DNA of 38,347 nt from Veillonellales bacterium. Lineage in GTDB: Bacteria; Bacillota; Negativicutes; JAAYSF01. The notes under the pieces were generated by a model that saw only the letters and a list, made by a program, of their open reading frames with translations, was not told where the DNA came from and made no database searches. Where the stretch lies: assembly GCA_039680175.1 (NCBI GenBank), contig JBDKTO010000101.1, positions 1 to 38,347 of the forward strand, in the 5' to 3' direction. Made by a program: the position numbers and the translations under genes. How positions within the stretch are numbered: the first letter of the stretch is position 1; each line of letters starts with the position of its first letter. Shown one piece after another: positions 1 through 38,347 of this stretch.

Positions 1-127
1 CTCGCACTCGTGGCAGAAGAAAATAAAACAAGGCTTGGCAATGTCAAAGGTTAGGTTCATGTTAATAATAAATTAGTAATGCCTGGGCAAAGGCTTAAGC
101 TAACGGATTACTTTCTACCGATTCAAG
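1..127. repeat. Terminal direct repeat, left copy (circle join)
   Basis: Bases 1-127 are identical to 38221-38347. The repeat spans the start of the zinc-ribbon gene (ATG complement at 58-60, full copy at 38083-38280) and the 3' end of the 95-376 gene. The reading frames join cleanly across it, so the molecule is a 38,220-bp circle or is circularly permuted. The length of 127 equals a standard largest k-mer of de Bruijn assemblers, so the overlap itself is probably not biological. Confidence 0.95.
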
Positions 128-376
128 TTTAAATAAATTTTCCTCTCCAAGCACTTTGCAGAGATTTCCAGCAAAATATCTAATTGAATTTTGCTGTCTG
201 ACAGAAAAATAATAAGCAACATCCTCTACCATATCCTTTGTGGCTTTTCTTTGAACTGGGTCGTTAATCACACTATCTACTATTGTTAAAAGCTTTCCAA
301 CCATGTCCTTTACGTTACTATAATTTGAATCAAGCAAACCATTGCATAGTTTTTGAGAAACATTTTTCTTTTCCAT
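95..376 (-). CDS. Hypothetical protein, 93 aa
   Basis: I do not recognise this protein. It is a soluble 93-aa protein, probably mostly helical and of mixed charge, with two Cys (residues 11 and 73) and no membrane segment. The start is well supported: an AAAGGAGGAAAA ribosome site lies directly before the ATG. It is the first coding sequence downstream of the structured RNA at 446-626, with about 70 nt between them, so that RNA may be its leader. Its 3' end is duplicated at 38315-38347 because of the circle join. The next gene on the circle is the zinc-ribbon protein that begins at 38280. Confidence 0.75.
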   Translation of the reverse strand: MEKKNVSQKLCNGLLDSNYSNVKDMVGKLLTIVDSVINDPVQRKATKDMVEDVAYYFSVRQQNSIRYFAGNLCKVLGEENLFKLESVESNPLA

Positions 377-445
377 TTTTCCTCCTTTACTTTACTATAC
401 TATAACTAAACTAAACCCAGACATTACTATCATTTTAATTTATAC

Positions 446-626
446 TAACTTGCCTACCACACTGTTGGGTTAGTCATCCGCAGTCCTCAAGTCTTTTTAA
501 GACCCCTGCGTTGGCATCATGGAGAGCTACTCCACATATCCACCCCGCCAAAGACCCGTGTGATTAGGTGTCCGTTCTTTCCGGTAAAGCGTATGACGAG
601 TACGCACCTTTAGCACAGGCAAGTTA
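446..626 (-). ncRNA. Candidate structured noncoding RNA, ~181 nt
   Basis: Nearly every segment of this gap can pair. In plus coordinates: P1 446-455/617-626 (10 bp, TAACTTGCCT with its complement). P2 566-569/606-609 closes a three-way junction with hairpins 572-574/582-584 and 589-593/601-605. P3 is 456-462/558-564 and P4 467-470/554-557. P5 511-515/547-551 encloses hairpin 520-524/530-534. P6 479-483/506-510 encloses 491-495/499-503. One P3 pair is G-U on the minus strand but C-A on the plus strand, so the minus strand is the likely transcript. I could not match it to a known riboswitch, ribozyme, RNase P RNA or tmRNA. It sits between a 56-aa ORF, whose stop codon lies inside P1, and the gene at 376. 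A long structured leader is equally possible. Confidence 0.6.
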
Positions 627-794
627 TATCATCAAATCAAACACATCTATTTTAAGCTCTATGAACAGCTCCCAGACTTTCTTCATCAATAATTCTTGAG
701 TTGGCAGACGGCTATCGTAGACGTTCTTCATACCCTTCTGCAAGTCAAGGAATTTATCGCGTATTTTTTTCTGTTTGTTTGATATGCGTGTCAT
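624..794 (-). CDS. Small hypothetical protein, 56 aa
   Basis: This ORF begins with ATG at 792-794 inside the end of the 754-1086 gene, a 41-nt overlap in another frame, and ends with TAA at 624-626. The product is basic at the N terminus (MTRISNKQKKIRDKF), then amphipathic and helical, ending in a hydrophobic DVFDLMI. No good ribosome site is visible, so translation would depend on coupling to the upstream gene. Its stop codon lies inside the 3'-most bases of helix P1 of the RNA at 446-626 (plus-strand view), so translation and folding could interfere. It could also be a chance ORF. Confidence 0.45.
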   Translation of the reverse strand: MTRISNKQKKIRDKFLDLQKGMKNVYDSRLPTQELLMKKVWELFIELKIDVFDLMI

Positions 795-1086
795 AGAGCC
801 ATTCCGTTTTCTGATTTTGCGTTGCCTGATATACTATCGAACCAAGAATTGTCAACAAGATAGCTACCGCCCACCCTCGTATTTCTTTATGCCCGTCCTT
901 AATCCCTATGATGTCCTTCTCGTGCTGGTCTATCTTCCCACGGTATGCGATACTTTCCTTGACGTGGAGGTCATATTTACCGTTGCGCTTTTCATCAGCT
1001 TCTTTAAGATAATTAAGAGTTTCTCTTATGTTCTTAAATATTTCTTCGTGCTTGCCGATTATTGCTTCGTGATTGATTTCTGCCAT
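754..1086 (-). CDS. Putative holin-associated membrane protein, 110 aa
   Basis: Residues 1-70 are a charged, helical, probably coiled-coil region. One transmembrane segment follows at about 73-90 (GWAVAILLTILGSIVYQA), then a short basic tail. This is the architecture of the small hemolysin XhlA-like proteins that accompany phage holins, but I assign it by shape only. The start is supported by GGAGG 9 nt upstream, inside the preceding 34-aa membrane-protein gene, which it overlaps by 28 nt. Together with the 25-aa and 34-aa genes it forms a small post-fibre cassette, a usual place for lysis genes. Confidence 0.55.
   Translation of the reverse strand: MAEINHEAIIGKHEEIFKNIRETLNYLKEADEKRNGKYDLHVKESIAYRGKIDQHEKDIIGIKDGHKEIRGWAVAILLTILGSIVYQATQNQKTEWLYDTHIKQTEKNTR
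828..855 (-). promoter_or_regulatory. Candidate sigma70-type promoter inside a gene
   Basis: On the minus strand there is TTGACA (850-855), a 16-nt spacer and TATATC (828-833). It lies inside the 754-1086 coding sequence and points toward the 56-aa ORF and the structured RNA. A chance match within the transmembrane codons is possible. I include it because it could drive the RNA separately from the late operon. Confidence 0.35.
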
Positions 1087-1163
1087 TGCTTAAAATCCTC
1101 CATTACCACTCCTATTAAATACCCCGCCGCAAATGCAAACATAAGACCGAGGAAGATGTCCAT
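1059..1163 (-). CDS. Small membrane protein, 34 aa
   Basis: The protein has an N-terminal hydrophobic segment of about 20 residues (IFLGLMFAFAAGYLIGVVME) followed by a short charged tail. It could be a minimal holin or a holin accessory. It overlaps the next gene (start 1086) by 28 nt and carries that gene's GGAGG ribosome site within its own codons, so the two are probably translated together. Its own ribosome site is weak (TTGGGTAAACTA before ATG). Function is inferred only from size and position after the tail fibres. Confidence 0.5.
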   Translation of the reverse strand: MDIFLGLMFAFAAGYLIGVVMEDFKQWQKSITKQ

Positions 1164-1182
1164 TAGTTTACCCAATTGTCTT

Positions 1183-1206
1183 TTATCGCGCGATAAGTGT
1201 TTATCG
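1183..1206. repeat. Overlapping palindromes TTATCG/CGATAA
   Basis: A perfect 14-bp palindrome (TTATCGCGCGATAA, 1183-1196) shares its right arm with a second hairpin, CGATAA-GTGT-TTATCG (1191-1206), giving three copies of one hexamer in alternating orientation. It lies in the ~80-nt gap between the 25-aa and 34-aa ORFs. It could be a protein-binding site or an RNA structure with two alternative hairpins. There is no U-run, so it is not a terminator. Confidence 0.5.
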
Positions 1207-1244
1207 AATATGGTTTTTTAGAAATTATAAACACCTGGGAATCG

Positions 1245-1322
1245 TCAACGGTTGCAGGTCTCGTGCTCCTGGACGACCTGCCAAAGCTTCCCCCAATCCT
1301 GTTCTTTTACATATTCATGCAT
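1245..1322 (-). CDS. Tiny ORF, 25 aa
   Basis: It starts 2 nt after the stop codon of the fibre gene (TAACCATG) and encodes an acidic, helical 25-residue peptide (MHEYVKEQDWGKLWQVVQEHE then TCNR). The text looks like a real protein start, similar in style to small phage proteins found beside holins, but it ends early at a TGA. It may be a genuine mini-protein, a truncated gene, or chance. No strong ribosome site is visible, so it would rely on reinitiation after the fibre gene. Confidence 0.35.
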   Translation of the reverse strand: MHEYVKEQDWGKLWQVVQEHETCNR

Positions 1323-1324
1323 GG

Positions 1325-2983
1325 TTACTGTGCATATATCGGAGAAGCATATCCGCCGCTCCCTGATGCCGGGGGAGCTTCACCGAGGTCTGAAATCGTT
1401 CTATTATTTATATTTGTCGTGCGCGTTAAGACTCCTCCATACCAATCATCAATCGCCTGTGCTGACCCAGACGCATCAATATCTTGAAATGTTATTCCGA
1501 AAACTTTTTCTTCTCCGATCGTTCCCATATACGAAAAGTTTGCGGCTGTACTCTCTACTGTTGAATTTATTATTGTCGGACAACTGCTGTTTATCCCACC
1601 GTATAAATACAGGCTTGTAGAAACGTTCATTTTAGCACCAGGAGAAAGCGACAACGTTGCTCCATCACCCATTTTAAAATGGCTAATCGTAGTATTGTAA
1701 TTGCCAAATAAATTTATATGTCCAGCTGTAGACGATAGCGGTATACTCAATGCTCCATAGAGATTGACCTTGTCTGCGATGAAATCGCTAAGTAGCGTTA
1801 TATTCGCAGTTTTCGTCGTACTGATTAAGGGAAATGTCATTCCGCTTGTGTTGAAAGTGACATTGCCCATTGGATGGAAACCTATTGACGTGTTATCACC
1901 AGTGATGTTTCCTGCAATGTATGTAAACGTATTCCCCTCATATATAAAATCATCATGGATGTTTATTGTTCCTGCAGGGCTGTTTATTGTTATAGGTATT
2001 CTGGGATGATATCCTGTTGTTGTTGACCCTCCAGTCGCATCGATATATCCTGTGCCTGTAAGGACTACCCCGCCGTCACCAATCCAATCTAACCCGACGA
2101 ATGATGCATTTTCTGTTATGTTTATAAAATACCCATTTCCTGTGATATTGACAGCTGATAGAGTCTGGTTAAAAAATTTACAGGTTAAATTACTATTTAG
2201 AATAGCATCATCTCGTATACCGAATTGGTCCCAAACGATTCCATCGGTGTCCAAACGTGCTGCTATAGCAAATGCAGGAACTTGCACTACTGCTCCAGTA
2301 GTAACCACGGTACCAGAAACATAAGTCAACGCCTGTCCAGGAAGGAATAACCCAGAAAAGGTTATAGTTCCGGGGGTATCGATTGTTAAGTTGCTATTGA
2401 AAGTCTGCGCAATCCCCGTTACTGTTCCCGTTCCCTTAAGCGTTACGTTGGTCGTTCCTCCCCACGTAGATGTGCCTGTATGGTTCAATCCACCAAATGC
2501 ATAGAAATTATTATTTACGAAGGTACTGGAACCTATTACCGAGATATTCCCAGTAACATTCCAATCGTCCGCCAATGTCCATGTTCCGCCGTTAAAAATA
2601 AGATTGCCAGAAATGTTTTTTCCGGCAGACGTTATCGTGGCTGTATTTTGCAGTTGTAGATTACCTGTACCAGTTATAGTCATACCCGAATTGAATTTCG
2701 TTGTAGTAGTAACCGTTAGCAATGTTTCTGGACTGAACGTCATCGTGTTCGTATAATTTTCTAAATTAAGGATAGAGCATACCTGATTTGTCGCATTGAT
2801 AGTTACCGGACCACTTGTGCCATCTGCCTGTGCAACCACGGTGTCGGATGTAGTGGGGATAGCCGCACCACCCCACGTTGCTGTATCCCCCCAGTTACCA
2901 CCCGTATCAGATATAGTCTTTATTGCCGCCTGAACATTACCGCACGCAAGAAGTAAAGCCAATAATAAAAATAATTTCTTCAT
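1325..2983 (-). CDS. Signal-peptide tail fibre/adhesin, beta-helix-like, 552 aa
   Basis: An N-terminal Sec signal (MKKLFLLLALLLACGNVQA) is followed by a long Gly/Thr/Asn/Ser-rich region with short beta-strand repeats (patterns such as TGTGNL, GTWTL, NVTGNISV). This is typical of right-handed beta-helix or autotransporter-like adhesins and phage spikes. The LLAC before Gly could also act as a weak lipobox. About two dozen Asn-X-Ser/Thr triplets are present. The C terminus is Gly/Ser/Pro-rich. The start codon overlaps the stop of the upstream fibre gene (TGATG), so translation is coupled and both are probably parts of one receptor-binding apparatus. An exported adhesin that is not part of the virion is the alternative. 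Confidence 0.6.
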   Translation of the reverse strand: MKKLFLLLALLLACGNVQAAIKTISDTGGNWGDTATWGGAAIPTTSDTVVAQADGTSGPVTINATNQVCSILNLENYTNTMTFSPETLLTVTTTTKFNSGMTITGTGNLQLQNTATITSAGKNISGNLIFNGGTWTLADDWNVTGNISVIGSSTFVNNNFYAFGGLNHTGTSTWGGTTNVTLKGTGTVTGIAQTFNSNLTIDTPGTITFSGLFLPGQALTYVSGTVVTTGAVVQVPAFAIAARLDTDGIVWDQFGIRDDAILNSNLTCKFFNQTLSAVNITGNGYFINITENASFVGLDWIGDGGVVLTGTGYIDATGGSTTTGYHPRIPITINSPAGTINIHDDFIYEGNTFTYIAGNITGDNTSIGFHPMGNVTFNTSGMTFPLISTTKTANITLLSDFIADKVNLYGALSIPLSSTAGHINLFGNYNTTISHFKMGDGATLSLSPGAKMNVSTSLYLYGGINSSCPTIINSTVESTAANFSYMGTIGEEKVFGITFQDIDASGSAQAIDDWYGGVLTRTTNINNRTISDLGEAPPASGSGGYASPIYAQ

Positions 2984-5016
2984 CAGTTCTTATATCCTCG
3001 GATTGTAACGGTAATCTTTTTTACCGTACCAAAAGCTGTAAGATTAGCCCTAAGGATATCCCCAGCATTCCAAACAGTAGTCCACCCAGTCAAATCAGTA
3101 GAGGTATTCCTCTGGTTACTGTTCAAATTTATAGGATTAGTACCATCTACATTTTGAGCAACTAATACAGGTAAAGTAGTATTCTTATATAGCTTAACAG
3201 TAGCGCTACCTGAAGCATCCCCCATTATGGCCCATTCTGTAGCGGTAAAGTTCCAAGGTAATGAGGGGTTTTCTGATGTTGAGTTGGTGGCGTTAACGAA
3301 CAGCGTAGAAACCCCGTCGCCTATTGTAAAAGTCAGAGAAGCCCTTTTAATATCAGACGAATTACTGACTGCATCATCTGTCACAGAATTTACTGAATAA
3401 TTAGCCACACCAGTCAATCCAGCGCCTGTGCCGCCTATAGCGAGTTTTCCGTCTACCGTTGCATTATCAGGTATGCCATCTAATTGAGAGCCATTACCGT
3501 AATAAAATTCTCCAGCGGTAATGTTCTTTGTGGTGTTGAGTTGATACGTCCAGTTGATATCGGCAGTTTCATTGTCGGTGAAACTGACGTATGTTCCTGC
3601 GCCGCCTGTCGTGTCTTTAGCGTTGATAGTTATATTGACAAACCCCGTTGTGGTGTCATTTTCCACTACAATATCAGTAATGTTCTCGCCAGCTATAAAT
3701 CGGGCTCGCGGTTGAGTGAAATTTATCGTTGAGTTTCCGAAGGCTGATGTTTCATTCACCCACGTTTTATTGTCGGTATTGTTCCAGGTTATTTTCTCGG
3801 ACGGGGTAACAAACACCCTTGCCGCCGTTTCGGTAATGTCATTAGCGTATAGTCCGCTGATAGTGGTATTTCCGTGATTATGGCTGTTATCTCCAACCAC
3901 GGTTGCGTTAGGAGTGCCAGTTACGTCTCCTAACAGAGCGGTATTATTTATTTTGGTAGTGTTCCAATCGGCATCAGTACCGCCTATATTGTGGAAATCA
4001 TTCGAGAGTGCGGACTTAATATTCGTGTCATTTGTAGCGTTGTAATCGTGGAAGGCCAGAGAGTGATTATATGAGGCGTTCCAGTTAGTTTTTTCCGAAG
4101 AGGTTACAAATTTATTCGTAGTCCCCTCTGTGATAGTGTCGGTATTATTGCGGGAAGTGTTAAAAAAATACTGGTCTGTAAGGGTTTTGTTATAATAATT
4201 AGTTTTATCGGCAGCCCAGGTATCATTTAACCAGGTCTTATTTCCCGTAGCGTTCCAGCTTATTTTTTCCGCAGGGGTAACCAGCACCCAGCTTGAGCCT
4301 TGCGATAAATCATCGGTATCATTGCGGGTAACGTTAAAAATAAAAGCGTGAGTGTCTATGTTTGTCTTGTTATAATAATTCGCTTTGTCAGCCTGCCATG
4401 TATCATTGACCCACGTATTGTTAGCAGTGTTATTCCACTTCGTCTTTTCAGCGGCAGTAACATGGATAGTGGTGTTGCCCGTATGTGCCGTGAAATTTGT
4501 TTCATTGGCATATCCAGCGGAAGCATGATTACCCCAACTATACGCTGTTGCCCCATTGGTAACGTTGGTGTTCGCGTCAGTATCAGCATCGGTATAATTA
4601 GAAGTACCATATCCGGCGGCGGCATGGTCGCCCCAGCCGAAAGCAGAATCCCAGTTTGTAGCATTGGTGGCTGAATAGGTACTGTTCTTAATAAACCCTG
4701 TACTGTCCCAAGAGGCAAAGTAGTCGGCGTTCACAGAGCCAAGTTGGGAAACGTTGCCTGTGCCGGAGGCGGTTGAAGAAAAAGTATAATTAACTCCGTC
4801 TGTGGAATTAGTCGCTACAATCGCTATATTCGCGCCAGAGATAAAATTTACTTTTGAATTGTTGCCTACATCGACGGATTGGTTTCGGTAGGTGGTAAGG
4901 GAAACTCCACTTTCATAATAATCAAGTTTCCCTGTATGCGGGTTAAATTTCCAATCAGCGAAACAAGCCAATGGAATCAATATTATAACAAATAATAGCA
5001 AAATTATCTTTTTCAT
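2983..5016 (-). CDS. Signal-peptide tail fibre with repeats, 677 aa
   Basis: Residues 1-20 look like a Sec signal peptide (MKKIILLLFVIILIPLACFA). The mature start, DWKFNPHTGKLDYYES, resembles the N-terminal motif of many phage tail fibres. Repeats follow of the kind common in fibre shafts: AYSWGNHASAGY, VTAAEKTKWNN, VTPAEKISWN, TSSEKTNWN, VTPSEKITWNN. The C-terminal ~120 residues look like a beta-sandwich tip. Asn-X-Ser/Thr triplets are extremely frequent, roughly 55 by eye. The probable role is receptor recognition. A signal peptide on a fibre is unexpected, since fibres normally assemble in the cytoplasm. No clear ribosome site precedes the ATG. Confidence 0.7.
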   Translation of the reverse strand: MKKIILLLFVIILIPLACFADWKFNPHTGKLDYYESGVSLTTYRNQSVDVGNNSKVNFISGANIAIVATNSTDGVNYTFSSTASGTGNVSQLGSVNADYFASWDSTGFIKNSTYSATNATNWDSAFGWGDHAAAGYGTSNYTDADTDANTNVTNGATAYSWGNHASAGYANETNFTAHTGNTTIHVTAAEKTKWNNTANNTWVNDTWQADKANYYNKTNIDTHAFIFNVTRNDTDDLSQGSSWVLVTPAEKISWNATGNKTWLNDTWAADKTNYYNKTLTDQYFFNTSRNNTDTITEGTTNKFVTSSEKTNWNASYNHSLAFHDYNATNDTNIKSALSNDFHNIGGTDADWNTTKINNTALLGDVTGTPNATVVGDNSHNHGNTTISGLYANDITETAARVFVTPSEKITWNNTDNKTWVNETSAFGNSTINFTQPRARFIAGENITDIVVENDTTTGFVNITINAKDTTGGAGTYVSFTDNETADINWTYQLNTTKNITAGEFYYGNGSQLDGIPDNATVDGKLAIGGTGAGLTGVANYSVNSVTDDAVSNSSDIKRASLTFTIGDGVSTLFVNATNSTSENPSLPWNFTATEWAIMGDASGSATVKLYKNTTLPVLVAQNVDGTNPINLNSNQRNTSTDLTGWTTVWNAGDILRANLTAFGTVKKITVTIRGYKN

Positions 5017-5021
5017 AATTT

Positions 5022-5369
5022 TTAGAATATTTCACTGAAAATATCATAAGTAAGACCAGCCCTACCTGTCCATGCGGTTGCGTATGCGGTTGCTCCTTTG
5101 CAATAAGTATACGTTTGATCGCCGGTAGTTGTTTCCTCTTTCATAATGTACCAGTTTCCATCAGCGTCTAAATAACCGTAATATTTGACAGCAGCATCAG
5201 CATCAACATCACTTATTTTGTATTTCGCCGTGGGGTCGCTTCCTAAAACATCGCCTCCGCTTCCGATGAGGATAACTTTAAAACCAAAGTCGCTGCCTAA
5301 TTTTTCTATAACCTTTCCTATTAGTTCGCTTTCGTGAGCATACTCACCGTATTTAGTCAACCCACCCAT
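5022..5369 (-). CDS. Putative tail-associated protein, 115 aa
   Basis: A small acidic protein with a phage-like style: an N-terminal helix (TKYGEYAHESELIGKVIEKLG), then beta-rich text with KYYGYLDADGNWYIMKEETT and a C-terminal ATAWTGRAGLTYD. Such sequences occur in structural or tail-tip proteins next to fibres, but I cannot name a family. A strong AAAGGAGAAATAAACT ribosome site precedes the ATG. It lies 5 nt before the 677-aa fibre gene and 3 nt after the coiled-coil gene, so it belongs to the fibre operon. Confidence 0.55.
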   Translation of the reverse strand: MGGLTKYGEYAHESELIGKVIEKLGSDFGFKVILIGSGGDVLGSDPTAKYKISDVDADAAVKYYGYLDADGNWYIMKEETTTGDQTYTYCKGATAYATAWTGRAGLTYDIFSEIF

Positions 5370-5372
5370 AGT

Positions 5373-6209
5373 TTATTTCTCCTTTAATTCCTCTATCGTC
5401 TTTTTATTCTCAAGATTTTTTTGTGCTTTCTTTACCCTTAACCTGTCAGCCTCAACCTCTTTAGCAATAGATTCAAGCTCCGATTCTTTTTCAATCAAAT
5501 CTTTCTCTCTTCTCTCAACCGCCGTAAGCCTATTTTCTGCGTCTTTAAGCGTAGCTTCCGCTCTCTTTAATTTCTCATCAGAAAGAGAAAGGTTGTCTTT
5601 GACGCTTTTTTCTTTTTCATCAACGGTAGTCTTCAGCTCTATATATTCCTGCATTTTTTTATCGAGGATATTCTTTTCTGCAATGAGCAAGGCGCATTGT
5701 TTTGCGGCTTCGTCTTTGCTTTTTAAGTTCTCCGCTTCCTGCATTTTAAGCAATTCTTTACCCACCTCTATTTCACCCTTGATAACGAGCAACGCTTTCT
5801 TTTCTTCCCCGATTTTGAATAGGTCAAGGGCAACCACTCTCTCCGCCTCTGCCTTTTTTACCTTGATAATTTCATCTAAAGCGTATGTTTCCTGGCGGCG
5901 GTTGTTTATCCCTATGTCAAGAGCCTTGATCTGCTCATTAAGGTTGTTGATATTATCGGATAAGGAAGTTTTATTTATTTTCAACTTTTCAATTTCCTTG
6001 GAGCATTTTTCTGCCTCGACCACTACTTTTGAAAGTGACATTTCGGCTCCTTCTCTTTTTTGATTAACTTCCTGCTCTTTCTTGATTTCCTTTTTAATAT
6101 TATCTTTAAGCTGCTCCAAAAATTTGCTTGCGCTATCAATTTCTGTTTTAAGCTGTTCTAAAAATCTGCTTGCGTCTTTAACCTTGTCTTCGATATTCTG
6201 TTCAACCAT
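5373..6209 (-). CDS. Long coiled-coil protein, 278 aa
   Basis: The whole protein is Lys/Glu/Leu-rich heptad text without Pro or Gly interruptions and without a membrane segment, so it should form an extended coiled coil about 250 residues long. The N terminus holds a short internal duplication (ASRFLEQLKTEID then ASKFLEQLKDNIK). It heads the tail-fibre operon and has a strong AAAAAGGAGGATAT site before ATG. A fibre stalk, fibre adaptor or assembly chaperone would fit the position. No sequence family is recognised. Confidence 0.65.
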   Translation of the reverse strand: MVEQNIEDKVKDASRFLEQLKTEIDSASKFLEQLKDNIKKEIKKEQEVNQKREGAEMSLSKVVVEAEKCSKEIEKLKINKTSLSDNINNLNEQIKALDIGINNRRQETYALDEIIKVKKAEAERVVALDLFKIGEEKKALLVIKGEIEVGKELLKMQEAENLKSKDEAAKQCALLIAEKNILDKKMQEYIELKTTVDEKEKSVKDNLSLSDEKLKRAEATLKDAENRLTAVERREKDLIEKESELESIAKEVEADRLRVKKAQKNLENKKTIEELKEK

Positions 6210-6270
6210 ATATCCTCCTTTTTAAAAATCGCTCCACGTTTCGTTTCCAGCCCTTTTCGATTTCAGCCAT
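6202..6270 (-). CDS. Tiny basic leader ORF, 22 aa
   Basis: The ORF encodes MAEIEKGWKRNVERFLKRRI plus YG, an amphipathic basic helix, and ends 8 nt inside the coiled-coil gene in another frame. Its codons contain that gene's ribosome site (AAAGGAGGATAT), so it could act as a leader peptide coupling translation. A G-run upstream (GGGGGGG) is a poor ribosome site. It reads like real protein but is short enough to be chance. Confidence 0.35.
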   Translation of the reverse strand: MAEIEKGWKRNVERFLKRRIYG

Positions 6271-6300
6271 ACCAAGTACAGCCCCCCCTATTTTTACATC

Positions 6301-6330
6301 AAAAAAGCATTGAAAACATTACGCTTTTTG
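6301..6330. terminator. A/T-flanked hairpin, possible bidirectional terminator
   Basis: AAAAAGC (6302-6308) pairs with GCTTTTT (6323-6329) around a 14-nt loop, giving a U-run at the 3' side on either strand. The stem is weak (only two GC pairs), so efficiency is doubtful. It sits upstream of the fibre operon, between it and the regulatory stretch. Confidence 0.35.
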
Positions 6331-6369
6331 AGCCACTTTTAAGGGGTTTAAGACATTTACCATTATTGA

Positions 6370-6399
6370 TAGTCATTAGTAGTCATTATTTATCATTCC
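6370..6399. repeat. 10-bp-period direct repeats (TAGTCATTAG type)
   Basis: Units TAGTCATTAG (6370), TAGTCATTAT (6380) and a degenerate TTATCATTCC (6390) follow one another at exactly 10 bp, one helical turn. This is what a protein binding cooperatively on one face of the DNA would need. The array lies in the regulatory gap between the fibre operon and the plus-strand promoter at 6502. The remainder of 6271-6500 shows only AT-rich sequence with no convincing gene. Confidence 0.45.
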
Positions 6400-6501
6400 A
6401 CGTCAGTAAAGCGCACAAAAACAGGATAAAAAAGCACATAGGCATTGCGAAAACAGAGAAAATAAGGCACTCGGAGAACCGGATAGCCCTTTTTATTTTG
6501 C

Positions 6502-6529
6502 TTGACTTTTTTAAGATTTTAGATATCAT
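6502..6529 (+). promoter_or_regulatory. Candidate sigma70-type promoter for short RNA
   Basis: TTGACT (6502-6507), a 16-nt spacer and TATCAT (6524-6529) on the plus strand. Initiation would fall near 6536, and a strong terminator lies 75 nt further on. It is one of few plus-strand promoter-like sites, and the transcript would contain no obvious ORF. Confidence 0.5.
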
Positions 6530-6535
6530 AAAGTT

Positions 6536-6611
6536 GCCTTAAAAACGACTAAAATAACCTGGTTTTCTTTCTTGTCGCCGGTTTACTTAGTCGTTTTCCG
6601 GCGACTTTTTT
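6536..6611 (+). ncRNA. Candidate ~75-nt regulatory RNA with competing hairpins
   Basis: Between the promoter at 6502 and a U-run, two perfect helices interleave: 6542-6552 with 6587-6597 (11 bp, AAAACGACTAA/TTAGTCGTTTT) and 6574-6581 with 6598-6605 (8 bp, GTCGCCGG/CCGGCGAC). The second is an intrinsic terminator. The 3' arm of the first lies within its loop, so the two must compete or form a pseudoknot. No ORF is seen. It could be a trans-acting small RNA or an attenuator upstream of the plus-strand gene at 6846. Confidence 0.55.
6574..6611 (+). terminator. Intrinsic terminator
   Basis: An 8-bp perfect GC-rich stem (GTCGCCGG/CCGGCGAC, 6574-6581 and 6598-6605) with a 16-nt loop is followed directly by TTTTTT (6606-6611). 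It ends the short plus-strand RNA. The loop holds TTAGTCGTTTT, complementary to 6542-6552. Confidence 0.75.
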
Positions 6612-6614
6612 ATG

Positions 6615-6734
6615 TCAGTGCCGCACTATGCGAATTTTTCCAAGAGAAGAAAATTTAATTTTAACCCCGTCTTTCGTTGAAATTTTTGGTAAAATGCTGG
6701 TATTAACATCAATCCATTTTTTACTTTTTTTCAT
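6615..6734 (-). CDS. Small basic protein, 39 aa
   Basis: MKKSKKWIDVNTSILPKIST begins a Lys-rich 39-residue protein ending KIRIVRH. A very good ribosome site (AAAAAGGAGCTTAT) precedes ATG, the main reason to call it. It is divergent from the plus-strand gene at 6846 and its stop lies 4 nt past the U-run of the plus-strand terminator, so the two transcripts would meet there. No family is recognised. A small DNA- or RNA-binding regulator is possible but unproven. Confidence 0.55.
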   Translation of the reverse strand: MKKSKKWIDVNTSILPKISTKDGVKIKFSSLGKIRIVRH

Positions 6735-6765
6735 ATAAGCTCCTTTTTAAATGTTTTATTTCGGC

Positions 6766-6795
6766 TTGACAGCTACCTAATTTAAAAGATAGAAT
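6766..6795 (+). promoter_or_regulatory. Candidate promoter of the plus-strand cargo genes
   Basis: TTGACA (6766-6771), an 18-nt spacer and TAGAAT (6790-6795) lie about 50 bp upstream of the ATG at 6846. It gives the two plus-strand genes their own transcription, independent of the phage operons running the other way. Confidence 0.6.
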
Positions 6796-6845
6796 ACAAG
6801 TAATAATAAAAAACAATATAAACCAACCACAAACCACAAGAAACC

Positions 6846-7376
6846 ATGATTGATAATGCATTAAAATGGTTATCATTTTTTATCGGATCAGGAGTTCTTA
6901 TTTTTATAGCTCGGCTTATTTTTTCCGGCGGCAAATATTGTAAAACTGTTGATGCCCTCGAAAAAGATACCTCCGAAGCAAATAAAAAATTAGATACCCT
7001 TATTTTTTCATTTAACCGTTTAATTTCGAAACTTGAAAATTTTAAAGAACTAAGGGGTCTTGATGATATTTTCTTTAAAACCACCAGCCCCAAAAACCTT
7101 ACAGATTTAGGAAAACAAATGTTACAGGAAAGTGGTCTTGTCGCATTTATAACTTCCAACAAACAAGAGTTAATCCAAAAAGTTAAATCATCGAACCCAC
7201 AAACAGATTACGATGTTGAGCAAAAATCAATGGATGTGATGACTTCTCTTTCTGGCGATCAACGCCTGAATACCATTAAGGATTATGCTTTTAAGAATGG
7301 GAAAGACTTAATCCTTATGCTTATGGCTTCTGGTATTTACTTACGCGACATAATAATTTCAGAAAAACCTAATTAA
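6846..7376 (+). CDS. Membrane-anchored hypothetical protein (moron-like), 176 aa
   Basis: An N-terminal membrane anchor (residues 7-27, KWLSFFIGSGVLIFIARLIF) is followed by a short helical linker (EKDTSEANKKLDTLIFSFNRLI) and a soluble ~110-residue domain with TTSPKNLTDLGKQML and NPQTDYDVEQKSMDVM. The protein looks like a cellular membrane-attached hypothetical protein and not a virion part. It is the only long gene on the plus strand, has its own promoter and is followed by a tiny membrane gene. That is the signature of a moron, possibly for superinfection exclusion or host modification. The upstream purine-rich ACCACAAGAAACC is a weak ribosome site. Confidence 0.6.
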   Translation: MIDNALKWLSFFIGSGVLIFIARLIFSGGKYCKTVDALEKDTSEANKKLDTLIFSFNRLISKLENFKELRGLDDIFFKTTSPKNLTDLGKQMLQESGLVAFITSNKQELIQKVKSSNPQTDYDVEQKSMDVMTSLSGDQRLNTIKDYAFKNGKDLILMLMASGIYLRDIIISEKPN

Positions 7377-7410
7377 CAAAGAACAAATAAAAAAATAAGG
7401 AGATGAAATT

Positions 7411-7497
7411 ATGTGGACAATTGCCGGTGGAATTTTACTCGCATTTCTCATTATCGCTGTCATTGGTTCAATCTTTCAATATTTTACTGGCGGTTAA
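7411..7497 (+). CDS. Tiny membrane protein, 28 aa
   Basis: A single hydrophobic segment fills the protein (MWTIAGGILLAFLIIAVIGS, then IFQYFTGG). An excellent AAGGAGATGAAATT ribosome site supports it despite its size. It follows the 176-aa membrane gene by 34 nt and likely shares its transcript. It converges on the 423-aa ejection protein: both genes take their stop from the same TTAA (7494-7497). Confidence 0.6.
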   Translation: MWTIAGGILLAFLIIAVIGSIFQYFTGG

Positions 7498-8765
7498 CGC
7501 TTAACCCAAGTCAACGGATTTATTTTTTGTATCCTTGTATATGCTTGTGCTCCTCGTAATTTTTGACCTGTTTCTTTAGTAATCATTTGAGCAACCCTTC
7601 TTCCTTGTGTAGTATCTGTCAATCCACCTTTAGTTAAAAATCTTTCTCCTTTTGCAGTTTTCATCTCTGGTGCATATAAATCTATTGCTTCGTGCGTCAT
7701 TTGTTGATTTTCCTTAAAATTTCTGTATCTCATTTTTGCCGCAGAAAAAGCCTTATTGTTTATTTGGTCTGATACACTATTAAAAAAATCATTGGCGGCT
7801 TGTATGTCTTGTCTTTGCGCAGGAGTTGGTTTACCAGTATATTTTCCTCTTATGTTCTTATATTCAGCAACTATATCTTGCATACCTATTTCACCTTTGG
7901 GATTATTAGCCCACTTTCGAGAAATATTCTGGTATGCTTTTATTAACTTATTGTCAGCATTGGTAAATCCCCTTTGCAACGTTCCTTCGGGAGTTAAAAG
8001 ATTTTTCTTAGATAATGTTTCTTCTAACTTTTGAATAACATCAGCACCTTGAACGTTGCCAGTTCCTCCTTTTGGTAAATCTTCTATTGCTTGCCCAAAC
8101 GCTTTCCATTCTTGAGGAGCATATTTATTCCAAAAATTTTCTCTGATAGCATTAACTTTATTAGCTGGATAATCTCTTACTTTTGAAACTGTTTCCGTAG
8201 GTATTTTTCTTATATCTCTAACAATCTTCTTCCCCGCACTATCTATCATTTTTGTAGTTTTCCCTTTCGATAATCCTCCAGTCAACGCCGCCATTCCACC
8301 TAAACCAGTTAAAGCAGAAATAGGTTCATTTAGAATGCCTCCAAATCCCGTTGTTCTTATCCAATCCCCTAATTGCGCCTGTCTTTGCCCCTTGAGTGCT
8401 TTAAACGCTTCTGTGGGTATCATAGCTGGCTGGTTGCGCTGCACAGCTAACCCTGCCGCTGCAATGGGGGCTTCTGCTGTACCAAAAACAGCGCTTCCTA
8501 CATCTTGTTGGTTTCTCATAAAAGAAAGTGGCCCCACAGGATTAAACAAAGATTTTATAGGGTGTTGTTGTAATTCCTGCGCTGAATTTATTAACCCTTG
8601 AAACTGTGAGCCACGTTCTTTTATCTTTTGTTCTGTTCTCGCAAGATTAGGCAAAAATGCTTCTTTCTTCGGCATTACTTCTGGCTCAATAGCAGTTCCC
8701 TCATCTAAATAAGTTATTTTCGCTTTTCTTGTCACCGGTGCTTCATCTAAATATATTATCGACAT
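7494..8765 (-). CDS. Putative ejection/internal virion protein, 423 aa
   Basis: The third of three consecutive genes that resemble podovirus DNA-ejection proteins: long, helical, Gln/Ala/Lys-rich and with a central Gly/Ala-rich hydrophobic stretch (about residues 145-165, SALTGLGGMAALTGGLSKG) that could insert into a membrane. The N terminus repeats a short motif (IIYLDEAPVTRK then ITYLDEGTAIEP). No enzymatic motif is seen. A TTAGGAGTTGATCA site precedes ATG. It ends the virion operon, which fits an ejection-protein role. Confidence 0.55.
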   Translation of the reverse strand: MSIIYLDEAPVTRKAKITYLDEGTAIEPEVMPKKEAFLPNLARTEQKIKERGSQFQGLINSAQELQQHPIKSLFNPVGPLSFMRNQQDVGSAVFGTAEAPIAAAGLAVQRNQPAMIPTEAFKALKGQRQAQLGDWIRTTGFGGILNEPISALTGLGGMAALTGGLSKGKTTKMIDSAGKKIVRDIRKIPTETVSKVRDYPANKVNAIRENFWNKYAPQEWKAFGQAIEDLPKGGTGNVQGADVIQKLEETLSKKNLLTPEGTLQRGFTNADNKLIKAYQNISRKWANNPKGEIGMQDIVAEYKNIRGKYTGKPTPAQRQDIQAANDFFNSVSDQINNKAFSAAKMRYRNFKENQQMTHEAIDLYAPEMKTAKGERFLTKGGLTDTTQGRRVAQMITKETGQKLRGAQAYTRIQKINPLTWVKR

Positions 8766-8775
8766 TGATCAACTC

Positions 8776-9936
8776 CTAATTTATTATCGCCCTGCGTCCA
8801 CCTATCATTACTTCACCTTTGTAGCCTGATGCTTCGGCTTCTTGTTCGTTGGTGAAAGAAGGTGTACTACCTCCTGCTGTTTGCGTAGGAATAACCTCTT
8901 GCCCTTTCTTTTGGGTATATGACTGTATCCTTGAATTTAAAAAATTGTTAAGTTCTTCTTTTTTAGTCGTCCTTTGTTTTGTAGTGTCAGAAAACCCTGG
9001 CATTAAGTTATACGCTCTTTTTATATCCTGACTATTTAAAACACCTTTCTCTCCTAAACTGCGTATCATCATGGATACCGTACCATCAAGAAATTGCTGG
9101 TATGTAATCGCGTTTTCATCGGATACACCTAAAAGCCGTTGAGGCCTTACCCCAAATATAGTTGCGCTTCCTGCCTTTCTTCCAACACCAGCACTCTCTG
9201 CTTCTTTTGGAGTATTCGCGGATGGTATCAATTTATCTGCGGTTGTCCACGCAGCGTCTATCATTCCTTTTGCTTCGTTTGAAAGGTTTGTCGCTTCGAT
9301 TTTCATCTGTGACATTTTTTTATCTGCCGCAATATTTCCTGGTGTTTCTTTGTTGTTTTTTGTTATTTTATATACTTTCCCTGTAGCCTCATCCCTCCAA
9401 AAACCTTCGGGTACTGCGCCAGTAGGTATTGTTTTATCCGGTGTCTTTGCAGGAAGTCTGTAAACCTTTCCCGTTGCTTCATCGCGCCAAAACCCTTCTG
9501 GCACTGTAGTCTTCAAAGGAGTTGCTTGAGGATTACTTTCTAATGGTTGCTCCCCAACATTTTCTTGCACTTCTTCAATAGGTACTTTGTAAATTTTTCC
9601 TGATGTTCTATCTCTCCAAAGTCCTGGGGGTAGACTTTCCTCACTATAATTTGCTTGAGGCTTCTCTCTTAATCTTTGTTTCAATGTTTCTCGTACTATA
9701 AAATCATTCAAATCATTTCCTCTTGTCCTCTGTACCGGCTGCAATCCCCCTCTCTGTAAAAATACATTTCCTACGTTTTGTAAGGTGTCCTGAACTGCAT
9801 TTGCCCTGCTGTTTTTCTGCTGTGCTTCAAGCTGTTGAATATTTGCTTGCAATTCTTCATCGCTCATATTCTTGAGCCAATCGGGGCGAGAGCCTAATGA
9901 TTTCATCCTGGTTATAGCGTTAATCACATCTGCCAT
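8776..9936 (-). CDS. Putative ejection/internal virion protein with WRD repeats, 386 aa
   Basis: Three copies of a ~17-residue motif of the form (V/L)PxG(F/L)WRDxx(T/S)GK(V/I)Y lie at about residues 102-118, 145-161 and 175-191, separated by Pro/Thr/Gln-rich linkers. The remainder is helical, with a domain at about 210-340 (NLSNEAKGMIDAAWTTAD; YQQFLDGTVSMMIRSLGEKG). It sits between two other ejection-like proteins, so a role in the injected core is probable. The WRD motif may bind another virion component or DNA. AGGAGAAATAATT precedes ATG. Confidence 0.55.
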   Translation of the reverse strand: MADVINAITRMKSLGSRPDWLKNMSDEELQANIQQLEAQQKNSRANAVQDTLQNVGNVFLQRGGLQPVQRTRGNDLNDFIVRETLKQRLREKPQANYSEESLPPGLWRDRTSGKIYKVPIEEVQENVGEQPLESNPQATPLKTTVPEGFWRDEATGKVYRLPAKTPDKTIPTGAVPEGFWRDEATGKVYKITKNNKETPGNIAADKKMSQMKIEATNLSNEAKGMIDAAWTTADKLIPSANTPKEAESAGVGRKAGSATIFGVRPQRLLGVSDENAITYQQFLDGTVSMMIRSLGEKGVLNSQDIKRAYNLMPGFSDTTKQRTTKKEELNNFLNSRIQSYTQKKGQEVIPTQTAGGSTPSFTNEQEAEASGYKGEVMIGGRRAIIN

Positions 9937-9947
9937 AATTATTTCTC

Positions 9948-10670
9948 CTAATTACCATATCCTGTGGTTACGTATGGTTTATTATTTCTTGTAGATAATT
10001 CTTGTTTAAGCCAATCAAGCATCTGGTCTTGTTGCCCCATTCCGTATATCCCACTCCCTACACTGAACGCAGTACCTATCGCCTGATTGATATTTGCTTG
10101 ATTTTGTGCATTCGCATTAGTTTGCCTATTCTGGTCATAATTAAAATTTCCCACATTGAATTGGTTTTCTAATCCTGCGTTTTGCGCCCCTATCCCTGCC
10201 TCACTTCTGGCAAAATCACCAGCGAGATTTTCATAGCGAGCTGTATCTGATTTAGTCTGTAAAAGATTTTTAAGATAAGCGTCAGCCATTATGCTGTTTA
10301 TGTCTCGTTCCTTTTGAGCGTAAGCCTGCCCTATATCGCGGGCTGCAATAGTTGAACGTGATAGTCCTCTTGCTCCATAGGAAGCCTCAAGCGCTGGTTT
10401 TTCTCTTAAATCCCACCCTGCGTTACGTTCAGCGATAAAAGGGCTTGTGGCCTTATCTATATAGTCAGTTGGGAAACCTATTCCCGCTCCTTGATTAAGA
10501 GCGGCAAGGATACGATTATTCAAAGTTTTTCCTGTTTCGTAATCCGTGAGTTGCGGAGCCTTAACAACATCTGGAAAAGAACCAGTATTTTTTTTCTGTG
10601 TAGCTTTACCGATACCATAAGACAATCCACCCGCTGCAAGAGCCGCTAAAGCCGGAATAAAAAAACCCAT
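9948..10670 (-). CDS. Putative ejection/internal virion protein, 240 aa
   Basis: The N terminus is hydrophobic and glycine-rich (MGFFIPALAALAAGGLSYGI), followed by an Ala/Gln/Asn-rich helical body (YGARGLSRSTIAARDIGQAY, ANAQNQANINQAIGTAFSVG). This is common in the small ejection proteins of P22-like and other podoviruses. I place the start at the ATG at 10670 because GGAGGTAAGT immediately precedes it. An upstream in-frame start would overlap the Cys-cluster gene. It is the first of three adjacent ejection candidates. Confidence 0.6.
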   Translation of the reverse strand: MGFFIPALAALAAGGLSYGIGKATQKKNTGSFPDVVKAPQLTDYETGKTLNNRILAALNQGAGIGFPTDYIDKATSPFIAERNAGWDLREKPALEASYGARGLSRSTIAARDIGQAYAQKERDINSIMADAYLKNLLQTKSDTARYENLAGDFARSEAGIGAQNAGLENQFNVGNFNYDQNRQTNANAQNQANINQAIGTAFSVGSGIYGMGQQDQMLDWLKQELSTRNNKPYVTTGYGN

Positions 10671-10672
10671 AC

Positions 10673-10882
10673 TTACCTCCGATAGCCGCACTTAAGCGGC
10701 AACAAATTTAATTCTTCCATTTTTTGCGCTGTTAAGCACCAAGATGGACGATTATTATAAATAGAACATAAATTATCTTTTGTGAGGTGTTTACAAACCA
10801 TGTCAGTTTTTAATTTATTTCCTTTGTCATCATAAAACGTAAGATAACAACACGTTCCGCATCGTTTACATTTGTCTTCCAT
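10673..10882 (-). CDS. CxxCxxCC cysteine-cluster (YkgJ-like) protein, 69 aa
   Basis: The pattern CKRCGTCC at residues 5-12, then CKHL (30), C at 39 followed by IYNNRP, C at 49 and C at 65 matches the zinc/iron-chelating CxxCxxCC family (YkgJ type, PF03692). Members bind metal, but their function is poorly defined. It is very short for the family, near the minimal domain. It is embedded in the virion operon, starting at the stop of the 75-aa gene (TAATG) and ending 2 nt before the first ejection-like gene, so a part in virion assembly or redox/metal handling is possible. Confidence 0.8.
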   Translation of the reverse strand: MEDKCKRCGTCCYLTFYDDKGNKLKTDMVCKHLTKDNLCSIYNNRPSWCLTAQKMEELNLLPLKCGYRR

Positions 10883-11109
10883 TACGTTATCGCAACAGTA
10901 CTCCCAGGTGTAAAAACTAAAATAGTCGAGCCAACTCTCTGATATAAAACATTGCTATATACGCCCCATTCATAATCTTTAAGTAAAGGAGCAGTTGCCG
11001 TCGGAGCGGCGCTCAACGTTAAAACTTTTCCCTGTGCTTCTTGAAAAATATGGTTAAGGACATTTTTTGTTTCATCATCTTTTACTAAATTTGTTGACAC
11101 TTCAAGCAT
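10882..11109 (-). CDS. Hypothetical virion-operon protein, 75 aa
   Basis: A short helical N terminus (NLVKDDETKNVLNHIFQEAQ) is followed by beta-rich text (YEWGVYSNVLYQRVGSTILVFTPGST). The second part reads like a small beta-barrel or domain of a tail protein. A GAGGAATATTGAT site precedes ATG. It lies between the signal-peptide appendage protein and the Cys-cluster protein. I cannot assign a family. Confidence 0.6.
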   Translation of the reverse strand: MLEVSTNLVKDDETKNVLNHIFQEAQGKVLTLSAAPTATAPLLKDYEWGVYSNVLYQRVGSTILVFTPGSTVAIT

Positions 11110-11110
11110 A

Positions 11111-12433
11111 TCAATATTCCTCTATTTCTAACATCCTTGGCCCCTCAATAGTGGCATTCTGATACACATAGTTATTTGCCGAAGGTTTCCATTTTGCGTC
11201 TATGGTATGCGTTCCCGCAGACAATGTTCCATACCACTTAACATTGATATTATTTGTTGATACCGCAGCGCCATCGGCGAATTTCGCTGTTTCCGAAGTC
11301 AAACCAACGCTATCCGCGGAGATGGCAAAATTTACCGTTTTAGTATTAGCGTTATCGCCGTTAAATCTACCCGTAAATGTTATTTTCACCGGTCTTCCGC
11401 TGGAATAAAACCTCGCTTCCATGTCTGGTATAGTTCGATGCGCGGTGTTATAATTTGTGCTTGTGTCGGTATATCCCCTGATGACAACATGATTAGGAGC
11501 GTCACCACCTAAACCCCTATATGCTCCTATGCTATCAACTGATATTGTGCTTGCCGAAGGAGCATAGCACCAGCCAACTAATCGCTCCCCAGTGACACCA
11601 GTAGCGTCTGTGGCTGAAGTAGAAGCTATACCTTCAAAATTGTTAGAGTTATCATCATCGGCAACGGCGTAAATATAATAATAGCCTTGCGCTAATGAAC
11701 CGGTATCAAGACCTCCGCGCCCAGATGCTGCAAAACTTACATTAGCGTTGGCAGTATTTCTTCGTACTTTCCCAGCGCTTGAGCCAAATTCTATTTCACC
11801 CCTTCCGATAGTAACCAATGTAGCCGTTCCAGCATCTCTCGAAAGTAACGCACCAGATTTTATATCTTGGTACACCCGCAAATTAGGAGGCGTAAGTTGG
11901 CGCATATCGGTTACGGAAGTAATCGATGTTGCGTCAGTAACAACCTTTGCCAATAATAAAGAATTTAGAGGATTTGACGGTTGCGTCGCCCCATTCGCCA
12001 CAGCCGAATACTGGAAGGCTCCAGTGTTGTCTATATAGACATAAGTATCTCTGCTTGCCGTATATGTTTTAGACGTTGCATTCGTTACTATTCTTGCTCC
12101 GGTAACGTAACTTGTTCCCGCTGAAATATCAGAAATCAATGTCGCTGATGTAGCAGGCAACATTCCTGTATACGTCCAATCTCCTATACCCTCGGTGTAC
12201 CAATTAGAAAATTTAATCGCCGTAGCAAGGTCAGCGTCAGTCACTCCAGAGTCAAGAAGATTTGTGGCATCTATGTTCCCATTGTAATCGTTATAGATTT
12301 TGCTATAAGCATCATTTAAGTAGGCATAAGATACTCCTGTGTCACTGGTTAACGCATTGTAACTTATTATCGCTGCATTACCGATGTTCAACGGAGATAT
12401 GGAAATCAATAAAAAAAATAAAAACTTTCTCAT
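11111..12433 (-). CDS. Signal-peptide appendage/tail-fibre-like protein, 440 aa
   Basis: A Sec signal (MRKFLFFLLISISPLNIGNA, cleavage before AIIS) is followed by Ser/Thr/Ala/Asn/Gly-rich beta text without long helices. It includes a segment found in many phage fibre or baseplate-like proteins (NSLLLAKVVTDATSITSVTD, then RQLTPPNLRV). The last ~110 residues look like a carbohydrate-binding-type beta-sandwich (PVKITFTGRFNGDNANTKTV; HTIDAKWKPSANNYVYQNAT). TAGGAGGAAAGA precedes ATG. The position directly after the propeller-like tail protein suggests a virion appendage, and the signal peptide is unexpected for that role. Confidence 0.6.
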   Translation of the reverse strand: MRKFLFFLLISISPLNIGNAAIISYNALTSDTGVSYAYLNDAYSKIYNDYNGNIDATNLLDSGVTDADLATAIKFSNWYTEGIGDWTYTGMLPATSATLISDISAGTSYVTGARIVTNATSKTYTASRDTYVYIDNTGAFQYSAVANGATQPSNPLNSLLLAKVVTDATSITSVTDMRQLTPPNLRVYQDIKSGALLSRDAGTATLVTIGRGEIEFGSSAGKVRRNTANANVSFAASGRGGLDTGSLAQGYYYIYAVADDDNSNNFEGIASTSATDATGVTGERLVGWCYAPSASTISVDSIGAYRGLGGDAPNHVVIRGYTDTSTNYNTAHRTIPDMEARFYSSGRPVKITFTGRFNGDNANTKTVNFAISADSVGLTSETAKFADGAAVSTNNINVKWYGTLSAGTHTIDAKWKPSANNYVYQNATIEGPRMLEIEEY

Positions 12434-12442
12434 TCTTTCCTC

Positions 12443-13945
12443 CTAAACATATTGGTTACGTATTATATATTTTGGCAATGACTTAAACGCTATACTGTAA
12501 AATTCCAACTCAGTGCCTCCGTTGTTTTCGTATATCTCAAACGATATAGAATTTCCTCTTCGATAATTACATAGAGGCACTATCCTATCGTTAAGCAAAG
12601 AGCTGTTTGATAAATGGATAGACCCCACATCCCTCGTTTCCCCCCGTACGCTTAGATTTGAAGACGCGCCGATAGAGTATCTTCCGTTAAGAAAATATTT
12701 GAATATAGCGTTTAAAGAATAATGCCCTGGTTTTGCCTTTATGAAAAAATCAAGGAAGTCATGTACCATATCCTCGCTTACCACCACTTCAGCAGTCCTT
12801 ACGATAGTCTCAATCGCTGTGCTGTCAAAATCCCAGCCGCGATTATGATACATAAGACAGCCAATATCAGAACGTCCGGTAAGAAGTTCGTTACTATCCC
12901 CCTGTTGATTCATCACCGCATAACTTAAAACATTAGAGCCTTTTACCAGGCTCCACTTAGGTTTACCGTCAGCTTGCGGTTCTGTTATGCAATAAATAAG
13001 TTCACAGTTATTAGAATCAATTGGTGATTCTCTGTGTTTGAAAGCAAAACGGAATAATCCGTTATGCACGGCCATACAAACACTTTCAATCGAGTCGTAC
13101 GTGGTATCTATTATTTCCCTTAAACGTATATCAGCTTCGGTAAGGTTCATTATCGAAGACTCTGAACCTCCGAAAAAATATAGTTCTTTGTCAAATTCAT
13201 TCAAAAATATGAATCCAGAACCTACCGCACATATCGCCCGCTTACTTGCCAGACCATATTTTGTAGTTATGCAGCGAGCTTGGAATGAGGAAGGAGTCCT
13301 TCCAAGTAATTCATAGATGGAATTATTTTTAAAAATGTAAATAGTATCATTGGCTCCTTTAACCACAGCTATATTGATTGAATCTTGAGCGTTACCGATT
13401 AAAATAGTGTCTTCTATGGTTTCAGGAGTTATTTCTTCTGAATAATCCAAATCAGAACTATTGTTTTTTATATAGAATACCCTGTCTAAATGTTCAACCG
13501 CAGCCATGATGTCGGCGTCAAGCGTTGTTCTTTCAAACGTATATGAACCATTACCGTCATACTTGTAAGGAGTTTCTAAGCCGGTAAATGAATAAAGTAT
13601 GGAATTTCCGCTGACTTGAAACGTTAAGTCAGTAGGTATTGCATTTGTAGGAAACCCACCTTGAGCCAATGTCAATGCCCCTGTAACATCATTGCCAGAA
13701 TAAAAAGAACCATTTGAAAAACAAATCGTCCGTTTTACAAACGTTCCGTCACCTCGTTTATGGTATGAACGCTTGACATAAGGGATTTTATTCGTTAATG
13801 CTGTGGGGTTATACCTGGTTGTTCCGCCTACTTTTGTTATCTTATTGTCGCGCACTATATAGTTTTGCAAAACGCTACACTTGCCCTCACCTATTAAGTG
13901 CGCCGGTCTTGTTCTACACCATCCATTATTAAAAGTTACTATCAT
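12443..13945 (-). CDS. Tail tube/stabilisation protein, beta-propeller-like, 500 aa
   Basis: The sequence is beta-rich throughout with recurring short blades (KITKVGGTTRYN; GNSILYSFTGLETPYKYDG; ANDTIYIFKNNSIYELLGR; GSGFIFLNEFDKELYFFGG). It resembles podovirus tail hub or stabilisation proteins that sit below the adaptor, such as P22 gp10-like or T7 tail-tubular-B-like proteins. No signal peptide. The start overlaps the stop of the O-antigen polymerase gene by 4 nt. Family assignment is by shape and position, so the exact name is uncertain. Confidence 0.6.
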   Translation of the reverse strand: MIVTFNNGWCRTRPAHLIGEGKCSVLQNYIVRDNKITKVGGTTRYNPTALTNKIPYVKRSYHKRGDGTFVKRTICFSNGSFYSGNDVTGALTLAQGGFPTNAIPTDLTFQVSGNSILYSFTGLETPYKYDGNGSYTFERTTLDADIMAAVEHLDRVFYIKNNSSDLDYSEEITPETIEDTILIGNAQDSINIAVVKGANDTIYIFKNNSIYELLGRTPSSFQARCITTKYGLASKRAICAVGSGFIFLNEFDKELYFFGGSESSIMNLTEADIRLREIIDTTYDSIESVCMAVHNGLFRFAFKHRESPIDSNNCELIYCITEPQADGKPKWSLVKGSNVLSYAVMNQQGDSNELLTGRSDIGCLMYHNRGWDFDSTAIETIVRTAEVVVSEDMVHDFLDFFIKAKPGHYSLNAIFKYFLNGRYSIGASSNLSVRGETRDVGSIHLSNSSLLNDRIVPLCNYRRGNSISFEIYENNGGTELEFYSIAFKSLPKYIIRNQYV

Positions 13946-15144
13946 ATAAGTATTTGTTCTTCGTTATTTGTCGATATATAAAAAAACGCCAAGAGTAAAG
14001 GCGCAATATGCGCTATTCTCGCTAAATGAAATGGAAATTGCGTTTGCATGAAAATAAATAAGGCGACAATGCTTGCCATGCTCGCCACAGTTTCTTTTGA
14101 CATCTTGCTTTTGATGAAACGCTGCCATAGGTGATAAAGAAATATTCCCAATAATATCAACCCCATTATCCCCGTTTCATAGAACAACCAAAGAACCTCA
14201 TTGTGCGGATGATCCCAAAAATCAAAAATCTTTCCATCAAGTTTAAATTTTTCTACCATTTCCCTCGAAGGAGCCCCTTTAATAAATAAACCTTCATCGG
14301 TTAGTATTGCTTTTACCGCTTTATTGTTCATTACCGGCTTTAAATACCTTCCGTCTCCTTTCATCTTTGGTACTCTGAACGAATCAAGCCCATGTCCGGT
14401 AAGCGGCTTACGGAATGAATCTTGTGTAACTATTTTCCACATAGCAACCCTTGTTCCCTGCATACCCATAGGATTATCAATGAAGACTATAAAAGATACG
14501 ACCGCGGAGATTGTCGGTATCAATAACCACCAGAATAAAATCCTTCGTTTATACCAAAGATAAAAAAATGTAGCCACCGTAGCCCCGATATATGCTCCAG
14601 TACTCCAAGAGAATATAAGCGGTATGAATAAAAGAAAAGCCGTCCAGCTAAAAGTGATTAGCAAGGGGATAACAATAGCAAAGTATCCACCCATAACTGC
14701 TTCTAACGCGAAGAAAGAGGAATGCGGGGTTATACCTTGGTCTTTTAAAACTATTCCACGTAAATCAAAATCGAAATATTGTAAGGCTAAATACAAAACT
14801 CCTGCTCCAGCCACCCAAGATATACCTTTGATAAGAAATTGAATATCTTGTTTATTTAACGTTTTTAAAGCCGTGTAATATATCATAAGCCCAAGGAAAG
14901 CATTAAAGGCTATACTCCACCCTGAAAGATGGATTAGATAGGTTATGAATACCCACGCCATAAGCAAAGAGAACCAAAGATTGAATTTATCACGCTTTAA
15001 CGATTTATTACCAAAAGCAAGACCAGCGCCTATCAAGATAATACTTGATATTTGAAAAATAAATTCCTGTGATTGCCGTATCTCCTGGTTAACGATATAC
15101 GAAACAGGATTAAGTAGTAAAAAAATCAGAAATAAATATTTCAT
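13942..15144 (-). CDS. O-antigen ligase/polymerase-family membrane protein, 400 aa
   Basis: Roughly 10-12 hydrophobic segments cover the protein. A large non-membrane loop lies at about residues 226-310 before WDHPHNEVLWLFYETGIMGL. The GTRVAMWKIV, GHGLDSFRVP and HPHNEVL motifs are characteristic of the Wzy_C/WaaL superfamily (O-antigen polymerases and ligases), which have key Arg and His residues in the periplasmic loop. It would act in the host inner membrane on undecaprenyl-linked glycans. It is unusual here because it sits inside the virion operon, with 4-nt overlaps to the adaptor gene upstream and the tail gene downstream. The likely role is surface-polysaccharide alteration (serotype conversion or superinfection exclusion). 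Confidence 0.85.
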   Translation of the reverse strand: MKYLFLIFLLLNPVSYIVNQEIRQSQEFIFQISSIILIGAGLAFGNKSLKRDKFNLWFSLLMAWVFITYLIHLSGWSIAFNAFLGLMIYYTALKTLNKQDIQFLIKGISWVAGAGVLYLALQYFDFDLRGIVLKDQGITPHSSFFALEAVMGGYFAIVIPLLITFSWTAFLLFIPLIFSWSTGAYIGATVATFFYLWYKRRILFWWLLIPTISAVVSFIVFIDNPMGMQGTRVAMWKIVTQDSFRKPLTGHGLDSFRVPKMKGDGRYLKPVMNNKAVKAILTDEGLFIKGAPSREMVEKFKLDGKIFDFWDHPHNEVLWLFYETGIMGLILLGIFLYHLWQRFIKSKMSKETVASMASIVALFIFMQTQFPFHLARIAHIAPLLLAFFYISTNNEEQILI

Positions 15145-15866
15145 AGGTTAGGTAAATACATAGAACCGCCGGACTCTCGCACGTCTCTTACGTTCCTTTC
15201 TCTGTGGGATTCGGTAACAGGAAGCTCGCCGATAATCAAAGAATTATCTTGTATCATCCTTTGCACCCCTGCCTCATATATTGCCTGTTGCGCCCTCCAA
15301 TCTCCAAGTTGAGGGTCAACTCTATACGCATAAACAAGAGCTCCGTCAATAACCACAGAATCATACTTTGCTGGTATATCTCCCGCAGTTGCGGCATCGG
15401 TTAAATCGGTAATAATCTTAACGTAATCTATGTACGTTGTTACTATCGCACTTGGACGAGGGTACAACATCAAGTAATTAGCGAATATTGTCCACAATAT
15501 CGCACTTCCGCTGTTGCTTGTTTCATCTGCTATCGCCCTCCTGAACCGTGCGTAATCAACGTACTTATATGTCCAATCATATGTTTTATCGTATAAAGAA
15601 ACTATCTTTGTTGTGTCTATATCTGTCGCTATCCCCCCCACACCGGTAAAGGCATAGCTAAAGGTACTCGCTATTGTAGGAAAATTTGCCTGTTTCTCAA
15701 GAAAACGCCAATGGAAATGCTGTTGCCTGTTTGAAATATCTTTTTGTATTAAATTGAGCCAACCCAATGCGGAAGAGCGATAAACAGTATCACTCGCACT
15801 TTTGTCAGCCAACCCTAAGAGTGTCGCTGAACCACATAATGTATTTAAGAAAGCAGCACCTGTCAT
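15141..15866 (-). CDS. Head-tail adaptor/connector protein, 241 aa
   Basis: It begins MTGAAFLNTLCGSATLLGLA, and the text that follows (SALGWLNLIQKDISNRQQHFHWRFLE, split here as SALGWLNLIQKDISN and HWRFLE) looks like the helical podovirus adaptor that docks under the portal. The C-terminal part has beta text with DDY-like connectors (AKYDSVVIDGALVYAYRVDP). The start at 15866 is chosen because GGAATTTT precedes it. Longer in-frame readings would run into the hairpin at 15884. It follows capsid genes and precedes the O-antigen polymerase, to which it is coupled by an ATGA overlap. Confidence 0.6.
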   Translation of the reverse strand: MTGAAFLNTLCGSATLLGLADKSASDTVYRSSALGWLNLIQKDISNRQQHFHWRFLEKQANFPTIASTFSYAFTGVGGIATDIDTTKIVSLYDKTYDWTYKYVDYARFRRAIADETSNSGSAILWTIFANYLMLYPRPSAIVTTYIDYVKIITDLTDAATAGDIPAKYDSVVIDGALVYAYRVDPQLGDWRAQQAIYEAGVQRMIQDNSLIIGELPVTESHRERNVRDVRESGGSMYLPNL

Positions 15867-15883
15867 AAAATTCCTTTTTTGGT

Positions 15884-15922
15884 AAGAGGGGCTGGGGATT
15901 GCTCCCCAACCCACTCTTTTTT
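15884..15922 (+). terminator. Long hairpin; intrinsic terminator in plus direction
   Basis: AAGAGGGGCTGGGGA (15884-15898) pairs across a TTGC loop with TCCCCAACCC and CTCTT (15903-15918, one bulge), a stem of about 15 bp. On the plus strand TTTTTT follows, a canonical terminator against antisense transcription. On the sense (minus) strand no U-run follows, so there it more likely acts as an mRNA stabilising or processing structure between the capsid-region genes and the adaptor. It fills most of the 62-nt gap. Confidence 0.65.
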
Positions 15923-15928
15923 AAAATC

Positions 15929-16498
15929 TTAGTACAACCATACTGGCATAAGTCCGTCTGTTGCTGTGTCACTAAGTAACACACCAATGTCAGCGCTTAT
16001 CACCGTACTTGCTGCATTCAAACTCGCCTTCGTTCCAAAACTACCGTATTGAGCAGTATCAGAACCATTTGGCACAAGTTGTTCACCTGATGCGGCAACT
16101 GAAGTGTCAACCTTCGCTAAAGCAAATCCATGTACTGCCATGTAACCCCAGTTCCTTGAACCTCCAATAAGCGATGAAGTATCTGCTGTCGCAATATCAG
16201 TTACAAGCACACCCGCATAAGACATTGCGGCTGAAACCGTGCAACGTGAAATAGTAACTCCATCAGCAGAGTTTAAATCCCACACAACGACATCACCGGA
16301 AGATAAACCGGCGACACTATTTCCACGCATAGCGTAGCGAACCCTCACTACATCTGTTGGCGGGGTAATACCCGTAGAACCTCCACCACCATAAATATCG
16401 TTGATATTCTGGGAAGTGGGTGCTTCTGCGTACACTAACGGTAAACCTCCAAGAAGAAGGAATACCGCAATGAAAATCGAAAAAATCTTTTTATTCAT
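15929..16498 (-). CDS. Signal-peptide protein after capsid gene, 189 aa
   Basis: A clear Sec signal peptide (MNKKIFSIFIAVFLLLGGLP, cleaved after LVYA before EAP) is followed by a 165-residue beta-rich domain (VVRVRYAMRGNSVAGLSSGD; VVWDLNSADGVTISRCTV; NWGYMAVHGFALAKVDTSVA). Proteins at this place, straight after the major capsid gene, are often decoration or head proteins, and the domain resembles those beta-rich virion proteins seen after capsid genes. An export signal on such a protein is odd. TAAGGAGGAAAACA precedes ATG. Confidence 0.6.
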   Translation of the reverse strand: MNKKIFSIFIAVFLLLGGLPLVYAEAPTSQNINDIYGGGGSTGITPPTDVVRVRYAMRGNSVAGLSSGDVVVWDLNSADGVTISRCTVSAAMSYAGVLVTDIATADTSSLIGGSRNWGYMAVHGFALAKVDTSVAASGEQLVPNGSDTAQYGSFGTKASLNAASTVISADIGVLLSDTATDGLMPVWLY

Positions 16499-16509
16499 TG
16501 TTTTCCTCC

Positions 16510-17565
16510 TTAACTTTCAGTTAATCCCGTTTTTAAACCATGTTGACGTAAACCACCAAACGTAAGATTGTAAGTCAAGTACGCTAAGATGTTGTACTGC
16601 AACTTATCACTTACCCTTACCGGCTCAAGTATCTGTAAAGGAATAGCGGTCTTGCCTTCGCCGATAGTCTTTACATTGCCGGTTGTTTTCGTTTTTGGCC
16701 CGGCAAGAATCTGAACACGAGCGTAGTTTGTGTTAATCACATAGCAATATGTAGCAGTTACATTACGATCTCCATACATTGTCGTATTACCAAATAAAAA
16801 GTTGTTAAACCCCATGTTGAGCATTTTGTCGTTTACCTGATAACGCTTCAATGTTTCTGCTCCTGAACCCATACGCGCAAGAACGCCGTTCGTAGTAATG
16901 CCTATATCGGGCATTTCATTAACAGCGCTTCCACCTTGTGAGCAAGTGTAAAGGAAACTCTGGAAAACGCCAATACCTGCTGCTCCTGATAAATCAGCTG
17001 CGGTGGTATTGTATTGCGTTTGCCACATAGCTGTTTTGTCTGATGTGCCAGGATACGATGAACGGGCAATGCCTCCCGTAGTCCTTGTCTGTGAGCCTGT
17101 CGCTGTCGCTTGAAGTTCTTCAACAATAGACGTAGGGTCAACTGCGGTAGAGGTTGCTTTCATAAGCGCGTCTGCAATCTTGTTAGGAAATGTATTTTTC
17201 AATTCCTCAAGTGCGTCCTCCGCTAATGATTGAATCCTCTTGTCCCCTGCGTTTTGGTCTTGTTCAACTAAATTAACCGGTACTGCGCCATCACACACAC
17301 TCTGCCCATAGTAAGCAGTCTTCACATTGTCCTGGAAAGTAGTAGATATTGCGGTGTGTTTATCTCTGTGGTCTACGTTTGAGTTTTGTCCCAAACGAAC
17401 ACGCTCATCAAATCTATTACCGCCAACAACAATCTTAACTCTGGCTTTATCGCCAAGCATGGCTAATACACCATTGTTAAGGAAGATATTTTCGAATACC
17501 TTCGGAGATTTTACTTCTAAGGTAAATGCTATGTCTCTGGCAATTCTGTCATACGATACGGACAT
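16510..17565 (-). CDS. Major capsid protein, HK97-fold candidate, 351 aa
   Basis: Size, position (directly after a Glu/Lys-rich scaffold and before head-tail genes) and text fit an HK97-type capsid protein. It has an N-arm, then FDERVRLGQNSNVDHRDKHT (extended loop) and an A-domain-like region (PDIGITTNGVLARMGSGAET; VTATYCYVINTNYARVQILA). No protease gene is nearby. AAAGGAGAACT precedes ATG and the stop is TAA. It should form the icosahedral shell. Assignment relies on context more than on a diagnostic motif. Confidence 0.75.
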   Translation of the reverse strand: MSVSYDRIARDIAFTLEVKSPKVFENIFLNNGVLAMLGDKARVKIVVGGNRFDERVRLGQNSNVDHRDKHTAISTTFQDNVKTAYYGQSVCDGAVPVNLVEQDQNAGDKRIQSLAEDALEELKNTFPNKIADALMKATSTAVDPTSIVEELQATATGSQTRTTGGIARSSYPGTSDKTAMWQTQYNTTAADLSGAAGIGVFQSFLYTCSQGGSAVNEMPDIGITTNGVLARMGSGAETLKRYQVNDKMLNMGFNNFLFGNTTMYGDRNVTATYCYVINTNYARVQILAGPKTKTTGNVKTIGEGKTAIPLQILEPVRVSDKLQYNILAYLTYNLTFGGLRQHGLKTGLTES

Positions 17566-17574
17566 AGTTCTCCT

Positions 17575-18573
17575 TTAGTTAGGTTTCCAATCGGGATGTT
17601 TCTTCATGTAATCTAAAATCCTCCCCTCGCTCCATTCTTCGTTCGGGGTTTCTTCCTTACCAGTCGTTACATCGTCGCTCTCAATCGCAGCGTTTTTAAG
17701 TTTATTCAAACGTGATTTTTCTTCTTCTTTCCCTTTGCGCTCTCCGAGTTTAAAACCTTCTTCGCTTAATGCTAATCGCAGAAGCTTGACATGGCCAAGC
17801 CTTGCATCTTCTGGATGAGTTTCAAGATATTTAGAGATTTTCCCTACTCCGGTAGAAAGATTGTTCTCATCCTTTCCATTCTCGCCGTAAGCAAGTTTAT
17901 ATGTTTCTTCGCAGAGTTTCTTCGCTTCTTTCTCCTGCGTTGAAACAAAATTGTTCGCCTGCTCTTGGCTTACCTTCTGCCGGTCATACTCTTCGATACT
18001 CGCTTTCGCCTCATCTTGCGCGAATTTCTTAGCCATGCGATATTGCGCCTTTAACCAGCCATCGGTGGTAGTTAAATCCAAATCTTTCAACAATTCGGAA
18101 AGTTTTTCTTCAGGGTTCTGCTTCTTTGTTTCTTCTTTTTTAGCTTCCTCGTTAAAACCCATCGTCTTTAACTGCTGGTTTATCTGTTGCTCGTTGTAGC
18201 CCTGCTTCGATAAGACTACTCGGATTACATCGGGGTCAGATAAGAGTTGTTCTCGTTCTCTCTGTGCGTCTTCAAGCTGTTTTTTTATCTCATTACGCTG
18301 CTGGATTGTTTTGAAAAAACGCTGGTAAGGAATAGGATTTTTAGATTGAAGTAAACCATCCTCTTCCTTTTCTTCCTCTGATTTTTCGGTTTCGGCGCCC
18401 GCCTCTTCCTCTTGTGCTTTTTCAACATCACCCGTTGCATCAGAGTGCTCTTTGCCTGCTGAAGATTCAGGCGAGTTTTTAGCTTCCTCTTGAGCGTCTG
18501 GGGATTGCTTTAGAATGTCTTCTGTGGGCGAATCCTCGTTCAGCTCTTTTACTTCCGTATTTGTGTCTAACAT
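17575..18573 (-). CDS. Scaffolding protein, 332 aa
   Basis: It is strongly acidic at residues 1-75 (runs such as EKSEEEKEEDGLL), then a coiled coil at about 85-125 (FFKTIQQRNEIKKQLEDAQR), a middle helical domain and a basic patch near 285-300 (GERKGKEEEKSRLNKLK). A high charge, long helix and place between portal and capsid are hallmarks of phage scaffolds that guide procapsid assembly. The ATG is preceded by AAAGGAGTTAACC. The upstream 65-nt gap holds a small CCGTTA-ACG-TAACGG hairpin (18618-18632). Confidence 0.75.
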   Translation of the reverse strand: MLDTNTEVKELNEDSPTEDILKQSPDAQEEAKNSPESSAGKEHSDATGDVEKAQEEEAGAETEKSEEEKEEDGLLQSKNPIPYQRFFKTIQQRNEIKKQLEDAQREREQLLSDPDVIRVVLSKQGYNEQQINQQLKTMGFNEEAKKEETKKQNPEEKLSELLKDLDLTTTDGWLKAQYRMAKKFAQDEAKASIEEYDRQKVSQEQANNFVSTQEKEAKKLCEETYKLAYGENGKDENNLSTGVGKISKYLETHPEDARLGHVKLLRLALSEEGFKLGERKGKEEEKSRLNKLKNAAIESDDVTTGKEETPNEEWSEGRILDYMKKHPDWKPN

Positions 18574-18638
18574 GGTTAACTCCTTTGTTGCTCGCCCGTT
18601 AAAGACGGCGGCTCTTTCCGTTAACGTAACGGTACGAT

Positions 18639-18824
18639 CTATTTAGACATATGCGCTTGTTTTATTTTTTCATTAACTGACATTTTCTTTTTCTTTTTTT
18701 TAGACAATCCCGCCTTGTTAAGGGCTATCGCTATGGACTGTTTCTGCGGGTATTTGCCAGTGTGCATAAGTTCGGAAATATTCTTGCCTATAGCTTTATT
18801 ACTTTTCCCCGTCATCAATGGCAT
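18639..18824 (-). CDS. Small basic virion-operon protein, 61 aa
   Basis: MPLMTGKSNKAIGKNISELM begins a Lys-rich protein with a KYPQKQSIAIALNKAG segment and a KKKKKK run. This is a widespread small phage protein type found near the portal/scaffold genes; its role is unknown, and DNA binding or virion packing is possible. The start at 18824 is chosen because GGAGAAGGGT precedes it. It overlaps the end of the 45-aa gene in another frame. Confidence 0.6.
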   Translation of the reverse strand: MPLMTGKSNKAIGKNISELMHTGKYPQKQSIAIALNKAGLSKKKKKKMSVNEKIKQAHMSK

Positions 18825-18936
18825 ACCCTTCTCCTTTTTTATAAAGCGGTTCGTTAACATAAGGCTCTCCGTTAGCATTTGTTTTTTTCTTAACTTCAAC
18901 TTTCTTTGCCTCTTTTACTTCTTCCTTTTTAGCCAT
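18799..18936 (-). CDS. Small Lys/Glu-rich protein, 45 aa
   Basis: The N-terminal half is a charged helix (MAKKEEVKEAKKVEVKKKT), then NANGEPYVNEPLYKKGEGYA and a short acidic end. A GGAGGGGTAT ribosome site precedes ATG. Its 3' part overlaps the 61-aa gene by 26 nt and carries that gene's ribosome site. No family is recognised. Confidence 0.55.
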   Translation of the reverse strand: MAKKEEVKEAKKVEVKKKTNANGEPYVNEPLYKKGEGYAIDDGEK

Positions 18937-18945
18937 ATACCCCTC

Positions 18946-19116
18946 CTACTTTTTTAATCCTTCGATGTAAGCGATTATTTTTTCTTTGCAGAAAGCGCAC
19001 ACATCGTAAGGAAGCTTTACCGGCTTACCGTTGCTATCAACAAAACTTATGACAAACATATCTTTCCCTGGAGTAGTTTCTCTCGGACATAGGTCGCAAA
19101 AATATCTTGTACTCAT
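18946..19116 (-). CDS. Small zinc-ribbon-like protein, 56 aa
   Basis: Two CxxC pairs (CDLC at residues 7-10 and CAFC near 40-43) suggest a zinc ribbon, separated by a beta segment (KDMFVISFVDSNGKPVKLPY). GAGGGTAATT precedes ATG and the stop is TAG. It lies between the small hypothetical gene 19119-19379 and the 45-aa gene. A structural zinc site is likely. The function is unknown. Confidence 0.65.
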   Translation of the reverse strand: MSTRYFCDLCPRETTPGKDMFVISFVDSNGKPVKLPYDVCAFCKEKIIAYIEGLKK

Positions 19117-19118
19117 AA

Positions 19119-19379
19119 TTACCCTCGCTCCATTTTTCTATGTTGAGAGTCACGGTATTCTTTTTCTACACCGTAATACTCATTAGTTATTTTTTCCCTG
19201 TCCTTTGGGTTTTTAAATCTGCTTAATTGCCCGTTTATCTTGTCGAGCTTATTACATATAGAGAAATCACCACGTTGCGCTCCCTTTGCCTTAGACAGTC
19301 CGCTTTGAATATCTTCATGCTTTCGTATCGCTTCCGCGGTAAGCCGTGAACGCTCGTAATCGTCATACTCTTTAGCCAT
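19119..19379 (-). CDS. Hypothetical protein after portal, 86 aa
   Basis: A charged, helical protein (YERSRLTAEAIRKHEDIQSG; NEYYGVEKEYRDSQHRKMER). Its start overlaps the portal stop by 8 nt, so translation is coupled. A G-run at the portal end may act as the ribosome site. No family is recognised. A chaperone or head accessory would fit the place. Confidence 0.6.
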   Translation of the reverse strand: MAKEYDDYERSRLTAEAIRKHEDIQSGLSKAKGAQRGDFSICNKLDKINGQLSRFKNPKDREKITNEYYGVEKEYRDSQHRKMERG

Positions 19380-21162
19380 TTAACCCCCCCATCGCTTGGT
19401 TATTTATGCCTCTTTCTATGGCCGGCTCATTCGGTACTCCCGAAGAATTATTTTTTATAGCTGATTGCGCCTGTGCCATAGCTTTTATCTGGTCTATTTG
19501 CGCTTGTTGCTGGGGTGTTAAATTTATAAAATATTTTTCTGGGTCAGGAAGTGCGTCAAAAGTATTAAGATAATCTTGTGCTAATATAGCGAAATCAACA
19601 TCCTTTCCCTTTTCATTTATCAACGGCCTTAATCCCTGTAACAGCATAAGCGCTTCTGACAACTGTTTTCTTATTACCGCATAATCAGGGCGGGCTGCGG
19701 AGGTAATGTCGCAATCATAGAGATAGTCGGTATCTACATCGCCTACTATTTCCCCTTGCAGGCTTAAACCGTTTTCGCCTCCCAACTGCAATTTTTTTCC
19801 CGTTACTATCTCTCCGGTGACAGGATCGCGAACATCTTTACCGGTTATTTTTATAACCATTTCCGGTGAGCCGAAATTATATATATTTGATACGGTGAGC
19901 CTTAATTGCTTACGCACAAAATCCCTGATAGCGTCCTGCATACCGCTTGAGCGCATATAGTCACCGGCTGCCTGCGCTTTTTCTGTTTCGGCAAACTCAA
20001 CATCAGCCTGGCCGCCTCTTCCGCCAGTAACAGACAGAAGAAGTTTTAAATAATTGCGAACATTTTCTATATTCGCGTACACATCCTTTCCCATAGGATT
20101 AGATGAAATTTGCGCATAGACACCAGAGCTTACCGGCTTATTGGTGTAGACAATTCCGTCTATTTCGTTGAGCGGCAACGTTTGTTTTCCGCTTTCTTCA
20201 AGGGCGTCTTTCCAGACTAAATGCTGACGGCGCGTTCTATCAACGTGTTTCTTCCAAAGTTCATTAAGATATTGCAATTCTTTTTGAGCGTTATAGGCGA
20301 GCTTACCGTGAGAGACTGCGTACAGCTCGTCAGGGGTTTTTGTGAAGCGTATCAAAGCGGCTGGTATTTGTTTGTAATCTGTCTTATCCCAAAATATGGG
20401 CTCGTCCCACTCGTCAACATAGCAAAGCTTCCATATCCCGCTATCAAGGGCGCAAAAATGTTCATAAAGGTTTATCGTTACTTTTCGTTTATCGTTATCC
20501 CTGCCAGAAAAGTAGCGTATAAATTCCTGCGGTAGCTCATAGAGATTGCTTCCAAGAAGTTCATCGAGCGTGCGTTTATTGAAAAATGTAATGCGTTGCC
20601 CTAAGTGAAATGGTTTTGTATGGTCAAGATACACATCTTTCGGAGATGCCCGTTGCAAAACAGGACGCTCAAATTTTAAATATTCTTCAGTTTCTATGTT
20701 TTCGTTACTCGAACCAGCGGTCTTTCCGGTATAAAGATTAGCTTTCGGAGTTACAAATCCTCTACGTGAGTTATACCCTACTTTCATCACGCCATAGCCA
20801 TAACCCAAAAAAGCGTCTAAGATACAGAGCTGGTTTTCTATTTTCCAATCATCATTTATATAATGCTTAGCCACTCCCTCGATGACGTTCGCTGAATATT
20901 CAGAACCGCCTGAAGTTTTTTTGATTATCGGGCGAGGGAATTGGTAGAACAATGACGGAAGCAACGTCTGTACGGCAATAAGCATGTAATTTTCATACAC
21001 ATCAACGCTGTCATTATTTTTAACATCACCTAAAACCCCATGGTACATATTGATAACATCAGTGGGGCAGTTGAGCGTATTGACTTTCTTGTCGTGCTCT
21101 TCCTTGCTCTCTTTTATAAACCCCTTGTAGTAACTGAAATCTTTTTCTGAAAGTTTTTGCAT
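19372..21162 (-). CDS. Portal protein, 596 aa
   Basis: Position after the large terminase, length of ~600 aa and text typical of podovirus portals support this: an N-terminal helical clip, a stem region with YLNELWKKHVDRTRRQHLVW, then SNPMGKDVYANIENVRNYLK and AETEKAQAAGDYMRSSGMQD, and a Gln/Ala-rich helical C-terminal tail (LTPQQQAQIDQIKAMAQAQS). It should form the dodecameric ring through which DNA enters and leaves. It ends in an acidic/Asn-Gly-rich tail. Confidence 0.85.
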   Translation of the reverse strand: MQKLSEKDFSYYKGFIKESKEEHDKKVNTLNCPTDVINMYHGVLGDVKNNDSVDVYENYMLIAVQTLLPSLFYQFPRPIIKKTSGGSEYSANVIEGVAKHYINDDWKIENQLCILDAFLGYGYGVMKVGYNSRRGFVTPKANLYTGKTAGSSNENIETEEYLKFERPVLQRASPKDVYLDHTKPFHLGQRITFFNKRTLDELLGSNLYELPQEFIRYFSGRDNDKRKVTINLYEHFCALDSGIWKLCYVDEWDEPIFWDKTDYKQIPAALIRFTKTPDELYAVSHGKLAYNAQKELQYLNELWKKHVDRTRRQHLVWKDALEESGKQTLPLNEIDGIVYTNKPVSSGVYAQISSNPMGKDVYANIENVRNYLKLLLSVTGGRGGQADVEFAETEKAQAAGDYMRSSGMQDAIRDFVRKQLRLTVSNIYNFGSPEMVIKITGKDVRDPVTGEIVTGKKLQLGGENGLSLQGEIVGDVDTDYLYDCDITSAARPDYAVIRKQLSEALMLLQGLRPLINEKGKDVDFAILAQDYLNTFDALPDPEKYFINLTPQQQAQIDQIKAMAQAQSAIKNNSSGVPNEPAIERGINNQAMGGLNG

Positions 21163-21164
21163 TT

Positions 21165-22856
21165 CTACCTCACAGATAAATTCTTTTTATATTTTGAACG
21201 CCAATCATCTTTATTTTTTTCTTGCTCTTGTAAATAAGCGGCGAGGGAGTCTTTTTCAGGTTTTGGTTCAGAAACTTTATCTTTCCAATTACCTTCGATT
21301 ACTGCTTGATTTGCTACACCTAAAGACATAACCTCATCATCAAGTTTTCCTTCTTGAGCCGAGCACGTTCCGTCTTCATTGATAACAAAAGTAATATGTT
21401 CATCTACTGTGAAAAGCGAATTTATTTTTAATCCTCCGTTGATGGCAATAGAGAGATTATCAACCAGGAATGGTTTCGTCTTAGCCGACGTTTGCCAGCC
21501 TATTTTCTTTGTCCATTGATTTGCTTCTTTATCGTAGATTTTTCTATAAAAAATGTTTGAGTAAATATCCTTCAGCACCGTAAGAACAGTAAGCCCATGG
21601 TTATTAACCTCAACGGATATAAGTGCTTCGTTGTATTTAATTCCAAAAAGTTTAAGCTCGTATGCGAACAACTCCGGCTCTATCTTTCCTCGGTACTTAG
21701 CTACCTGCTCCAATCCTATTGGATCGATTATTTGCGCAACCGAGTTATCACCTTTCTCTAACCCTTCAGCCACATCAGCCCCTATGATGTAACTTCTTCC
21801 TACCACCGGCTCTTTAAAAATCTCCCAGTTGCCTTCAGTACGTATTGGTTTTATGGTCTTTGCTTTTAAATCCAGAAGAACGTCGATATTAAATCTACCC
21901 CTTCCAGAAACAAGAAACGCCTGCATGGGGTATGCGGGGTATTCTTGCTTAAACAAAACATCGTCGCCTTTTAAATTATTATTGATAACGAGTCTGCGCC
22001 AATACATTTGGTCGTCAGATAACTCGCATTTAGCATTGATTAAAACATCTTGCTTGTATTTAACTTCCTGCGGTGTAAGAGTAAAATATTTAGGAGCGGG
22101 GGAAGAATAATCAGGATTTTCAAACCATGCTATGAATAATGGTGTCCAATCGTTTAATCCTTTTTCGGCACTATCCCATAGTTCTTGAAAGTAATTGCCA
22201 ATGCCATTAGCAGTGCTCTCGGCGATTATCATTGTGTTTGGTTTCATCGGCACAGTTTGCAAGAGCCCTGCCATAAGAGCTTTGACTTTGTTAGGAGGGA
22301 AAAAGGCTACTTCTGATAGATGAACACATTGATACGTATATTTACGCCCCGCGTTTTCGTTGTTCGCCGTGTCAATAAGAATTTGAGAATGTAATGCTTC
22401 AAACTCTATCTTTTTTTCATTTGATTTTTTCTCTATAGGTTTTAAATGCACTGGCATTTTTTCATGATAAAGCTTCACAATATCAAGAAGGTAATTTGAG
22501 CCGTCAACATCATCGGCAATGATAAGACCGTTTATTCCTTCTCGTTGAGAAGTGGTGGCGTAAATAACCCCATCAGAAATAGTTGATATGCCTAACTGGC
22601 GGGCTTTCAGAATAACAATCCGTATAGGTTTATTTTGGTTTTTGAGCTCTGCTATCAAAGCAAGGAGGCGCTTTTGAGCAAAGTTAAGTTCAATGGGGAT
22701 TATTGAACCCTCTTTTGTTTTGATGAAAAGATAATTACTCTCTAATATCCAAAGAGGATTACGCTTAGACAAATCGGCTTCGCAAAGTTTCAATAAGCCC
22801 TCGCAGCTCTCCTTCGGGTATTCCTTGAGTAAGGTTGAAATAGTTTTCTGCTCCAA
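21165..22856 (-). CDS. terL: Terminase large subunit, 563 aa
   Basis: An ATPase domain with a Walker A-like KARQLGIST at residues 84-92 and a Walker B-like HLSEVAFF near 180 is followed by an RNase H-like nuclease domain (GADVAEGLEKGDNS near 365, then VEVNNHG, and DDEVMSLGVA near 510). It cuts and pumps phage DNA through the portal. The best start is a TTG at 22854-22856 because AAAGGAGAAGGAT lies just before it and there is no ATG before residue ~130. That gives a 92-nt overlap with the small-terminase gene. The N-terminal DLSKRNPLWILESNYLFIKT is usual for this family. Confidence 0.95.
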   Translation of the reverse strand: MEQKTISTLLKEYPKESCEGLLKLCEADLSKRNPLWILESNYLFIKTKEGSIIPIELNFAQKRLLALIAELKNQNKPIRIVILKARQLGISTISDGVIYATTSQREGINGLIIADDVDGSNYLLDIVKLYHEKMPVHLKPIEKKSNEKKIEFEALHSQILIDTANNENAGRKYTYQCVHLSEVAFFPPNKVKALMAGLLQTVPMKPNTMIIAESTANGIGNYFQELWDSAEKGLNDWTPLFIAWFENPDYSSPAPKYFTLTPQEVKYKQDVLINAKCELSDDQMYWRRLVINNNLKGDDVLFKQEYPAYPMQAFLVSGRGRFNIDVLLDLKAKTIKPIRTEGNWEIFKEPVVGRSYIIGADVAEGLEKGDNSVAQIIDPIGLEQVAKYRGKIEPELFAYELKLFGIKYNEALISVEVNNHGLTVLTVLKDIYSNIFYRKIYDKEANQWTKKIGWQTSAKTKPFLVDNLSIAINGGLKINSLFTVDEHITFVINEDGTCSAQEGKLDDEVMSLGVANQAVIEGNWKDKVSEPKPEKDSLAAYLQEQEKNKDDWRSKYKKNLSVR

Positions 22857-23115
22857 ATCCTTCTCCTTTTAATTGGTCAGGCAATATCTTTTTTAAAATA
22901 GCAATTAAAACATTGTTATCGTGATAGGCTAAATCAACTGCATGTTCAATTAAATGTATGCCATTATGCTTTTCTTTTGCTCTCTCCAACGCTTCACGCA
23001 GCATTTCTGCTTCTGGTTTCCGTGGTCGTCCTTTAGGATTTCCAGTAACCCCCTTTTTCCAACGATTAGGGTATTTTTCTGTTTTTGTTTGCTTTTCAGT
23101 CGAAGAGTCAATCAT
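22765..23115 (-). CDS. Small terminase-like protein (DUF5681-type N terminus), 116 aa
   Basis: The N-terminal motif WKKGVTGNPKGRPRKP matches the DUF5681 pattern often found in proteins encoded just before large terminases. The C-terminal part is helical (ALERAKEKHNGIHLIEHAVD). It probably recognises phage DNA for packaging. The start at 23115 overlaps the stop region of the 54-aa gene (GATGATTGA). A longer in-frame start at 23130 is possible but has no ribosome site. Confidence 0.7.
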   Translation of the reverse strand: MIDSSTEKQTKTEKYPNRWKKGVTGNPKGRPRKPEAEMLREALERAKEKHNGIHLIEHAVDLAYHDNNVLIAILKKILPDQLKGEGFGAENYFNLTQGIPEGELRGLIETLRSRFV

Positions 23116-23272
23116 CGAGAACCTCAACACTGATTTTTAATCTTTTCTTTGCCGGTACAGCGAAAGCACTTACCTGCTCTTGCATATTGACTTTTAAAAT
23201 CAAAGTCGCTTCCCCGTCCTCGTCAGTAACAAATTTATTTTTTATGGCTTCAAAGGTTAAAGGTTTTGACAT
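23108..23272 (-). CDS. Small hypothetical protein, 54 aa
   Basis: MSKPLTFEAIKNKFVTDEDG begins an acidic/basic mixed protein with a beta strand (EATLILKVNMQEQ) and a second one (KRLKISVEVLDD). It overlaps the small-terminase gene by 8 nt. No good ribosome site is seen, since the region just upstream is an inverted repeat (23284-23336). It reads as a plausible, compact beta protein, perhaps regulatory. No family is recognised. Confidence 0.5.
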   Translation of the reverse strand: MSKPLTFEAIKNKFVTDEDGEATLILKVNMQEQVSAFAVPAKKRLKISVEVLDD

Positions 23273-23283
23273 GTTTAAACTAC

Positions 23284-23336
23284 GGCCAAGTCACCACCTC
23301 TGGGTCTTTATTATTTATCGTGTGGGTTGCTTGGCC
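23284..23336. repeat. Inverted repeat GGCCAAG/CTTGGCC upstream of packaging genes
   Basis: A 7-bp perfect inverted repeat (23284-23290 and 23330-23336) encloses 39 nt and lies in the 98-nt gap between the sigma-like gene and the 54-aa gene. The 3' arm on the transcript ends 11 nt before the ATG at 23272. It could be an RNA stem affecting translation or a protein site at the head of the late operon. Confidence 0.4.
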
Positions 23337-23370
23337 TTGGTTAGTATTTACACTATGAAAAATGTGTTTT

Positions 23371-23610
23371 CTATCCCCCCTTATGCAAATAGTTGCTTTT
23401 CCTAAGTTTTATAAGGCTTCTTTTTATTATCTGGTCTATGCGCTGATGCGATGTTCCCTCCATCCCTGCTATTTCTCTTAATGTCATCTTGTTGTAATAC
23501 CGCCAAGACATGATCCTAATCTCCCGTGCTTCAAGGTTTCCTAAAAGCAATATCAAGAACACTTGGCAAAAATCTGTATTTATCTTAGAAAAAGAAAACG
23601 AGGCAACCAT
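23371..23610 (-). CDS. Sigma-region-4-like HTH protein (late regulator candidate), 79 aa
   Basis: The segment LEAREIRIMSWRYYNKMTLR, then EIAGMEGTSHQRIDQIIKRS and LIKLRK reproduces the sigma70 region-4 helix-turn-helix, the -35-binding domain. The protein is only 79 aa, so region 2 is absent and it cannot be a full sigma factor. It resembles phage late-transcription activators of the RinA/ArpU kind. The start at 23610 is chosen because AAGGAGG lies 7 nt upstream. It sits directly before the packaging and virion operon, as expected for the switch to late genes. Its own start codon is buried in the hairpin 23599-23645. Confidence 0.75.
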   Translation of the reverse strand: MVASFSFSKINTDFCQVFLILLLGNLEAREIRIMSWRYYNKMTLREIAGMEGTSHQRIDQIIKRSLIKLRKSNYLHKGG

Positions 23611-23645
23611 AACTAAACCTCCTTGGTTTAGATACAATTGCCTCG
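23599..23645 (-). promoter_or_regulatory. Nested hairpin enclosing ribosome site and start codon
   Basis: On the transcript, CGAGGCA (23645-23639) pairs with TGCCTCG (23605-23599), and inside it CTAAACC (23631-23625) pairs with GGTTTAG (23619-23613), with loop AAGGA. The ribosome site AAGGAGG is in the inner loop and stem, and the ATG (23608-23610) is in a symmetrical internal loop of 7+7 nt. Both helices are perfect. This should restrict translation of the sigma-like gene until something opens the fold. A DNA operator with the same symmetry is the alternative. Confidence 0.65.
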
Positions 23646-23682
23646 TTCGCAAGCTCCCGCGCCGCGTTCTATGGCAAAAAAA

Positions 23683-23853
23683 CTATTTCAACTCTTTATA
23701 ATTTTTCTCACACTTGCACTTAACCACCTTCCCTTGGCTTATCTCAAGCTCCGTAAAGCGCACAAAATGGCTCTCCATCATATCCCTTAGGAGCGTAGGG
23801 TTCTTCTCTGCGAAGCGTTGGGCTAAGTCCTTAAGAGACTCATTATCGGGCAT
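23683..23853 (-). CDS. Hypothetical protein with Cys pair, 56 aa
   Basis: MPDNESLKDLAQRFAEKNPT begins a helical protein that ends with KVVKCKCEKNYKELK, a Cys-Lys-Cys pair possibly binding metal. The start at 23853 is chosen because GTGAGGTGCTG precedes that ATG; a TTG 27 nt upstream would overlap the previous gene. It ends 72 nt before the sigma-like gene. No family is recognised. Confidence 0.5.
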   Translation of the reverse strand: MPDNESLKDLAQRFAEKNPTLLRDMMESHFVRFTELEISQGKVVKCKCEKNYKELK

Positions 23854-23864
23854 CAGCACCTCAC

Positions 23865-24191
23865 TTATTTTTCGTCCCAATCACAAATAACATCCTTTTC
23901 AATTTTACTTAAAAAAGGAATATAATCTTTTGTGTTTTTAGGCAATATAGCATACGTTATGCCCATCCGTATATCGTACACATGGTCATAGCCGTACAAT
24001 AATAATTTTCTGTGATAATATTTTTTGCATTTCTGATTGGCATATACAATGGTTGCTATCCTTGTATATAAATCCATTTCATCGAGGGTAAAAAATATTG
24101 TGGGTTTGCCAAGAAAAATAGCAATGTACCTTTTATTTATTACATCAAATATTTCACGGCTCATACGTTCGGGGCGATCATTTTCCGGCAT
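23865..24191 (-). CDS. Hypothetical protein, 108 aa
   Basis: MPENDRPERMSREIFDVINK begins an aromatic-rich soluble protein (RYIAIFLGKPTIFFTLDEMD; KYYHRKLLLYGYDHVYDIRM) of mixed helix and strand. It has no membrane segment and no motif I know. An AGAGG site lies 5 nt before the ATG at 24191, inside the preceding 53-aa gene, which it overlaps by 14 nt. It is one of a run of tightly coupled small genes before the late regulator. Confidence 0.55.
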   Translation of the reverse strand: MPENDRPERMSREIFDVINKRYIAIFLGKPTIFFTLDEMDLYTRIATIVYANQKCKKYYHRKLLLYGYDHVYDIRMGITYAILPKNTKDYIPFLSKIEKDVICDWDEK

Positions 24192-24339
24192 TGCCACCTC
24201 TTGCTTTTTTACACCGCTCCAAATACTTAATCTCTTTGTCTATCTCCGCGATAGCACTCACAAGCCGACCGCGCAATGATTCAAGAGTTAAAATCGCTCT
24301 GTCTTCAGATTGTGGTTTTTTAGTTATGTCACTCATCAT
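24178..24339 (-). CDS. Small hypothetical helical protein, 53 aa
   Basis: The protein starts at one of two consecutive ATGs (24339 or 24336) that overlap the TGA of the membrane-protein gene upstream. It is a charged helix (SEDRAILTLESLRGRLVSAI, AEIDKEIKYLERCKKARGG) that probably forms a coiled coil. The downstream gene's ribosome site lies in its last codons. No family is recognised. Confidence 0.55.
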   Translation of the reverse strand: MMSDITKKPQSEDRAILTLESLRGRLVSAIAEIDKEIKYLERCKKARGGNAGK

Positions 24340-24545
24340 CACCACCTATTTTTATCCAAATGCTTCCCCGCCCTTATCAGCAAAAGCCCAACCCAAATAA
24401 TCACGATACCAACCCAGCCGACCCGATACTCGAAGAACCCTCTTGCGCCAATTCTGATTAAATCCCAAACGCTCACTAAAGAGATAAGCATAAGCCCAAC
24501 CCATTCTCCGTAAACCCCGATGTAGAAACGTATAACGTCTTTCAT
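24339..24545 (-). CDS. Small membrane protein, 68 aa
   Basis: Two hydrophobic segments (about residues 12-30, EWVGLMLISLVSVWDLIRI, and 44-59, WVGIVIIWVGLLLIRAG) flank a basic loop (GARGFFEYRVG), so it is a two-pass membrane protein. It overlaps neighbours on both sides by 1-4 nt. Together with the genes to 26.0 kb it forms a run of small membrane or exported proteins. Roles such as lysis control or superinfection exclusion are possible but not shown. Confidence 0.6.
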   Translation of the reverse strand: MKDVIRFYIGVYGEWVGLMLISLVSVWDLIRIGARGFFEYRVGWVGIVIIWVGLLLIRAGKHLDKNRW

Positions 24546-24931
24546 GAGACCTCCTTGTCCTTAAATACTGTTATCCCTTTTTCACAAGCCATTATTAAAT
24601 TATCTTGATAATATAACTCATGTCTTAATTTCCTTGCCTTCTTGCTATATCTCCAATCGTCATTATAAATACTTGTTTCATAATATCTTCGGCCGTGTTT
24701 TATTCTATAAAATCCATTTATTTCCATGGTCATTTCTAAAGATGAACCCTCAAGAAATGTATCAATTTCATCAATAATATTATTTTCCTCACGGATTTTA
24801 TGTATTTCAATTTCTTCTTGTTGTTCTTGTTGTTTTAAAGTTGTTTTTTCATTTCGTCGGTATTGCCAATAATTATTTAAGAATAACAACCCAAAAAACA
24901 AAAAAATTATACAAATAGAATAAGCTCTCAT
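24542..24931 (-). CDS. Membrane-anchored hypothetical protein, 129 aa
   Basis: A single N-terminal membrane anchor (MRAYSICIIFLFFGLLFLNN) is followed by a charged coiled-coil-like region rich in Gln/Glu (TTLKQQEQQEEIEIHKIREE) and a C-terminal domain with GFYRIKHGRRYYETSIYN. The topology suggests an outward-facing domain. The start at 24931 is chosen because an AAAGGGGGTG site lies just before ATG; an earlier in-frame ATG at 24976 would overlap the 31-aa gene. The stop overlaps the next ATG (24545). No family is recognised. Confidence 0.55.
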   Translation of the reverse strand: MRAYSICIIFLFFGLLFLNNYWQYRRNEKTTLKQQEQQEEIEIHKIREENNIIDEIDTFLEGSSLEMTMEINGFYRIKHGRRYYETSIYNDDWRYSKKARKLRHELYYQDNLIMACEKGITVFKDKEVS

Positions 24932-24941
24932 CACACCCCCT

Positions 24942-25037
24942 TTATTTCCAAACCCAATGCCCCCAATACTCCGCATACATCAGAACCACGATCACCACCG
25001 CCACAAGCACCCGCCATAAGAGTTGATACCATTTCAT
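24942..25037 (-). CDS. Tiny membrane protein, 31 aa
   Basis: Nearly the whole protein is one transmembrane segment (WRVLVAVVIVVLMYAEYWGH). A good AAAGGAGAAACA site precedes ATG. It overlaps the upstream exported-protein gene by 4 nt and lies 10 nt before the membrane-anchored gene. Its size and make-up resemble pinholins or small toxins, without proof. Confidence 0.55.
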   Translation of the reverse strand: MKWYQLLWRVLVAVVIVVLMYAEYWGHWVWK

Positions 25038-25468
25038 TGTTTCTCCTTTGTTTTTTCTTTTTCTTTCAAAAATTCCTGTGGGGTTAATGGAGTATTGATT
25101 ATTCCATAAACACTTTTGGTTTTTGGTAATTCTACCAAACGAGGAAAATTATCTCTTAACTCAGCGTAACACGCTTTGTTCCCCGATAAAATTTCTTTAA
25201 GTCCAACTAATGCATTGCCGTTTTCTATTTTTTCTATCTTGAGCAAAACAGTAAAATGTTCGTAAATCTTATCATCTAAAGATTTACAACCAAACAATCC
25301 ATACTCAACACATCGTCTATAACTACATGAAATTGTGTTCAAAGCTTCCACCCCTACTTTATATTCTGGGAATGAAATATAATTTGCACAATTATCGTTA
25401 TCGGCGTATACAAGCGGATTAAAAATATAGATATAAACAAAAAATAAAACTAATGTGCTTATTTTCAT
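25034..25468 (-). CDS. Secreted hypothetical protein, 144 aa
   Basis: An N-terminal signal sequence (MKISTLVLFFVYIYIFNPLV, then YADND) is followed by a ~118-residue exported domain with six Cys (for example NDNCANY, NTISCSYRRCVEYGLFGC and NKACYAEL), which suggests disulfides and therefore a periplasmic or extracellular place. The C terminus is Lys/Glu-rich. Of two adjacent ATGs I choose 25468, which stands 5-6 nt after GGGGG. It may act in the envelope, for example in lysis or exclusion. No family is recognised. Confidence 0.6.
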   Translation of the reverse strand: MKISTLVLFFVYIYIFNPLVYADNDNCANYISFPEYKVGVEALNTISCSYRRCVEYGLFGCKSLDDKIYEHFTVLLKIEKIENGNALVGLKEILSGNKACYAELRDNFPRLVELPKTKSVYGIINTPLTPQEFLKEKEKTKEKQ

Positions 25469-25620
25469 CATATCCCCCACCAATTTTTTATTGCATCCAT
25501 CTGTATCCCATTATGCAGCCATCCCCAGAACCAATGCGCCATAGTGATAACGCCGACCCAAGTGGCCACACAAATAAATAGCACCAGCGCAACGAGAAGA
25601 AAGCTAAAGAGGTATTTCAT
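25468..25620 (-). CDS. Small membrane protein, 50 aa
   Basis: A strong N-terminal transmembrane segment (YLFSFLLVALVLFICVATWV) is followed by a Trp/His-rich amphipathic tail (AHWFWGWLHNGIQMDAIKNW). GGAGGGGGAGGA precedes ATG. The stop shares bases with the double ATG of the secreted-protein gene downstream, so these genes are translated together. It could be a holin-like peptide. No family is recognised. Confidence 0.55.
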   Translation of the reverse strand: MKYLFSFLLVALVLFICVATWVGVITMAHWFWGWLHNGIQMDAIKNWWGI

Positions 25621-25841
25621 TCCTCCCCCTCCATTTCCTTGAGCACGGCATAAACATCATCAATAAAAAGAAACTCACTACCGTAGGTAATAAGTGCTTT
25701 TTCGAATAGTTCTTTCCCCACCTCCCCCAAAATCTCTTTCTTGGCTTGGGTGATAACTATTTCTCTGAATTTTAAATCAACGGGGTTGTTTGCTTCCGAG
25801 CGTTGCGCTAATTCAGTTAATATCTCCTCAATCTTGCTCAT
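25617..25841 (-). CDS. Hypothetical helical protein, 74 aa
   Basis: MSKIEEILTELAQRSEANNP begins a soluble, acidic, helical protein. The start at 25841 is chosen because GGAGGTGAAGAA precedes it; the longer reading to 25961 is the 51-aa membrane gene seen in another frame. It overlaps the next gene by 4 nt (GAATGA). No family is recognised. Confidence 0.55.
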   Translation of the reverse strand: MSKIEEILTELAQRSEANNPVDLKFREIVITQAKKEILGEVGKELFEKALITYGSEFLFIDDVYAVLKEMEGEE

Positions 25842-25845
25842 TTCT

Positions 25846-26001
25846 TCACCTCCATATTGCGTAAAGGATATAACAGAAAGATAGCGCGCCAAGGATGCAG
25901 ATACCAAAAAGCAACCACTTATTTTCCATATTTTTAAAATCATCAATCCAATTAAAAACAAATGTTGCCACTAAAACCGTTGCGAGAATGTTTATAACCA
26001 T
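25846..26001 (-). CDS. Small two-pass membrane protein, 51 aa
   Basis: Two hydrophobic stretches (INILATVLVATFVFNWI and WLLFGICILGALSFCYILYA) flank a short acidic/basic turn (DDFKNMENK). A GGAGGTGAATAAA site precedes ATG right after the previous gene's stop. It belongs to the run of small envelope proteins at 24.3-26.0 kb. Confidence 0.6.
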   Translation of the reverse strand: MVINILATVLVATFVFNWIDDFKNMENKWLLFGICILGALSFCYILYAIWR

Positions 26002-26002
26002 T

Positions 26003-26266
26003 TTATTCACCTCCTATCAGTTTGTGGATTTGCCTTATAACTGATTTAGCCCCATCTATATGTCCTTGAATATATTCTTTATTAACACGTGAAGGTGGAG
26101 GGTCTAATCTAATGCATTTTAAGTCCACACTCGGCACTTCCTGCAGGAGTTCAATGGCATCCTTGATCGCTTTCTCATCATCGCCATCTAAATAAACGAA
26201 CAAAGACGCTTTTTGAAGTGCTTTACGTAATCCTTTTTTGATAATTTCCCTCGTCATCTTACTCAT
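26003..26266 (-). CDS. Hypothetical protein, 87 aa
   Basis: A basic N-terminal helix (MTREIIKKGLRKALQKASLF) is followed by an acidic helix (DGDDEKAIKDAIELLQEVPS) and a C-terminal helix (YIQGHIDGAKSVIRQIHKLI). It has no membrane segment. GGAGGTGATAG precedes ATG inside the preceding 44-aa gene. No family is recognised. Confidence 0.55.
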   Translation of the reverse strand: MSKMTREIIKKGLRKALQKASLFVYLDGDDEKAIKDAIELLQEVPSVDLKCIRLDPPPSRVNKEYIQGHIDGAKSVIRQIHKLIGGE

Positions 26267-26393
26267 CTATCACCTCCGATTGGTCTTCAACGTACGCAAT
26301 CTTGCAATCTGCTTTTTCACAGACATAAACCCCTAACGTAGGTGTTTCGTATACCGCTGGTTTTTCACAATAATAACAGAGAATATTACTCAT
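26259..26393 (-). CDS. Small zinc-ribbon protein, 44 aa
   Basis: CYYC (residues 6-9) and C29/C34 (YVCEKADCKI) give a four-Cys zinc-ribbon pattern in a 44-aa protein that begins MSNILCYYCEKPAVYETPTL. It overlaps the next gene by 8 nt and carries its ribosome site. Such mini zinc proteins are frequent in this phage (also at 18946, 26573, 30032 and 38083). The role is unknown. Confidence 0.6.
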   Translation of the reverse strand: MSNILCYYCEKPAVYETPTLGVYVCEKADCKIAYVEDQSEVIDE

Positions 26394-26412
26394 CGGACAC
26401 CTCACTTATTGT

Positions 26413-26586
26413 TTATAATTCTAAACCCACAATACGTTTTAATTTTAATTTCGTATAATGTTCTACTTTATAATTTTGAATAAAAATAATAGCTTGTTCC
26501 TTAAGCCAGAAAATATGTGCTCTTTCTTCTGCAATGAATGGCTCTCCGTCCTCATCGAGTATTATCCAGGCTTTAAAATTTTTCAT
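26413..26586 (-). CDS. Small hypothetical protein, 57 aa
   Basis: MKNFKAWIILDEDGEPFIAE begins a protein with beta then helix text (HIFWLKEQAIIFIQNYKVEH) and a basic tail (YTKLKLKRIVGLEL). This layout (a strand, EDGEPF, EERAHIFW) recalls small phage proteins that read like a single-domain regulator, but no family is certain. It overlaps the upstream gene by 14 nt. Confidence 0.55.
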   Translation of the reverse strand: MKNFKAWIILDEDGEPFIAEERAHIFWLKEQAIIFIQNYKVEHYTKLKLKRIVGLEL

Positions 26587-26731
26587 CTTTCACCACCTTT
26601 ATTTTGCGCTTGCAGTGGTAACATTTAGTTGACCTACTAACCGAAAGAAACCACTCACCACAGGAAGTACTGTAAAACTCATAAGGATTAGCTTTATTCT
26701 TTTTCCACTCACACACTTTAGGCTTGGTCAT
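26573..26731 (-). CDS. Small zinc-binding-like protein, 52 aa
   Basis: Cys residues at 7, 25, 38 and 41 (KVCEWK; SCGEWF; TKCYHCKRK) fit a zinc ribbon. It starts at an ATG that overlaps the TGA ending the interrupted YopX reading frame (ATGA at 26728-26731), the normal join in this genome. That shows the frame downstream of the YopX TAA is still in place. The function is unknown. Confidence 0.6.
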   Translation of the reverse strand: MTKPKVCEWKKNKANPYEFYSTSCGEWFLSVSRSTKCYHCKRKIKVVKDEKF

Positions 26732-26814
26732 TTCTGCTCCTTCAATAATTCTGGGTTTTCGTAGATGTTGCCGATGACTTCAATCCAATAATGAGACGGT
26801 GCAAAAACGAATAG
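26728..26814 (-). pseudogene. YopX C-terminal piece beyond an in-frame TAA
   Basis: After the TAA at 26815-26817 the same frame runs 28 more codons to a TGA at 26728-26730 and encodes HYWIEVIGNIYENPELL, the conserved C-terminal signature of YopX proteins. It has no start codon or ribosome site, so it is expressed only by readthrough if at all. The reading frame is intact and ends in a start-stop overlap with the next gene. Confidence 0.75.
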
Positions 26815-27129
26815 TTATCCATCTTCAAAACGCTTGAACCAAAAACCAATTCCTGACCAAACAATTTGAAATGGATTATCACTTTGGTCTACTCTACAGA
26901 TATCACCTTCATAGATTTCTTTTCCGTTCTTGTCTTTGAGGCCAGTAAAAAACAATGGTATAGCTTTTTTGTATAGCTTGCTAAGAGGCTCTGGCCTGCT
27001 CATTGGTCCATAAGACCAAAGTTGTCCTGTTTGGGTCATTAAAAACCAAGAGCAAGCCTCTTCCATTGATGTTTCAACCTTTCCATTTACCTCAAACTCA
27101 CACCATACTCTAAACTTTATTTCTCTCAT
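26815..27129 (-). CDS. YopX-family protein, cut short by TAA, 104 aa
   Basis: MREIKFRVWCEF is the YopX family start, and FFTGLKDKNGKEIYEGDICR is its central motif. YopX proteins are common phage early proteins of unknown function. The usual C-terminal VIGNIYENPELL is missing from the product because of a TAA after FKRFEDG, yet it is encoded in the same frame directly beyond (26728-26814). Full-length would be about 133 aa. A single CAA-to-TAA change could explain it. An AAGGAGGATC site precedes ATG. It overlaps the 97-aa gene by 20 nt. Confidence 0.85.
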   Translation of the reverse strand: MREIKFRVWCEFEVNGKVETSMEEACSWFLMTQTGQLWSYGPMSRPEPLSKLYKKAIPLFFTGLKDKNGKEIYEGDICRVDQSDNPFQIVWSGIGFWFKRFEDG

Positions 27130-27403
27130 GATCCTCCTTCATCCCCTCAAGGCGCTGGCGAATATCTCTAAGGGCTTGGTTGTATCCTTTTATATTTTCG
27201 ATTACCTGCTTTGACCCTATCGAGTTACTTATGATTATTTCCTTCGGCATCTGCTCCTTACACCACTCAATGATAGCGGTGCGGGCTTGAGCAACATCTT
27301 TTTTAAGATATTCATTTATTGTTTCTATTGTCGCGTCTTCGTTAGCTCCTATCCCCAAACCTTGCGTCCACAATAACTCCAATATATTTTTAAGTTTTTC
27401 CAT
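27110..27403 (-). CDS. Hypothetical helical protein, 97 aa
   Basis: The N-terminal part (MEKLKNILELLWTQGLGIGA) and the later ARTAIIEWCKEQMPKEIIIS and GYNQALRDIRQRLEGMKED are mostly helical. Text of this style (KEQ.P..EI, GYNQA..DI) is common in short phage proteins that lack a known function. GGGGAGGTCTAA precedes ATG within the preceding 36-aa gene's stop. No domain is recognised. Confidence 0.55.
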   Translation of the reverse strand: MEKLKNILELLWTQGLGIGANEDATIETINEYLKKDVAQARTAIIEWCKEQMPKEIIISNSIGSKQVIENIKGYNQALRDIRQRLEGMKEDHERNKV

Positions 27404-27514
27404 TTAGACCTCCCCGTAGATAAGAGCGTGGATTATGCCAGCAAGCCTATCAACATTAAATAGTCTTTCGCCATAAAATCCTGTGATTATTTCTTCTATT
27501 TCTTTACAACTCAT
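27404..27514 (-). CDS. Small hypothetical protein, 36 aa
   Basis: MSCKEIEEIITGFYGERLFN begins a helical mini-protein (36 aa) ending ALIYGEV. It overlaps the end of the 124-aa gene by 11 nt and its TAA directly abuts the ATG of the 97-aa gene, whose ribosome site (GGGGAGG) is in its codons. The exact fit into the gene chain is the main support. Confidence 0.45.
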   Translation of the reverse strand: MSCKEIEEIITGFYGERLFNVDRLAGIIHALIYGEV

Positions 27515-27878
27515 TTTCACCTTCTGCATTTGTAACTTGGATGGGGGAATCCCTTATCACATATCCGCTATTAGAATATTCTGTTTTTTTACTTGCAATA
27601 GGTTTTCCGCAATCATTACATATACCGTTTGTAATCCACGTACCCGTCCTTTCTTTATGACCAAAACAAAAGTCATCTTTATATAATATTTTTTTATTCA
27701 CCCCTCGCCCCTTAAGTTGCTCGAATTTGCAATATTCGAAAACATATCGCTTATCTTTTTTAGATAATTGAGAAATAACTGCACAGACTACAGACCGCTT
27801 TTCTAATGATTTCATTAGTTGATTATAGGGAGCTTTTGGCCAATCCCTTTTCTTCCTCCCCTTTGTTTGTTTAGACAT
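27504..27878 (-). CDS. Hypothetical basic protein with zinc-ribbon motif, 124 aa
   Basis: A very basic N terminus (MSKQTKGRKKRDWPKAPYNQ) is followed by a helical region and a C-terminal zinc-ribbon-like segment (FCFGHKERTGTWITNGICND, then CGKPI). That could give nucleic-acid binding. AAAAGGAGCCTA precedes ATG. It lies downstream of the replication-like gene, after a 151-nt gap. No family is recognised. Confidence 0.55.
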   Translation of the reverse strand: MSKQTKGRKKRDWPKAPYNQLMKSLEKRSVVCAVISQLSKKDKRYVFEYCKFEQLKGRGVNKKILYKDDFCFGHKERTGTWITNGICNDCGKPIASKKTEYSNSGYVIRDSPIQVTNAEGENEL

Positions 27879-28029
27879 TAGGCTCCTTTTAGATTCGGGT
27901 AACGCATGTTTCCTTGGTATGCGTCTCTGACCATATTTCAGAGGGCATTTTTATCCTACATACCACGCCAACAGCACCAGAAAATTATAAAGAACAAGTA
28001 ACATTTTTACACCCCGCTGCGGGGCGGAG
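27879..28029 (-). other. 151-nt intergenic region with hairpins
   Basis: This gap after the replication-like gene holds three short stems: CCCCG-CTG-CGGGG (28012-28024), CTCTGA...TCAGAG around 27929-27947 and CGCAT...ATGCG around 27903-27923. None has a U-run, so I do not call a terminator. A 19-codon ORF (MPSEIWSETHTKETCVTRI) is present but unsupported. It may stabilise or process the message, or act as a site near the replication gene. Confidence 0.4.
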
Positions 28030-28782
28030 TTATTTCTTCCCCGTTATACCCGCTACTAAAGTATGTATCTCTTTTATCTGCTCCTCGTTGACCTCCGGCC
28101 TTGTAGGTATAGGCTCTGGGGTGTAGGGTTTCTTAGAGTTGTCCACCCCAACAACTCCTTTTCCTTGAGCCGACTTCTTAACCCAGTTCGTTATCGCCTT
28201 TTCCCATGCGCCAGTCTTTGTCGTATTGGTATTATTCGTCTTGTGCCAGTCCACGCACGCGCGGATCTCGGTTTCTACGTTCAACATGGGGTAGATTTCT
28301 TTTTTGCTCTTAATGAAAGATTCCTTAAAAACAAGGCCGGCGACCACAACGGTACTCTCCTTCTCTTTCTCCTTCTCTTTCTCTTTCTCTTTCTCCTTCT
28401 CTTTCTCTTTAGCCCCTTGCACGGGGCTTGCAAGACCCTTAATTCCGTATTTAAGTAAAATATCTAAAACGCACCTATGTACCCTATTCCGAGGGTTTAG
28501 CTCCCCATACTGGAAGCTTATGAACGGGAAAATAAACCATTTAGAACCACCATTCAAAACAATTATTCTTTCCTCTCCATTGTTAAACAACCTTAAAGCC
28601 TCTTTTTCATTTACGGACATATCAGATCCTATGCGTAGCTGGGCCACGTCAAAATCAACCTCCCAAATGCCGGCATGGTTACAATCAAGACAGATATAAT
28701 CCCATAATAGCTTGTAAGCGCCCGGAAGATTACGGATAAACTTTTTCTTGTATTTGTCGGTATCTGCCATTCTTTTCGCCAT
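28030..28782 (-). CDS. Replication-initiation/replisome-organiser-like protein, 250 aa
   Basis: The first ~110 residues (DKYKKKFIRNLPGAYKLLWD; AQLRIGSDMSVNEKEALRLF; KWFIFPFISFQYGELNPRNR) resemble the N-terminal winged-helix domain of phage replication-initiation or DnaD-like replisome organisers. A Lys-Glu run (nine KE pairs, residues 125-142) is the hinge, and the C-terminal part (ACVDWHKTNNTNTTKTGAWE, KAITNWVKKS) is like the helicase-loader-side domain. Since the phage has no polymerase gene it probably recruits host replication proteins. TTTAGGAGGTAGGGT precedes ATG. Confidence 0.65.
   Translation of the reverse strand: MAKRMADTDKYKKKFIRNLPGAYKLLWDYICLDCNHAGIWEVDFDVAQLRIGSDMSVNEKEALRLFNNGEERIIVLNGGSKWFIFPFISFQYGELNPRNRVHRCVLDILLKYGIKGLASPVQGAKEKEKEKEKEKEKEKEKESTVVVAGLVFKESFIKSKKEIYPMLNVETEIRACVDWHKTNNTNTTKTGAWEKAITNWVKKSAQGKGVVGVDNSKKPYTPEPIPTRPEVNEEQIKEIHTLVAGITGKK
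28357..28410. repeat. AARGAG hexamer microsatellite
   Basis: Nine tandem copies of the coding hexamer AA(A/G)GAG encode (Lys-Glu)9 in the replication-like protein. The units differ only in the A/G third base. Such hexamer arrays gain and lose copies by slippage without breaking the frame, so linker length may vary among relatives. Confidence 0.85.
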
Positions 28783-28785
28783 ACC

Positions 28786-28989
28786 CTACCTCCTAAAAAC
28801 CTGCCTTCTCTCATACTGCCCGCCACCCACCACCCTTCTATACATATTCTGCAAGCACCCCTCCTGTGCTATCGTGAGCTCCTTCTTTTTGCTTATACCC
28901 ACTAAAAAAGACCGCTCCCAATCATTCAGCTTAGGATTGAGCTTATATATTTCAGAGATAAGAGCGAGTTTGTCGGTGGTGGTGATCAT
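28786..28989 (-). CDS. Hypothetical protein, 67 aa
   Basis: MITTTDKLALISEIYKLNPK begins a helical protein with LNDWERSFLVGISKKKELTI and a C-terminal Arg-rich end (NMYRRVVGGGQYERRQVFRR). This is a recurrent phage mini-protein type found beside replication genes, with no known activity. It overlaps the methyltransferase end by 4 nt (ATGA) and ends 3 nt before the replication-like gene, carrying that gene's GGAGGTAG ribosome site. Confidence 0.55.
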   Translation of the reverse strand: MITTTDKLALISEIYKLNPKLNDWERSFLVGISKKKELTIAQEGCLQNMYRRVVGGGQYERRQVFRR

Positions 28990-29279
28990 ATTTTAAATAA
29001 TCTCTTTATTATTTCTTTTACCACAGGAACACTGACCGCATTGCCTAAACATTTATATCTCTGACTTTCTGAAATTCCTTCTGTCCAGTTGTCAGGGAAA
29101 CCTTGTAAGCGTTCACATTCCTTGGGGGTCAACCTTCTTATATTTTTATTCAGCATATACAACCCTGTCTTTGCTCCCCAGCCCCCCCCTTGTGCGGTAA
29201 GCTGTTGTGATATTCCTTGTGTATCGTAAACACGCTGGCCTTGACAATCTTTATCGATGAAGCCTATTTTTTTAAGCAT
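28986..29279 (-). CDS. C5 DNA methyltransferase, C-terminal part, 97 aa
   Basis: It carries the conserved C-terminal text of cytosine-C5 methyltransferases: RRLTPKECERLQGFPDNWTE (end of the target-recognition region) and KCLGNAVSVPVVKEIIKRLF (motifs IX-X). The frame is the same as that of the 29313-30035 part, from which a TAA and 10 further sense codons (RNFFGGESGS, Tyr beyond) separate it. If made alone from the ATG at 29277-29279 it lacks the catalytic half. It may be rejoined by readthrough, work as a second subunit, or be silent. Ribosome-site evidence is weak. Confidence 0.7.
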   Translation of the reverse strand: MLKKIGFIDKDCQGQRVYDTQGISQQLTAQGGGWGAKTGLYMLNKNIRRLTPKECERLQGFPDNWTEGISESQRYKCLGNAVSVPVVKEIIKRLFKI

Positions 29280-29312
29280 ATAACTGCCGGACTCCCCGCC
29301 GAAAAAATTCCT

Positions 29313-30035
29313 TTATAGTATGTTCGTTTTATCGTTCCAAAAATCTTTGTTTTCTTCGGTAAACCTACCCCCCCCCAAGCCCTGCATATTAACTGCAATT
29401 AGGGTTGTGCTTCCATCAAATTGTGCCTGACCGGAGCAGTTTTTCGTTGAAATACAACCTGATAAATTTTCCCCATTCCCCTGTGAAAAAATCTCTTCAT
29501 CGCCTTCTCCGATAGGAAATACTTTTTGTCCACCTCTTTCTCCAAGATGTCCGATAAAGTATACCCGCTCTCTATTTTGGGGCAGAAACCAGGAAGTATT
29601 AAGCAGTTGCCATTCACACTCATAAAGCCCAATGTCGGCAATCTCTCGCAATACAACCTCAAAGTCTTTTCCTTCGTTGCTTGTAAGTAACCCTGCGACG
29701 TTCTCAAAGATAAAAATATCGGGTTTACATTCTTGAATAAGCCTTTTCGCTTCAAAGAATAGACCGCTTCGGCTACCTTCAAGACCGGCTCGTTTTCCAG
29801 CGATTGACAAATCCTGACACGGAAAGCCGAAAGTAATGAGGTTAATTCTTCCGAGATTTTCTCCTTTGACGCCTCGTATATCCCCAAACTCAATTGCTTC
29901 GGGGAAGTGTTGCTTGTAGATTTTAATTGCATACTTATCTACCTCCGAAAAATAATGTGTATCTATTTTTATCCCTGCCTGCTGTATCCCTAAAGCGAAA
30001 CCGCCTATGCCGGAAAACAGGTCAAGATAGTTCAT
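29313..30035 (-). CDS. C5 DNA methyltransferase, N-terminal part, 240 aa
   Basis: Motif I is DLFSGIGGF at residues 5-13, the catalytic Pro-Cys is in GFPCQDLS (Cys73), the ENV motif is at 111-113 and QNRERVYFIG at 153-162. The catalytic and AdoMet-binding core is therefore complete and would methylate cytosine-C5. A TAA (29313-29315) stops it before the target-recognition end and motifs IX-X, which continue in frame at 28986-29279. I start at the ATG at 30033-30035, which overlaps the TGA of the 34-aa gene (AATGA), not the longer in-frame start. The role would be protection from restriction or regulation. Confidence 0.9.
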   Translation of the reverse strand: MNYLDLFSGIGGFALGIQQAGIKIDTHYFSEVDKYAIKIYKQHFPEAIEFGDIRGVKGENLGRINLITFGFPCQDLSIAGKRAGLEGSRSGLFFEAKRLIQECKPDIFIFENVAGLLTSNEGKDFEVVLREIADIGLYECEWQLLNTSWFLPQNRERVYFIGHLGERGGQKVFPIGEGDEEIFSQGNGENLSGCISTKNCSGQAQFDGSTTLIAVNMQGLGGGRFTEENKDFWNDKTNIL

Positions 30036-30136
30036 TTTACTTTGCCACATCTTGCACAATGTTTGACCTTATAGTTGGTGTATAGAGATAAAAACCATTT
30101 ATGCCCGATAAAAAAACAGATAATTACCTTCACCAT
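30032..30136 (-). CDS. Tiny zinc-type protein, 34 aa
   Basis: The text MVKVIICFFIGHKWFLSLYT then KHCARCGKVK has the pattern (Cys, GHKW, CxxCG) of very short phage proteins that bind zinc with Cys and His. It overlaps the HTH gene by 7 nt and the methyltransferase start by 4 nt (AATGA), which explains why it fits so tightly between them. Function is unknown. Confidence 0.55.
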   Translation of the reverse strand: MVKVIICFFIGHKWFLSLYTNYKVKHCARCGKVK

Positions 30137-30411
30137 CTCACCCCCGTAACCTCTTGGCGTATCATGCCGGGGAGGGTTTGTTGTGTAGGTTTTGGCTGTG
30201 GTCTAAGCTGCGGAGGCTCATAATCAAGCGTAAATGCCGTATGCTTCTTTCCGTTTAAAATTCCGATGTAATGATTGGTTATGATGTATCCGCGCTTGCG
30301 TAAGGTATTTATTGCCCTTCCATACTGGCTTATGCGTAGGTCTAAGATACGGTTTAGACCTACCTTCCCGTTACCCCTTAAAAGTTGTAAAATTCTTTCT
30401 TCTTCATTCAT
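30130..30411 (-). CDS. Winged-helix (HTH_39-type) protein, 93 aa
   Basis: Residues 1-45 (EERILQLLRGNGKVGLNRIL; DLRISQYGRAINTLRKRGYI) form a DNA-binding winged helix of the type in phage HTH_39 proteins. The C-terminal part is a Pro/Gln-rich tail with QQTLPGMI, which resembles a sliding-clamp-binding peptide (inference only). No ribosome site is seen, because the intrinsic terminator 30412-30441 abuts the ATG. It may be expressed only when the terminator is read through or cut. Confidence 0.65.
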   Translation of the reverse strand: MNEEERILQLLRGNGKVGLNRILDLRISQYGRAINTLRKRGYIITNHYIGILNGKKHTAFTLDYEPPQLRPQPKPTQQTLPGMIRQEVTGVRW

Positions 30412-30441
30412 AATAAAAACAGACGGGGAAAGCCCCCGCCG
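30412..30441 (-). terminator. Intrinsic terminator directly before an ATG
   Basis: GGCGGGG pairs with CCCCGTC (7 bp, one G-U) around a short GCTTT-like loop, followed by a TTTTTATT tract. It lies straight after the ssDNA-binding-like gene and its T-run runs into the ATG of the winged-helix gene at 30409-30411. It should stop most of the early transcript, so the genes from 30.4 kb on may depend on antitermination or a separate promoter that I could not identify. Confidence 0.65.
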
Positions 30442-30444
30442 GAG

Positions 30445-30885
30445 TTACACTAATGTTTCCTCTCCTTCGTGATCCACAGCTTCCTCTGGTTCGTTCCCAC
30501 TATTGGCGCTCACCTTAGCGTCAAGGGGGAATATGCTGTCGAGGTTTTGAAACTTGCCTTTGCTCGCCCACAGTGTTTTAACGCGCATACCCTTTAGGTT
30601 GTCAATATCAAAGTCCATATCCGGTTTAGCCCCTTCAACGAGTTTTACGAGGTACTTATTGTAAAGGTTGCTCTTTTCCCCGTAATTAAACTTCATCCAG
30701 CGCGAACGATGAGGGAACTTGTACCCATCAAGTTCAAACACTATCCGCACCGCGGGGCAGATAGTTTCAGTTTCCTGGAAGGTGAACTTGTGCTTTTCGT
30801 CATATTCGATGTCAGCGATAACCCCGCGTTGAAAATCACCTTCAAGAACTTTTTCGTAGTTAAAATCCCTTTTTGGCGGCTTCAT
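30445..30885 (-). CDS. Putative ssDNA-binding/OB-fold-like protein, 146 aa
   Basis: An N-terminal basic segment (MKPPKRDFNYEKVLEGDFQR) and a beta-rich core (GVIADIEYDEKHKFTFQETE; RIVFELDGYKFPHRSRWMKF) are followed by an acidic tail ending EAVDHEGEETLV. Together with the preceding Cas4/RecB-like nuclease this looks like a phage recombination pair, in which an ssDNA-binding protein is usual. Assignment is from layout, not a certain motif. It overlaps the nuclease by 26 nt. Confidence 0.5.
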   Translation of the reverse strand: MKPPKRDFNYEKVLEGDFQRGVIADIEYDEKHKFTFQETETICPAVRIVFELDGYKFPHRSRWMKFNYGEKSNLYNKYLVKLVEGAKPDMDFDIDNLKGMRVKTLWASKGKFQNLDSIFPLDAKVSANSGNEPEEAVDHEGEETLV

Positions 30886-31690
30886 CCTTAACCTCCTTTT
30901 CTTTTAGTTTATATGAGTTTTTTACTAACACCTTTTCCGCATTTGTCCTGCAATGCCCCCAATAGGCGCAATAAAGGCATTGCCAAGGGTAGAACCCCTT
31001 GTCGTTACGATCATATTCTTTCGGCGCGGGGGGCAAGTTTTCCGGAGTAGAATGTAAAACCGCTTCCGCGTTCTTCTTGCACCGTTCAACGACTGCCATA
31101 TCCTTGACTATGCGCTTTTCAGCGAGAACCCCGCTCTCTTTGTTAAGAGCAACCATAATCGCTTCGTTAAGGTGTAGAGCGTCAAGGTAACAGTTAACCT
31201 GCGCCAAGTAAGATTCCTCAACCTCTCCTTTTTCGAACTTCTCAAAACCATAGCCGGACATAGACTTGACCTCTAAAAGATAGAGGTTCCCATTAAGCAC
31301 AAGGCCGTCCGGGTGTCCTTTAACCACCGTTCCGTTAACCGGGAAGTCCACAGTTATCTGCTGTAACCCTGTCGCAAGCAAGTTAACGCCCGCTAACTTA
31401 GCGAGGTTTGTAACTGTCATTTCAACGAGGTCTCCCGTCCAAAACACTATCTTTGCTCTGCTGTCTATTTCCTTGCCTTTTTTCTCAAAACCGTGGTAAG
31501 CATACGCAAGTTGACGCGGGCATTTACCGATAGAGGAAAGGTATAGTTTTCCTTTTGTTTCTCGTCCTTCTTCGTTAGCGAACTGTCGGCGAAACGTCCA
31601 GCTGGCGAGTTTGCCTATATCGTAGAAGATAGCCTCGTTGATAGTCTTTTCGTTCTTCGTAAGATATTGGTTGATTTTATCTACTATCAT
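30860..31690 (-). CDS. Cas4/RecB-like PD-(D/E)xK nuclease, 276 aa
   Basis: The nuclease motifs are GHPDG (Asp128), LEVKS (Glu140, Lys142) and QVNCY (164-168). Four cysteines (C57 in GKCPRQLAY; C238, C241, C247 in QCLYCAYWGHC) are placed as in Cas4/AddB-type nucleases that hold a 4Fe-4S cluster. It likely trims DNA ends for recombination or replication. No cas1/cas2 or CRISPR array is nearby, so a phage recombination role is more likely than CRISPR adaptation. It overlaps both neighbours by 4 and 26 nt. Confidence 0.9.
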   Translation of the reverse strand: MIVDKINQYLTKNEKTINEAIFYDIGKLASWTFRRQFANEEGRETKGKLYLSSIGKCPRQLAYAYHGFEKKGKEIDSRAKIVFWTGDLVEMTVTNLAKLAGVNLLATGLQQITVDFPVNGTVVKGHPDGLVLNGNLYLLEVKSMSGYGFEKFEKGEVEESYLAQVNCYLDALHLNEAIMVALNKESGVLAEKRIVKDMAVVERCKKNAEAVLHSTPENLPPAPKEYDRNDKGFYPWQCLYCAYWGHCRTNAEKVLVKNSYKLKEKEVKDEAAKKGF

Positions 31691-31893
31691 CTTTTCACCT
31701 CCTCAAGCGCCACCTTGCCGTTGAGCACAAGGTCTTTGATCCAATTTTCAGCGAAGTCGCATATCAACATATGGTCTATATAATCCCAAGTTTTCGTTGT
31801 TCCGTTCCATTGATAAAGAGCCAAAAAATCATCTAAGTCAGAGTAAAGTATTTTGTAGTTAGCTGAAAAATAAATCTCGATAGGTTTGTTCAT
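31687..31893 (-). CDS. Hypothetical protein, 68 aa
   Basis: MNKPIEIYFSANYKILYSDL begins an acidic/aromatic protein (DDFLALYQWNGTTKTWDYID) ending in a helix (WIKDLVLNGKVALEEVKR). No motif is recognised. GAGGAGGGAGGAACG precedes ATG. It overlaps the Cas4-like nuclease by 4 nt and the 47-aa gene by 4 nt, so it belongs to the recombination gene chain. Confidence 0.55.
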   Translation of the reverse strand: MNKPIEIYFSANYKILYSDLDDFLALYQWNGTTKTWDYIDHMLICDFAENWIKDLVLNGKVALEEVKR

Positions 31894-32033
31894 CGTTCCT
31901 CCCTCCTCCCCTCATCCTTCTCATCCATAACCATATCCTCGTAATTCTGTTCTTCTTCGGTCTTAAATGGCTTCTGTTGAAGCTCCTCGGCTACGGTGTT
32001 CCCTGTACGACTTACCTCTCTAAAATTGCTCAT
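31890..32033 (-). CDS. Small acidic protein, 47 aa
   Basis: MSNFREVSRTGNTVAEELQQ begins a charged, probably disordered 47-residue protein that ends EGRREER. Both ends are joined to its neighbours by 4-nt ATGA overlaps (31890-31893 and 32030-32033), the main evidence that it is a gene. Its last codons form the ribosome site of the next gene. Function unknown. Confidence 0.5.
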   Translation of the reverse strand: MSNFREVSRTGNTVAEELQQKPFKTEEEQNYEDMVMDEKDEGRREER

Positions 32034-32203
32034 CGCGTCAGCTCCTTTATTACTTGGTTAACTTCTTCCAAATCCCTCTTAAAGGCTCCCGAAAGTTCCT
32101 CAAGGCTTTTTACCTGGTACATTTTTATCAACTCCATAACGTTCTCTATTCTTTCCTTGCGCCGGAGCAAATGAGTTAAAGCGTGCTTTTCAATAACAAT
32201 CAT
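32030..32203 (-). CDS. Small helical protein, 57 aa
   Basis: MIVIEKHALTHLLRRKERIE begins an amphipathic helical protein (NVMELIKMYQVKSLEELSGA; FKRDLEEVNQVIKELTR). GAGGAGGTATAA precedes ATG. Its stop overlaps the ATG of the 47-aa gene. A small coiled-coil or adaptor is likely; no family is recognised. Confidence 0.55.
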   Translation of the reverse strand: MIVIEKHALTHLLRRKERIENVMELIKMYQVKSLEELSGAFKRDLEEVNQVIKELTR

Positions 32204-32226
32204 TTATACCTCCTCAATATATTTTT

Positions 32227-33084
32227 TTATTTGCTTTTAAATTTTTTTAATTTTATGTTTTTATTAGCAACAATAATTTCTGGGTTATCTTTGTAATATA
32301 GAATTGCAATCCCGTTTTCTTCTATGGTTTTATACTTTGCTTTTTCTCCTGTAAAACAACACACACTTCTTCCTTTGATGTATTCAACCTGTGCCGAGCC
32401 GTAGATGTTTTCAACCTGTGCCGAGCCGCAGATGTTTTCAACCTGTGCCGAGCCGCAGATGTTTTCAACCTGTGCCGAGCCGTAGATGTATTCAACCTGT
32501 GCCGAGCCGTAGATGTATTCAACCTGTGCCGAGCCGCAGATGTTTTTAACCTGTGCCGAGCCGTAGATGTTTTCAACCTGTGCCGAGCCGCAGATGTTTT
32601 CAACCTGTGCCGAGCCGCAGATGTTTTTAACCTGTGCCGAGCCGTAGATGTTTTTAACCTGTGCCGAGCCGTAGATGTATTCAACCTGTGCCGAGCCGCA
32701 GATGTTTTTAACCTGTGCCGAGCCGTAGATGTTTTTAACCTGTGCCGAGCCGCCCAAAAACCAGCGTCCCTTTTCTATCCTGTCCATTTTTCCTAAACAA
32801 AAACGTTCTTTCCACCACACTTGTAATTCTTTCTGCATCTCCACCAGTGCGAACCTTTCGGAGAACCAATCGGGTTTAAAATCCTGGTCGACCCGAAGCA
32901 CCCAATTATCAAGAGTATGATTAAAAATATTTCCGTCTTTAGGGACTATCTCGACTCGTACGAAATCTGGTTTATCGGTGGTATCGTTAAGTTTAAGTTC
33001 TTTTAGCATTTCTTCGTGTGAGTCCGTGTCTAAGGGGCAATAAACACTATTTTTTAAAACTATACCCGATTTGATCTGACACAT
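32227..33084 (-). CDS. Nonapeptide-repeat protein, likely beta-solenoid, 285 aa
   Basis: Residues 1-110 form a mixed alpha/beta head (FVRVEIVPKDGNIFNHTLDN; WVLRVDQDFKPDWFSERFAL). Residues 112-237 are 14 tandem copies of GSAQV(K/E)(N/Y)I(Y/C/K), and a ~48-residue cap follows (KYKTIEENGIAILYYKDNPE). Strict 9-residue periodicity with Ala, Val and Ile in fixed places suggests a beta-solenoid. Such repeats occur in phage and bacterial proteins of unknown role. The head looks like a separate domain known to accompany these repeats. GGAGGTAAAAG precedes ATG. Confidence 0.7.
   Translation of the reverse strand: MCQIKSGIVLKNSVYCPLDTDSHEEMLKELKLNDTTDKPDFVRVEIVPKDGNIFNHTLDNWVLRVDQDFKPDWFSERFALVEMQKELQVWWKERFCLGKMDRIEKGRWFLGGSAQVKNIYGSAQVKNICGSAQVEYIYGSAQVKNIYGSAQVKNICGSAQVENICGSAQVENIYGSAQVKNICGSAQVEYIYGSAQVEYIYGSAQVENICGSAQVENICGSAQVENIYGSAQVEYIKGRSVCCFTGEKAKYKTIEENGIAILYYKDNPEIIVANKNIKLKKFKSK
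32374..32751. repeat. 27-bp tandem repeat, 14 copies, coding
   Basis: The unit is 27 bp (AACCTGTGCCGAGCC plus a variable GTAGATGTTTTC-like part on the plus strand) and repeats 14 times without spacers within the nonapeptide-repeat gene. The AACCTGTGCCGAGCC half (encoding GSAQV) is invariant and the other half alternates among few variants, which suggests recent unequal exchange or slippage. There are no spacers, so this is not a CRISPR. Confidence 0.95.
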
Positions 33085-33094
33085 CTTTTACCTC

Positions 33095-33382
33095 CTATTC
33101 TCCTTCTGCTTTGGCGATAATCTTCATTGCGTACCGCACTTCTGCACAAGAACAATCTTCATCATCGATATTGTGGCAATTAACCATTTCCTTTAACGCC
33201 TCTAACAATTCCGGTGCGGCGGCGATGAGGCGGCCATTAGGCTTATAACCCACCAAAGCTATTGTGTTTTTAATCTCTGGAATGTTTGTATTGCACTCAA
33301 CCACAAAACGCATTTCCGATATAATTCCTTTAGCGTATTTAGCATCCCGTAGCGTCCATGGTCCTGTCGTATGTTTACTCAT
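33095..33382 (-). CDS. Conserved phage hypothetical protein, 95 aa
   Basis: The text MSKHTTGPWTLRDAKYAKGI and GRLIAAAPELLEALKEMVNC is a well-known phage protein pattern (HTPGPW ... NARLIAAAPELLEAL) found in many tailed phages with no known function. A C-terminal Cys-containing stretch (HNIDDEDCSCAEV) may be specific here. GGGAGGTAACCC precedes ATG and lies at the end of the 51-aa gene. Confidence 0.75.
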   Translation of the reverse strand: MSKHTTGPWTLRDAKYAKGIISEMRFVVECNTNIPEIKNTIALVGYKPNGRLIAAAPELLEALKEMVNCHNIDDEDCSCAEVRYAMKIIAKAEGE

Positions 33383-33385
33383 GGG

Positions 33386-33541
33386 TTACCTCCTCCCTAT
33401 TTCCAAAGCCGTAACATAAATCCTCTTGCCCTTCACCTTTACGCAATGGCTATAAATACGGTCTTTCTCTATTTTTATGAGCATACCTTCCATGCCGTAG
33501 AATTTTGATAAGATATTTGTGAGTTTTACTTTTTTAGGCAT
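33386..33541 (-). CDS. Small basic protein, 51 aa
   Basis: MPKKVKLTNILSKFYGMEGM begins a 51-residue, Lys-rich protein with strand-like LIKIEKDRIYSHCVKV and KGKRIYVTALEIGRR. A clear GGAGGTTTCTCA site lies before ATG, within the end of the transglycosylase gene, which it overlaps by 16 nt. The TAA is followed 3 nt later by the next ATG. It may be a small beta-barrel or SH3-like protein; no family is recognised. Confidence 0.6.
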   Translation of the reverse strand: MPKKVKLTNILSKFYGMEGMLIKIEKDRIYSHCVKVKGKRIYVTALEIGRR

Positions 33542-34653
33542 TGAGAAACCTCCGTATGTTTATAAATTTTCATTACCTTGCGTACATAGTTTTGGGTTTC
33601 TTTCGGCATACAATCAATATCGTAATTGCATTTTTTTAAGCGTCCGGTACCACCGTTGTAAGCGGCGAGAATTAAACTTAACGAATATTCAACATCAACC
33701 GTTTCAGCTTTTAGCCAAACATCATTGTTGTATCTTATGCGGCATGGTTTCTTTTTTCTCTCGATAACTTTTGCCAAATAATAAAACCGTAATTTTTCTA
33801 AATACCACCGACCAACCCTTTTATTCCATTTTGGGTTTTTCATATCTTCGGAAGTTAAATAAAATGCTTTCCTCTTGTCTTCGCTCATTCCAATTGTGTA
33901 AACCGATTCTTTTCCCGCAAATGCTTGATTCCATTCCTTCAATGCTCCATTCGGATTTATCTGCATCAGCCCGATACAACCTTGCGGAGATACTGCATTG
34001 GGATTGCCTCCGCTTTCAACCTGAATAATGGCGGGAATGATGTCGTCTATTTCGTCAGCATGAGCGGTAATACAGAAAGAGGAGAGGAGGATAATTAAAA
34101 ATATTTTTCTTACATAATCAAAAAATATTTCATGTTGAGCAACTTCTCCGCACGCTTCCCATCGGCGATGTGCAGAGTTAGAGCTAAAACCTAAAAGATT
34201 TTCTGGTGCATTGTTTTGTCTGTTACTGTCTTTGTGGTGGATGTGCTCCTGGCGCGTAAGAAACCGATTGATAATTTTTTCCACTACAAAGCGATGTTCA
34301 AAAACATAACCAGCATTAGCCTTGGGGTGTTGTGGTATATAAACAAGGACATATCCTTTTTTATTCACAGATAAACATCCAGGAACTAATTCATGGATTG
34401 ATTTATTTTTTCCCTTTTCTTTTTCACGTTGGTAAAAGTTTTGACAATTTACTTTTGTCGATAGGGTGTATGTTTTTTTATCTCGGTAAGTATGAGAGGG
34501 ATGATTGCAGGGATCACCTTTTTTTCGGGAACATTTTCGACACACATTACATTTTAAAAAATAGGACGGCAGGGCAAAAGCGCGAACTTTCTTTATTCCA
34601 GAGGATGTCTGAAAAGACCCTGCCGCCCTAATTGTTTTTGTTTTTTTTTCCAT
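33526..34653 (-). CDS. HNH endonuclease-lytic transglycosylase fusion, 375 aa
   Basis: Residues 1-170 are an HNH endonuclease of the homing type (GYVLVYIPQHPKANAGYVFE; HIHHKDSNRQNNAPENLL at 137-154), with a Cys-rich N terminus (LKCNVCRKCSRKKGDPC). Residues 183-199 are a signal/membrane segment (KIFLIILLSSFCITAHA, cleavage-like before DE). Residues 205-370 are an SLT-type lytic transglycosylase: IIQVESGG (catalytic Glu213), GLMQINPNG and AAYNGG. It degrades peptidoglycan, probably for lysis. A separate start for the transglycosylase is suggested by GGAGAAG before ATG at 34131-34133 (MKYFL), in another frame, with T_TTT_TTG at 34119-34125 allowing a -1 shift. Confidence 0.85.
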   Translation of the reverse strand: MEKKTKTIRAAGSFQTSSGIKKVRAFALPSYFLKCNVCRKCSRKKGDPCNHPSHTYRDKKTYTLSTKVNCQNFYQREKEKGKNKSIHELVPGCLSVNKKGYVLVYIPQHPKANAGYVFEHRFVVEKIINRFLTRQEHIHHKDSNRQNNAPENLLGFSSNSAHRRWEACGEVAQHEIFFDYVRKIFLIILLSSFCITAHADEIDDIIPAIIQVESGGNPNAVSPQGCIGLMQINPNGALKEWNQAFAGKESVYTIGMSEDKRKAFYLTSEDMKNPKWNKRVGRWYLEKLRFYYLAKVIERKKKPCRIRYNNDVWLKAETVDVEYSLSLILAAYNGGTGRLKKCNYDIDCMPKETQNYVRKVMKIYKHTEVSQCLKK

Positions 34654-34795
34654 GGTAGTCCGCGCTTTGTTTTTTTAACTTAAGATAATTTCTGATTGCT
34701 CTGTTAACCAACCAGTTTAAAGATAACCCTTCAACTGTTCGTATCTCGTCAATTTCAAATTTAGTTTCTGGGCTGACTTCAATGTGTATCTTCAT
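34628..34795 (-). CDS. Ribbon-helix-helix (CopG/Arc-like) regulator, 55 aa
   Basis: The strand KIHIEVSPE, helix TKFEIDEIRTVEGL and helix SLNWLVNRAIRNYLKLKK follow the ribbon-helix-helix pattern: a DNA-binding dimer that grips operators with its strands. I start at the ATG at 34793-34795 and not at the upstream TTG, because the intervening codons are themselves a promoter/operator (34798-34834) and the transcript would begin only a few nt before this ATG. Autoregulation is therefore likely. It overlaps the HNH-fusion gene by 26 nt, so it may control the lysis/HNH gene and those after it. Confidence 0.75.
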   Translation of the reverse strand: MKIHIEVSPETKFEIDEIRTVEGLSLNWLVNRAIRNYLKLKKQSADYHGKKNKNN

Positions 34796-34797
34796 CT

Positions 34798-34834
34798 CGG
34801 TATAGAATATACCGTATAAATGCTTTTTTGTCAA
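34798..34834 (-). promoter_or_regulatory. Consensus promoter with palindromic operator
   Basis: TTGACA (34829-34834), a 17-nt spacer and TATATT (34806-34811) form a near-consensus sigma70 promoter on the minus strand. A perfect inverted repeat, CGGTATA-TTC-TATACCG (34798-34814), covers the -10 and ends 2 nt before the ribbon-helix-helix ATG. Repressor binding there would block RNA polymerase. Initiation near 34799 gives a leaderless or nearly leaderless message. Confidence 0.75.
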
Positions 34835-34897
34835 CTATTTTTTATCCTAATAAAACGTAACACCAGCATACCTTTTTCCCCTTACCAAAAAATAGTT
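34833..34897. repeat. 11-bp inverted repeat bracketing promoter approach
   Basis: AACTATTTTTT (34833-34843) and AAAAAATAGTT (34887-34897) are perfect complements 43 nt apart. One arm overlaps the end of the VRR-NUC gene and the other runs into the -35 box. It could be a transcript stem with a U-run or a binding site for a regulator of the promoter. Confidence 0.5.
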
Positions 34898-35267
34898 ATT
34901 TAATTATAGCAGAAACATCGTCCAAACTTCGGGCGAGTATGTAGAGGATATTGGCTCTGCGGCAGTATTCTTCAAAAAATTTCTGATGCGCCGATTGTAC
35001 GCCAGTAGGTGATTTTACTTCGATAAAAACAAGGTGAGGGCAGAAGGCGGTTATATCGGGGAAACCTAAAAATAAATATTTGTCAACCCAAAACGTTCCT
35101 TTACGGGCTATGCCAACGGTCTTCGTCTTTCCGCATACATATCCCAAAGACCTTATATACCTTAATATAGATAGTTGCGTCCTTCCTTCGGGGTTATCTT
35201 TCTTGCGTAAGGGTTGATTGTGTTGCTTTCCTAAAAGATAGGCATAGTCGCTTCGTGGTATTCCCAT
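34896..35267 (-). CDS. VRR-NUC domain nuclease, 123 aa
   Basis: The compact PD-(D/E)xK core is present: GFPDITAFCPHLVFIEVKSP (Asp71, Glu83 and Lys85 approx.) followed by VQSAHQKFFEEYCRRANILY. VRR-NUC nucleases act on branched DNA, such as Holliday junctions, in phage recombination or packaging. The protein is the minimal size for the domain. It overlaps the upstream gene by a TAATG join, in a cluster with nucleotide-metabolism genes. Confidence 0.9.
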   Translation of the reverse strand: MGIPRSDYAYLLGKQHNQPLRKKDNPEGRTQLSILRYIRSLGYVCGKTKTVGIARKGTFWVDKYLFLGFPDITAFCPHLVFIEVKSPTGVQSAHQKFFEEYCRRANILYILARSLDDVSAIIK

Positions 35268-35545
35268 TATTTATGTGTGTTAATCCACTGTAAAAACATC
35301 AACGAACAGAGAGCGTGCGTTAAATGAGGAAGCCCGCTTTCTTTATCGATGATCTCTCCACTTTGATAAGCGGTCATATGTCGCAATGCAGCCGCAAAAT
35401 ATCTACTCTTAGGACGTACCTTTTTCCAATTATTAGGAGCATATTTCTTTGCCCCATATGTCATAACCTTAACTATTTCCTCTATGGTATCTAAAGGAAG
35501 TAACTCCCAGCGTGGTTTTTCGCTATCGTATTTCAATCCTTTCAT
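35267..35545 (-). CDS. dATP/dGTP pyrophosphohydrolase-like (DUF5664/MazZ-type), 92 aa
   Basis: The text LKYDSEKPRWELLPLDTIEE, TYGAKKYAPNNWKKVRPKSR, AAALRHMTAYQSGE and SGLPHLTHALCSLMFLQW is the DUF5664 signature shared with MazZ, an all-helical NTP-pyrophosphohydrolase related to MazG. MazZ converts dATP/dGTP in phages that replace adenine with 2-aminoadenine. This phage has no PurZ gene, so a general dNTP-pool role is safer. It overlaps its neighbours by 1-4 nt. Confidence 0.8.
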   Translation of the reverse strand: MKGLKYDSEKPRWELLPLDTIEEIVKVMTYGAKKYAPNNWKKVRPKSRYFAAALRHMTAYQSGEIIDKESGLPHLTHALCSLMFLQWINTHK

Positions 35546-35898
35546 AGCTTGCTCCCTATAACCTCCTGTAAAACCTGCGCTATGGCGTCCGTACAGCTCG
35601 TAGTATGCTCTTTATTAGGCAGGTACTTATTGCACCTATGCCCTCGTAGAGCCTTAATAATAGCATCAGCCTCATGCTGGTTGCGTATGCGCCGGACACT
35701 AAAAGTAAGCAGGTCAGCAAGACCCTGTACCCAACTATGGCCGCAGTCTATCTCACGTGAGGCCCCGTCAATAATGATAAAATCTACCTTATTTTGCGCT
35801 TCTTCTTTAAAGGCTATGTGTATATAAAGATTTCCGCACGGCGTCCACTTCTGAAAAGTGCGGGATTTATTGATTATTTCTATACAACCGTTTTCCAT
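35542..35898 (-). CDS. TSCPD-domain protein, 118 aa
   Basis: The pattern (CGNLYIHIAFKEEAQNKVDF; DCGHSWVQGLADLLTFSVRR; IKALRGHRCNKY; TTSCTDAIAQVLQE) corresponds to the TSCPD domain, named for its Thr-Ser-Cys-Pro-Asp motif, here TSCTD. In class II ribonucleotide reductases it is the C-terminal domain, and phages often carry it alone. Its role alone is unclear. It lies next to the DUF5664 gene, so a link with nucleotide supply is likely. No ribosome site is seen. Confidence 0.8.
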   Translation of the reverse strand: MENGCIEIINKSRTFQKWTPCGNLYIHIAFKEEAQNKVDFIIIDGASREIDCGHSWVQGLADLLTFSVRRIRNQHEADAIIKALRGHRCNKYLPNKEHTTSCTDAIAQVLQEVIGSKL

Positions 35899-35903
35899 AT
35901 TTT

Positions 35904-36770
35904 TTATATCGAAGCGTGTATATCAACGTAAAAATAATCGTGCCTACAATCAGTATCTTTTTTTGTTTCTCTTTTGGGAGTAAGTTCTATTTTAACTACC
36001 CCTAAATCAGTGGGTGTCATTGCACCCTTAGCAACGTAACTCGGTTCTTCTGGCTCATATCCTTTAAGAAAAGAGCCGGTACGGGCAAAGAGTATCTTTT
36101 TGTGAGATAACCCTATCCTGTCGCCATTAGGGGATAATACCAACCTTGACTTAACCGCCGCCGATTTTTTATGGTCGTGTCCCATAAGATATATATCTGC
36201 GTCAGCGATGTTTTCCATTTGTTGCAGGGTATTAAGCGAGCCTCCCACAAGCCGTGAAGCACCTCTTCCGTGGTGCGCCCATATATCTATGGAATAGTTT
36301 TTATACCCTCTCATTATCGTCAAGCGGATAAATGAGCTTACTCCTAAATACTTTGTTTTTAAGAGTTCACAGAGTTTCTGTGTCGTGGTTATACCATTCT
36401 CAAGCACTCCGAAGTGGTTACCTTCGATGAGCCCGATTAACCGTCCGTTCATGAAAGATAACTCTTTCGCTAACTTTTTGCACCGTTCAAGAAATATCTC
36501 ATCTATGGTTTGGCAGGTAGAATCGTGGAAACAGGCCTGGTTAAGTGCTTTACGCTCGCTATAACTCATCAGGTCGTCATAATCCCCCATCCCTAAAAAA
36601 TAGCAATTCTTTTTTCTTTTTGCCCAATTTAAAAATTCATACCATTTTTCTTTGTGGCAAAGACGAGAGAAACGATGTACATCTCCGAAGGGGATTAAAT
36701 AGATAGGTTCGTTTAAATGTGCTACGTTTATCTTGTACCGATGGATAGTAAAAATACTATCGTTTAACAT
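35904..36770 (-). CDS. Calcineurin-like metallophosphoesterase, 288 aa
   Basis: All metal-binding blocks are present: FGDVH (Asp30, His32), GMGDYDD (Asp63), EGNH (Asn118, His119), AHHG (166-168) and GHDH (198-200). This is a two-metal phosphoesterase, which may cleave nucleotides, nucleic-acid ends or phosphoproteins; phage lambda has a distant relative. The substrate cannot be told. Its leader (36780-36862) can hide the ribosome site GGGGGTGG, so translation may be controlled. It heads the nucleotide-metabolism cluster. Confidence 0.9.
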   Translation of the reverse strand: MLNDSIFTIHRYKINVAHLNEPIYLIPFGDVHRFSRLCHKEKWYEFLNWAKRKKNCYFLGMGDYDDLMSYSERKALNQACFHDSTCQTIDEIFLERCKKLAKELSFMNGRLIGLIEGNHFGVLENGITTTQKLCELLKTKYLGVSSFIRLTIMRGYKNYSIDIWAHHGRGASRLVGGSLNTLQQMENIADADIYLMGHDHKKSAAVKSRLVLSPNGDRIGLSHKKILFARTGSFLKGYEPEEPSYVAKGAMTPTDLGVVKIELTPKRETKKDTDCRHDYFYVDIHASI

Positions 36771-36779
36771 AAGTTAAAT

Positions 36780-36862
36780 CCACCCCCACGGTTAAGATTG
36801 AGAGGCTTCGTCTTAAGGTATAAGGTCGCTCGTAGCCTCGCTTCGTATCGCCGTAGGGGTAG
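36780..36862 (-). promoter_or_regulatory. Leader hairpin that can hide the ribosome site
   Basis: On the transcript CTACCCCTACGG (36862-36851) can pair with CCGTGGGGGTGG (36791-36780), 12 bp with two G-U pairs. The same bases on the plus strand would give C-A mismatches, so the fold suits the minus-strand RNA. An inner stem GAGGCT/AGCCTC (36839-36834 with 36807-36802) extends with CG pairs. The 3' arm is the ribosome site of the metallophosphoesterase, so folding should block translation. It may be a riboswitch-like or protein-controlled leader. Confidence 0.65.
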
Positions 36863-36865
36863 AAA

Positions 36866-37198
36866 TTATTCACTCGCTTTATCGTAAACCTGTAACGCTA
36901 ACTCTCTTAGAAAATTCAAATCTCTTGTGCGCAGGTCTTTAATCTTCGCGTTCCCTGTTTTTCTCATATACTCATAAAAAGCGTCCTTCTGCTCCTGCTC
37001 CGTAGGTAAGCCCTTAAGAGCTACATACTTTACCGCTTCGATAAGTAAATCCTTACTGGTATGCCATACGTCATACGCCGTTTGGCTTAAAATCTCTTTT
37101 AAGAAAGGTTTACCTAATATCCATAACTTGCTTACGAGTGCCTTAAACTTATCAATGCCTACTCCAAACCAGCCTTTAATAACCTGTAATATGCCCAT
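36866..37198 (-). CDS. Hypothetical amphipathic protein, 110 aa
   Basis: The N-terminal ~40 residues (MGILQVIKGWFGVGIDKFKA, LVSKLWILGKPFLKEILSQT) are strongly amphipathic, like a membrane-surface helix, followed by a charged helical domain (PTEQEQKDAFYEYMRKTGNA; TRDLNFLRELALQVYDKASE). This kind of protein occurs near phage holins of the LL-H type, but I cannot confirm a family. AAAAAGGAGGCGGCA precedes ATG. It overlaps the previous gene by 23 nt. Confidence 0.5.
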   Translation of the reverse strand: MGILQVIKGWFGVGIDKFKALVSKLWILGKPFLKEILSQTAYDVWHTSKDLLIEAVKYVALKGLPTEQEQKDAFYEYMRKTGNAKIKDLRTRDLNFLRELALQVYDKASE

Positions 37199-37583
37199 TG
37201 CCGCCTCCTTTTTTATCTAACTCTTTCCAAAGTTTTTTCCCTCTCTTGCTCGATAAAAATTTATAAATAAACCGTCCATAGGTAAGAATAAGCATATTGC
37301 TAAACTCTGGACACATATCTACTTTTAAATAAGGGTGAGAAAATGCTTCTGAAATAGCATGACAGATTTCTACTCCGATGGCGGTATAATATCTTTCATA
37401 GGGATTTTCGTTTATTACTTTACAAAACTTTTCTGTGTATTTCTCTAAATTTTTATTAAACCGATTTTTAAAGTTCTTATCATCGCTGCCCCCAATAGAA
37501 ATATAGAAATCAGATAGTAAAATTGAAATTTGTTCTTTAGCCGATATTCCATGATTATAAACGATAGGTTTTTTGTTTTTCAT
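37176..37583 (-). CDS. Hypothetical protein, 135 aa
   Basis: MKNKKPIVYNHGISAKEQIS begins a soluble helical protein (SKEF-like text, GSDDKNFKNRFNKNLEKYTE; YTAIGVEICHAISEAFSHPY) with a basic tail (KFLSSKRGKKLWKELDKKGG). No motif is recognised. It overlaps both neighbours (4 nt with the 58-aa gene and 23 nt with the 110-aa gene), so it is part of a coupled four-gene chain. Confidence 0.55.
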   Translation of the reverse strand: MKNKKPIVYNHGISAKEQISILLSDFYISIGGSDDKNFKNRFNKNLEKYTEKFCKVINENPYERYYTAIGVEICHAISEAFSHPYLKVDMCPEFSNMLILTYGRFIYKFLSSKRGKKLWKELDKKGGGNGHITGY

Positions 37584-37756
37584 TTTTTATCCCTCACTTT
37601 CGTCAAATCTATAACGTCTTCTATTCTCTGGTGTTCTATATCGTGGTTCTCCGTGTCCGGCTCCCCCATTCCCCGCTCCCCTGGCCACGAACGGTTGATA
37701 GTAACCTTAAACCCCTTGACTAATAGCTTCTGTATAAAATCCCCTATCCAGCTCAT
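37580..37756 (-). CDS. Small hypothetical protein, 58 aa
   Basis: MSWIGDFIQKLLVKGFKVTI starts with an amphipathic helix that could lie on a membrane, followed by an acidic tail (EPDTENHDIEHQRIEDVIDL). It is joined by ATGA overlaps to the holin-like gene upstream and the 135-aa gene downstream, a strong sign that it is translated. No family is known. Confidence 0.6.
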   Translation of the reverse strand: MSWIGDFIQKLLVKGFKVTINRSWPGERGMGEPDTENHDIEHQRIEDVIDLTKVRDKK

Positions 37757-38079
37757 CCTTTAGCCTTTTCTAATAGCTCCTGTGCCTGTAGAGATATTTT
37801 AAAATCGGGCAACCGTGAAGCTATCCTGTTCACTATCCTATGTGCTACGAAGCGGGTAATGATATTTAATTTAATCGTCCCCTGTTGCTCAAGAAGGGCA
37901 ATCGCTTTAACCGCCAGCGTTTTACGCTCGGCCTTGTCTATCACCCCGTCAATAGCCATTTTCTCAATCTCGGTTACTAAGGGAGTGATGACCTTAGAAA
38001 GTTTATCTGTCCACCGTTTTATAAAGAGCCACACCACTAATGCCCCTGCTCCAATCGCTTGCCAGTTTACATTATTCAT
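37753..38079 (-). CDS. Candidate holin-like membrane protein, 108 aa
   Basis: A single N-terminal membrane segment (IGAGALVVWLFIKRW) follows a short hydrophilic start, and the remainder is helical and charged (VTEIEKMAIDGVIDKAERKT, KISLQAQELLEKAKG). That is the build of LLH-type phage holins, which assemble membrane lesions, although this could be another membrane protein. GGGGTGAGGT precedes ATG. It lies early in the chain, before the lytic transglycosylase. Confidence 0.5.
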   Translation of the reverse strand: MNNVNWQAIGAGALVVWLFIKRWTDKLSKVITPLVTEIEKMAIDGVIDKAERKTLAVKAIALLEQQGTIKLNIITRFVAHRIVNRIASRLPDFKISLQAQELLEKAKG

Positions 38080-38082
38080 ACC

Positions 38083-38280
38083 TCACCCCTTTATATACCC
38101 GTCCCATATCCATAGTATCCCCCGCTCTTCAAAATCACTTCTGTACCCTAAAATAACGTTGCACATATCACACCTTAAAGAATGATTATCTTTATGCACA
38201 TCATCACAATCCTTCTTCTCCTCGCACTCGTGGCAGAAGAAAATAAAACAAGGCTTGGCAATGTCAAAGGTTAGGTTCAT
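38083..38280 (-). CDS. Zinc-ribbon-like protein, 65 aa
   Basis: CHECEEKKDC (residues 16-25) and CDMC (37-40) give two Cys pairs that suit a zinc ribbon; the end is DFEERGILWIWDGYIKG. The ATG lies in the terminal repeat, so its first codons also appear at 1-60. There is no visible ribosome site. It ends 4 nt before the holin-like gene. Confidence 0.65.
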   Translation of the reverse strand: MNLTFDIAKPCFIFFCHECEEKKDCDDVHKDNHSLRCDMCNVILGYRSDFEERGILWIWDGYIKG

Positions 38281-38347
38281 GTTAATAATAAATTAGTAAT
38301 GCCTGGGCAAAGGCTTAAGCTAACGGATTACTTTCTACCGATTCAAG
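38221..38347. repeat. Terminal direct repeat, right copy (circle join)
   Basis: Identical to 1-127 across all 127 bases. It contains the start of the zinc-ribbon gene and, at 38315-38347, a second copy of the 3' end of the 95-376 gene. Either copy should be removed to obtain the 38,220-bp circle. Confidence 0.95.

Follow-up and report, generated by a model that had tools for sequence, protein, structure and literature searches.

Tailed phages are generally thought to complete their particles in the cytoplasm. The coat proteins of filamentous phages (inoviruses) are made with Sec signal peptides, and the assembly of these phages is extrusion in the membrane. The glycosyltransferases of mycobacteriophages Che8 and Rita act in the cytoplasm, on unexported proteins. 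The virion proteins of these two phages bear glycans and phage enzymes are implicated, as far as the account of Freeman 2023 cited in PMC11256854 goes. Within the WaaL/PglL superfamily of membrane enzymes, WaaL transfers a lipid-linked glycan to the lipid A core and PglL transfers it to protein; simple sequence comparison separates the two poorly, and the genes of protein O-oligosaccharyltransferases (PglL) mostly adjoin the gene of an exported target protein (PMC3643930). The temperate phages D3, phi297 and VarioGold carry genes for O-antigen ligase- or polymerase-like enzymes that are regarded as conversion genes (PMC4815439, PMC9658991). Glycosylated virions are already known from mycobacteriophages, and Sec-exported virion components from filamentous phages; their combination in tailed phages may be unreported: in the open-licence literature, we found no description of a tailed phage with exported virion proteins or of a phage protein oligosaccharyltransferase.

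Here we analysed a 38,347-nucleotide stretch of DNA, hereafter the window, which shares features with each of these systems. As in filamentous phages, predicted Sec signals are present on putative virion proteins, but here they are found only on the exterior parts of a capsid-and-short-tail phage. Glycosylation of the kind attributed to Che8 and Rita is not known to involve Sec signals or lipid-linked en bloc transfer. The membrane enzyme encoded in the window resembles PglL and TfpO (PilO) of Neisseria, Acinetobacter and Pseudomonas (PMC3643930) in its Wzy_C domain, WaaL-superfamily fold, putative periplasmic reaction, and the adjacency of its gene to genes for exported proteins, but it is encoded in a virion operon and its putative targets are signal-bearing virion surface proteins rather than pilins. 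With WaaL (7tpg) it shares the fold, the conserved Arg and His and the HNx9GxxG motif, but it is located outside any LPS locus and is linked to exported phage proteins. Finally, like D3, phi297 and VarioGold, this phage carries a Wzy_C-type enzyme, but in those temperate phages the respective genes are read as conversion genes, whereas here the gene lies between the adaptor and nozzle genes of the virion operon.

Genome organization and relatives

The window, a single contig in a bin of 4.08 Mb, has an exact 127-base direct terminal repeat (positions 1-127 and 38221-38347), so that it is most simply interpreted as a complete circular phage contig; that it belongs to a chromosome of the bin is improbable. 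Its GC content is 40%, compared with 45% in the sampled bin. The late genes are all on the minus strand and encode a large terminase-like protein (21165-22856); the portal or head-tail connector (19372-21162), with a weak match to PF12236 below the cut-off; a probable scaffolding protein (17575-18573), assigned by position and acidic composition; the major capsid protein (16510-17565; phrog_9953); a 189-aa protein directly downstream of it (15929-16498), hereafter the post-capsid protein; a tail adaptor or head-completion protein (15141-15914; phrog_10775); a 400-aa polytopic membrane protein with the Wzy_C domain of the O-antigen ligase/protein O-oligosaccharyltransferase superfamily (13942-15144); a tail nozzle or head-closure-like protein (12443-13945), with weak PHROG matches and 53% identity to its homologue in the relative L003; a 440-aa fibre-like protein encoded after the nozzle gene (11111-12433); three internal or ejection-type proteins (9948-10691, 8776-9936 and 7494-8765), assigned by position and composition; and two further fibre-like proteins, one of 677 aa (2983-5016) and a beta-rich one of 552 aa (1325-2983). 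Genes for a tail tube or a tape measure were not recognised in the window, which suggests a podovirus-like phage. A small Cys-rich protein (CKRCGTCC...) is encoded in the same operon between the internal and fibre genes (10673-10882).

When the capsid, post-capsid and Wzy_C proteins served as queries, 12 related phages were retrieved from IMG/VR, along with a truncated contig that belongs to an Omnitrophota bin. The order in the relatives is capsid, signal-bearing protein, in some cases small genes, adaptor, Wzy_C, in some cases signal-bearing fibres, nozzle, and signal-bearing fibre; it varies slightly, for example, in L092, where the Wzy_C gene precedes the adaptor. The capsid proteins are 56-63% identical to those of the two nearest relatives, and the identity of the nozzle drops to 27% in one distant relative. 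Among the cultured phages of INPHARED, there was one weak match to the capsid protein and one to a fibre domain, and none to the portal, the nozzle or the product of 2983-5016. No homologue of the latter protein was found in any search, including a search of IMG/VR for the sequon-rich fibre.

By its position, the product of 15929-16498 is probably a capsid-surface (decoration) protein, and gene order likewise suggests that the fibre-like proteins are parts of the virion. The post-capsid protein matched no database family and showed no sequence match to known decoration proteins, and its AlphaFold model (pLDDT 42) was too poor for assigning a fold. When profiles from the alignments of the post-capsid, fibre and Wzy_C proteins were searched against PDB sequences, nothing matched.

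Predicted signal peptides of putative exterior proteins

The four genes that a preliminary description of this DNA had singled out for their export signals (15929-16498, 11111-12433, 2983-5016 and 1325-2983) are all present as ORFs on the minus strand, and all four begin with canonical Sec/signal peptidase I sequences, with a K-rich n-region, a hydrophobic core and an A-x-A-type site, that is, small residues at -3 and -1. With a slash marking the site, the N termini are MNKKIFSIFIAVFLLLGGLPLVYA/EAP in 15929-16498, where cleavage is predicted after A24; MRKFLFFLLISISPLNIGNA/AI in 11111-12433, with cleavage predicted after A20; MKKIILLLFVIILIPLACFA/DW in 2983-5016; and MKKLFLLLALLLACGNVQA/AI in 1325-2983, for which the detection rule described below places the site earlier. 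Export of the signal-bearing proteins is thus strongly predicted.

The starts of 15929-16498 and 11111-12433 are preceded by AGGAGG at a distance of approximately 8 nt, and 1325-2983 shares 1 nt with the gene upstream. The gene 2983-5016 starts 5 nt past the stop of 5022-5369 and contains no further Met codon until near the C terminus. Its lack of a clear Shine-Dalgarno sequence is the one feature that would fit an artefact, whereby the signals would stem from wrong start codons or from hydrophobic N termini arising by chance. Given the strong AGGAGG before the signals of the other two genes and of most relatives, and the recurrence of homologous signals among as many as 15 divergent proteins, such an artefact is hardly credible; for 15929-16498 and 11111-12433, the ribosome-binding sites and the conserved cleavage site rule out a start-codon artefact.

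To assess the distribution of the signals, a single home-made rule (positive n-region charge, a hydrophobic 8-mer and an A-x-A-type site) was applied throughout 13 related phages and one truncated contig. This rule fires on 19 of 607 spurious ORFs (3.1%) and, among the structural genes of T7, P22 and lambda, on one of 45, namely, Lom, an outer-membrane protein. Signals were detected in 23 of the 26 putative exterior proteins (13 of 15 post-capsid proteins, eight of nine fibres encoded after the nozzle, and both of the other two window fibres), as opposed to one of the 80 core virion proteins (capsid, 0/13; scaffold, 0/14; portal, 0/10; adaptor, 0/13; nozzle, 0/11; internal, 1/19). The three exterior proteins missed by the rule resemble signal peptide-containing proteins by eye, and the sole match among the internal proteins (9948-10691) is probably a false positive; none of the three internal proteins of the window has a convincing signal.

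The signals claimed in the preliminary description also hold up when start sites and N termini are compared across the relatives. The 14 other copies of the post-capsid protein are homologues with a signal, most of them preceded by AGGAGG. The Ala at -1 is invariant in the 15 aligned post-capsid proteins and in the eight aligned fibre proteins, and the n-region charge is +2 in all 15 post-capsid proteins. We also considered whether the signal evolves faster than the mature part and rejected this idea, the mean identity being 37% in the signal and 30% in the mature part.

Some virion proteins have hydrophobic N termini, and the segments described here could in principle be uncleaved membrane-insertion or assembly segments of proteins made in the cytoplasm. 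The match of the rule to the internal protein 9948-10691 fits this explanation, but the n/h/c organisation, the constant n-region charge and the invariant Ala of the post-capsid proteins, together with the absence of such segments from the core proteins, make it very unlikely.

A further alternative accepts export, the direct prediction from what appear to be real signals, but holds that the exported proteins are not virion components; they would be secreted or displayed on the cell surface as decoys, receptor blockers or adhesins and, together with the O-antigen enzyme, would remodel the host surface. This scenario, raised in the preliminary description, found no specific pointer in our analysis, and we consider it unlikely. 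The signals occur only at the gene positions of exterior virion proteins, and the genes involved occupy the canonical decoration and fibre places of the late operon in every relative, in phages that would otherwise lack a recognisable fibre at those positions. Moreover, the fibre encoded after the nozzle has signal-less homologues in other phages: the fibre domains homologous to 11111-12433 in three more distant phages, MW202497, G540 and G541, have no signal, so that the domain itself does not need one. The other proposal of the preliminary description, that assembly involves the membrane, fits better with signals that are confined to proteins marked by gene position as exterior.

In several relatives, the interval from the post-capsid gene to the adaptor encodes additional proteins with signals (L003, 11911-13135; L081, 7089-7361; L082, 8326-8595; L085, 8943-9227; L087, 8588-8893). 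A signal-bearing family of about 90 aa recurs in this interval and has no convincing Pfam match.

The Wzy_C membrane enzyme

The product of 13942-15144 matches PF04932 (Wzy_C) with 34.1 bits, against a curated cut-off of 31.7, and the Pfam Wzy_C domain was found in all members scanned in the relatives. In VIA-align, the model of this protein (pLDDT 68) has WaaL (7tpg) as its best match (Z 18.4, rmsd 4.1, 322 residues), followed by the SEDS glycosyltransferases FtsW and RodA (Z 11.8-13.6), after which Z drops to 5.6. Foldseek with the same model returned nothing at E <= 0.001, so that the WaaL fold assignment rests on the second look with VIA-align. The HNx9GxxG motif, which we take to be common to ligases of the WaaL/PglL superfamily (presumably as the ligase motif H[NSQ]x9Gxx[GTY] in the large loop), is present in 13 of the 15 phage Wzy_C proteins; the His is H314 in the window. 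The PglL-specific domain PF15864 (PglL_A) was detected in none of the Wzy_C proteins, which apart from Wzy_C showed only weak unrelated Pfam matches; in this respect they differ from PglL and agree with PilO/TfpO, which also lack the domain (PMC3643930). The O-antigen polymerase that had been described in this operon is located there and conserved in that location, but it looks like a WaaL/PglL-type ligase or transferase rather than clearly a polymerase.

The Wzy_C gene of the window shares 4 nt with each of its neighbours, the adaptor gene on one side and the nozzle gene on the other, and a 4-nt overlap with the adaptor is found in most relatives. The gene is present in all 13 phages that have a signal-bearing post-capsid protein. 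All five phages fetched via the post-capsid protein carry it and, conversely, among nine further phages fetched via Wzy_C, seven encode a signal-bearing post-capsid protein. The other two, G540 and G541 (L098-L101), encode Wzy_C upstream of or beside the terminase genes; both keep signals on some other proteins, one of which, in G540, is encoded directly after the probable capsid gene. Adjacency to genes for exported proteins is the arrangement seen for PglL-type protein O-oligosaccharyltransferases.

The Wzy_C enzyme could instead modify host lipopolysaccharide, excluding other phages or shedding the receptor at lysis, while the exterior proteins would be exported into the virion for folding or attachment only. 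The name of the domain (O-antigen ligase) and the presumed conversion genes of D3, phi297 and VarioGold speak for this possibility. However, translation of the Wzy_C gene is coupled to that of virion genes, alongside which it has been retained across distant relatives; it lies inside the virion operon and is not independently oriented, and a scan of window proteins, which covered part of the small ORFs, revealed no integrase. These are not the features of a lysogenic conversion module, and we regard the lipopolysaccharide as a rather doubtful target.

In one relative, L087, a long signal-bearing fibre gene is closely followed by two ORFs (16357-16989 and 17116-17943), one for a sulfotransferase (PF13469, 8e-17), the other, without a Pfam match, possibly for a glycosyltransferase-like protein.

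Sequon excess in two fibre-like proteins

In the 677-aa fibre-like protein (2983-5016), N is followed by S or T at +2 in 55 cases, compared with about 20 expected and with 15-31 at the other offsets from -6 to +6, and T prevails over S at +2 by 44:11. The protein contains 54 true N-x-S/T sequons, against 20.1 +/- 3.8 in dipeptide-preserving shuffles (z 9.0). The 552-aa protein (1325-2983) contains 24, against 12.1 +/- 2.9 in shuffles of the same kind (z 4.1). There is no sequon excess in 15929-16498, 11111-12433 or the core proteins of the window. In the relatives, the signal-bearing proteins show a mild pooled excess (111 at +2 vs 70-89 at other offsets), unlike the other proteins (151 vs 152-188). 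The pattern in the two window fibres is that expected of N-glycosylated exported proteins.

No STT3 was found in the bin that includes the window, and the exported proteins of the bin (about 275 kb sampled) show no sequon enrichment, which leaves the N-glycosylation branch without an enzyme. The Omnitrophota bin to which the closest relative contig (L008) belongs encodes a distant STT3-like protein. Because the bin lacks both STT3 and the sequon excess, and the closest relative belongs to an Omnitrophota bin, we do not trust the assignment of the bin as the phage host. A search for a cytoplasmic HMW1C-type N-glycosyltransferase yielded no match, with the control equally silent.

A proposed two-compartment model of virion assembly

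Taken together, the confinement of the signals to certain proteins, the invariance of the cleavage site and the co-inheritance of a ligase gene located among the virion genes are best explained by export and periplasmic glycosylation of the exterior proteins. We propose that these proteins are exported, glycosylated in the periplasm, and join the cytoplasm-built particles at lysis, and assign this reading a probability of roughly 0.5. Predicted export and the linkage to the enzyme gene are its well-supported parts; actual export, virion membership of the exterior proteins (from gene order), glycosylation, the identity of the enzyme responsible, and joining at lysis are what we infer.

Under this model, the core components (portal, scaffold, capsid, adaptor, nozzle and internal proteins), which have no export signals, would assemble in the cytoplasm as usual. 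The post-capsid protein and the fibres would cross the inner membrane by means of their Sec signals, be cut at the A-x-A-type site, and take on their fold in the periplasm. A lipid-linked host glycan would be attached there by the phage membrane transferase, a member of the WaaL/PglL superfamily whose gene is translated together with those of the virion, and the sequon richness of the two window fibres suggests that a host enzyme may add N-glycans. The finished exterior proteins would meet the particles once the inner membrane is breached at lysis. A more specific version, in which a lineage of tailed phages combines a naked cytoplasmic core with Sec-exported exterior proteins that are glycosylated in the periplasm by the phage's own WaaL/PglL-type transferase and, in this phage, additionally at dozens of N-sequons, yielding virions coated with host glycans, is put forward tentatively, as somewhat short of an even chance.

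If the exterior proteins are indeed exported, the picture of tailed phages completing their particles in the cytoplasm would have to be altered, and the question would arise of how periplasmic parts reach the particles across the membrane. A phage glycan transferase acting on virion proteins would represent a new route to glycan-coated phages. Such coats would bear on host recognition and persistence, and the enzymes could be a possible source for glycobiology.

Other genes of the window

Three other loci of the window show unusual features. In the protein encoded at 32227-33084, a GSAQVKNIC/Y-like unit of 9 residues recurs about 14 times; the underlying DNA is a tandem repeat of 27 bp (94% matched) at 32377-32752. 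A C5 cytosine DNA methylase is seemingly split between 29313-30059 (N-terminal half) and 28986-29279 (C-terminal motifs). The ORF at 33526-34653 joins an HNH-like N-terminal part to an SLT lysozyme domain; an internal GTG would start a signal-bearing lysozyme (VRKIFLIILLSSFCITAHADE...), which suggests either two genes or an exported lysin.
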